DNA from: a virus
Strand: one strand, 5' to 3'
Length of the DNA stretch: 31,846 nucleotides
Virus record (IMG/VR): IMGVR_UViG_3300040808_000573
Location: 1 to 31,846 of that record
Shown here: one piece after another, positions 1 to 31,846 of the stretch
Layout: each line of letters begins with the position of its first letter
Position numbering within the stretch: the stretch's first letter is position 1
Position numbers and translations under genes: made by a program
Notes under the pieces: generated by a model
Databases searched by the model: none
The model's input: the letters and a program-made list of their open reading frames with translations, nothing else
Told to the model about the DNA's origin: nothing

Positions 1-96
1 AACGAAGCCGAAGTGGCTAAGGCCAAAGCTGAAGCAGAGCTGATTCGCCAGCTAACAGCAATGGGCGGGGACATGGCGCCGCAGCAGGAGCAATAA
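1..96 (+). CDS. C-terminal end of a probable portal (head-tail connector) protein, partial
   Basis: An open frame enters from the left edge and stops at TAA 94-96, leaving 31 residues. They are rich in Ala, Glu and Lys and end in PQQEQ. Nothing in this tail is diagnostic. The portal call is inferred from position: in T7-like podoviruses the portal gene precedes the scaffold and capsid genes, and portals often end in a charged helical tail. The AGGAG that serves the next gene is encoded inside the last codons, and the next ATG follows three bases after the stop. Confidence 0.5.
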
Positions 97-99
97 GTC

Positions 100-1122
100 A
101 TGGCTTCCGATTTAGCACTGCTGGCTTTAATAAACAATGTAAAGCAAGAAGTCAGTAGTGTTAGAAAACTTGAAGGACCGCGCGGTGTACAAGGCGCTGC
201 CGGTCCTGCCGGCCCACAAGGGAAACAAGGACCAATCGGCCCACAAGGACCGCAAGGCCCACAAGGACCGCAAGGCCCTGAAGGCCCTCAAGGCCCTGTC
301 GGAAAGGCTGGCGCTGACGGCCAGGACGGTATAGGCGTTGAGAGCGCTTATGTGGCCGCTGACGGCTCGTTAGTCTTTACCCTTACGGATGGTACGGAGA
401 TAGACGTAGGACCGCTCAGCGGGCTTTCTGTGGAGGCTCAGGGCAATACGTACATTCTAGGCCAGTCGCAGGGCAGCGTTACGAATGCAATAACAGAAGC
501 CACATCGCTTTATGTTCCGGGCTCTGCGGGCCCTACGTCTTGGAATGTTGTTGACGGCACCATCGACTTTCCGCTTAACGAAGACGTAACGCTGCAGCTT
601 GGGCAAGAAGAGCTGTTCTACGCCAAAGCCTCTGAAGCTATTAGCAATGGCGAAGTCGTTATGTTTGCTGGCGCACAAGGCAACCACTTGCTTATCCAAA
701 AGGCTGACATAACTGTTCCGGGCTTTAAGCAAGAGTGGGTTATCGGTGTTGCTACGCAAGACTTTGCTAATAATGAGTTTGGGTACGTAACGTCTTTTGG
801 TAAGGTGCGGGAGCTAGACACGCTAGCGTTTAACGAAGGCGACTTGCTGTGGCTGTCGGCCACTACGCCCGGAGCGCTCACTAACGTAGAGCCCGCTAAG
901 CCCGCATGCTCTGTGCTAGTTGCTGCCGTTACGCGCTCTCACGGTCAGCAAGGTACCATCTTTGTACGACCTACTACGACTAGCCGCATTGACGAGCTGT
1001 GCAACGTATCGGCAGCTACGCCTAATGACGGCGACATATTGGCTTGGGACGCAGCGCAAGGTATTTGGAAACCCATGGCGCCTGTCTTCCCGGCCCTGTA
1101 CGGCATCACTACTTACCCATAA
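100..1122 (+). CDS. Collagen-like fibre / head-decoration protein
   Basis: This 340-residue protein has a short N-terminal helix, then 17 uninterrupted Gly-X-Y triplets (residues 26-76, mostly GPQ), then a beta-rich C-terminal half. The triplets predict a collagen-type triple helix and therefore a homotrimeric fibre. The C-terminal part contains a stretch like [16 protein letters not shown] followed by [14 protein letters not shown], a domain I recognise from phage fibre and head-decoration proteins where it is thought to trimerise or cap. The start is ATG 100 with AGGAG nine bases upstream. Its place between portal and scaffold suggests a virion surface fibre, but head fibre and tail appendage cannot be told apart here. 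Confidence 0.8.
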
Positions 1123-1135
1123 ATAGGAGTTGATT

Positions 1136-1249
1136 ATGAAACCCTGTGCATCCTGCCCGTCCCCCGCTAAGTGCAAGAAAGCTGGTAAGTGCATGAAGCG
1201 TGCCAAGCCTGCCGCTAAGCCCATGAAGAGCAAGCGCCGTGGCTACTAA
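1136..1249 (+). CDS. Small Cys-rich basic protein, unknown function
   Basis: This 37-residue ORF starts at ATG 1136 with GGAG six bases upstream. It carries four cysteines (C4, C7, C13, C19) followed by a Lys/Arg-rich tail, so a small zinc-binding or nucleic-acid-binding peptide is possible. Its stop overlaps the GTG start of the next gene by 11 bases, which supports real, coupled translation. I do not recognise the family. Confidence 0.6.
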   Translation: MKPCASCPSPAKCKKAGKCMKRAKPAAKPMKSKRRGY

Positions 1250-1499
1250 GCGTACGCCCGCTAAGGGCAAAGCGAAGGTTAAGATTACCGCTAGCGGGCG
1301 CAAAGTGTCGTATGGGCAGGCAGGGCAGGCCAAGGGCGGTGGGCCGCGTGTGCGCCCCGGTACGTCCAAAGGCGACGCTTACTGCGCCCGCAGCGCTGGT
1401 CAAATGAAAAGCCATCCCAAAGCAGCCAAAGACCCTAACAGCCCGCTACGGCTCAGCCGTAAGCGCTGGAAGTGCAGCGGTACTAAGAGTACCAAATAG
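1239..1499 (+). CDS. Small basic phage protein with CARSAG / PNSPLRLSRK motif
   Basis: This 86-residue, very basic protein starts at GTG 1239, inside the end of the preceding gene. The N-terminal half is Lys/Gly-rich and low in complexity. The C-terminal half has a motif (DAYCARSAG, then PNSPLRLSRKRWKC) that I recognise from small uncharacterised proteins in the structural region of marine phages, possibly DUF6321. The two conserved cysteines and the charge suggest DNA or virion association. The promoter at 1503 follows its stop directly, so it closes the first late sub-operon. Confidence 0.7.
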   Translation: MATKRTPAKGKAKVKITASGRKVSYGQAGQAKGGGPRVRPGTSKGDAYCARSAGQMKSHPKAAKDPNSPLRLSRKRWKCSGTKSTK

Positions 1500-1502
1500 G
1501 GC

Positions 1503-1531
1503 TTGACATTTGCTACAAAATATGATAAAAT
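1503..1531 (+). promoter_or_regulatory. Sigma70-type promoter (late sub-operon)
   Basis: TTGACA at 1503-1508, a 17-bp spacer and TAAAAT at 1526-1531 with TG just upstream (extended -10). The -35 box begins three bases after the preceding stop codon. It would drive the 56-residue protein, scaffold, capsid and downstream genes. It matches the four other sites listed in this annotation. Confidence 0.85.
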
Positions 1532-1580
1532 ATAGTCTATCTTTGAAGTAACCTTAACGACTGGCCTCACGGAGACAACC

Positions 1581-1751
1581 ATGTCACTTGTAACACAATC
1601 AAAGTTTGATGAGTTAGTCAAGAACACTACTTCCTACCTTCAGGATGTGTTCAGGCGCTTAGATGCTATTGAGGAAAAAGTTGACAAGCTATTGTCAGCT
1701 CCGCAAGCAACCACCCGTCGTAACACCACTAAGGAGAAAGTAGATGAGTAG
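1581..1751 (+). CDS. Small coiled-coil protein, unknown function
   Basis: This 56-residue ORF starts at ATG 1581, with GGAG six bases upstream and about 50 bases downstream of the promoter at 1503. Residues 20-39 form a clear amphipathic helix (LQDVFRRLDAIEEKVDKLL) expected to make a coiled coil, followed by a Thr/Arg-rich tail. It is the first gene of the promoter-led transcript. Its stop overlaps the next start by 8 bases. The family is not recognised; a small structural or assembly factor is possible. Confidence 0.65.
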   Translation: MSLVTQSKFDELVKNTTSYLQDVFRRLDAIEEKVDKLLSAPQATTRRNTTKEKVDE

Positions 1752-1989
1752 TGAAGATAAGAAGTTTTTTGAAGATTGCCGTAGCATGTTTATTACGGAC
1801 GGCTGGAAGCATTTCCAAAAGGAAATCAATGTAGCTTTGCAGTCCATGAACCTTGGCACTGTGGACTCGTCTAACGAGTTCTGGAAAGCTAAGGGCCGCT
1901 GGGAAGCGCTGCTACAAATCGCTGGCTGGGAAAACGCAGTGCTTGCCGCAGAGCAGCAGGCGGAAGAGCCAGAAGACGAAGATGCGTAA
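1744..1989 (+). CDS. Conserved-type small acidic phage protein, unknown function
   Basis: This 81-residue protein starts at ATG 1744 with AAGGAG upstream, overlapping the previous stop. It is mainly helical, with several Trp residues (DGWKHF, EFWKAKGRWEALLQIAGWEN) and a highly acidic tail. Proteins of this size and aromatic pattern are common next to zinc-ribbon and scaffold genes in phages, but no function is known to me. It overlaps the next gene by 8 bases. Confidence 0.65.
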   Translation: MSSEDKKFFEDCRSMFITDGWKHFQKEINVALQSMNLGTVDSSNEFWKAKGRWEALLQIAGWENAVLAAEQQAEEPEDEDA

Positions 1990-2206
1990 AATCTTTGACG
2001 TGCAGTGTGAAAGCTGCGCAGAAGTAACCGAAGTGTTTGGTAGGGATAGCGACTCGTTCCGGTGCGGAGCCTGCGGTGCCCCTGCCAAACGCATCATCAG
2101 CCCAGTACGCTGTAAGCTTGAAGGGGTGTCGGGGAGTTTCCCCGGCGCCGCTATGAAGTGGGAGCGAGAGCATATCAGGGCTGGCCTTAAGAACGGACAA
2201 GCATAG
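1982..2206 (+). CDS. Zinc-ribbon protein (FmdB-like)
   Basis: This 74-residue protein starts at ATG 1982, overlapping the preceding stop. Residues 1-35 look like a zinc ribbon: FDVQCESC (C9, C12), an EVFGR strand, then CGACG (C28, C31). This resembles FmdB-type regulatory zinc ribbons seen in phages. The rest is a basic helix (KWEREHIRAGLKNG). Its role is unknown; it could bind nucleic acid or act in virion assembly, given its position before the scaffold gene. The longer upstream reading in this frame is not needed. Confidence 0.7.
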   Translation: MRKIFDVQCESCAEVTEVFGRDSDSFRCGACGAPAKRIISPVRCKLEGVSGSFPGAAMKWEREHIRAGLKNGQA

Positions 2207-2263
2207 CCATACGCCCCGTTTAGCCACAACCATCTGATAACCCGTAAGGGCCGGAGTTTAATA

Positions 2264-3091
2264 ATGGCACGATTAGTAGACGCACCCGACGACAACGCTG
2301 TGGAGACAACCGAAGAGCTTGGAACTCTTGACGAAATGGCAACGGAACAAGCCGCAGAAATTGCGGAAGCAGAGCCGGAGCCGGTAGCTGAAGAGCCACA
2401 AGACGACGACCTCCCAGAAAAGTATAGGGGCAAAAGTGCATCAGAGATTGCAACGATGCACAGGGAGCTGGAGCAACGCCTAGGCCAGCAAAGCCAAGAA
2501 GTCGGAGACTTGCGTAAAGCCTTTGACGAAATGGTTAAGCAGTCTATCGCAGCGCAACAGTCCCAGTCTGCACCGGAACAAGAAGCGGACGAGATTGACT
2601 TCTTTACCGATCCGCAGGCAGCAGTAAAGCGAGCTATTGAGAACCACCCCATGCTTAAGCAGTCTCAGGCTGTAGCGGCAGAAATGGCAAAGTCTCAAGC
2701 GCTAGCACAACTGCAGGCTGCACACCCTGACATGAAGGATGTCCTAACCGACCCCGGATTCAAAGAGTGGATTGGTAAGTCACAGGTTCGACAAGAGCTG
2801 TTTGAACGCGCCGATAAAGCGTACGACTTTGCTGCAGCAGATGAGCTAATGACGCTGTACAAGGAACGACGTGGCATCGTAGCACAAACCGCAAAGGTCG
2901 AGAAGGTGGCGCAGCAGAACGAAATCAGGAAAGCTTCTACGGGCTCGGCACGGTCTAATCCCGATAGTGCAAAGACTAGAAAGATTTACCGCCGCCGTGA
3001 CATTATTGAACTTATGAACCGTGACCCAAAGCGATACGAAGCGCTACAACCAGAGATTATGCGTGCGTACGCTGAGGGCCGTGTTAAGTAG
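2264..3091 (+). CDS. Capsid assembly scaffolding protein
   Basis: This 275-residue protein precedes the capsid gene, as scaffolds do in T7-like phages. It is strongly acidic and disordered over residues 1-60, helical and coiled-coil in the middle (Gln/Ala/Glu-rich), and basic at the C-terminus, where a helix-turn-helix-like tail (RRRDIIELMNRDPKRYEAL) could bind coat protein. This layout is typical of scaffolds, which fill the procapsid and leave on DNA packaging. The start is ATG 2264, with GGAG seven bases upstream. Sequence alone would be weak evidence; position and layout make it strong. Confidence 0.85.
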   Translation: MARLVDAPDDNAVETTEELGTLDEMATEQAAEIAEAEPEPVAEEPQDDDLPEKYRGKSASEIATMHRELEQRLGQQSQEVGDLRKAFDEMVKQSIAAQQSQSAPEQEADEIDFFTDPQAAVKRAIENHPMLKQSQAVAAEMAKSQALAQLQAAHPDMKDVLTDPGFKEWIGKSQVRQELFERADKAYDFAAADELMTLYKERRGIVAQTAKVEKVAQQNEIRKASTGSARSNPDSAKTRKIYRRRDIIELMNRDPKRYEALQPEIMRAYAEGRVK

Positions 3092-3096
3092 CCGAA

Positions 3097-3110
3097 ACGG
3101 CATTTGCCGT
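3097..3110 (+). other. Small hairpin between scaffold and capsid genes
   Basis: ACGGC, loop ATTT, GCCGT form a 5-bp stem six bases after the scaffold stop, ahead of the capsid Shine-Dalgarno. There is no U-tract, so an RNA-processing or stability element is more likely than a terminator. It is short enough to be chance. Confidence 0.3.
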
Positions 3111-3141
3111 AACGGCCCATACCTTTACGGAGTAATACATC

Positions 3142-4017
3142 ATGGCACTTGGATCTAACCACGTAACCAAAACCACCGCTGCTACCTTCATCCCCGAGAT
3201 TTGGTCCGATGAAATCATTGCAGCATACGAGAAGTCCCTTGTCGTTAAGCCGCTCGTCCGCTCCATGAGCATGACCGGTAAGAAAGGCGATACGATTCAC
3301 ATCCCGAAGCCCACCCGTGGCAGCGCCAGCGTCAAAGCTGCGCAGACGGAAGTGACCCTTATCGCTGCTACCGAGTCTGAGCTGACGGTCGCTATCGACC
3401 AGCACTACGAGTACAGCCGTCTGATTGAAGACATTGTGGACGTGCAGGCCCTGAACAGCCTCCGCCAATTCTACACGTCTGACGCCGGCTACGCTCTTGC
3501 CACCCGCGTTGACACCGCTCTGATTGCTGAGGCTGCTAACTTTACGTCGCAGCTTGAGTTCCGCAGCGGCGCCGGCACGGCCACGGCTGCTGGTACGGCA
3601 ACGGCTGGCTTCACCGACCTGGGCTTCCGCGAAGCTCTGCAGGTCCTTGACGACAACGACGTCCCGATGGACAGCCGCGTGTTCGTCATTCCGCCTGCTA
3701 TGAAGAAGGAACTGCTTGGCGTGACCAACTACGTCAGCACGGACTTCGTGACCGGCAAGCCCGTTGAGACCGGCAAGATTGGCTCTCTGTACGGCGTTGA
3801 CGTGTACGTGTCCACCAACCTGCCCACCGAAAACACGGACGAGAAAGGCGCTCTGCTTATGCACAAAGACGCCATCGTGTTCGCGGAGCAGCTTGGCGTT
3901 CGCGTCCAGACCCAATATAAGGCTGAGTACCTTGCAGACCTTATGGTTGCCGACACTTTGTACGGGGTCGAGACGTACCGCAGTGAAGCAGGCGTTAAGC
4001 TCTTCGGCACTGTGTAA
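3142..4017 (+). CDS. Major capsid protein
   Basis: This 291-residue protein follows the scaffold. It has the look of a HK97-fold podovirus coat: an N-arm with FIPEIWSDEIIAAYEKSLVVKPLV, an E-loop region rich in Thr/Val (KGDTIHIPKP), then helical spine and A-domain segments with VDTALIAEAANF and RVFVIPPAMKKELL. It would self-assemble into the icosahedral shell around the scaffold. The start is ATG 3142, with GGAG about ten bases upstream. Codon choice here is more C-ending than in neighbouring genes, as expected for the most highly expressed gene. A hairpin follows its stop. Confidence 0.92.
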   Translation: MALGSNHVTKTTAATFIPEIWSDEIIAAYEKSLVVKPLVRSMSMTGKKGDTIHIPKPTRGSASVKAAQTEVTLIAATESELTVAIDQHYEYSRLIEDIVDVQALNSLRQFYTSDAGYALATRVDTALIAEAANFTSQLEFRSGAGTATAAGTATAGFTDLGFREALQVLDDNDVPMDSRVFVIPPAMKKELLGVTNYVSTDFVTGKPVETGKIGSLYGVDVYVSTNLPTENTDEKGALLMHKDAIVFAEQLGVRVQTQYKAEYLADLMVADTLYGVETYRSEAGVKLFGTV

Positions 4018-4031
4018 ACTAAGCAGTAACC

Positions 4032-4068
4032 GCAGGGGGAAAGGCGCCGCCACGCTGAGTACCCCTGC
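4032..4068 (+). terminator. Possible hairpin after the capsid gene
   Basis: GCAGGGG (4032-4038) pairs with CCCCTGC (4062-4068) across a 23-base loop that can pair internally (GGCGCC). A short pyrimidine run follows. It could attenuate transcription from the capsid gene into the HNH and fibre genes, but the loop is long and the U-tract is poor. Confidence 0.4.
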
Positions 4069-4088
4069 TTCTCTTGGCGGAGAGCAAC

Positions 4089-4664
4089 ATGAAAAAATGT
4101 CGAGTCTGCGGGGACGTTAAGCCCGTAACAGAATTTAGCAAAAGAGCCAGAAGCAAAGACGGTCTTCAGGCAGATTGCAAAGCTTGCTGTACTGCTTATC
4201 TTAAAGAATACAGCAAGCGCAATAGAGATAAAATTAACGAACTAAATAGAAAGCGGTACGCTAAAAACGCAGAGAAAGAACGACAGCGTTCGGCGCAATG
4301 GCGCAAAGATAATCCAGAAAGGCGTAAAGAAATTACAGCTAAGTATAGAAATGCAAATAGAGAAAAATGTAATAAAGCTGTACAAAAATGGTCTAAAGCC
4401 AACAGAGATAAATGTAATGCTCGTGACGCAAAGCGCAGGGCTGTTAAGTTAAATGCTACACCTCCTTGGCTAACTCAAAAACACTGGAAAGAAATTAAAA
4501 AGATTTACGGACTAAGAAGTGTTTGTAGTTTAGCAACACAAGTTGATTACCATGTGGACCATATTGTTCCGCTAGCTGGTACAAACGTTTGTGGTTTACA
4601 CGTCCCGTGGAACCTTCAAGTTATAACCGCCAAAGAAAATAAAATCAAAGGCAACAAATATTAA
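4089..4664 (+). CDS. Free-standing HNH homing-type endonuclease
   Basis: This 191-residue basic protein has an N-terminal zinc-binding CxxC pair (C4, C7 and C30, C33) of the kind seen in phage HNH proteins, a long Lys/Arg/Asn-rich helical middle, and a C-terminal HNH core: VDHIVPLAG (D157, H158) followed by PWNLQVITAKENKIKGN. It would cut DNA and could mediate its own spread. The start is ATG 4089, with GGAG six bases upstream; an in-frame TTG at 4074 is less likely. The gene is visibly A/T-rich compared with both neighbours and splits the capsid from the fibre gene, so it looks like a recent insertion. Confidence 0.88.
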   Translation: MKKCRVCGDVKPVTEFSKRARSKDGLQADCKACCTAYLKEYSKRNRDKINELNRKRYAKNAEKERQRSAQWRKDNPERRKEITAKYRNANREKCNKAVQKWSKANRDKCNARDAKRRAVKLNATPPWLTQKHWKEIKKIYGLRSVCSLATQVDYHVDHIVPLAGTNVCGLHVPWNLQVITAKENKIKGNKY

Positions 4665-4676
4665 AGGAGAAGCATA

Positions 4677-7178
4677 GTGGCAGTGACATATACGCCCACT
4701 ACGAACTTTGGTGCTAAAGATAGTCTTCCGCAAAACGACCCCGATAAGGTTATTAAAGGTTCTGAATTTAGCGTAGAGTTTACCGCAATTCAGACGGCGT
4801 TTAGCCTCGCTGCGCCTAACGCATCGCCTACCTTTACCGGCACCGTAACCATTCCCACCGCAGACATCAACGGCGGCGCCATTGACGGAACGACCATTGG
4901 GGGCACCACGCCCGCTGCTGCATCCTTCACGACTGTTAGCGCTACCGGCAACATTACGGTTGGCGGAACGGTTGATGGGCGTGACGTAGCCGCTGACGGC
5001 ACGAAGCTTGATGGCATTGAAGCTGGCGCAGACGTAACCGATACGACGAACGTAACGGCTGCTGGCGCTTTGATGGACAGCGAGCTAACGAACATTGCGG
5101 CTGTTAAGGCGCTAGACCAAGGCGTTGCCACGACGGACTCTCCGTCCTTTGCGGGTCTTACGGCTACCGGAAGCGTCAGCCTAGCAGGCGCCTCGACCAC
5201 TGCGGACATCACCTTTGGCGACAACGACAAGGCCATCTTCGGCGCTGGGTCGGACCTTCAGATTTATCACGATGGGTCTAATAGCATTATTAGTGACCAA
5301 GGTACTGGTAGCATCAACTTGCTTGCATCTAATTATTTCAGAGTAAAGAACTCTGCGGATACATTATTAGCGGCAAGTTTTCGTGCTGATGCAGGGCAAG
5401 AATTTTATCACAACTCATCTTTAAAACTCGCCACCACCGCCACCGGCATCGACGTTACCGGCACCGCAGTAACTGACGGCCTCACCGTAGCAGGCAACGT
5501 CTCCATCGACGGCGGCACGATCAAGCTGGATGGGGACCTCGACGCCAACAACAACGTCGCCTTAGGCGATACGGTCCTAGACTCGCTAACGACGGGCGTA
5601 CGCAATACGGCGGTGGGCAGCGGCGCACTGACTGCGAATACCGAAGGTAACTATAACGTCGCTCAGGGCTATCAGGCCCTTTATACCAACACCACCGGCT
5701 CCAACAGCATCGCTCATGGTTACCGTGCGCTTTTTTACAACACTACCGGCGCTAACAACGTAGCTCAGGGCCGAGAAGCCCTCTACAACAACACCACCGC
5801 CTCTAATAACACTGCTGTGGGGTATCAGGCGGGGTATACAAACGTTACGGGGACGAACCTTACTGCAATTGGCTATCAAGCACTTCGCCTTTCAACCGCT
5901 GGGGGTAATACCGCTGTCGGTTACAGGGCAGCAGACGCAACTACTACGGGCACGGGCAACGCCGCTCTCGGTGATGTGTCCCTGTTCACAAATAGCACGG
6001 GGTCGTACAACACGGCTTTAGGCAGCAATGCTCTACGCTTTAGCACCACCGCCTCTAACAACACGGCTGTTGGTTATCAGGCTCTTTATGCGAACACCAC
6101 TGGCGACAGCCTGACTGCCGTTGGTTATCGGGCCTTAACATCAAATACCGGCGTCAACAATACGGCAGTTGGCTATAACAGCTTCCCTGCAAATACCTCC
6201 GGCATTCACAACGCTGGGCTTGGTAGGGCTTCTGGTCTTTCAAACACGACAGGTAGCTATAACACTGCCATTGGAGACTCTGCGCTCCCCTATAACACCA
6301 CCGCCTCTAACAACACGGCTGTGGGTTATGGGGCTGGGTTTAGCAATACGACTGGCGCATCAAATACGCTGGTTGGGGTCGTTGCTGGGTATAATTTAAC
6401 GACTGGTGTAGGCAACACGTTTATTGGCTCAACAGGGACAGGTTTTGGTGCTGGGTGGGAAATGACTACCGGCTCCAAAAACACCATTATTGGCGGCTTT
6501 AGCGGAAGCGGCGGCGGTCTCGACATCCGCACCTCAAACAACTACATCGTGCTGTCGGATGGGGATGGGAATCCGCGCCAGCATATAACTAATGGAGGCT
6601 TCTCTAAGCTCTGGGGGGATACTACCCCACAAAGTAACTCAGCTAGCTACCATGAATTAGCTAGCAATACGGCTAATTTGGCGGTTTATGTAACAAACAA
6701 AAACGCAAGCGGCGATGGGATTATCGTCAACTGCAACAATAGTAATAATGCCAATTATTACTTTAGAGGCTTTTCTAATTCGGCAAGTGCTACTCAGATT
6801 TATATTCATACGTCTGGGAATATCTACAACGCCAACGGTACTTATGGGACTATTTCAGACCTGAAGCTTAAGCAGGATGTTATAGATGCCGCTAGTCAAT
6901 GGGACGACATTAAAAGCCTCCGCGTTCGCAAGTTCCGGTTTAAGCAAGAGCCGGAGGGGCCTCTGCAACTTGGATTGATTGCACAGGAAGCCGAAGAGGT
7001 TTCACCCGGCTTGGTTGAAGAGCTGGTGGACCGAGACGCCGAGAACAATGACCTTGGGACCACGACGAAAGCAGTAAAATACTCCATCCTCTACATGAAG
7101 GCCGTTAAAGCCCTGCAAGAGGCCATGGATCGCATTGAAACCTTAGAGGCCAAGGTGGCCGCACTGGAGGCAAACTAA
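4677..7178 (+). CDS. Tail fibre with S74 intramolecular chaperone domain
   Basis: This 833-residue protein starts at GTG 4677 with AAGGAG upstream. The N-terminal part (PNASPTFTGTVTIPT, then repeated VTGTAV-type strands) resembles phage fibre shafts. Residues 310-579 hold 16 repeats of 16-17 residues (consensus NTAVGYQALYANTTG), like the beta-roll heads of trimeric adhesins. The C-terminus is a peptidase S74 chaperone domain, with the Ser-Lys dyad expected at S727 and K732 (SDLKLK) and a terminal coiled coil (METLEAKVAALEA-type). In that family the domain trimerises the fibre and then cuts itself off before the Ser. The role is host receptor binding. Confidence 0.88.
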   Translation: MAVTYTPTTNFGAKDSLPQNDPDKVIKGSEFSVEFTAIQTAFSLAAPNASPTFTGTVTIPTADINGGAIDGTTIGGTTPAAASFTTVSATGNITVGGTVDGRDVAADGTKLDGIEAGADVTDTTNVTAAGALMDSELTNIAAVKALDQGVATTDSPSFAGLTATGSVSLAGASTTADITFGDNDKAIFGAGSDLQIYHDGSNSIISDQGTGSINLLASNYFRVKNSADTLLAASFRADAGQEFYHNSSLKLATTATGIDVTGTAVTDGLTVAGNVSIDGGTIKLDGDLDANNNVALGDTVLDSLTTGVRNTAVGSGALTANTEGNYNVAQGYQALYTNTTGSNSIAHGYRALFYNTTGANNVAQGREALYNNTTASNNTAVGYQAGYTNVTGTNLTAIGYQALRLSTAGGNTAVGYRAADATTTGTGNAALGDVSLFTNSTGSYNTALGSNALRFSTTASNNTAVGYQALYANTTGDSLTAVGYRALTSNTGVNNTAVGYNSFPANTSGIHNAGLGRASGLSNTTGSYNTAIGDSALPYNTTASNNTAVGYGAGFSNTTGASNTLVGVVAGYNLTTGVGNTFIGSTGTGFGAGWEMTTGSKNTIIGGFSGSGGGLDIRTSNNYIVLSDGDGNPRQHITNGGFSKLWGDTTPQSNSASYHELASNTANLAVYVTNKNASGDGIIVNCNNSNNANYYFRGFSNSASATQIYIHTSGNIYNANGTYGTISDLKLKQDVIDAASQWDDIKSLRVRKFRFKQEPEGPLQLGLIAQEAEEVSPGLVEELVDRDAENNDLGTTTKAVKYSILYMKAVKALQEAMDRIETLEAKVAALEAN
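5604..6413 (+). repeat. 16 tandem 16-17-residue beta-roll repeats in the tail fibre
   Basis: The 270 codons divide exactly into 14 units of 17 and 2 units of 16 residues. Each unit starts [N/L]TAxG and ends in TTGxx or TTASN. Units 4, 9 and 14 share TTASN, units 6 and 11 are the two 16-mers that begin LTA, and units 8 and 13 end GSY. This gives a five-unit (about 252-bp) higher-order repeat. DNA near 5796, 6047 and 6299 (CACCGCCTCTAA) repeats almost unchanged. Confidence 0.85.
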
Positions 7179-7400
7179 ATGGACGACCTAACCCCCGAGC
7201 AGATCGCTCAGCACTACAGCGCCGCTATGGATAGCGTGGACCTGTTGAACGCCGGTCAACCGGAAGGCATGGATGACGCCGACTGGGCCGACACCGTGTC
7301 CCGCAACGTCGAACACCTGAAGATCATGGTGGCAAAGGACTTCTGGACCGACGAAGACCTCGGGCCGATTGAGGCGGTTATCGCCGCTAACGAGGCCTAA
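7179..7400 (+). CDS. Small acidic protein after the tail fibre, unknown function
   Basis: This 73-residue protein starts at ATG 7179, immediately after the fibre stop with no spacer, so it is probably coupled to it. It is acidic and helical ([32 protein letters not shown]) with an Ala/Glu end. Genes at this place sometimes encode fibre-assembly chaperones; that role is only suggested by position. The family is not recognised with confidence. Confidence 0.65.
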
Positions 7401-7405
7401 AAACC

Positions 7406-7600
7406 ATGGAAACTTTCTTCGCATTCTTCGAAGCCTTTCCTGCGTGGCTAACCGCCATCACCGCACTGGTTACCGCAGCGACCGCTGTCACGGCCCTTAC
7501 GCCTACGCAAGCGGACGATAAGGTTATCGCTGTAGCGCTGCGCGTGCTTAACGTCCTCGCCGGCAACTTCGGCAAGAACCGCAACGCTGACGATGCTTAA
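7406..7600 (+). CDS. Small single-TM protein, possible holin component
   Basis: This 64-residue protein has one strong hydrophobic helix (residues 13-33: [19 protein letters not shown]), followed by [10 protein letters not shown] and a tail ending in [11 protein letters not shown]. Short proteins of this layout, with ALTPT next to a helix and an [15 protein letters not shown]-like end, occur widely in phage lysis regions and are often labelled putative holins. It opens a run of four membrane-protein genes. Lysis function is inference. Confidence 0.6.
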
Positions 7601-7605
7601 CAGCA

Positions 7606-7767
7606 ATGGACGGCCCTAATCAGCTAGAGCTTCTAGTTTCCTTATGGCCGGTGTTCGCGGGTTTTATCAGCTTGGTTATTGTGCTAGCCAAAATGCACAG
7701 CGAGCTGGAGACAGTTAAAGAAAAAGTCCGCGTATTGTTTGACTTGTGGAATGGGCGGGACAAATAG
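7606..7767 (+). CDS. Small membrane protein with cytoplasmic coiled coil
   Basis: This 53-residue protein starts at ATG 7606 with no good Shine-Dalgarno. Residues 9-29 form a TM helix (LLVSLWPVFAGFISLVIVLAK) and the rest is a charged amphipathic helix (HSELETVKEKVRVLFDLW). This one-TM plus coil layout resembles small phage proteins that partner holins (XhlA-like). Its stop falls inside the next reading frame. Function unproven. Confidence 0.6.
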   Translation: MDGPNQLELLVSLWPVFAGFISLVIVLAKMHSELETVKEKVRVLFDLWNGRDK

Positions 7768-8162
7768 TGTTACAGCAACTAATCGGTCCCGTCACAGGAC
7801 TCCTAGACAAGTTCATTGAAGACAAGGACCAGAAGGCCGTTCTTGCGCACGAGATTGCTACCATGGCGGAGCGACATGCGCAAGAGCGGGCTATGGCGCA
7901 GGCTGAAGTAAACCGCGCAGAAGCGCAGCATCGTAACATTTGGGTAGCCGGCTGGCGCCCGTTTATTGGCTGGGTGTGCGGCGCTGCGCTAGCGTGGCAT
8001 TTCGTCCTTGCTCCAGTCGTTTTGTTTGTTGCATCGTGGCTTGACGTATTCCTTCCGCCCCTCCCCGCTTTCGACATGGACAGCCTAATGACTGTATTGC
8101 TAGGCATGTTGGGCCTGGGCGGTTTGCGCAGCTACGAAAAAGCTAAAGGACTTACACGTTAA
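7746..8162 (+). CDS. Holin, 3TM gene-transfer-agent type
   Basis: This protein of about 138 residues has an N-terminal amphipathic part (LIGPVTGLLDKFIEDKDQKAVLAHEIATMAERHA), then NIWVAGWRPFIGWVCGAALAWHF, a second hydrophobic segment (APVVLFVASWLDVFLPP) and a third (LMTVLLGMLGLGG), ending in YEKAKG. This pattern matches the 3TM holin family known from alphaproteobacterial gene transfer agents (PF11351). It would permeabilise the inner membrane at lysis. The start is uncertain: GTG 7746 gives the longest form but has no ribosome site, while GTG 7767, overlapping the previous stop, has a weak GGCGGG. It ends in a TAATG overlap. Confidence 0.85.
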   Translation: MEWAGQIVLQQLIGPVTGLLDKFIEDKDQKAVLAHEIATMAERHAQERAMAQAEVNRAEAQHRNIWVAGWRPFIGWVCGAALAWHFVLAPVVLFVASWLDVFLPPLPAFDMDSLMTVLLGMLGLGGLRSYEKAKGLTR

Positions 8163-8359
8163 TGCAACAGCTACAAGACAATGCTCATAAGGTTGCAGAC
8201 CAGCTAGCCGCTACGTCCGTACTTGGCGCCATTACTGCCAACCTTCCGCTTATCACTGAGTGGATGCAGATGATTGCTGCGCTTATTGGTATTTGTTCCG
8301 GTTTGGCAGCGCTGCGTTTTTACCTTAAGCGCACCTCTAATCTTGACAAGGAAGACTAA
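8162..8359 (+). CDS. Small membrane protein of the lysis cluster
   Basis: This 65-residue protein starts at ATG 8162 within TAATG, coupled to the holin gene, and ends in another TAATG shared with the next gene. A hydrophobic segment spans roughly residues 20-55 (GAITANLPLITEWMQMIAALIGICSGLAALRFYL), enough for one long or two short TM helices, followed by a charged tail. It could be an antiholin or second holin; there is no direct evidence for either. Confidence 0.65.
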   Translation: MQQLQDNAHKVADQLAATSVLGAITANLPLITEWMQMIAALIGICSGLAALRFYLKRTSNLDKED

Positions 8360-11300
8360 TGGGTGGCTTTAACTTAAACATTCCTTTAAGCTTTAACGGC
8401 ATTACTATTACGCCACAGCAGATTCAAAATGCTGTAGCTGCACAGAACGCACAGCCGGCGCAAACGCTTACGGAAGCTGTGGCCGCTATGCCAGCACAAG
8501 CGCCTGCTGCTGCTCCGGCGCAAGATGCCGCTCCGGCGCAAAACGTTACTCCAGCAACTGTAGCCGCGCCAGCGCCTGTTGCAACTACTAGTCCAGAAGT
8601 GGGCAAAGCGGGTGGCGTTGTATCTGCAGGCACTCTTGGCTTGCCAGACCTATCTGATTTTGAAGTAGCTACATCGTTGGGAATGGAGTATACTGGCGAC
8701 CGCGATCAAGATCAAATGGTGCAAGATGCTGTAGAACAAGCTAGAAACGCAGATGCACGGGCTACTGGCATTGCTCCATCTGAAGAAGAAATTGCACAGC
8801 GCACTGCGCAGTTTAATGATACTATGGAGCGTTTACAAAACGACCCCGCTTTTAGAGAGCAGTGGTTTGGCAAACGCGATTATCGTAAGTTTAATTTAAG
8901 CCCTGCAGACATTCTTAAAGTAGCAGCTTCGTTTGCTATTCCGTTTGCCGCTCCGGCTGTAGCTGGCGCTCTTGCTAGCGCTACAGGCGTTACTGCGTTA
9001 GGGGGCGCCGGAGGCATTGCGCTTACTCAAGCAGCTCTTGGCGGCGGCCTTGCAGCAGCAACTGGCGAAGACCCAATTAAAGGTGCATTAAGCAGTGCAT
9101 TTTTAACCAACCCTGCGCAAGCGTCGGCTGGAACTAATCTTACTAATTTAGCAAAACAAACTGCTGAAGTTTTTGATAACAGTAAAAACCAACCAGCTCC
9201 TGACGCACAGCCTGCGTCTGTGGTTGAACAAGTATTTGCTGACGTGCTTCCGCGCCCTGACTATACGCCTAAGCAACCTACGCCAGCCCCTGCGCCTTCT
9301 TTGCCAGTAGACATTACCGAGCCTCCTTTGCTTGAGCCGGATATTCCTACGCCTGTTGTAACGCCTCCTGTAGAGCTTACGCCTACACCTGTTGATAGCG
9401 GCGGCGGCGGTGGAGCGCAAGCAGGAGGCGCACAGCAACCAGCAGCGCCTACGCAACCAGAAGACATTACGCAAGACACTACAGCACCTGAGGGCTTTGA
9501 GCCAGTGCTGCCGCCAAGCTATTCAGAAACTATTAACAACGTTCTTGAGCAGCTTGATGTGTTCCGTCAAGAAGGGCAAAGCAGCACGCAAGCAGTGCAA
9601 GATGCTGTAGATTCTGTTGCAAGCTCTATGGACATGACGCGTGAAGAGCTGCTTGGTGAGCTGGGCACTACGCAAGAGAACATTTTGGCTGACATTGCGG
9701 TGCGTGACGAAACGCTTCGTGGTGAAATAGAAGCAGGACAAGCTGCAGCGGCTGAAGAGCGTCAGGCTATTATAGACCAAGTAGCGGCTAACGAAGAAGC
9801 TGGTATGACTCGTGACGACGCGCTTCAAGAAGCCATTGACGCCGTTGCTGCGGCTAACAATACAACCCGTGAAGATCTTCTTGGAAAGCTAGGCGCTACG
9901 GAAGAAACGCTTGCAGGTCAGATTGAAACGCTAGGTGAAACGGCAGCTACGGAACGTCAAGCAATTATTGATGAAGTACGTGCTAACGAAGCGGCAGGCA
10001 TGGAGCGCACTGATGCGCTGCAAGCAGCCATTGATGCCATTGCGGAAGCTAACAACACCACTCGCGAAGACTTGCTGACTGAAATGGGCACTTCTCAAGA
10101 AGCAATCCTTACGGAAGTTAACACGCAGCTTGAAGGCATTACGGGTTCTATTGAAGGCTTGCAGGGTGGCGTTACGCGCAATGAAGAGTTGATTGGTGCT
10201 GTTAACGACCGCCTTGATGAATACGTAGCAGAAGGTCAAACGCGAGCGGATGCGCTAGAGCAGGCCGTTGCGGACGTTGCGGCCCAAACCGATCAGTCCT
10301 TTATGGACGTGCTTGGCTACCTTGGCGACCTACAAGAAAGTGTTAACGTAGACGTTGAGAACGTACGCGTTGCTGGCGAAGAGGGCCGTCAAGCTATCCT
10401 AGACCAAGTGGCAGCTAATGAAGCTGCTGGCATGGAGCGTGACGCAGCGCTAGACGAAGCCATTGCAGGTGTGGCGGACAGCCTAGGCGTAGCCGTTGAA
10501 GACCTGCTAAGCCAGATGGGCACTAATCGTACGGAGCTTGAAGGCGCTGTTGGTACGTTAGAAGAGCGTGTTACAAACGTAGAGTCTAACGTATTGGAGC
10601 AGGTTGCTGCTAACGAAGCGGCTGGTATGGAGCGTGACGCAGCTTTAGAAACAGCAGTTAATAAAGTTGCTGAAGACCTTGGCGTAGCCGTTGAAGATAT
10701 TCTTAGCGATTTGGGCACGACGCGTGAAGGGCTTGAAGGCGCTATTGGTACGCTAGAGCAGCAAGTGGCGGATGTACAGACTAACGTACTGGACCAAGTA
10801 GCAGCCAATGAGCAGGCCGGTATGGACCGTGACGCTGCGCTAGAGACTGCTGTTAACAAGGTGTCGGAAGAGCTTGGCGTAACCCGTGAAGAGCTGCTAG
10901 GAGAGCTTGGCGCTACGGAAGAAACTCTTAGCGGGCGCATTGGCGAGTTGCAGTCTAGCGTTGAGCAGCAAGTAGCAGACGCCCAGGCTAGCGTGCTGGA
11001 GCAAGTAGCAGCCAACGAGCAGGCCGGCATGGCCCGCGATGAAGCCATTAACCAAGCCGTTGAGCAAGTAGCCGGCGACTTGGGCACGACGCGTCAAGAG
11101 CTGCTAGATCAGCTTGGCACGTCAGAGGCTAACATCTTGGAGCAAGTAGCAGCTGGCGCTGCGGCTGGGCAAGCACGTGACCAAGCTATTGGCGAAGCGC
11201 TGGGCCAAATGGGCACGGAGCTGGGCACTGGGCTTATGTCGCTGCAAGCGCAAGCGCGAGCATACAAGCCGAAGTGGACTGACTTGTTTCAATACACGAC

Positions 11301-11376
11301 GCTAACGCCTTACCAAAAGAAAGCAATGGCGCCTTTTGTTGACTATATTGCCAAAGGCCGAGGAATGTTATCATGA
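8359..11376 (+). CDS. Large repeat-rich virion-associated protein
   Basis: This 1005-residue protein has four zones: an Ala/Pro/Gln-rich N-terminus (residues 1-90), a Gly/Ala hydrophobic stretch (about 180-255), a Pro-rich linker (about 275-380), and eight tandem repeats of about 65 residues (412-942) predicted as helical coiled coil. A basic, aromatic C-terminus follows (KPKWTDLFQYTTLTPYQKK). Repeat hallmarks are VAANEAAGMERDAAL and TREELLGELGATEE. Position before tail tubular protein A suggests a virion structural or ejection-associated protein, perhaps a length-setting rod. I do not recognise the family. It overlaps the next gene as ATGA. Confidence 0.75.
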   Translation: MGGFNLNIPLSFNGITITPQQIQNAVAAQNAQPAQTLTEAVAAMPAQAPAAAPAQDAAPAQNVTPATVAAPAPVATTSPEVGKAGGVVSAGTLGLPDLSDFEVATSLGMEYTGDRDQDQMVQDAVEQARNADARATGIAPSEEEIAQRTAQFNDTMERLQNDPAFREQWFGKRDYRKFNLSPADILKVAASFAIPFAAPAVAGALASATGVTALGGAGGIALTQAALGGGLAAATGEDPIKGALSSAFLTNPAQASAGTNLTNLAKQTAEVFDNSKNQPAPDAQPASVVEQVFADVLPRPDYTPKQPTPAPAPSLPVDITEPPLLEPDIPTPVVTPPVELTPTPVDSGGGGGAQAGGAQQPAAPTQPEDITQDTTAPEGFEPVLPPSYSETINNVLEQLDVFRQEGQSSTQAVQDAVDSVASSMDMTREELLGELGTTQENILADIAVRDETLRGEIEAGQAAAAEERQAIIDQVAANEEAGMTRDDALQEAIDAVAAANNTTREDLLGKLGATEETLAGQIETLGETAATERQAIIDEVRANEAAGMERTDALQAAIDAIAEANNTTREDLLTEMGTSQEAILTEVNTQLEGITGSIEGLQGGVTRNEELIGAVNDRLDEYVAEGQTRADALEQAVADVAAQTDQSFMDVLGYLGDLQESVNVDVENVRVAGEEGRQAILDQVAANEAAGMERDAALDEAIAGVADSLGVAVEDLLSQMGTNRTELEGAVGTLEERVTNVESNVLEQVAANEAAGMERDAALETAVNKVAEDLGVAVEDILSDLGTTREGLEGAIGTLEQQVADVQTNVLDQVAANEQAGMDRDAALETAVNKVSEELGVTREELLGELGATEETLSGRIGELQSSVEQQVADAQASVLEQVAANEQAGMARDEAINQAVEQVAGDLGTTRQELLDQLGTSEANILEQVAAGAAAGQARDQAIGEALGQMGTELGTGLMSLQAQARAYKPKWTDLFQYTTLTPYQKKAMAPFVDYIAKGRGMLS
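9592..11184 (+). repeat. Eight ~65-residue (195-bp) coding repeats
   Basis: Each unit begins AL[Q/E/D]xAVxxVA, has an LLGELG[A/T]TxE turn in the middle and ends QVAANE[A/Q]AGM[E/D]RD. Several units are exactly 65 residues; one is longer (79) and the last is cut to about 47. Synonymous positions differ widely between units, so the protein is conserved while the DNA has drifted. Confidence 0.85.
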
Positions 11377-12020
11377 CGTATTTGGAAGCTGTAAACCAAG
11401 TATTGCAGCGGTTACGTGAAGACACCGTAACGGACGTAACGGGTCTTGATGATCCCGTAGCTGAAATGGTTACTGCGTTAGTAAACGATGCTAAGCAGCT
11501 TGTCGAAGATGCACACACTTGGAATGCGCTGCGCTACGAGTGGAGCGTAACGACCGCTGCAGACGACAACCTGTATAGCTTGACAAATGCTGGAAATTAT
11601 GGTAAAATAGAGGCTATCATTAAGGATGACGGAGTGGAGCTTAAGCAAGAACAGCTTCAGAATATCCGTAAGCGACAAGCCGCATCGCCAGCAAACAATA
11701 AGCCTAAGTACTATGCAGTCAACGGCGTCGATGCCAGTGGCGACATCCAAATACAGCTATTCCCGAAACCTGATAACGTATACAGCTACACCGTATATGG
11801 ATTCAAGCGTCAAGCAGAACTAAGCGCTAAGAATGATGTGTTGCTTGTACCCGGTAAGCCCGTTGTGTACGCAGCGCTAGCTATGGCAGCACGCGAGCGT
11901 GGCGAAGTGGGCGGGCAAACGGCAGCAGAGTTGTTTGCGCTAGCCGGTACGTACCTTAGCGACGCTATCGCATGGGACTCTGCTCTTAACGACTACGATA
12001 ACGTCTGGATGACTGTGTAA
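11373..12020 (+). CDS. Tail tubular protein A (T7 gp11-like)
   Basis: This 215-residue protein starts at ATG 11373 in an ATGA overlap. It has the typical gp11-like start (TYLEAVNQVLQRLREDTVTDV), the VNDAKQLVEDAHTWNALRYEW helix and the LYGFKRQAELS-type strand, with an ending close to WDSALNDYDNVWM. This family forms the ring between portal and tail nozzle. Length is close to T7 gp11 (196). It is followed by a TAATG overlap with tail tubular protein B, the canonical order. A sigma70-type promoter is embedded in its coding sequence at 11580. Confidence 0.9.
   Translation: MTYLEAVNQVLQRLREDTVTDVTGLDDPVAEMVTALVNDAKQLVEDAHTWNALRYEWSVTTAADDNLYSLTNAGNYGKIEAIIKDDGVELKQEQLQNIRKRQAASPANNKPKYYAVNGVDASGDIQIQLFPKPDNVYSYTVYGFKRQAELSAKNDVLLVPGKPVVYAALAMAARERGEVGGQTAAELFALAGTYLSDAIAWDSALNDYDNVWMTV
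11580..11608 (+). promoter_or_regulatory. Internal sigma70-type promoter in the tail tubular A gene
   Basis: TTGACA at 11580-11585, a 17-bp spacer and TAAAAT at 11603-11608 with TG just upstream. It keeps the pattern of the other promoters although it lies in a coding frame. It would feed tail tubular protein B and the internal virion protein genes. Confidence 0.65.
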
Positions 12021-13732
12021 TGGCGCAGCAACAACAGAACATTACGGTTAGCGCTCCGGGGTTTCAAGGGCTGAATACGGAAGACTCTCCGCTTCAGCAA
12101 GACCCCGGCTTTGCGGTTGTGGCCGACAATGCTGTTGTGGATAAGTTTGGTCGTATTGGCTCGCGTAAGCCCTGGACGGAGTTTACCACTGCGGTTAACG
12201 TAACGTATAGCGCAGCGGTTGGCGTGGCGGACACGCAGATTAAGACGCACCGCCTAGGCAACGGCGACATCAATGGCGTTACGTACGTGCTGGCTACGGT
12301 TGGTGTGTATCAGTATAACGCCTCCGGCTCTTTGCTGCAAGACGACTACTTTATCTGCAAGCTTACCACCAGCTCTGGTCCTGTATACGAGCTGGACGAG
12401 ATTAGCTATCCGACGCTGATTAACGACAGCGCTTTGGCTGACGCTAAGATTGTTAGCTTTAACGACAAGCTGTACATTTTTAGTGCAGGCAATGAGTGCC
12501 TTGAGTATGACGGCAGCACGATTGTTAAGCTGTTCACAGGCACTAACGACGTAGACTACATTAAGCCACAGGACGACAGCGGTACCATTGCGGCAAACAT
12601 TAACGGTGACGTAGCCGCAGCCGCTTACGGGCGTTTGTGGGTTAGTGGCGTTAACGGCGACTACCAAACGATTTACTACAGCGACCTGCTCATTGCCACG
12701 CAGTGGTACGATGGGCGCGCTGTGCCTGCCGATGCGCAAAACACTGGCGGTATTCTTAACATTAACGAATACTGGCCCCGTGGCACTGACCGTATTGTAG
12801 GCATTGTAGCTCATAACAACGCCCTGTTCATCATGGGGCGTCAGTCTATCTTGGTGTACAACAACGCTGCTAGCGGCGATCCTGCGGGCACTGAAGGCAT
12901 TGTGCTGGCTGATACCATTAGCGGTATTGGCTGTGTAAACCGTGACGCCATTGCTAACATTGGCTCTGACGTATTGTTTGTAGACGACTCTGGTGTGCGT
13001 TCTATTGGCCGCACCATCCAAGAAAAGTCTGCGCCGCTTAACGACCTAACCTCTAACGTACGCCGTGACATCACGGACATCATTGCGCTTACGGCAGACA
13101 AGACCACTATTTCGCTATCGTACTGGCCTGATGAAAACCTAACGGTTGTTAACTTTAGTAACGACTTGCAAGCCTTTGCGATTGAAATGCGAGCGCCTAG
13201 CGTAACGGGTGGCAACAAGGTGACGCGCTGGACCAACACGGTCTGGGAGCGCGCCATGTACTACGAGATTGACGGCGAAGCCCGCGTGTTGCTAGCAAGC
13301 AGCGCAAGCGGCTACGGCTGTCTGCTATACGAAGACGGCTTGAACTACAACAACCAGCCGTTTGAGTTTAAGTATGAGTCTAATTCGTTTACGTTTGGTC
13401 AGCCCGCTAACTTTAAGTTTATTAAACAGATTGACTTTACCGTTGTGTCTACGCTAACGGACGCTCAAGCGTACGCAGGGTGGGGCTATAGCGGGCGCCT
13501 TGACTACACTAAAGCGCTAACGATTACGGCTCAGGCCCCAGCGCTATACAACGTAGCGTACTTTAACCAAGACGACGAATACGGCCCCGGCCTTACGACT
13601 ATTCGCCGCTATCGTGTAAACGCTAAAGGGAGCGGTGAGTCTGTGATTATTGGATTCCGTACTGAAGTAAACGGCAATACGTGTAGCCTTCAAGAGATTA
13701 ACGTACAGACCCTTATTGGGAGGATTATCTAA
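12020..13732 (+). CDS. Tail tubular protein B (T7 gp12-like nozzle)
   Basis: This 570-residue protein starts at ATG 12020 in TAATG. The N-terminus (FQGLNTEDSPLQQDPGFAVVADNAVV) is typical of podoviral tail nozzle proteins, followed by many short beta strands consistent with a propeller (YYSDLLIATQWYD, LFIMGRQSILVY, VLFVDDSGVRSIGR). It would form the hexameric tail nozzle. It is shorter than T7 gp12 (794), mainly in the C-terminal half. The next start follows the stop without a gap. Confidence 0.9.
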   Translation: MAQQQQNITVSAPGFQGLNTEDSPLQQDPGFAVVADNAVVDKFGRIGSRKPWTEFTTAVNVTYSAAVGVADTQIKTHRLGNGDINGVTYVLATVGVYQYNASGSLLQDDYFICKLTTSSGPVYELDEISYPTLINDSALADAKIVSFNDKLYIFSAGNECLEYDGSTIVKLFTGTNDVDYIKPQDDSGTIAANINGDVAAAAYGRLWVSGVNGDYQTIYYSDLLIATQWYDGRAVPADAQNTGGILNINEYWPRGTDRIVGIVAHNNALFIMGRQSILVYNNAASGDPAGTEGIVLADTISGIGCVNRDAIANIGSDVLFVDDSGVRSIGRTIQEKSAPLNDLTSNVRRDITDIIALTADKTTISLSYWPDENLTVVNFSNDLQAFAIEMRAPSVTGGNKVTRWTNTVWERAMYYEIDGEARVLLASSASGYGCLLYEDGLNYNNQPFEFKYESNSFTFGQPANFKFIKQIDFTVVSTLTDAQAYAGWGYSGRLDYTKALTITAQAPALYNVAYFNQDDEYGPGLTTIRRYRVNAKGSGESVIIGFRTEVNGNTCSLQEINVQTLIGRII

Positions 13733-14584
13733 ATGAGCCTTTTTGATTTGCTGGCAGGTGCCGGTAGCGCTGCTGCTGGCTACCAAATGGCTGAAGATAT
13801 TCGGCAGACTGGCCGTACTGGCGCACAACAGATGCAGCAGCTTGGTCAACAGCTACAAGACCAATCAGCTTTCCGTGGCTATGGCGTACAGACGGGTCTA
13901 GGACGCTCTACGGTGGCTCCTACGGGCAGTTTAGACGTAGGCGTAGGTCCCCAAGCGGGTTTGATGCAAGGCGGTCAGCAGCTCTATGGGGGCGCTCAGG
14001 CGGCCCTAGGGCAAGTAATGCAACCTCCTGCGGCACGTGAGCAAGCTATCTTTGAACGCGCTATGGCTATGCAAGAGCCGGGACTGCAGCGCGCACAGGC
14101 CGCACAGCAAGCCCGTGAGTTTGCTATGGGCCGTGGTGGACTACGCGGCGCACAGTTTGGTGGCACCGCTGAAGATGCCGCTATGGCCCGCGCACGCGCT
14201 GAAGCGTCTAACGCAGCGGCCTTCCAGGCTATGCAGCAGGCGCAGCAAGAAGCACAGACGCAGACGCAAGCAGCTAACGTTGCTGGTCAGCTTGGCCTGC
14301 AGGGCTACACGACAGCCTTCACGCCCATTCAGCAACAGCTCAATGCGCTGCAGGTGGCGCAGCAGGCAGCCAACATGGCACAAACCGGCCAGCTTACCGG
14401 CACCGGCTACGGCGCACAGCTTGGCCTTGGCGGTATTCAAGCACGCATCAATGCCGAGAAGGCAGCGAGCGAGCTGTTCGGCAACTTGTTTGGTTCGGGC
14501 ATGGCGGCTCTTAGCGCTGCCGGCGCCGGCACGGCTCCCGGTACTAGCATTTGGGATGAGCTTAAGGGCCTTCTGGGAATCTAA
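13733..14584 (+). CDS. Internal virion protein, T7 gp14-like position
   Basis: This 283-residue protein starts at ATG 13733, directly after the tail tubular B stop. It begins with a Gly/Ala hydrophobic segment (LLAGAGSAAAGYQMA), followed by Gln/Ala-rich helices and two Gly/Ala stretches near the C-terminus (LFGSGMAALSAAGAGTAPG). This resembles gp14-type ejection proteins, which insert in the outer membrane during DNA entry. The assignment rests on gene order (first gene after the nozzle) and composition rather than motif identity. Confidence 0.75.
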   Translation: MSLFDLLAGAGSAAAGYQMAEDIRQTGRTGAQQMQQLGQQLQDQSAFRGYGVQTGLGRSTVAPTGSLDVGVGPQAGLMQGGQQLYGGAQAALGQVMQPPAAREQAIFERAMAMQEPGLQRAQAAQQAREFAMGRGGLRGAQFGGTAEDAAMARARAEASNAAAFQAMQQAQQEAQTQTQAANVAGQLGLQGYTTAFTPIQQQLNALQVAQQAANMAQTGQLTGTGYGAQLGLGGIQARINAEKAASELFGNLFGSGMAALSAAGAGTAPGTSIWDELKGLLGI

Positions 14585-14595
14585 GGAGCGGCATC

Positions 14596-15786
14596 ATGGC
14601 AGGACAAGACGTAAGCGCCAACCTTGGCGGAATGTTGTCGCAGATTGGAGGCGCTATTGGCGGCATGGGCGGGGCCGGTGCTGGGCTTATGCGGCCTATT
14701 ATGACTGCGTTTCGCCCTAATGTTGATGTGTCTGACCCTATGTCTTTGCAACGACAAGCTGATTTTTTTGGACGCGTTGGTGACACTGCTCAGCAAAAAG
14801 CGTTTGCAAACCGCGCTATTGTAGTAGATAAAGAGCAAAAAGCACAACGCGCTCAACAAGGGCAAGCCGCTATTGTTAAGATTCAAGAAGCAATGAAGGC
14901 TACTATGAACGATCCTTCTATGCCTGAAGAAGTAAAGCAACAGCGCATGGCTACGTTACAAAATGCAGCTAACCAAGCAGCCACTAAGTTTGGCCTTGAC
15001 CCTACGCAAACGATGGACATGGGCAAAGAAGTGCAGTCTGGTTTTTATGCCCGCGAAACGCAAGTTGAAAATCTTGAAACTATTCGTCGCTCTAATCAGC
15101 GTCAAGCAGGCGTTATGGCCTTAGAGGCTGCTGCAAATAACCCGGAGCGTTTTGACGAAGTGCGTAATCAACTAGAAGCGCAAGGGTTTGGTGATGTTGT
15201 TCGTGCGTACGACTTGGGCCAAGAAGAATATAAAGCTAAGATGGCGGAGTATGGCGGTAAGATTCAAGACAATGGGCAGTGGACGGAAGAAGAAACGGCA
15301 CTGGCTAAAGAGCTTGGTGTGTCTGATCGTGAACTTGCTACTTGGAAGTCTAATGCCCCGCGTGGCCGTATTGCTTTGCGCCAGCGTGCGCAGTCTGAAG
15401 CCGCTAAGGTACGCACGGAACAACGCGAGAAGACGCTTGCTGATGGCGTAGTGAAAGACCTAGTGCCTGGAGTGCTGCGGCAACTTAAGCGTGAGGGGTC
15501 TGAGTGGTTTGACATCTTTGACAAAGACGTTGAAGACTTGGCTGATGACATCCTTAGCGACGAAGAAGCGCTTGGCGACATCACTGCTCTGGTGCGCGCA
15601 TCTGGCGTAAAGAACCCCGCAGAAGTTAAAGAGATTATCCTTGGCGAGTTGCGCAAGAAAGACCAGTCTATTTGGCAGAGTTGGGGCTGGGCAAAGAACG
15701 CTGTTGATTCTTACAATGAAGGACGCGGCGTTAAGTCTGTAAACGTAGGCGATAAGACGGTAACCATCGAAGAAATTACGGAGTAA
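14596..15786 (+). CDS. Internal virion protein, T7 gp15-like position
   Basis: This 396-residue protein starts at ATG 14596 with GGAG upstream. After a short Gly-rich N-terminus (GGMLSQIGGAIGGMGGAG) it is almost entirely charged helix, ending with an acidic DKDVEDLADDILSDEEAL region and WQSWGWAKNAVDSYNEG. It lies between the gp14-like and the large gp16-like gene, so a middle ejection-channel component is likely. It is about half the length of T7 gp15 (747), so homology is not certain. Confidence 0.7.
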   Translation: MAGQDVSANLGGMLSQIGGAIGGMGGAGAGLMRPIMTAFRPNVDVSDPMSLQRQADFFGRVGDTAQQKAFANRAIVVDKEQKAQRAQQGQAAIVKIQEAMKATMNDPSMPEEVKQQRMATLQNAANQAATKFGLDPTQTMDMGKEVQSGFYARETQVENLETIRRSNQRQAGVMALEAAANNPERFDEVRNQLEAQGFGDVVRAYDLGQEEYKAKMAEYGGKIQDNGQWTEEETALAKELGVSDRELATWKSNAPRGRIALRQRAQSEAAKVRTEQREKTLADGVVKDLVPGVLRQLKREGSEWFDIFDKDVEDLADDILSDEEALGDITALVRASGVKNPAEVKEIILGELRKKDQSIWQSWGWAKNAVDSYNEGRGVKSVNVGDKTVTIEEITE

Positions 15787-15788
15787 CA

Positions 15789-18527
15789 ATGCCTACATAC
15801 AAGATTACCGCTGACGGTAGGACGTATAAGGTTACTGCGCCGGACCAAGAGAGTGCCCTAGCGGCGCTCAATATGCAAGAGCAAGACCTTACGACTACCG
15901 CTGAGGACATCCAAGGCGCAGGCACTAAGATTCTTGACGGCCTGCTTCTTGGCTTTGGCGACGAAGCGGCTGCTGCTATGCGTGCTGGTATTGATGTAGG
16001 CGTGGCTGGTTTGTTTGGTGAGGAGGCGTCGCTGTATGGCGGGGACTTCTCGCGTGCCTATGAAAACATTGTGGCCCAACAGCGTGACGTTGAGAAGCGT
16101 TTTGAGCAGCAGAATCCTAAGCTTGCTCTTGGGCTTGAAGTTGCGGCTGGTCTGCCTACTGGTATGGCTACCGGTAAGGCGGCCCTCATGGGCGCTAGCA
16201 AGGCCGCAGCGGCAGCAGGCAAGGCAGGCACTACCCGTGCCTCTAACGCCCTTGCAGGGGCCGCTGTGGGCGCCGTAGAGGGCGGTACGTACGCACTCAA
16301 CGAAAAGGAAGGAGACATCGGCCAGCGCATTGACGCAATGACCATGCAGGATGCGTTGATTGCTGGCCTGGGCGGGGCCGCTGGGGCTGTTGGTGGGTCG
16401 CTAGTGCGCGGTACGTCACCGGAAAGCCGTACTATTGGTGAGCTGTCTAGCGGTGTAGTGAATCGCTTAAACACTGCGGCTAAGTCCACGGCTATTAAGA
16501 CCAAAGAAGTAGCAGATGATATTGGTGAGGTGGCCTTTAAAGCTACTGAAGCTGTATCACCTTCTCTTGCAAAAGCGGGACGCGACACTATACACCAGCT
16601 TAGCGATGTTACTGGCGAAATGATGACGTCTTTACGTCCAGCATTTGATGAAGTTAAAGACAAGTTTGATCGTTTGTTTAAGCCTACTAAAGACTATGCT
16701 TCAGACAAAGTAAGCGCTCAATACGGCGCACGTATCCACAGGGGTTCAATTAACGGACAGCGTGTTATTAACAAAGTAGACGATCTGTTTACGCGAAACA
16801 AAATGTTTGAGTTGCGCGATGTTGTTGAAGGCAACAATCAGCTCAAAGCTGCAATGGCCGACTACGCAAACCCTAATCTTGCACCTAAGCAGCGTGCTGT
16901 TGCTTTGCGCACTGTAAAGCGAGAGCTTAACGATAACAATTTGTTTAACAGCTATCGTCGCTTTATCAAAGAGCAAGAAGCTCTGCTTAACGACATTGCT
17001 CAAGGTACTCAAAGCGTCAAGCGTACTCGTGGCTATATGTCCATTGCTGCTGATTCTGATAGCAAACGAGATTTGGCTACGCGCTCTCTTGAAGCAGAGC
17101 GTAAAGCAAGCGAACAGGCTGCGCGTTTGTCTACCGCTGACGTGAGCGCCAAGGAAAAGATGAAGGTAGCGCGCTTGAACGCTGACGGCACTGGGCTATC
17201 CAAGGCGGGCATGGAAGCCCCGGTAATGAACCCAATTGACTCTCACCATTATTGGATGCGCTCTCACGCCCAGCTAAACGAAATGAACAAGGTGCTTGGG
17301 CTGCGTGGCGCACGCACTGAAGAAGAGCTGGCTGAGGTAGCACGCGGCGGCTTCTTTGGTAATCAGCTCCGTGCAAAGCTCAAGTCTGCTGGCTATAGCG
17401 ACGAAGCTGTAGGCAACGCTGTTGAGATTTACAATCAAGTGGTGTGGGGCAGCCAGCGCGGTATGGCTAAAGAGCTGCAGGCGCTGCGTAACGTAGGCTA
17501 TGCGTCCGCTATTGGTAACCCCTACGGTGCAGCGCTGCAGTTCCATGATTTGTTTAACAGTGCCTGGGCGAACGGACGCCGCGAAACTTTTGAGGCTCTG
17601 GCACGTAAGAACGGTTTTGACATCAGCGTTGAAGATGTGGGTATTGCGCAGCAGGTTCACAGCGAGATTGTGAATGGTGCTAAGAAAGCTGACGGCTCCT
17701 TTACTGAAACCGCTTTGGCAGACTGGGCAGCATCTCGTTCTCAAAAGCTTGTAGACTTTGCTATGCGTGCCTCTGGCTTTAGAGCTATGGACGGCTGGAC
17801 GAAAGGTAAGATTATGTCTGCTGCTTTGGGCAAGGAGTTCAAGCAGCTATCATCTAGCCCCGCGCAGTGGCGCAGTAAGTGGCGCAATACGTTTGACACA
17901 GCGGAGCTTAACGAGCTTGAAGCAGCGCTTAAGAACAAGGACACCAGCAACGAGTTGGTTAAGCAGCTTGCTGCTCTAAACCTAGCTGACTTGCAGCCTA
18001 TTAGCGCCGCCAGCAGCTCGCTAACCCAGCTTAGTGTTCCTAACGCACGCATCCTGTACATGCTGAAGGGCTTCGCCATGACGCAGCTACAGCTTATTCG
18101 TAAGCGTGTTGGTGGGGAGCTGAAGCGGGGTAACAAGAAGGAAGCAGTTAAGGACATGCTGGCTTATTTCTTGATCTCTGGCGGCGGCTACGGCGTTGTG
18201 AACGAAACGCGTCAGCTTGCCAAGCTAGAGTCCCCTGACTATGGCAACGTGCCGGCTCTTGCGTTCTATCAAATGATGTCTATCCCGACGCTTGGTGCAT
18301 TTGGTGGTAATCAGTACGCTGCGCACTTGTTCCAGCAAAATCCAGTGGAGCAGATCACGTCTAACTTTGTGCCCGTTGTGCCTGTCGCAGAAGGTGTTGG
18401 TAAAGACTTGTCTAATTTGTTTACCAAAGGTGAAATCATTCCAGACAAAACGCTTGGCGCCATGCCTCTGATTGGTCCGTTCTATCGCGGTATATCTGAG
18501 AAGTTGGACAGCGAAAGCGAAGAGTAA
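15789..18527 (+). CDS. Large internal virion protein, T7 gp16-like position
   Basis: This 912-residue protein starts at ATG 15789 with GGAG five bases upstream. The first 35 residues (TYKITADGRTYKVTAPDQESAL) form a small beta module also seen at the start of other phage internal proteins. Two Gly/Ala hydrophobic segments follow (about 120-165 and 185-205), then a long helical body. I do not see a lytic transglycosylase signature, unlike T7 gp16. It probably forms part of the DNA ejection channel. It is the last late gene and ends seven bases before the terminator hairpin. Confidence 0.75.
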   Translation: MPTYKITADGRTYKVTAPDQESALAALNMQEQDLTTTAEDIQGAGTKILDGLLLGFGDEAAAAMRAGIDVGVAGLFGEEASLYGGDFSRAYENIVAQQRDVEKRFEQQNPKLALGLEVAAGLPTGMATGKAALMGASKAAAAAGKAGTTRASNALAGAAVGAVEGGTYALNEKEGDIGQRIDAMTMQDALIAGLGGAAGAVGGSLVRGTSPESRTIGELSSGVVNRLNTAAKSTAIKTKEVADDIGEVAFKATEAVSPSLAKAGRDTIHQLSDVTGEMMTSLRPAFDEVKDKFDRLFKPTKDYASDKVSAQYGARIHRGSINGQRVINKVDDLFTRNKMFELRDVVEGNNQLKAAMADYANPNLAPKQRAVALRTVKRELNDNNLFNSYRRFIKEQEALLNDIAQGTQSVKRTRGYMSIAADSDSKRDLATRSLEAERKASEQAARLSTADVSAKEKMKVARLNADGTGLSKAGMEAPVMNPIDSHHYWMRSHAQLNEMNKVLGLRGARTEEELAEVARGGFFGNQLRAKLKSAGYSDEAVGNAVEIYNQVVWGSQRGMAKELQALRNVGYASAIGNPYGAALQFHDLFNSAWANGRRETFEALARKNGFDISVEDVGIAQQVHSEIVNGAKKADGSFTETALADWAASRSQKLVDFAMRASGFRAMDGWTKGKIMSAALGKEFKQLSSSPAQWRSKWRNTFDTAELNELEAALKNKDTSNELVKQLAALNLADLQPISAASSSLTQLSVPNARILYMLKGFAMTQLQLIRKRVGGELKRGNKKEAVKDMLAYFLISGGGYGVVNETRQLAKLESPDYGNVPALAFYQMMSIPTLGAFGGNQYAAHLFQQNPVEQITSNFVPVVPVAEGVGKDLSNLFTKGEIIPDKTLGAMPLIGPFYRGISEKLDSESEE

Positions 18528-18533
18528 AGCAAG

Positions 18534-18564
18534 GCGCCCGCTACGGATAACGTGTAGCGGGCGC
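18534..18564. terminator. Bidirectional hairpin at the convergent junction
   Basis: A perfect 11-bp stem (GCGCCCGCTAC / GTAGCGGGCGC) with a 9-base loop fills most of the 46 bases between the two converging gene blocks. Neither side has a strong U-tract. Its position and stability support a shared transcription terminator. Confidence 0.8.
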
Positions 18565-18573
18565 TACGCTTCC

Positions 18574-18876
18574 CTACAAGTCCTCCTCCTTCACGAAGAT
18601 GCCGTGGCGCATCTGCCCTTTGCGGTCCTTAATCTTATTGTAGCTGACCGTTAGCGCCTGCTTCAGCGTAAACCCGTTACGCGTTGCAATGTTAATCAAC
18701 ACCACCAAGCAGTCGCCTAGTTCATCCCGCAAGTCAAAGCCATCATGGACATCTTGGTCCAGCTCATGCACTTCCTCTAGCAGCTTGTGCATTTGTGCTG
18801 CGTCGCTGCTGCCTAGGATTAGGTTGCGGTCGTCATGCCATTCAGCTACACGCTGCTCTAGTTCTTCAAAGGTCAC
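18574..18876 (-). CDS. MazG-like nucleotide pyrophosphohydrolase
   Basis: This all-helical protein of 100 residues carries the MazG metal-binding pattern: EEVHE (E35, E38) and DELGD (E52, D55), numbered from the chosen start. Phage MazG-type enzymes hydrolyse NTPs or dNTPs and may adjust nucleotide pools or (p)ppGpp signals. I chose GTG 18876 because AGGGAG lies eight bases upstream and the GTG overlaps the preceding stop as GTGA; an ATG at 18897 gives 107 residues but has no ribosome site. It is the last gene of the minus-strand unit. Confidence 0.88.
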   Translation of the reverse strand: MTFEELEQRVAEWHDDRNLILGSSDAAQMHKLLEEVHELDQDVHDGFDLRDELGDCLVVLINIATRNGFTLKQALTVSYNKIKDRKGQMRHGIFVKEEDL

Positions 18877-19091
18877 TTCGTCAACTCCCTTGCCCATACA
18901 CGTTCATTGATGTGGCTATTGTAGCAGTGGTTTTTGTCGAACCAGAACAGGTCATCCAGTGCCTCTTCGGCCCGCTCCCAGCCCTCACGGTGGCAGCGTC
19001 CTGATACGGACTCATACGGCAGCCCGTTCAGGAACACTACGTTAGCGAGGACAGACAAGGCGTGGAAGACGCGGTGCAGATAGCTCTTCAT
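18873..19091 (-). CDS. Small phage protein, unknown function
   Basis: This 72-residue protein starts at ATG 19091 (ATGA overlap with the upstream gene, AAGGAAG eight bases ahead). The N-terminal half is mildly hydrophobic (YLHRVFHALSVLANVVFLNG), the rest charged with WERAEEALDDLFWFDKNHC and NERVW. Two Cys and several His are present but form no obvious zinc motif. The family is not recognised. It is coupled to both neighbours. Confidence 0.65.
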   Translation of the reverse strand: MKSYLHRVFHALSVLANVVFLNGLPYESVSGRCHREGWERAEEALDDLFWFDKNHCYNSHINERVWARELTK

Positions 19092-19321
19092 GGCCCATAC
19101 TTCCTTTCAATCAGCAGCTCCAAGTAGTGAATGGCTTTGAGCAAGTCTTCCTTGCCGCCCTTCTGTTCATGGCGTGTCACGTACTTAACCACGTTGCCTT
19201 CGATAAAGCCCAGCCCGTTCTGGTAGATAAAGTCGATGGGTTGAATAGCTAGGCGGTAGTGGTCGCCGCCTTCCTGGCGCTTACTAGCTTCAGTGGACGG
19301 GGCCGTCATAGCTTTCTTCAC
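19088..19321 (-). CDS. DUF3310 family protein
   Basis: This 77-residue protein has the DUF3310 signature: GDHYRLAIQPIDFIYQNGLGF, EGNVVKYVTRHEQKGG and EDLLKAIHYLELL. The family is widespread in phages and sometimes annotated as nucleotide kinase-like, but its activity is unproven. The start is GTG 19321, with GGGAGG eight bases upstream, inside the end of the previous gene (32-base overlap). It sits with MazG and the replication genes, which fits a role in nucleotide metabolism. Confidence 0.88.
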   Translation of the reverse strand: MKKAMTAPSTEASKRQEGGDHYRLAIQPIDFIYQNGLGFIEGNVVKYVTRHEQKGGKEDLLKAIHYLELLIERKYGP

Positions 19322-19571
19322 TCTCTATACCTCCCATAAGCAAGTTGAATTTACCCATATCAAGCAGCATGTTAACGGTGTCGGGGTGTTGGCCGTTAGA
19401 AGCTAGCACAAACTCCCTGCCTTCGATAAAGATAACGCAAGCGCTCTCCACCGCTACGTCAGGGTTGTCGTCTTCAAAGGTGCCAAGCGCATCACGCAGT
19501 GACTGAAGCATATCGACAACTTTATGCCGCTCTTTGCCGTTCTTCTTGAAGTCTCCCTTAACTACTTTCAT
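19290..19571 (-). CDS. Small phage protein, unknown function
   Basis: This 93-residue protein starts at ATG 19571, which overlaps the upstream stop as ATGA and has GGAAG seven bases ahead; an ATG at 19586 would add five residues. It has a basic N-terminus (KVVKGDFKKNGKERHKVVDML) and an alpha-beta body (CVIFIEGREFVLASNGQ, DTVNMLLDMGKFNLLMG). No catalytic motif is seen. The family is not recognised. Confidence 0.65.
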   Translation of the reverse strand: MKVVKGDFKKNGKERHKVVDMLQSLRDALGTFEDDNPDVAVESACVIFIEGREFVLASNGQHPDTVNMLLDMGKFNLLMGGIESEESYDGPVH

Positions 19572-19744
19572 GTCCAGTCTTCCCATAGCTCTATGTGATT
19601 ATTGAAGCGCTCCCGGTTATCCAAGATGTGTCCCCGTAGCAGGTCCACTAGCTCCTCCGTCGTTACGTTGCAAAGCTCAATGATCTCCCAAGCGTCGCAG
19701 TGTTCCAAGATACGCTCAAAGAACGGGTCGTCTTGCAGCGGCAT
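19568..19744 (-). CDS. Small acidic protein, unknown function
   Basis: This 58-residue protein starts at ATG 19744, one base past the metallophosphoesterase stop, with GGAGGG six bases upstream. It is acidic and helical, with Trp residues (FERILEHCDAWEIIELC, TEELVDLLRGHILDNRE). An in-frame upstream extension to 19804 overlaps the phosphoesterase gene and is not needed. The family is not recognised. Confidence 0.7.
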   Translation of the reverse strand: MPLQDDPFFERILEHCDAWEIIELCNVTTEELVDLLRGHILDNRERFNNHIELWEDWT

Positions 19745-19745
19745 G

Positions 19746-20432
19746 CTACACCCTCCGAATCTTAGAGCCAAGGTCCATAGGCTCAGCGTAAGGTATGCCG
19801 TCAATGACCACGCCGCAGCCGATGATGGGCTTTAGCTTGAAGTGTCGCCCATAGGCAAAGGCGAGGTGCTTCTGGTTGACGCCGCAGCCTACCGCCATGC
19901 CCCATACCAGCTCCCTGTCGCTAGCCGTGTAGCTAACGCCAAGGTTGCTGTGGTTGTGGCCTGACACGGTGCATTGCATGCGCTGCTTTGCGTCGTTACG
20001 GAAACCGTTGACACCGTTAGCGGTTTCACCGTGGTGGTACAGCACGCCATCAATCTCAATCTGCTCCTCAATCTGCCAGCCCTTCGGCATTTGCATTAGC
20101 TCCTCAAGGGGCTTCATGAAGATAGAGGGCTCCATGCCTAGCTTCCGTAGCTGCCGTGCCGGGATGCGGTCATGGTTGCCAAGGATCAGGGTGAGCTTGG
20201 GGAACGCTGCGTACCAGCGCTTAGCCCGCTCCAGCGCAGACTCGTACTCTCCGTGTACGTTGTGCAACAGCGGCTCGCTGTCGTGGAAGGACAGGCTGTG
20301 GTTGTCGATGAAGTCTCCAATGTGAACCACAGTGTCCACCTTCCAAGCTTTAAACTGCTCTTGACAAAACTCCAAGTAGCCGTCAAGCTCGTAGGGCAAG
20401 TGCGTGTCTCCGATAATGCCTACCCTTGCCAT
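19746..20432 (-). CDS. Calcineurin-like metallophosphoesterase
   Basis: This 228-residue protein shows the full metallophosphatase motif set in order: GDTH (D9, H11), GDFIDNH (D40), GNHDR (85-89), HHGE (H133-H134) and SGHNH (H159, H161). It should bind two metal ions and hydrolyse a phosphoester. Phage relatives are variously called phosphatases, nucleases or Mre11/SbcD-like proteins; no nuclease accessory domain is visible here. The start is ATG 20432, with GAGGAG eight bases upstream; a longer frame to 20522 runs into the HNH gene. Its neighbours suggest DNA metabolism. Confidence 0.9.
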   Translation of the reverse strand: MARVGIIGDTHLPYELDGYLEFCQEQFKAWKVDTVVHIGDFIDNHSLSFHDSEPLLHNVHGEYESALERAKRWYAAFPKLTLILGNHDRIPARQLRKLGMEPSIFMKPLEELMQMPKGWQIEEQIEIDGVLYHHGETANGVNGFRNDAKQRMQCTVSGHNHSNLGVSYTASDRELVWGMAVGCGVNQKHLAFAYGRHFKLKPIIGCGVVIDGIPYAEPMDLGSKIRRV

Positions 20433-20433
20433 G

Positions 20434-20793
20434 CTATTTACTCCTCTTCTTTGCGTCGCGTTCTTCGTTAGTCTTGACTTGGTGGCAGTCTTTACACAGC
20501 ACTTGGAATCCGTCAGCTTCACAGAACATACGCTCTACAAAGCCGGGGAGGTCGTCGTAGTTCCGTAACGACCCGCACTGTACAATATGGTCCACTTCCA
20601 CCTGCCTTGATCCAAACCAGCCGCCGCAGTGGGCGCATTCGTAGGTGTTGTACGCTACCTTAGCGGCTTGCTTGGCGCTGTGCTTCGGGCCCCATCTTTG
20701 GAAAGCAGAACGGAGGGCGCTACGTATAAAGCCAAAGTACCGTGCCTCCGTCCACTTGCCATCGTTACGTGTCCTTGGTACCTTCTTGCTCAT
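20434..20793 (-). CDS. HNH nuclease
   Basis: This 119-residue basic protein has a zinc-knuckle HNH core: CAHC (C53, C56), VEVDHI (D68, H69), an insert (SLRNYDDLPGFVERMF), then LCKDCHQVKT (C100, C103, H104). The start is ATG 20793, with GGTGGA seven bases upstream. It sits between exonuclease and metallophosphoesterase in a compact operon with normal composition, so it is more likely a resident DNA-metabolism or packaging nuclease than a recent homing insertion, unlike the HNH gene at 4089. Confidence 0.85.
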   Translation of the reverse strand: MSKKVPRTRNDGKWTEARYFGFIRSALRSAFQRWGPKHSAKQAAKVAYNTYECAHCGGWFGSRQVEVDHIVQCGSLRNYDDLPGFVERMFCEADGFQVLCKDCHQVKTNEERDAKKRSK

Positions 20794-20905
20794 CTAGTGT
20801 TTCCACCGTAATGCGTATCACTCCGTGTTCCTTCATCCATAGTAGGGCCATCCTGGCTATCGCTCTTGCTTGCTTTGGGTATGTAACAATATGTGTTATC
20901 TTCAT
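20765..20905 (-). CDS. Small coupled ORF, unknown function
   Basis: This 46-residue ORF starts at ATG 20905, overlapping the exonuclease stop as ATGA, with GGGAG eight bases upstream. It overlaps the HNH start by 29 bases. The product is basic and alpha-beta (KITHIVTYPKQARAIARMAL, VIRITVETLDEQ). The good ribosome site and the two-sided overlap support a real gene. The family is not recognised. Confidence 0.6.
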   Translation of the reverse strand: MKITHIVTYPKQARAIARMALLWMKEHGVIRITVETLDEQEGTKDT

Positions 20906-21627
20906 AACGGAAACTCCCACATCTGCTCCGGCTCACGCCTAATCCATAGCTGTCTCCCTTGTCGTAGTAGCCAGTCGTCTAGTATCTCCTCCTTCTCGTC
21001 AACGCACATGCCCACCTTGTCGAAGGCTTGAGAGTATACGTCACGTACGTAGGCGTACATCTCAGCGGGGTCAAACATATCTTCGATGGGGTCAAGCAGA
21101 GTGCGTGTAGCTTTCTGGCCCAAGCGACGGAACAGTCCGGGGATGTTGTCCGTGGCGTCGCCAGTCAGTAGCTGCTTGTAGAAGAAACGGTCTGCATCTT
21201 CCGGTGACACGTTGAATAACTCCTTGCGCCTCCAGTTCCAGTGCCAGCCGGGAACGCCGTACAGGTCTTTGTCCAGCGTTGCAATACCATACCCGTGCTG
21301 GTACGCCATGTACCCAAGCTTGTCGTCAGCCTCCTCGCCTTGCACAAGCTCAGCGCCCAAAGAGTCAATCATGTACTCCTTGAGCGCTGCGAAGTGTGCG
21401 GGCTTCTCAGACTTCCGTGTGCCCTTGTAAGGGTAGGTATCGCAGCCGTACTGCAGCCGATAGTTACCGTCCCCTGTTAGGTAGATTTCAGCACCCTCCG
21501 CCCCAAGCTGCTGCATAATCTGCTCGCAGACGGAGCGTGCTGAACGACAGGCAAAGGCAATGGGGTCATCCTTGGCGGCGAACGCCACGCTGTACAGAAT
21601 GATGTCGCCGTCCAGACCCCAGCGCAT
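20902..21627 (-). CDS. 5'-3' exonuclease (T7 gp6-like, PIN/FEN fold)
   Basis: This 241-residue protein has the acidic residues of phage 5' nucleases: LDGD (D6, D8), the basic arch (YPYKGTRKSEKP), GEEADD (E99, D101, D102), TLDKDL (D119, D121) and GDATDNIPG (156-164), the DNA-binding turn. It would remove RNA primers and degrade DNA 5'-3', as T7 gp6 does. The start is ATG 21627 in a TAATG overlap with SSB, so the two are coupled. It belongs to the SSB-led transcript. Confidence 0.9.
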   Translation of the reverse strand: MRWGLDGDIILYSVAFAAKDDPIAFACRSARSVCEQIMQQLGAEGAEIYLTGDGNYRLQYGCDTYPYKGTRKSEKPAHFAALKEYMIDSLGAELVQGEEADDKLGYMAYQHGYGIATLDKDLYGVPGWHWNWRRKELFNVSPEDADRFFYKQLLTGDATDNIPGLFRRLGQKATRTLLDPIEDMFDPAEMYAYVRDVYSQAFDKVGMCVDEKEEILDDWLLRQGRQLWIRREPEQMWEFPL

Positions 21628-22073
21628 TACAGCACCTCAGCCATTGCGTCTTCGTCAGCCGTCACTTCGGGCTGGACAAGCTCTTCAATGGACATGCTGA
21701 CTAGCGACGGACGTACCACACCGTCACGTGCCTTGTACGCCTTAACCTTAGCGCGCACTACGGAGCCATATCCAATCTCGCGGGGGTTGCCCTCAAAGGG
21801 CGTCTTGCCATCGTCTTCAAACAAGATTTTGAAACGCCCGCTGTTGTCAATAGGATACTGCGACTTGCATTCCACAAACTTGCCGCGTGCGTACTTGTCA
21901 TCAGGCTTTTGCTTCAGCTCAATGCCAAGCTCTTCCAGCCGTTCGATAGCACGTTCGCTAAGGTTGGTGAGCTGCACGCCGTACTTGCCGGTCGGTGCGC
22001 CACGGTAGGTAATCTCGTCAACCAGGGACGGGAAGCTAACGGTAGCGCGGACGGTTACGATTTGGTTTTCCAT
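21627..22073 (-). CDS. Single-stranded DNA-binding protein
   Basis: This 148-residue protein has an alternating beta pattern consistent with an OB fold (VTVRATVSFPSL, GKYGVQLTNL, GRFKILFEDDG, GSVVRAKVKAYKAR) and ends in an acidic tail (PEVTADEDAMAEVL) such as phage SSBs use to contact polymerase and helicase. There is no decisive motif, but position just before the exonuclease and after polymerase is typical of T7 gp2.5-like proteins. The start is ATG 22073, with AAGGA seven bases upstream. It has its own promoter at 22120. Confidence 0.75.
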   Translation of the reverse strand: MENQIVTVRATVSFPSLVDEITYRGAPTGKYGVQLTNLSERAIERLEELGIELKQKPDDKYARGKFVECKSQYPIDNSGRFKILFEDDGKTPFEGNPREIGYGSVVRAKVKAYKARDGVVRPSLVSMSIEELVQPEVTADEDAMAEVL

Positions 22074-22095
22074 GTTTAGTTCCTTTTCAGTTATC

Positions 22096-22112
22096 CGGTC
22101 GTTCTTTGACCG
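22096..22112 (-). promoter_or_regulatory. Leader hairpin of the SSB transcript
   Basis: CGGTC and GACCG form a 5-bp stem around a 7-base loop, just at the predicted transcript start of the promoter at 22120. A 5'-end stem of this kind could stabilise the mRNA or act as a protein-binding site. Confidence 0.35.
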
Positions 22113-22119
22113 TGACTAT

Positions 22120-22148
22120 ATTTTCCCACAAGTAGCTTTAAATGTCAA
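22120..22148 (-). promoter_or_regulatory. Sigma70-type promoter for SSB-exonuclease-MazG
   Basis: TTGACA at 22148-22143, a 17-bp spacer and GAAAAT at 22125-22120 on the minus strand. It shares 11 bases on each side (GCTTGACATTT and AAAATATAGTC) with the plus-strand promoter at 1503, at the same spacing. The -35 box starts four bases after the polymerase stop. Confidence 0.7.
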
Positions 22149-22152
22149 GCAC

Positions 22153-23796
22153 TTAGTGAGTTTCCGCCCAGTTATTTCCTACCTTAAACTCTCCGTCGAG
22201 CGGACACCGGAGGTCAAGCTGTCGTCCCGCTTCGCGTATAGCGTTACGGAACACTGCGCCTACCTGCTGCGCATACTCTTCAGGCACCTCAACCTGAAAC
22301 TCATCATGCACTTGAGCCACTAGCTTGTATGGGTAGCCGTAGCTTGCTAGCTTCTGAGTCGCAATGACCAGTGCCTTCTTCATGACGATAGCGCCAGCGG
22401 ATTGCAGCAGGGTGTTGAGTGCTGCGTGTTCGCTACGTATCAGCACACGGCGCCCGTCAAGCCCCGGTAAGCTACCGTCTAGCCCGTGCCTAGCCACCTT
22501 GTTAATCAGCTTCAGAAGGGCAGGGAGGCTGTCTAGGAAGCGCTGCTTAAGCTGTGCGCCCTTGCGTGACGACCCGCCTACAATGCTGCCAATCTTGGCG
22601 TCACCGGCACCGTAGAGGAAGGCGTAGATGAACGTCTTCGCTTGCGCTCTGGTGTCCAAGCCGGCAGCTTGCTGATTGTAGGTGTGGATGTCACCGTTGA
22701 GTATCAAGTCCGTGTACTTAGCATCGTCCATGTAGTGGGCCAGCATGCGTAGCTCAAGGCCACTAGCGTCAATGCCGACAAGCTTGCTGCCCTCAGGCAC
22801 AACGAAGCATTGGCGGTACAGAGAGTCGCTAGGAATCTGTGCCATGTTGGGCGAGCTGTGCGTCATGCGGCCCGTCACGGCACCGCACGTGTTGACACGG
22901 CCATGGATACGTCCGTCGTCCTGCACCGCATCAAGCCAGGACTTGAGCATACCGTAGCGCTTCTGAAGCGTGAGGTACTCAAGGACAAGAGCAGCTTCAG
23001 GTATCTTTTTGTTTTGCTTAAGAGTAGCTTCGTCTACTTTTGGTTTACCACTTGGCGTAGTCTCACACCAAACAGCACCCTTCTGCGCCAGACGCTCCGC
23101 CACTTGCTGCCGTGACGCTACGTTGAACACAGTTACTTTGTCCTTGAGCCGCTTGCCAGTCTTCTCAGACCAGCGCTCCTCCACGATGGGCGGGAAGATA
23201 GCCTGAAGCTCTGCTTCAATTTCCCGCATGCGCTGTTCGTGGTCCCGATACAAGGTGCAGGCGGTGTCGAAGTCGAAGGCAAAGCCGTTGGCAATCTGCT
23301 GCACCGTAGCCTTAGCGACATCATGCTCAAGGTTAATAGACCGCTGACTGAAGCCTTGCCGGTAAAGCTCTCCGGTTATGTGTTCGTACACGTCCCAGTT
23401 AGCACGGCAGTCTTGCAGGCAGTAGCGAATCATGTCGTCCGTCAGGCCCTTGTCGAAGTCGGCAGCATCAAACTCTTCCTTGAGTTCTTTGCCGGCCCGA
23501 AGCGCCCAAGCTTTTAGTGAATGCCCACCGTCAGCAGGAGGGTTAAGGAGGCGGCCCATGACGAGGGTGTCATGAACCGCCCCGTCCCATGCCCAGCCCC
23601 ACACGCGCTGCAGGACGGGCAGGTCGAAGGCAAGGAGGTTGTGCCCGATAACTGCATCAACGCCCTTGAGTGCTGCGGAGAGTTCGGATGACGTAGCGCA
23701 GTGTACGCTCTCGTTCTGAGCGGGCAGGTACACTCCAGCCATCCAGATCATGTCGTGTGAAAGATTCGTTTCGATGTCCAAGACTGCTAGTTTCAT
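22153..23796 (-). CDS. DNA polymerase, family A (T7-like)
   Basis: This 547-residue enzyme has both domains. The 3'-5' exonuclease carries DIE (D7, E9), GHNLLAFD (52-58) and YCLQD (125-129). The polymerase carries motif A IDASGLELR (D343), motif B R383-x3-K387-x3-Y391 and motif C HDE (497-499). The Tyr at 391 corresponds to T7 Y526 and E. coli Pol I F762. It is shorter than T7 gp5 (704), and the thioredoxin-binding insertion of T7 is not evident. The start is ATG 23796, with GAGGAG eight bases upstream. It replicates the phage genome with the primase-helicase encoded upstream. Confidence 0.95.
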   Translation of the reverse strand: MKLAVLDIETNLSHDMIWMAGVYLPAQNESVHCATSSELSAALKGVDAVIGHNLLAFDLPVLQRVWGWAWDGAVHDTLVMGRLLNPPADGGHSLKAWALRAGKELKEEFDAADFDKGLTDDMIRYCLQDCRANWDVYEHITGELYRQGFSQRSINLEHDVAKATVQQIANGFAFDFDTACTLYRDHEQRMREIEAELQAIFPPIVEERWSEKTGKRLKDKVTVFNVASRQQVAERLAQKGAVWCETTPSGKPKVDEATLKQNKKIPEAALVLEYLTLQKRYGMLKSWLDAVQDDGRIHGRVNTCGAVTGRMTHSSPNMAQIPSDSLYRQCFVVPEGSKLVGIDASGLELRMLAHYMDDAKYTDLILNGDIHTYNQQAAGLDTRAQAKTFIYAFLYGAGDAKIGSIVGGSSRKGAQLKQRFLDSLPALLKLINKVARHGLDGSLPGLDGRRVLIRSEHAALNTLLQSAGAIVMKKALVIATQKLASYGYPYKLVAQVHDEFQVEVPEEYAQQVGAVFRNAIREAGRQLDLRCPLDGEFKVGNNWAETH

Positions 23797-23869
23797 TCGG
23801 CTTTCTCCTCAGCCTACTGGTTTCTTCTTGCTCTTGCAGGGCGATTACGTAGTCACCCATTCTGCTCAT
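23657..23869 (-). CDS. Small ORF overlapping the polymerase start, unknown function
   Basis: This 70-residue ORF starts at ATG 23869 with GGAGG seven bases upstream, three bases past the HTH gene stop. It then runs out of frame into the polymerase gene for 140 bases. The first 20 residues (MGDYVIALQEQEETSRLRRK) are a plausible charged helix; the rest is basic and low in complexity. The strong ribosome site argues that it is translated, perhaps mainly to couple polymerase synthesis to the HTH gene. The family is not recognised. Confidence 0.45.
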   Translation of the reverse strand: MSRMGDYVIALQEQEETSRLRRKPNETSSLGHRNESFTRHDLDGWSVPARSERERTLRYVIRTLRSTQGR

Positions 23870-23871
23870 GG

Positions 23872-24066
23872 CTAAGCCTCCATTCGGTACGAAGCGTAAC
23901 GCCGGCCATCATGCACCTTCATGTCAGACACAATACGAAACCCTTCGTTACGTAGATCGTTAACGCGGGACGCTAGGCGCATAATACCATAGCGAGTCAG
24001 TGCCTCAAGCGGCGTGATGGAACCGTATTGGTTGATGTGATACATAACCTTGTCGTTCTGAGTCAT
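23872..24066 (-). CDS. Winged helix-turn-helix DNA-binding protein
   Basis: This 64-residue protein looks like a minimal winged helix: KVMYHINQYGSITPLEALTRYGIMRLASRVNDLRNEGFRI (helix-turn-helix with recognition helix around MRLASRVNDL), followed by a beta wing (IVSDMKVHDGRRYASYRM). I recognise this pattern from many small phage proteins. It probably binds DNA; it could be a transcription factor for its own operon. The start is ATG 24066, with AGGAG six bases upstream. It is first in the transcript from the promoter at 24162, ahead of polymerase. Confidence 0.85.
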   Translation of the reverse strand: MTQNDKVMYHINQYGSITPLEALTRYGIMRLASRVNDLRNEGFRIVSDMKVHDGRRYASYRMEA

Positions 24067-24093
24067 AGTGTTCTCCTGAACAGTTGTCGTAAT

Positions 24094-24150
24094 GTAACGC
24101 TACGGCCTAACTAATATTGGTAATCTGTATTAGGTTTGCCGTAACGCTAC
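24094..24150. repeat. Pair of 10-bp direct repeats in the HTH leader
   Basis: GTAACGCTAC occurs at 24094-24103 and 24141-24150, 47 bases apart, on either side of a short CTAATA/TATTAG inverted repeat. Both lie between the promoter and the HTH start, so they could be operator sites. GTAACG-type words are common in this genome, which weakens the case. Confidence 0.35.
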
Positions 24151-24161
24151 AGAACGGTATT

Positions 24162-24191
24162 ATTTTATCATGCCGACGGGGTGTGTGTCAA
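24162..24191 (-). promoter_or_regulatory. Sigma70-type promoter for HTH-polymerase
   Basis: TTGACA at 24191-24186, an 18-bp spacer and TAAAAT at 24167-24162 on the minus strand, with TG before the -10. The -35 box overlaps the TGA stop of the ribonucleotide reductase gene. Confidence 0.8.
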
Positions 24192-26098
24192 GCACCAGAG
24201 CCGACAACTTCACAAACACCACCAGTGCAGGCCAGCTCTTGGCTACCCGTAGTGGTGTCGCCACGCTCAAAGGCAGGTAGAGAGGCCCAGTCAATCTCAG
24301 GCATCTTAGCAGACAGCTCCTTATACTCCTGCTCCGTAAGCTCCTGATACGGCGCTTGACGGTACGTGCCGTTGTCGTAGGGCAGCAGACTGATACCAGA
24401 CATGATGTCCCAGTTGTCCCAAATCCACTGGCATACAGCAAAGAATTCATCTTCCTTGTAGTACACCGTGATGGACGGCTTGTGTTCACACCAGTGTAAC
24501 TGATACTGCTTCCACACTTCAAGCTGTCCGATAGCGCCCACATCATTGCGGAAGATGGAGGTCTTCGGTGCTTCAATCGGGAAGCTGAACACGGTGGTGG
24601 TGTCAGGCTTCATGACGCACGGCTCATACGGTACGCCCTGGGCGCGCAGGAAGTCCGTCATGGGGTCTTTGTTGTCCTGCCGTACGGTGCGTACGTAGTA
24701 CCGTGAGTAGTTGGGGTGGATGCCTGAAGCGCACAGCGCAAGCTGACTCACCGTACCGCTAGGCTTGACGCACGTGATGGCCGCAGCAGGATTGATCTCA
24801 AGGCTCTCAGCCCACTGCTTGTTCACGTTGACGGCACGCTCACGCATGACAGTCAGCCACTCTTCAAGCTTCTTGTTACCCTTGCTGCCGTTAAGCACAG
24901 GGTGGTCCATGAGGCCCGTCAAGCTGACGCCAAGCAGCGCTTCCTCCTCGCAGTTCTTCTTCCACACAGAGCGGAGGTAACGGAAGTTAGTGAGCGTAGC
25001 TTGCAGCGTACCGAAAGCCGTAGCCACCTCCACCTTCTCCAGCAGTTGGTCAAGCGTATCGGTGGACCGTACAATCACTTCGCTCAGGTTGCAAAACTCA
25101 GCGGGGCGCAGGAGGATTTCGCTGCACGGGTTACACCCAAAGGCTGCGGTGTTGTCCCGCCGTCCGTTACGCCCCGCAATGTTGCGTGCTGCTTCCCGTG
25201 AGAAGATGCCACGCTCACCAGAGTAGCTCTCGTACAGCGCCTTCATCTCGCTCATGAAGAACGGGAAGTCAGGCTTCTCGTCGTACACTGCGCTGTTGTT
25301 AGCGAGGGCACGCTGGCCGTTACGCTCCCACCACTGCCCAGACTTGGCTGCCTGCATGCGGTCAGACACAGGGCTCGACAGGCTGATGAGGGCAGAGCGG
25401 CGCACACCACCCACCACCACGATCTCAGCGATCTTGCAGCAGATGTCATGGCACTCTAGGTCGGTGAGCTTCCTACCCGCAGCGCCCTTGAACACGTCCA
25501 CAAGGAAGCGGTGCAGGTCTTCCAGCGGCTCCGGCCCAGACGCCCTGCCGCCAAAGGTTTTCAGGCGTGCGCCAGCGGGGCGTACCTGGGAGTAGTCCAG
25601 CTTGGGCACCTCGCCAGCGTAGAGCATGGCGATTAGCTGTCGCGTACTCTTAGCCCAGCCAATCTTGCTGTCCGCTACGACAATCGTGGTGTCGGTATTG
25701 TCAAACTCTTCGGCCACGATGGGCAGCTTCTTGACTTCCTCACGCTCCACGCTGAAGCCTACGCCCGTTCCGCAGAGCAGGATGTACATCAGCTCGTCGA
25801 AAGCTTTCGGGTCATTGATGGCAAGGTAGGCGCAGTTGAAGCCGGCTACGTTGTCACGGTCCAGCGCAGGGCCAGCCGTCATGAGGGCGCGCATGCTGGG
25901 CACAACCTCAAGGTTGCTGATAGCTTTCTTGAAGCGCGTTGCTTCATTGCTGCCGATCATGCCCTTGTCTTTCCAGTAGTTTACGTAGCGGTTGACAGTC
26001 TCGTCCCACGTTTCGCGCCGCTGCTCGTCTTCCAGCCAGCGAGCGTAGCGACTAGCGTGGATGAACGCGCTGTAGCTTGGGTTGCTTGTCGGAATCAT
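24188..26098 (-). CDS. nrdJ: Class II (adenosylcobalamin-dependent) ribonucleotide reductase
   Basis: This 636-residue enzyme reduces ribonucleotides to deoxyribonucleotides for phage DNA synthesis. Motifs: FNC (C89, first redox Cys), GCNPCSEI (N323, thiyl-radical C325, E327) and FCNLSEV (C336, second redox Cys, 11 residues after C325 as in the Lactobacillus leichmannii enzyme), and a C-terminal CTGGVC shuttle pair. The size and single-chain layout fit the monomeric type, and no separate radical-generating subunit or activase gene is visible, so cobalamin from the host would be needed. The start is ATG 26098, with AAGGAG six bases upstream. Confidence 0.92.
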   Translation of the reverse strand: MIPTSNPSYSAFIHASRYARWLEDEQRRETWDETVNRYVNYWKDKGMIGSNEATRFKKAISNLEVVPSMRALMTAGPALDRDNVAGFNCAYLAINDPKAFDELMYILLCGTGVGFSVEREEVKKLPIVAEEFDNTDTTIVVADSKIGWAKSTRQLIAMLYAGEVPKLDYSQVRPAGARLKTFGGRASGPEPLEDLHRFLVDVFKGAAGRKLTDLECHDICCKIAEIVVVGGVRRSALISLSSPVSDRMQAAKSGQWWERNGQRALANNSAVYDEKPDFPFFMSEMKALYESYSGERGIFSREAARNIAGRNGRRDNTAAFGCNPCSEILLRPAEFCNLSEVIVRSTDTLDQLLEKVEVATAFGTLQATLTNFRYLRSVWKKNCEEEALLGVSLTGLMDHPVLNGSKGNKKLEEWLTVMRERAVNVNKQWAESLEINPAAAITCVKPSGTVSQLALCASGIHPNYSRYYVRTVRQDNKDPMTDFLRAQGVPYEPCVMKPDTTTVFSFPIEAPKTSIFRNDVGAIGQLEVWKQYQLHWCEHKPSITVYYKEDEFFAVCQWIWDNWDIMSGISLLPYDNGTYRQAPYQELTEQEYKELSAKMPEIDWASLPAFERGDTTTGSQELACTGGVCEVVGSGA

Positions 26099-26213
26099 TG
26101 TCTACTCCTTTGTTGAAATACATACGCTCTAGTTTGTCAAGCTTCTTAGACACTTGGTCTAGTAATCTTTCCAGCTCCTCGACACGAAGTGCTGAGGCGG
26201 GGGTCTGACGCAT
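26052..26213 (-). CDS. Small coiled-coil ORF overlapping DUF1289 and RNR genes
   Basis: This 53-residue ORF starts at ATG 26213 with GGAGG seven bases upstream, inside the DUF1289 gene (55-base overlap), and ends inside the RNR gene (47-base overlap). Residues 11-32 form a clear heptad helix (VEELERLLDQVSKKLDKLER). Without it there would be a 60-base gap between the two genes. The ribosome site and heptads support translation; the function is unknown. Confidence 0.55.
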   Translation of the reverse strand: MRQTPASALRVEELERLLDQVSKKLDKLERMYFNKGVDNDSDKQPKLQRVHPR

Positions 26214-26347
26214 TCTAATTCCTCCATAATTTGTTCACGCTGCTCGTCGGTGTACCGTGACCAGCGCACGATTTGCTCCTTGGTTCTACCGCAGCCAGTG
26301 CACCTGTCCCCCATCAGCTCACACTCGCTGCGACACGGTGACTTCAT
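26159..26347 (-). CDS. DUF1289 family small Cys protein
   Basis: This 62-residue protein has the DUF1289 pattern: SPCRSEC (C5, C9), GDRCTGCGRTKEQIVRW, then YTDEQREQIMEEL. Family members are short, common in proteobacteria and uncharacterised; the four cysteines suggest metal binding. The start is ATG 26347, overlapping the primase-helicase stop (TATGA), so it is translated with it. Transfer from a proteobacterial host is plausible. Confidence 0.85.
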   Translation of the reverse strand: MKSPCRSECELMGDRCTGCGRTKEQIVRWSRYTDEQREQIMEELECVRPPPQHFVSRSWKDY

Positions 26348-28041
26348 AGCGCCTCCTCCTCAGGCGGCGTGTACTCGCTGAGCCGTCCAGTCTCCATGTC
26401 GTAGAGCAGGTGACCGGCTGGTCCGGTGATGCCACTGAAGCGATTCTTAAGCACGCGAATGCGCGTGGTGTTGCGTTCAGTTGCACTTTCAGCTTGGCCG
26501 TTACGCTCCAAGCCGATTACAAAGTCGCTGAGCTGAGCGATGGACGCACTGCCCCGCAGTTGCGACACAGACGTAACCGCTCCATCCTCGTGGCCCTTGC
26601 CGTCAGGGCGCTTGAGGTGTGACACAGCGAACAGCACAATGCCCGTGTCCTGCGTAAGCGTGCGCAGCTTAGTCATGATTTCGTCAAGGGCTTTACGCTC
26701 GTCGCCTTGCTGCCCAGCAGAAACCAGGATTGATATATGGTCAAGGACGATGACGTTACAGTCCAGCGCCTTAGCCATGAAGCGTACACGGGACACAACA
26801 TCGTCAACGCTAGCGCCAATGTCGAAGCCAGCGTCCATGATGAACAGCCTGTCGTCCCCATACACACGGTCGTAGCAGTCTAGCCAGTCCTGAGAGCCAC
26901 GTTCCACCTTGCTGATGGGCAGATGTAGCGGGGTTTCTAGGTCCACGCTCATGAAGCCTTCAGCGGTACGCTCGACGCTCTCCTCCATGAACAGGCAGCC
27001 GATACGATTGTCCGTGGTGTTCTTGATGTGCATCACAATCTCACGCAGGATGGACGATTTGCCCAGCCCGCTACCTGCCGTGATGGTGACCAGCTCCGTA
27101 GGGCGGAAGCCGTAGGTTAGTTCATTCAGCTTAGTCCACGGGTAGTCGCCAAGCTTGCGTGGCTTAGGCGCTAGCAAGCGCTCAAGCAGCTCCTCCTTGG
27201 ACAGCACACCCTTCGGCGTATACAGCGACGCCTGCCAGAACGCATCCGTAAACTCCTTCTTACGGCCAGCCTTGAGGTAGTCGCACGCATCCTTGCCAAG
27301 CCGTGCGTCAAGCTTCATGACACGCAGCTTACCAGCGAATACTTCAGCAGCTTTCTCAATGCCTTCGCGTCCTGGTTCGTCAGCGTCAAAGCACAAGATG
27401 ATTTCATCGAAGCCATCAAGGAAATTGTACGCTGCCTTGAAGTCACGCCCTGCACCAGCAGCGCCAGACTTTAGGGACACCACAGGCGACTTACCATCGA
27501 ACAGTTGATTAGCCGCAATGGCGTCAAGCTCACCTTCAGTGACCACGATACGCCGCTGCTCGTGGTTACCGTAACGCTGCTGACCAAAGAGGCCAGCGTC
27601 CTTGGTGTTACCTACAACAGTGAAACCTTTGGTGCTGACGGTGCGTACCTTGAAGCCGATAGGCTGGCTGCTGTCTTCACCAAAGTAGGGATAGTAATGC
27701 TTATCTCCGTCAACAATAACACCGTAATGTTTGGCGTACGTTGACGTAATGTTGCGCTCTGGGATGCTAGACGCAGGCGCTTCGGCCCACTTAGCAATCA
27801 AGCGCTCAAGCTCTAGGTCTTTCGTAAGTGTTACGCTAGGTGTGTCGATAGGTTTCTCCGTGCCGAAGGAACGCTCCGGTTTGATGAACGGTACGGTGTT
27901 GTCGTTACGTGGCGCTGGCGTGTGCTTCTCGCAAGCGAAACAAAACTTACTACCGTTACTGTATACTGCGTTAGCGTCGCTGCTACCGCAAGCTTCACAG
28001 CCCTCGTGTTTAACGAAGGTAGATTCGCTAGTGTTATACAT
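26344..28041 (-). CDS. Primase-helicase (T7 gp4-like)
   Basis: This 565-residue protein has the T7 gp4 layout: zinc finger (C15, C18, C34, C37), TOPRIM primase core with TEGE (168-171) and DADEPG (219-224), then a DnaB-type helicase domain with Walker A GSGLGKSS (323-330), Walker B IVLDH (D434) and a C-terminal GSASIAQLSDFVIGLERN with Arg-finger region. It unwinds DNA and lays primers at the fork. Length matches T7 gp4 (566). The start is ATG 28041, with GGAGG five bases upstream, under the promoter at 28066. Confidence 0.96.
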   Translation of the reverse strand: MYNTSESTFVKHEGCEACGSSDANAVYSNGSKFCFACEKHTPAPRNDNTVPFIKPERSFGTEKPIDTPSVTLTKDLELERLIAKWAEAPASSIPERNITSTYAKHYGVIVDGDKHYYPYFGEDSSQPIGFKVRTVSTKGFTVVGNTKDAGLFGQQRYGNHEQRRIVVTEGELDAIAANQLFDGKSPVVSLKSGAAGAGRDFKAAYNFLDGFDEIILCFDADEPGREGIEKAAEVFAGKLRVMKLDARLGKDACDYLKAGRKKEFTDAFWQASLYTPKGVLSKEELLERLLAPKPRKLGDYPWTKLNELTYGFRPTELVTITAGSGLGKSSILREIVMHIKNTTDNRIGCLFMEESVERTAEGFMSVDLETPLHLPISKVERGSQDWLDCYDRVYGDDRLFIMDAGFDIGASVDDVVSRVRFMAKALDCNVIVLDHISILVSAGQQGDERKALDEIMTKLRTLTQDTGIVLFAVSHLKRPDGKGHEDGAVTSVSQLRGSASIAQLSDFVIGLERNGQAESATERNTTRIRVLKNRFSGITGPAGHLLYDMETGRLSEYTPPEEEAL

Positions 28042-28065
28042 TGTGTCCTCCGTAAAGGGCCTAAT

Positions 28066-28094
28066 ATTTTATCATGAATCGGAGCAAAAGTCAA
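28066..28094 (-). promoter_or_regulatory. Sigma70-type promoter for primase-helicase and RNR
   Basis: TTGACT at 28094-28089, a 17-bp spacer and TAAAAT at 28071-28066 on the minus strand, with TG before the -10. The -35 box overlaps the TGA stop of the upstream gene, as at 24186. Confidence 0.8.
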
Positions 28095-28276
28095 CGCTCA
28101 ATCATCGACATCAAGAGGTTAGCCACTTTCTCTCCATACTCTTTAGTGATGTCACGCATTGCAATTGTGGAGTCAGTCTCCGGGTTTGCTAGGTAGTGGT
28201 ACAGTTCCTCCAGTTCTGGGCGTGTAATGTCCGTGTAGTGGTTACGTTCAGGCCCACTCGTCGTAGTCGTGGTCAT
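28091..28276 (-). CDS. Small phage protein, unknown function
   Basis: This 61-residue protein starts at ATG 28276, with GAGGAG ten bases upstream, inside the end of the preceding gene (29-base overlap). After a Thr-rich start it is helical (RPELEELYHYLANPETDS, MRDITKEYGEKVANLLMSMIER). Longer upstream starts in this frame are shadows of the preceding gene. The stop doubles as part of the -35 box of the primase-helicase promoter. The family is not recognised. Confidence 0.65.
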   Translation of the reverse strand: MTTTTTSGPERNHYTDITRPELEELYHYLANPETDSTIAMRDITKEYGEKVANLLMSMIER

Positions 28277-28658
28277 CGTCGATGCGCTCCTCAGTGTCGT
28301 CATCATTGTAGTCTTTAAAGAAGTCCTGCTCAGCACGGCTGCGCAGCGGCCCGTCACCGTGCATGTGTACGTCGTTACCATCCACCATGGAGTAGTCCCC
28401 GGACGTGGCAGACAGCAGCGCAAAGCGAGCGTCACGCGTGTCCTCCATGGTGTCCCAGGTTGTGGTGTCCATGACGGTTTCCAAGGTCAGCATCCTGTTC
28501 GCTACGCTACGGTTAGCTTCACGCTCAATGTTATGCTGCCGGTACTGCTCAGGCGTTATGGTTTGCACCGTGCCGCCTGCCGCCTCAAAGGCTGCGATGT
28601 CAGCGGCAAGGGCGCGGCGCTCCTCGTCCTTATCGTCGCGCTTCGTGTGTAGTGCCAT
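28248..28658 (-). CDS. Phage protein with AFxxxGGxVQ motif and acidic tail
   Basis: This 136-residue protein starts at ATG 28658 with AGGAG six bases upstream. The N-terminus is charged (HTKRDDKDEERRALAAD) followed by IAAFEAAGGTVQTITPEQYR, a motif I have seen in small phage proteins where a helix precedes GGxV; its role is unknown. The middle is Thr/Met-rich and the C-terminus is extremely acidic (NDDDTEERIDDDHDYDEW), which could mimic DNA. That last idea is speculative. Confidence 0.7.
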   Translation of the reverse strand: MALHTKRDDKDEERRALAADIAAFEAAGGTVQTITPEQYRQHNIEREANRSVANRMLTLETVMDTTTWDTMEDTRDARFALLSATSGDYSMVDGNDVHMHGDGPLRSRAEQDFFKDYNDDDTEERIDDDHDYDEWA

Positions 28659-28911
28659 GCCTCACTCCTATGCTCTGCCACGGCAGCGTGTTGATGCGTC
28701 CGTGTACTGTGCCCTTTACGTCACCGTGTATGTCACCGCCTACGCTGCCACCTATGCTGCCCCAGACGCTGCCCTTGACGGTACCTTTGACGGTCAGGAT
28801 GCGCCACTCCTTGCTCTTCGGCGTGTACTCAAAGTCAATCATATCCAGCACCTGCTCAAGCGTAGGGCGTGGGGCGTTAGGGTCTGGCTTTGTGACTTTA
28901 TAGCTGCCCAT
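28630..28911 (-). CDS. xG[DSN]V tetrapeptide-repeat protein, short paralogue
   Basis: This 93-residue protein starts at ATG 28911, overlapping the DUF551 stop as TGATG. Residues 17-28 (PTLEQVLDMIDF) match the N-terminus of the larger paralogue at 29087. Residues 42-73 are eight tetrapeptides (KGTV, KGSV, WGSI, GGSV, GGDI, HGDV, KGTV, HGRI), which would fold as a regular beta-helix or beta-solenoid with Val/Ile inward. Similar G-V repeats occur in uncharacterised phage proteins; bactofilins are a more distant analogy. Function unknown. An in-frame upstream extension to 28995 is not needed. Confidence 0.75.
   Translation of the reverse strand: MGSYKVTKPDPNAPRPTLEQVLDMIDFEYTPKSKEWRILTVKGTVKGSVWGSIGGSVGGDIHGDVKGTVHGRINTLPWQSIGVRHGTTHEARR
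28693..28788 (-). repeat. Eight 12-bp coding repeats (short tetrapeptide protein)
   Basis: Eight consecutive 12-base units encode x-G-[T/S/D]-[V/I]. On the plus strand the unit reads roughly GACGCTGCCxxx or CACxxTGCCxxx. Confidence 0.8.
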
Positions 28912-29090
28912 CACTGCTCCTCCGGCGGTTCGGGTAGGGGCATCCAGTGGGTGGGTTTCCGGTAATCCCAGCCCGCCCACTTGCCCGACAACCAAAATGA
29001 GCTTTGGGCGTACATAAAGTACCCAAGGTTTATACCTAAAAGGATATGCTCACCATCCCGTGGCGCTGTCTCAATCGGTTGCCAAGTCAT
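28911..29090 (-). CDS. DUF551 family protein
   Basis: This 59-residue protein has the DUF551 pattern: an N-terminal WQPIETAPRDGEHILL and a C-terminal THWMPLPEPPEE, with Trp/Gly-rich strands between. The family is common in phages and prophages with no known activity. The start is ATG 29090, overlapping the previous stop as ATGA, with AGGAGG upstream. It lies between two tetrapeptide-repeat paralogues, suggesting that one of them arose by duplication around it or that DUF551 was inserted. Confidence 0.88.
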   Translation of the reverse strand: MTWQPIETAPRDGEHILLGINLGYFMYAQSSFWLSGKWAGWDYRKPTHWMPLPEPPEEQ

Positions 29091-29497
29091 TGCTCCTCCT
29101 CCAACACCTTAATGGCTTCCTCCCCCCTGCCTTCTCGGATCAGGCGAATAGCGCGCTCTTTGGGGGTTTCCACAAATTGCCATTCACGCCCGTTGATTGT
29201 GCCCTGAACGTCGCCCCAGACGTTGCCCAAGACGTCGCCTTTGACACTGCCAAAGACGCTGCCATAAACATTGGCCCAGACGCTGCCTTTGACGTTGCCT
29301 CCAACGTCGGCACAGACGCTGCCCCTGACGCAGCCCTGAACGTCGCCCCAGACATCGCCACAGACCTTCTTCACGCGTAGGCTGCCATCCTTATCGCGAT
29401 CAAACGCAACAAGCTCAAGCACTTCTTGCATCGTTGGTTCTTTCATTGCGAACTCTCCCTTTAGAGCAGCTATAAGTATGCGGTTCAATTCGTCCAT
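29087..29497 (-). CDS. xG[DSN]V tetrapeptide-repeat protein, long paralogue
   Basis: This 136-residue protein starts at ATG 29497 (TGATG overlap, AGGAGG seven bases upstream; a GTG at 29500 is also in frame). Residues 22-32 (PTMQEVLELVAF) match the shorter paralogue at 28630. Residues 46-101 are 14 tetrapeptides of form x-G-[D/S/N]-V with no insertion, then NGREWQFVETPKERAIRLIREG, a C-terminal module I recognise from other phage proteins with such repeats. A beta-solenoid of Val ladders is likely. It ends in EEEQ, encoding the next ribosome site. Function unknown. Confidence 0.78.
   Translation of the reverse strand: MDELNRILIAALKGEFAMKEPTMQEVLELVAFDRDKDGSLRVKKVCGDVWGDVQGCVRGSVCADVGGNVKGSVWANVYGSVFGSVKGDVLGNVWGDVQGTINGREWQFVETPKERAIRLIREGRGEEAIKVLEEEQ
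29195..29362 (-). repeat. Fourteen 12-bp coding repeats (long tetrapeptide protein)
   Basis: An uninterrupted run of 14 twelve-base units. On the plus strand most read GACxxTGCCxxx or GACGTCGCCxxx. Units differ at synonymous and first-residue positions, so the array is not a fresh slippage product. Confidence 0.85.
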
Positions 29498-29802
29498 CAC
29501 TTCTCCTCCTTTGCTTTTTCGATGGCGGCGTCCACTAGCCGGTCAACTTCGGCGACCTCTGGCCATTCGGGACCGTTCCCACGATCCTCGCCAATCAGCA
29601 TCCAGCCGCCGTCCCTGATCCACCTGTACCGTCTATCGTTCAGGTCCAGCTCTTCGATGCGGTCGGCTATGGCCTTTACAGACTCGGCGACATCGCAATG
29701 ACAGTCAGGATCGTGCAAACGTCGGATTTTGTATGCGTCATGGCATCGGCACAGCACAAGGTCTTGCAGTTCTGCGAGGGACTGCTTCACATCGTCACTC
29801 AT
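29497..29802 (-). CDS. Small phage protein, Cys-rich N-terminus plus RYRWIRD module
   Basis: This 101-residue protein starts at ATG 29802, overlapping the previous stop by 8 bases, with AAGGGAG six bases upstream. Residues 17-37 hold LCRCHDAYKIRRLHDPDCHC, a likely zinc site. Residues about 56-96 (RRYRWIRDGGWMLIG, VAEVDRLVDAAIEKA) match a module common in phage hypothetical proteins that end in a DAAI helix. The two parts look like separate modules joined together. The function is unknown. Confidence 0.72.
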   Translation of the reverse strand: MSDDVKQSLAELQDLVLCRCHDAYKIRRLHDPDCHCDVAESVKAIADRIEELDLNDRRYRWIRDGGWMLIGEDRGNGPEWPEVAEVDRLVDAAIEKAKEEK

Positions 29803-30283
29803 GCTCCTCTCCCTTTGCTTTTGCGCGAGATGCATACCCGCAGACGGGGCAGTAAAAGACAACGCTCGCGTACTCGCCGTTTTCAACCCACAGCTTTCCA
29901 TCTTCGTCCTCAAAGCAGACGTCAACGGCTTCCCCATGGCCTCCTGATTGTGAGTGCAGCTCGCAACGATGCCGCTCCTGCGGACCGCCGTTGACCCTCA
30001 CCGTATGCCCCTTTGCTTTTGTGATAGCGGCGCGGGTTTTGTTGAGCAGCTTGATCAGCCTAGGATCGTCATCAGCGCCAAACATCTTGATGAAATCCAC
30101 AAGCGCCTCCAGCAGATCAGGCGCCGCAGCGATGAGGCGGGCGTCTTCTTCCCGCCCGATGGCGCCCCAAACCGCTTCAGGATCGCTCGCCGTTGCGACC
30201 CAACATTCGGCTTCCGGCGATCGGATGTCGTACCCATCGATCAATTCATAAACGACCCACGGCCCCGGTGTGTGTTTACTCAT
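29795..30283 (-). CDS. HTPGPW-type phage protein fused to a zinc-finger tail
   Basis: This 162-residue protein starts at ATG 30283 (ATGA overlap). Residues 1-95 match a widespread phage family: KHTPGPWVV at the start and EDARLIAAAPDLLEALVDFI in the middle, ending near AAITKAKG, where family members usually stop. Residues 96-162 are an extra part with HRCELH and FYCPVCGYASR, likely zinc-binding. The joint carries the same AAAGCAAAGGG word found at neighbouring gene ends, so this looks like a fusion of two genes. Function unknown. Confidence 0.75.
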   Translation of the reverse strand: MSKHTPGPWVVYELIDGYDIRSPEAECWVATASDPEAVWGAIGREEDARLIAAAPDLLEALVDFIKMFGADDDPRLIKLLNKTRAAITKAKGHTVRVNGGPQERHRCELHSQSGGHGEAVDVCFEDEDGKLWVENGEYASVVFYCPVCGYASRAKAKGEEHE

Positions 30284-30462
30284 TGCTCCTCCTCGCTACT
30301 CTCCGTAGCCTCAAGTCCCACCTCTATGGCACGCAGCACGCCCAAGCTAAGGAAAGCTTGCGCTGCTTTGCTGTCCATGTCAAGCACCACCGTAGCGCTG
30401 CCGTCTTCGTTCTCCACTACGTCAATCACCTCGACGTGAAACTCTTCATTCTGCTTGTTCAT
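30280..30462 (-). CDS. Small acidic phage protein, unknown function
   Basis: This 60-residue protein starts at ATG 30462 with GGGAG seven bases upstream; in-frame ATGs at 30468 and 30507 are poorly placed. It reads EEFHVEVIDVVENEDGSATVVLDMDSKAAQAFLSLGVLRAIEVGLE, a beta-hairpin then helix, and ends in SSEEEQ. I have seen the DMDxxxxxxFLxxGxxxxI pattern in phage hypothetical proteins. It overlaps the upstream gene by 17 bases and the next by ATGA. Confidence 0.68.
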   Translation of the reverse strand: MNKQNEEFHVEVIDVVENEDGSATVVLDMDSKAAQAFLSLGVLRAIEVGLEATESSEEEQ

Positions 30463-30745
30463 ACGCATACTCCCACGCTTCGCGCAGTTCTTCGTAAAGG
30501 TGCACAAGGTCTGACATTAAAAAGTCTACATAAAAACAATTGATTGGCCTAATGTCGATGCCCTTCTCGTCAAACATTTCAGAGCATCTAATCTCAGCGA
30601 TGCCCCCATCGCCGTCTGTATACAGAATGGCGGCGCCGCCAGAATAGCGCCAGTCGGTCCTCTCCATGTTCTGCGCCCAGTCCATAAGCGCCTGCTCTGA
30701 TTCAAAACCGTAACGCTCAAGCAAGTCTTTACTGATGCCTTCCAT
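30446..30745 (-). CDS. Small phage protein, unknown function
   Basis: This 99-residue protein starts at ATG 30745 in a TGATG overlap with AGGAGG upstream (a GTG at 30748 is in frame). It is acidic and rich in Trp, Tyr and Asp (MDWAQNMERTDWRY, FYVDFLMSDLVHLYEELREAWEYAYEQAE). There are no recognisable motifs. Its composition resembles small phage proteins that bind host targets, but that is only a suggestion. Confidence 0.65.
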   Translation of the reverse strand: MEGISKDLLERYGFESEQALMDWAQNMERTDWRYSGGAAILYTDGDGGIAEIRCSEMFDEKGIDIRPINCFYVDFLMSDLVHLYEELREAWEYAYEQAE

Positions 30746-30924
30746 CACTGCTCCTCCTCGTCAGCGTCCAGCATAACTTCAAGCGTATCAATAGCTTGCG
30801 CAATGTCAAGTAGCAAACGCGCTTCGTTGTCGGTGAGCTGATGCTCGACAACACGAAGCACAGCGTACGCGTTGGACAGTAGGTCAGCGGCACGGGCGCG
30901 TGCGTCAGTCAGTCGTGGGGTCAT
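30745..30924 (-). CDS. Small helical protein, unknown function
   Basis: This 59-residue protein starts at ATG 30924 with AAGGAG upstream and overlaps the gene before it by 20 bases. It is all helix (RLTDARARAADLLSNAYAVL, NEARLLLDIAQAIDTLEVML) and ends in DADEEEQ, whose codons form the ribosome site for the next gene. The family is not recognised. Confidence 0.65.
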   Translation of the reverse strand: MTPRLTDARARAADLLSNAYAVLRVVEHQLTDNEARLLLDIAQAIDTLEVMLDADEEEQ

Positions 30925-31012
30925 TCCAGCTCTCCTTAATCCATTCGTCGTAAGTTAAGAAACATTTCCGGTGATAGGACCAGAACCGACACTGCTTGTA
31001 CACATCAGACAT
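30905..31012 (-). CDS. Very small ORF, unknown function
   Basis: This 35-residue ORF starts at ATG 31012 with GGAG six bases upstream, and overlaps the next gene by 20 bases. The product is basic and aromatic (YKQCRFWSYHRKCF, YDEWIKESW) with two Cys. It links its neighbours without a gap. The family is not recognised. Confidence 0.5.
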   Translation of the reverse strand: MSDVYKQCRFWSYHRKCFLTYDEWIKESWNDPTTD

Positions 31013-31046
31013 ACCATTCTCCATTACCAGTAATTAATTCACTCAT
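31005..31046 (-). CDS. 13-codon bridging mini-ORF
   Basis: ATG 31046 overlaps the upstream stop as ATGA; the frame reads MSELITGNGEWYV and stops inside the start of the next gene (8-base overlap). It contains the GGAG used by that gene. It may carry ribosomes from one gene to the next rather than make a working peptide. Confidence 0.3.
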   Translation of the reverse strand: MSELITGNGEWYV

Positions 31047-31369
31047 AACGCTATCATCCTATGGTTGATAATGACTTGCACCGTCACGTCCCAATCGGTG
31101 GAATAAGCATACGCTGCGGCCATTTGTTTTGCAATCTCAATGACACGCTCGCGCACGTCACCGTTCACGTGGTCGGACCAAAACGGTATGGTGATGACGG
31201 GCTCTCTGCTACAGTCGCAGTAAATCTTTATCAGAGCGTCCATATCGAAGCTCTCAGGCGACGTAAAGGGGTTAGGCATAGGACCGTACTGCCTAGCCTC
31301 AGCGGCCCGCACAGCGGCTTCTGCGGCGTCCTGCCCTGCCTGGATTAGTTCTGCTGTCGTCATGGTCAT
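31043..31369 (-). CDS. Small phage protein, unknown function
   Basis: This 108-residue protein starts at ATG 31369 with AGGAG six bases upstream, downstream of a CAAAAGCAAAGG word. It begins with an Ala/Gln helix (TAELIQAGQDAAEAAVRAAEARQ), then has an alpha-beta part (MDALIKIYCDCSREPVITIPFWSDHV, RERVIEIAKQMAAAYAYS) and a final strand. No catalytic motif is evident. The family is not recognised. Confidence 0.68.
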   Translation of the reverse strand: MTMTTAELIQAGQDAAEAAVRAAEARQYGPMPNPFTSPESFDMDALIKIYCDCSREPVITIPFWSDHVNGDVRERVIEIAKQMAAAYAYSTDWDVTVQVIINHRMIAL

Positions 31370-31407
31370 GGGTTGCTCCTTTGCTTTTGCACTAAGTCAG
31401 TCACGGC

Positions 31408-31605
31408 TCAAGCCCCGTACCAGTCCAGCACGCGCTCAAGCGCTTTTACCAAACGCTTCACTTGCTTCCTGTCCTCGTCGTAGTCGAAAGAGAACGTCCC
31501 CACCCTGCCCTCTTCCAAGTCCTGCTTAAAATAGCTAAGCTGTGCGGACAGCTCTTTGATTATGATGTCGTTTAATTGCTCGTCGCATATTTCAATGGTC
31601 ATCAT
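31408..31605 (-). CDS. Small conserved-type phage protein, unknown function
   Basis: This 65-residue protein starts at ATG 31605 with GGAG eight bases upstream. It reads EICDEQLNDIIIKELSAQLSYFKQDLEE, then FDYDEDRKQVKRLVKALERVLDWY. The pattern of a helix, an FxxDxxxD turn and a KKLxKAxxRVLxYY helix recurs in many phage hypothetical proteins. The leader upstream holds the 18-bp direct repeats at 31648. Confidence 0.7.
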   Translation of the reverse strand: MMTIEICDEQLNDIIIKELSAQLSYFKQDLEEGRVGTFSFDYDEDRKQVKRLVKALERVLDWYGA

Positions 31606-31647
31606 AGCTTACACTCCGTTTGAACTGTTAAGTAATCCTTACACGTT

Positions 31648-31698
31648 GCACTTTACTGCGCATAGTTTGCGGTGATTCGCGCACTTTTCTGCGCATAG
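31648..31698. repeat. Two 18-bp direct repeats in an intergenic region
   Basis: GCACTTTACTGCGCATAG (31648-31665) and GCACTTTTCTGCGCATAG (31681-31698) differ at one base and are offset by 33 bp, about three helical turns. Each contains the palindrome TGCGCA. They occupy the 115-base gap upstream of the gene at 31408. Candidates are an operator pair, an origin element or a promoter motif not yet recognised. Confidence 0.6.
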
Positions 31699-31720
31699 CG
31701 TGGGCCGTAGCGGCACACAC

Positions 31721-31846
31721 TCACAGCCCATACTCTTCCTGCCAGTCCGTTATAGCTTCCATGTAGTCGTCAATAGCTTGATAATACTTCGCGTCTAGCG
31801 CTGCCGCCAGCTCCTCTTCAAAGCCCGTGAAGCGCTTGCCAATGGC
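31721..31846 (-). CDS. C-terminal end of a small phage protein, partial
   Basis: A frame entering from the right edge stops at TGA 31723-31721, giving 41 residues. They read as charged helices (TGFEEELAAALDAKYYQAI, DDYMEAITDWQEEYGL). No family is recognisable from this fragment. It is followed by the intergenic repeats. Confidence 0.55.
   Translation of the reverse strand, partial: AIGKRFTGFEEELAAALDAKYYQAIDDYMEAITDWQEEYGL

Follow-up and report, generated by a model that had tools for sequence, protein, structure and literature searches.

The window analysed here is the whole of a 31.8-kb linear IMG/VR virus record. Its plus arm is made up of structural genes, namely the major capsid protein at 3142, fibre proteins and an amidase-like protein at 12020, whereas its minus arm contains the replication genes for an exonuclease, a family A DNA polymerase, a ribonucleotide reductase and a primase/helicase. 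The window does not include the beginning of the early region or the genes for portal and terminase; the whole plan is visible in the 37.7-kb relative G003. The features discussed in this study are collected in Table 1.

Two further genes were noted during the annotation. An early protein encoded at 29087-29497 (-) consists of repeated G-x-V-W-G-x-V units (GDVWGDVQGCVRGSV...) and is possibly a beta-helix; shorter relatives of it occur in G003 and G005. In one related contig (L240:9079-9696) a stretch of about 600 bases separates two matching parts of the DNA polymerase gene, in the manner of an intron or homing endonuclease insertion.

Table 1. Predicted promoters (-35 element, spacer length in bp, -10 element) and genes of the window.
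Feature	Position	Strand	Context
Promoter TTGACA-17-TAAAAT	1503..1531	+	Upstream of late gene 1581-1751 and the capsid genes
Promoter TTGACA-17-TAAAAT	11580..11608	+	Within tail gene 11373-12020, codons L T N A G N Y G K I
Promoter TTGACA-17-GAAAAT	22120..22148	-	Between DNA polymerase and gene 21627-22073
Promoter TTGACA-18-TAAAAT	24162..24191	-	-35 contains ribonucleotide reductase stop codon
Promoter TTGACT-17-TAAAAT	28066..28094	-	Upstream of primase/helicase; -35 contains stop of the ~55-aa gene
Major capsid protein	3142..4017	+	Downstream of promoter 1503
46-aa beta-alpha-beta protein	20765..20905	-	Co-segregates with promoter type
Exonuclease	20902..21627	-	Downstream of promoter 22148
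Family A DNA polymerase	22153..23796	-	Downstream of promoter 24191
DNA primase/helicase	26344..28041	-	Served by promoter 28094
~55-aa conserved gene	28091..28255	-	Between SutA-like gene and promoter; 71-78% identical across types
136-aa early protein	28248..28658	-	Putative SutA-type RNAP-binding domain at the N-terminus (residues 10-34), then a helical middle and an acidic tail at the C-terminus; co-segregates with promoter type

Promoter sites in the window

All five sigma70-type promoters that the original prediction had placed on the two strands of the window were found at the positions and with the letters listed in Table 1. Their anatomy is also as predicted, with a TTGACA or TTGACT -35 element, spacers of 17, 17, 17, 18 and 17 bp, a TG one base 5' of the -10 element and a -10 element of the form [T/G]AAAAT. 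Four of the sites had been described as overlapping or abutting the stop codon of the preceding gene, which is indeed the case. The TGA within TTGACA or TTGACT is itself the stop of the upstream gene at 24191 and 28094, and at 1503 and 22148 the upstream stop is situated 3-4 bases 5' of the site.

A chance origin of the five sites was ruled out by shuffled sequences and leave-one-out matrix scans. The pattern TTGACW-N14/15-TGN-KAAAAT has five matches in the window and none in 300 dinucleotide-preserving shuffles, and the same pattern minus the TG occurs at a mean of 0.01 per shuffle. Each left-out site was regained at rank 1-6 when the window was scanned with a matrix built from the others. 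The matrix scores of the five sites range from 23.8 to 28.4, compared with a best shuffle score of 14.5 on average and 21.2 at maximum; the comparison of matrix hits with shuffled sequence, suggested in the original prediction as a check, thus gave no equally good matches in the shuffles. Other sites detected by a generic sigma70-like scan of the window occur at chance level only (11 vs 9.6; 11 vs 8.4), and the five sites are therefore distinct from the rest of the window. They combine a TTGACA-like -35 element, a spacer within 16-18 bp, the TG, an A at position 2 and a T at position 6 of the -10 element, and are predicted to be sigma70-type promoters of the extended -10 kind.

It had been proposed that the phage uses host sigma70 for both early and late genes. 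The sites are of the sigma70 type and would serve both gene arms as proposed, whereas the word early does not hold since the first (left-most early) operon begins outside the window and has a different candidate promoter in G003. The family would instead serve replication (middle) and structural (late) genes. The candidate early promoter of G003 (L092/L093), CTTGACA-N17-TACCAT at 21198-21130 (-), lies before the first early gene and is unlike the family. A second conserved TTTTGTACAAT motif was observed near 21590 in the same genome.

The -10 element among related phages

Relatives with an 85-100% identical DNA polymerase were found to have promoters at matching places, namely upstream of the primase, over the stop codon of the ribonucleotide reductase, after the DNA polymerase, inside the tail gene and upstream of gene 1581. 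A sixth family site is located upstream of terS in these relatives, beyond the end of the window. Counterparts of the promoter at 1503 occur in G002 (9245+) and G003 (27455+), both with TAAGAT. The site at 11580 is kept at offset +207 of the tail gene in every locus with at least 81% tail-protein identity (41/41) and also in several loci at 47-64% identity.

The suggestion that TAAAAT may be a phage-specific signature is right in kind, although the signature belongs to a lineage, as relatives have TAAGAT or TAGAAT at the same sites. AAAAT is present at every site in the lineage of the window and AAGAT at every site in a second lineage, such that GAAAAT at 22148 becomes GAAGAT in the other type. 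Among the 24 relatives and contigs with at least two sites, mixed genomes were not observed (0/24), all of them being either xAAAAT or xAAGAT throughout. A broad search in which the inner -10 bases were left free returned just AAAAT or AAGAT in 76 loci of close relatives. Each of the six site classes is found in both types, with the rest of the site usually unchanged. A third lineage (L137, L149/L173, and L240 from the same sample) has TAGAAT at its sites, and more distant relatives have TATAAT (L162, L167) or TATACT (G006) at more than one site. The A at -11 and the T at -7 are invariant in the close relatives and in the TAGAAT lineage, the changes being confined to hexamer positions 3-5. These two bases are described as being held in protein pockets of RNAP (PMC9300723).

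The tail-gene promoter offers a particular view of this change as the switch concerns the -9 base, a synonymous AAA/AAG codon position. In a tail-gene tree built with the switch codon removed, the type changes five times, with good branch support for at least three of the changes; among 241 variable columns of the gene, the -9 base alone predicts the type perfectly. The tail protein of four contigs (L106, L107, L133 and L135) shares 97% identity with that of the window, yet these contigs are of the opposite promoter type. Base composition or motif avoidance was rejected as a cause of the switch, since the GC content and the genome-wide counts of AAAAT and AAGAT are equal between the types. A possible sixth site of the window, TTTACA-19-TGATAACAT at 11395 (-), lies antisense near the beginning of the tail gene; it is conserved in both types and does not switch, and was treated as coding conservation. 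The concerted change of the inner -10 bases is not readily explained by host sigma70 alone, and a phage-encoded modifier is more likely.

Genes that follow the promoter type

For 15 genes, the identity within and between promoter types was compared and type changes were counted on the gene trees. Only two of them show a clean single split by type with 100/100 support: the SutA-like gene at 28248-28658, from 9 AAAAT-type and 9 AAGAT-type genomes, and the 46-aa gene, from 10 genomes of each type. The identity between types is at most 57% for the former and 49% for the latter, whereas several neighbouring genes are 95-100% identical. Type changes number 4-6 on the trees of late-arm genes, and one on the exonuclease tree, two each on those of the primase and DNA polymerase and three on that of the ribonucleotide reductase. 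The two co-segregating genes are 7 kb apart with recombining genes between them, and their substitutions are mostly at third positions, which indicates that both are real coding genes. Part of the co-segregation may be linkage because the early region recombines little, as the two changes of the primase indicate; upstream of the SutA-like gene this region was compared in only a few genomes.

Two other genes were considered and set aside. One is a 174-aa gene, missing from the window, that likewise splits by type and codes for an HNH homing endonuclease. At L092:11042-11566, between the DNA polymerase and the family promoter, lies a free-standing enzyme of this kind (HNH_3, AP2 domain), which occurs at that place in AAGAT-type and some AAAAT-type phages but not in the window. 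The gene at 23872-24066 (-), directly before the DNA polymerase, encodes a winged helix-turn-helix protein (HTH_39) that is present in part of the AAAAT-type phages only; it was rejected as the promoter reader as it is missing from several genomes of the same type.

The product of the SutA-like gene is matched by the Pfam SutA-RBD family (PF20661) with an E-value of 2.3e-6. The score is 27.3 bits for the protein and 29.5 bits in a six-frame search against a curated cut-off of 29.3, with AAGAT-type members scoring 11-17 bits, and 12 of the 13 family members match at E<=1. Among solved structures, the family profile matches SutA alone (7f0r, 7xl3 and 7xl4, residues 62-91), and weakly so, at E 0.052. 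The SutA residues at the interface with RNAP are K60, R64, L67, M71, F74, L75, G78, G79, V81 and I84 (PMC9300723). The window protein has eight of these ten unchanged and identically spaced, with M71 replaced by I and L75 by E, and the AAGAT type has fewer; the counterparts are K10, R14, L17, I21, F24, G28, G29, V31 and I34. We class the protein as SutA-like and not as SutA because the acidic N-terminal region before the binding domain is absent, the binding segment starting at about residue 10 and the acidic stretch being C-terminal. Its AlphaFold model is weak (pLDDT 62, pTM 0.24), a structure search with this model matched nothing significant, and a search of named phages returned no close relative. 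The gene belongs to the early operon and is separated from the first family promoter by a single small gene, a position that would suit a protein made early to activate middle and late genes. In a more distant relative, another protein carrying a SutA-type segment (27.4 bits) is encoded just before the primase (L020:4619-5014), and a search for family promoters there found none.

The 46-aa protein has a confident predicted beta-alpha-beta model, no Pfam match and no meaningful PHROG or fold match, a structure search of the model having returned nothing significant. It is possible, though we hold this only tentatively, that this protein and not the SutA-like one, or the pair jointly, sets the promoter specificity, for instance by binding to RNAP or DNA. 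Its co-segregation is the cleanest, in the largest sample, and includes the mosaic contigs L106, L119, L122 and L021. However, the gene lies downstream of a family promoter, which is late for a trigger, and in the TAGAAT lineage L240 it is absent from its usual place while a 34% relative of the SutA-like protein is present, a combination that favours the SutA-like protein as the type-setter. One poor fit was encountered in the partial contig L332 (SutA-like gene at 5264-5452, promoter at -1449), in which an AAAAT late promoter is combined with an AAGAT-kind N-terminal half (63 aa) of the SutA-like protein; this speaks against that half as the determinant.

Candidate readers of the promoters and known systems

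The original prediction had noted that no phage RNA polymerase was in view. This is borne out in a wider search, as single-subunit RNAP (PF00940) has no match in the window or in the 37-kb relatives G002, G003 and G006, the same search being positive in G008, G010 and G011. Sigma domains of region 2 or 4 (PF04542, PF04545) have no match in eight records with positive controls, a search that very divergent sigmas could escape. A T7-type RNAP or a phage sigma was therefore rejected as the promoter reader, neither being detected in the window or its 37-kb relatives.

The absence of a detected RNAP or sigma gene in the window and the relatives examined also agrees with an explanation in which these are plain host sigma70 promoters and the types reflect hosts whose RNAP or helper proteins differ in -10 preference, with no phage factor involved. 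TTGACA, the 17-18 bp spacing, the TG and the key -10 bases are kept at all sites, which is in line with it. A search of bacterial genomes with the DNA polymerase gave distant matches only (27-45%), none of them pointing to a host. We nevertheless regard this explanation as rather unlikely. The switching positions lie outside the -11 and -7 pockets named for bacterial RNAP (PMC9300723), so that host preference there should be weak. Nearly identical late genes are joined to opposite types in L106 and the window, and two phage genes split by type when their neighbours do not. It is improbable that linkage alone accounts for the pattern, with two lineages having diverged once, each fixing its own -10 letter, and late-gene recombination blurring the rest. 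The limited recombination of the early genes described above agrees with this, whereas the late-arm promoters sit in freely crossing genes (5-6 changes) and still always match the early-arm type of the same genome; a neutral base would be expected to track the late-gene tree and not the early one. Most improbable of all is that the sites bind a repressor, nickase or other phage DNA-binding protein and only resemble sigma70 boxes, since, although any trans-acting DNA reader is compatible with concerted change and a winged-helix gene is nearby, their sigma70 anatomy is exact, all are co-directional with the downstream genes and right after stop codons, and that gene is absent in part of the same type.

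The best reading is probably that host RNAP with its primary sigma factor is re-tuned by a phage-encoded SutA-like co-factor. More broadly, we put at roughly one in two the probability that an early phage factor, most likely the SutA-like protein and possibly together with the 46-aa protein, tunes host RNAP to the middle and late promoters. From what was computed, namely a promoter family kept at orthologous places, its concerted switching, two co-segregating genes, a SutA-domain match and no RNAP or sigma gene detected, we infer that the factor binds RNAP, activates transcription and reads the inner bases of the -10 element. The family sites would be the middle and late promoters, of which host RNAP with its primary sigma factor would read the -35 element, the TG of the extended -10 and the two key bases of the hexamer, A at -11 and T at -7. 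The early factor would dock on the beta protrusion of RNAP, where it may aid promoter melting and lend the enzyme a preference at hexamer positions 3-5, the inner bases of the -10 element. If this preference changed, all promoters of the genome would have to follow, which would produce the concerted all-A or all-G types.

As seen by cryo-EM, the C-terminal end of the SutA binding segment points towards sigma region 3.1 (PMC9300723), so the C-terminal part of the phage protein would be delivered near the extended -10 element. We suggest as a tentative extension, itself doubtful, that this part, placed near sigma region 3 and the melted -10 element, may read the bases left exposed by sigma and give the host RNAP-sigma70 a phage-specific preference, with promoters and factor evolving together.

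Such a reading of exposed -10 bases would, if true, be a capture of the host polymerase by a new route, without a new sigma, DNA-binding activator or RNAP. The case bears on the way in which podoviruses lacking an RNA polymerase gain control of host transcription. Were the SutA-like protein the reader, a small cofactor bound to RNAP would be able to re-tune host sigma70 at individual -10 positions, and the SutA domain family would gain a phage branch. The two to three promoter types with matching protein types amount to a natural swap experiment in the sequences.

Small early phage proteins that redirect host RNAP, as the proposed factor would, include T4 MotA/AsiA, T7 gp2, Xp10 P7 and T5.026. 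To our knowledge, none of these has a SutA-type domain or co-varies with a -10 letter. With no single-subunit RNA polymerase gene detected in the window, G002, G003 and G006, these phages do not appear to be Autographiviridae-like, and with sigma region 2 or 4 undetected in eight records they are probably not of the phiEco32 kind, which has its own sigma. The capsid protein of the window is just 26-36% like those of the best annotated phages (cyanophages A-4L, PP and Pf-WMP3), and its DNA polymerase is at most about 45% like those of pelagiphages and roseophages.

The two opposed arms and the apparent lack of an RNA polymerase resemble the RNAP-less podoviruses of the T7 supergroup (roseophage SIO1, cobaviruses and Vibrio phage VpV262), with which the DNA polymerase, primase/helicase and ribonucleotide reductase are shared; in the parts of that source consulted, neither concerted promoter switching nor a SutA-like protein is described for them (PMC6775973). 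The LUZ24/PaP3/tf phages similarly have convergent arms and host sigma70 promoters at conserved positions with no need of a phage RNAP, but their -10 and -35 elements are canonical and lineage-specific concerted -10 variants are not reported in the sections consulted (PMC3517423). In phiEco32 and 7-11, middle and late promoters are likewise at kept places and their sequence changes together with a phage-encoded factor. The factor in that case is a sigma subunit of the phage, and the promoter changes in its entirety, whereas here a sigma was not found and only the inner -10 bases change (PMC8948821). SutA of Pseudomonas aeruginosa has an RNAP-binding segment with the same interface pattern and an acidic, largely disordered remainder, and is a chromosomal stress and slow-growth factor not known to choose promoters by their -10 sequence (PMC9300723). 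Unlike SutA, the phage protein has its binding segment at the N-terminus, followed by a C-terminal extension of about 100 aa. The predicted promoter family is less surprising than its concerted switching together with two small genes, one of them SutA-like by its sequence.

What the first reader, a model, noticed from the sequence alone, without database searches (positions are those of the whole stretch)
28630..29497. Two paralogous xG[DSN]V tetrapeptide-repeat proteins flanking DUF551
The two proteins share an N-terminal PT[L/M]xxVL[D/E] helix and then consist of 8 and 14 uninterrupted tetrapeptides of form x-G-[D/S/N]-V/I. Such strict four-residue periodicity predicts a slim beta-solenoid with Val ladders, a fold that could polymerise like bactofilins or mimic another surface. 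They sit in the early accessory block, where anti-host and anti-defence proteins are usual. Two copies with different repeat numbers suggest repeat expansion under selection.
Basis: partly seen in the sequence, partly recalled or inferred. Interest (0 to 1): 0.65.

Follow-up and report, generated by a model that had tools for sequence, protein, structure and literature searches.

The report
Capped VxG-repeat proteins of phages
This phage carries two related small proteins that are mostly a four-amino-acid motif repeated 8 and 14 times between folded ends; they belong to a widespread, apparently undescribed phage protein family whose repeat array changes length in whole units while its ends and its glycine/valine core stay fixed, but its shape and job are still unknown.

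Summary
Two minus-strand genes either side of a DUF551 gene encode 8 and 14 in-phase xGxV tetrapeptides; the best of 100 shuffles of the window gives 3. They are true paralogues: a profile of the N-terminal helix/hairpin alone, repeats left out, recovers the short protein (E 8e-7). About 45 relatives lie in viral contigs. They share an N-cap and, in one branch, a C-cap (GxINGRxWxFxETPxEK + two helices), with about 4 to 44 repeats. No Pfam, PHROGs, NCBIfam or PADLOC family matches, and the C-cap pattern has no match in 84,980 prokaryote genomes. Identified neighbours are replication and nucleotide genes; none is structural. The array length of the long protein varies in whole units (14 vs at least 20 at 99% identity in another phage). 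The short protein is length-fixed and under purifying selection. G and V positions stay fixed while position 1 diverges. AlphaFold2 is confident only for the caps, so the single-chain solenoid is not supported; an 8-residue correlation fits a gp5-like VxGxxxxx beta-helix better, but weakly. Best reading: a capped rod of variable length with a variable surface, used as an early cytoplasmic scaffold or binder. Shape and target are unproven. Bactofilin kinship and surface mimicry are not supported.

The parts
28630..28911 (-). Short paralogue, 93 aa, 8 tetrapeptides; start overlaps the DUF551 stop (TGATG)
   Evidence: syntenic and length-fixed in seven relatives, purifying selection
28789..28866 (-). 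N-cap of short paralogue (PTLEQVLDMIDFEYTPKSKEWRILTV)
   Evidence: N-cap HMM E 7.9e-7 among 519 frames
28693..28788 (-). 8-unit xGxV array of short paralogue
   Evidence: many silent and few amino-acid differences between relatives, no change of length
28911..29090 (-). DUF551 protein between the two paralogues
   Evidence: PF04448 E 1.5e-7; phrog_924
29087..29497 (-). Long paralogue, 136 aa, 14 tetrapeptides (internal in-frame start with SD at 29446)
   Evidence: accessory: absent from L013-L018
29363..29443 (-). N-cap of long paralogue (helix + beta-hairpin)
   Evidence: AF2 pLDDT about 77-86, 84-91 in L078; N-cap HMM E 2.5e-14
29195..29362 (-). 14-unit xGxV array of long paralogue
   Evidence: L006 has at least 20 units, most of them exact copies of these
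29090..29194 (-). C-cap of long paralogue (NGREWQFVETPKERAIRLIREGRGEEAIKVLEEEQ), strand + two helices
   Evidence: conserved C-cap; HMM E 1.1e-22; AF2 pLDDT about 73-89

Best explanation
The two genes encode members of a phage-borne family of small cytoplasmic proteins built as [N-cap: amphipathic helix + beta-hairpin]-[VxG(D/N/S) tetrapeptide array]-[optional C-module: strand + two helices, or in some relatives DUF3310]. Shown: paralogy, architecture, variable unit number with conserved ends, fixed G/V and variable position 1, and an early/replication gene setting. Inferred: the array forms a slim beta-structured rod with an octapeptide (two-unit) register, most likely a multi-chain, gp5-like beta-helix rather than a single-chain solenoid; its length changes by unequal recombination between 12-bp units; the exposed position-1 and position-3 side chains form a binding surface. 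It would then act early in infection as a scaffold or binding rod that oligomerises and displays the C-terminal module or captures a host or phage partner. The partner is unknown. The short paralogue looks like a fixed, core version and the long one a mobile accessory version.
For: N-cap homology without repeats. Shared C-cap across T7-like and T4-like phages and many contigs, with about 4 to 29 units between conserved caps; up to 44 units elsewhere in the family. Whole-unit length change with near-identical caps: window 14 vs L006 at least 20 (99.25% nt identity, copied units with 0 mismatches), L277/L299 18 vs 40, L283/L308/L319 22/33/14. Between L283 and L308: G 3 silent/0 replacing, V 3/1, position 1 10 of 20 replaced, position 3 6 of 21. 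Short paralogue repeats: dS about 0.4, dN about 0.03-0.07. Position-3 residues correlate two units (8 residues) apart, z 4.2-4.7, not three or four apart, and silent sites do not explain it. The family profile's only non-trivial PDB matches are T4 gp5 triple beta-helix chains, best E 0.003. Caps are folded with confidence by AF2. Identified neighbours are T7-type RNA polymerase, primase/helicase, 5'-3' exonuclease, ThyX, UvsY, NrdR-like, DUF3310; no structural genes. Fusion to DUF3310 in L277/L299.
Against: AF2 does not fold the array with confidence and Foldseek finds no convincing relative, so the rod is not shown. The gp5 matches are weak and could be compositional. The lag-2 correlation is one positive among many tests, and does not recur at lag 4. 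Tail-fibre TGNV arrays, which are presumed multi-chain, do not show it. Relatives with about 4 units show that a long array is dispensable. No binding partner or phenotype is known.
Confidence: 0.42

Rival explanations
1. Single-chain beta-solenoid with Val/Gly ladders, perhaps polymerising end to end.
For: Strict 4-residue periodicity; alternation of V/G with polar residues suits beta structure; caps at one or both ends as in solenoids; AF2's low-confidence L078 model shows 2-residue strands every 4 residues.
Against: AF2, biased towards solenoids for perfect repeats (PMC11795689), gives the array pLDDT 39-64. Solenoid repeat units are stated there as 5-30 residues, with 3-4 residue repeats grouped as fibrous. 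No lag-3 or lag-4 correlation as a 12- or 16-residue coil would predict.
Confidence: 0.22
2. The array is an unstructured, elastin- or silk-like low-complexity linker between two folded caps; its length drifts nearly neutrally by recombination between 12-bp units, and the caps carry the function.
For: pLDDT below 50 in L078's array; large length variation between near-identical proteins; C-capped relatives with about 4 units; Tweety gp54 repeats were likened to disordered proteins (PMC2884959).
Against: G and V positions are held while silent sites and position 1 change; the short paralogue is fixed at 8 units; phase is kept over 30-44 units; position-3 coupling at 8 residues.
Confidence: 0.25
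3. Virion structural protein related to the TGNV arrays of tail fibres.
For: The same xG[DN]V motif is abundant in phage tail-fibre-like proteins.
Against: Tail-fibre arrays have T/S at position 1 (517 T and 16 S of 533 units, a class defined by that residue) and a different lag pattern; the capped proteins are small, with diverse position 1, and lie among replication genes with no structural neighbour recognised.
Confidence: 0.06
4. DNA- or surface-mimicking anti-defence protein, by analogy with pentapeptide-repeat gyrase inhibitors or Ocr.
For: Early accessory position; some relatives are acidic (L019 -15, L046 -12 over their arrays); mobile cassette gene.
Against: Window arrays have net charge 0 and +2; no PADLOC or pentapeptide family match; no partner known.
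Confidence: 0.1

Closest known systems
T4 gp5 C-terminal triple-stranded beta-helix (VxGxxxxx; PMC4576200)
   Same: VxG[ND]-type motif; every two units of this array satisfy VxGxxxxx; weak profile match (E 0.003); 8-residue register
   Different: Every fourth, not every eighth, residue is V here; not in a spike gene; oligomeric state unknown
Mycobacteriophage Tweety gp54 / Che8 gp57 / PMC gp51 tetrapeptide-repeat proteins (PMC2884959)
   Same: 12-bp repeat units, conserved ends, repeat number differing between phages (48/26/15), absent from the relative Llij, function unknown
   Different: Their units start with two invariant Ala (AAxx), these are xGxV; shared caps were not tested; different phages
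Synechococcus phage S-SKS1 SWZG_00239 (M4QQ06)
   Same: Same N-cap, array (about 25 units) and C-cap; unannotated family member in an isolate
   Different: T4-like cyanophage, longer array
Phage tail-fibre TGNV arrays
   Same: xG[ND]V motif
   Different: Large structural proteins, Thr at position 1, no such caps, different correlation pattern
Bactofilins and pentapeptide-repeat proteins
   Same: Repetitive beta-helical proteins rich in small turn residues (own knowledge)
   Different: Different period and no family match

Membership tests
Capped xG[DNS]V phage family (defined here) | N-cap helix + hairpin homologous without the repeats | tested here: met
   both window proteins, E 2.5e-14 and 7.9e-7
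Capped xG[DNS]V phage family (defined here) | C-cap GxINGRxWxFxETPxEK + two helices (one branch only) | tested here: met
   long paralogue E 1.1e-22; the short paralogue does not have it
Bactofilin (PF04519) | Profile match | tested here: not met
   no match at E<=1
Pentapeptide repeat (PF00805) | Five-residue A(D/N)LXX period / profile match | tested here: not met
   period is 4; no profile match
T4 gp5-type triple beta-helix | VxGxxxxx repeat | tested here: inconclusive
   pattern satisfied but with a 4-residue period; profile E 0.003
T4 gp5-type triple beta-helix | Three interdigitated chains | not testable with these tools
   only monomer prediction available
Tweety gp54 tetrapeptide-repeat proteins | AAxx unit with two invariant alanines | tested here: not met
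   unit is xGxV against the unit described in PMC2884959
Tail-fibre TGNV proteins | Thr at position 1 and structural gene context | tested here: not met

The most novel reading that the evidence does not exclude
A new class of phage early protein: capped, oligomeric VxG[DNS] beta-rods whose length and outward residues diversify quickly while the scaffold stays fixed, so that phages evolve binding rods of differing length, with exchangeable C-terminal modules (two-helix cap, DUF3310), against varied intracellular partners.
Probability: 0.2. Interest if true: 0.72.

Novelty: new variant of a known kind. Interest (0 to 1): 0.45.

Why it matters
It defines a widespread phage protein family that none of the libraries searched has named, with a very simple four-residue code, a length series (about 4 to 44 units) and natural pairs that differ mainly in length. 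That makes it a practical system for asking how minimal beta repeats fold and whether array length is functional. It could also be a source of length-tunable rods. The long paralogue's mobility between phages suggests a fitness benefit worth testing.

Tried and rejected
Searched Pfam, PHROGs, NCBIfam and PADLOC for the two proteins: nothing significant. AF2 of the window long protein and of the 29-unit relative L078: caps only. Foldseek against PDB and BFVD: nothing but S-SKS1 at E 1.2e-3 with TM 0.25. PDB sequence hits to an ARID protein and a pyridoxal kinase are low-complexity G-x runs, rejected. A first lag-2 signal at position 1 in 15 arrays vanished in 42 arrays; only position 3 holds. 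Plasmid hits from Lactococcus and Enterococcus were rejected: the Lactococcus match is a monotone GSVL run on the strand opposite its annotated gene, and the Enterococcus match too lies opposite its annotated gene. The antisense ORFs over the arrays in the window (e.g. 29060-29380 +) are by-products of the 12-bp repeat: caps, SD sites and silent changes all fit the minus strand. The promoter scan of 27.9-31.8 kb found no more than chance.

Full report
OBSERVATION. Two minus-strand genes, 28630-28911 (93 aa) and 29087-29497 (136 aa, with a possible internal start at 29446), carry 8 and 14 contiguous tetrapeptides of form x-G-x-V/I. Between them lies a DUF551 gene, 28911-29090 (PF04448), joined to both by start/stop overlaps. 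The longest such run in 100 trinucleotide-block shuffles of the window is 3.

PARALOGY. An HMM made only from the N-terminal cap of family members, without any repeat, finds exactly these two proteins among 519 stop-to-stop frames of the window (E 2.5e-14 and 7.9e-7; the model includes the long protein but not the short one). The C-cap model finds only the long one (E 1.1e-22). So these are true paralogues; the short one has a different C-terminus. Its HGTTHE end recurs in L307.

SETTING. The window is a 31.8-kb virus record with tail-fibre, lysis and other genes on the plus strand and metallophosphoesterase, exonuclease, DNA polymerase, class II ribonucleotide reductase and primase/helicase on the minus strand. 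The paralogues sit among small genes upstream of the primase/helicase. The closest isolates by primase are Pelagibacter phages at about 45% identity; the host is not known.

FAMILY. A degenerate DNA pattern for the C-cap alone (G-x-I-x-G-R/K-x-W-x-F-x-E-T-P) gave 16 stretches in the viral collection and none in 84,980 prokaryote genomes. All complete genes found have the N-cap and an array between, of about 4 (L011) to 29 units (L078), sometimes as two or three tandem paralogues (L150, L143). The isolate Synechococcus phage S-SKS1 has one. Two of these are fused to DUF3310 (E 1.4e-17 for L299). No Pfam, PHROGs, NCBIfam or PADLOC family covers the window proteins.

EVOLUTION. In L013-L018 the short gene is syntenic, with exactly 8 units; in the repeats, synonymous differences reach 0.35-0.5 per site against 0.03-0.07 replacing. 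The neighbouring block 28923 to about 30100/30747, which holds DUF551 and the long paralogue, is missing in L013-L017 (abrupt junction 28923|30747 in L016) and L018 keeps DUF551 only: the long gene is accessory. L006 is a contig whose remaining 4.7 kb shows no nucleotide similarity to the window, but it carries the long gene at 99.25% identity up to the end of the gene, with at least 20 units, in which runs of units are exact copies of units 2-14 of the window. This points to recent transfer between phages plus whole-unit, in-frame array change. The same length change is seen for L277/L299 (18/40 units) and L283/L308/L319 (22/33/14) with near-identical caps. In the pair L283/L308, G and V codons show 6 silent and 1 replacing change, position 1 ten replacements in 20: a fixed scaffold with a changing surface.

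STRUCTURE. AF2 gives confident caps (helix + hairpin; two helices) and a low-confidence array. Because AF2 is reported to over-predict confident beta-solenoids for perfect repeats (PMC11795689), this failure is mild evidence against a simple single-chain solenoid, though the alignments were shallow (15 and 17 sequences) and these repeats are imperfect. In 43 arrays (929 units) the third-position residue correlates with that two units away (z 4.7) but not three or four away, and silent sites and position 1 do not show the same excess at lag 2 (z 1.9 and 0.4). An 8-residue register fits the gp5 beta-helix motif VxGxxxxx (PMC4576200), which is also the only sensible PDB profile match (E 0.003). 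Three cautions: arrays were picked by a regular expression, several lags and positions were tested, and the expected echo at lag 4 is absent. I treat this as a lead.

FUNCTION. Of 99 neighbouring proteins scanned, those recognised belong mainly to replication, transcription and nucleotide metabolism (DUF3310, T7-type RNA polymerase, primase/helicase, 5'-3' exonuclease, ThyX, UvsY, NrdR-like), with no structural family in the lists shown (only the first 25 PHROGs families are listed). With the DUF3310 fusion this favours an early cytoplasmic role. The best-supported reading is a capped rod of variable length acting as scaffold or binder. The rod is inferred, the partner unknown. A disordered linker and a single-chain solenoid remain serious rivals.

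NOVELTY. Tetrapeptide-repeat phage proteins of variable length and unknown function were described in 2007 (Tweety gp54, PMC2884959), with a different unit. The present family is a new variant of that kind, unnamed in the libraries searched and found in many different viral contigs.

Noticed in passing
28248-28658 (-): Acidic 136-aa protein directly downstream of the short paralogue matches the SutA RNA-polymerase-binding domain (PF20661, E 2.3e-6, just below Pfam's cut-off). No PDB sequence match. Possibly a phage-borne SutA-like RNAP modulator; the gene region is conserved in L014-L018.
   Followed up: partly
28923-30747: Block of small genes (DUF551, long paralogue, three others) present or absent in close relatives, with an abrupt junction in L016.
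   Followed up: partly
L277, L299: xG[DNS]V array fused to a DUF3310 domain (a domain that PHROGs groups with nucleotide kinases).
   Followed up: partly
L032, L116, L124: Other contigs with different four-residue arrays (QVWGQVRA; DAVRGAV) followed by a tryptophan-rich region; looks like another, separate tetrapeptide-repeat family.
   Followed up: no
10402-10899: 195-bp direct repeat, 2.6 copies, inside the 1005-aa ORF 8359-11376 that has no PHROGs match.
   Followed up: no
29060-29380 (+): 106-aa antisense ORF over the long array, opened by the 12-bp repeat; an annotation trap.
   Followed up: yes
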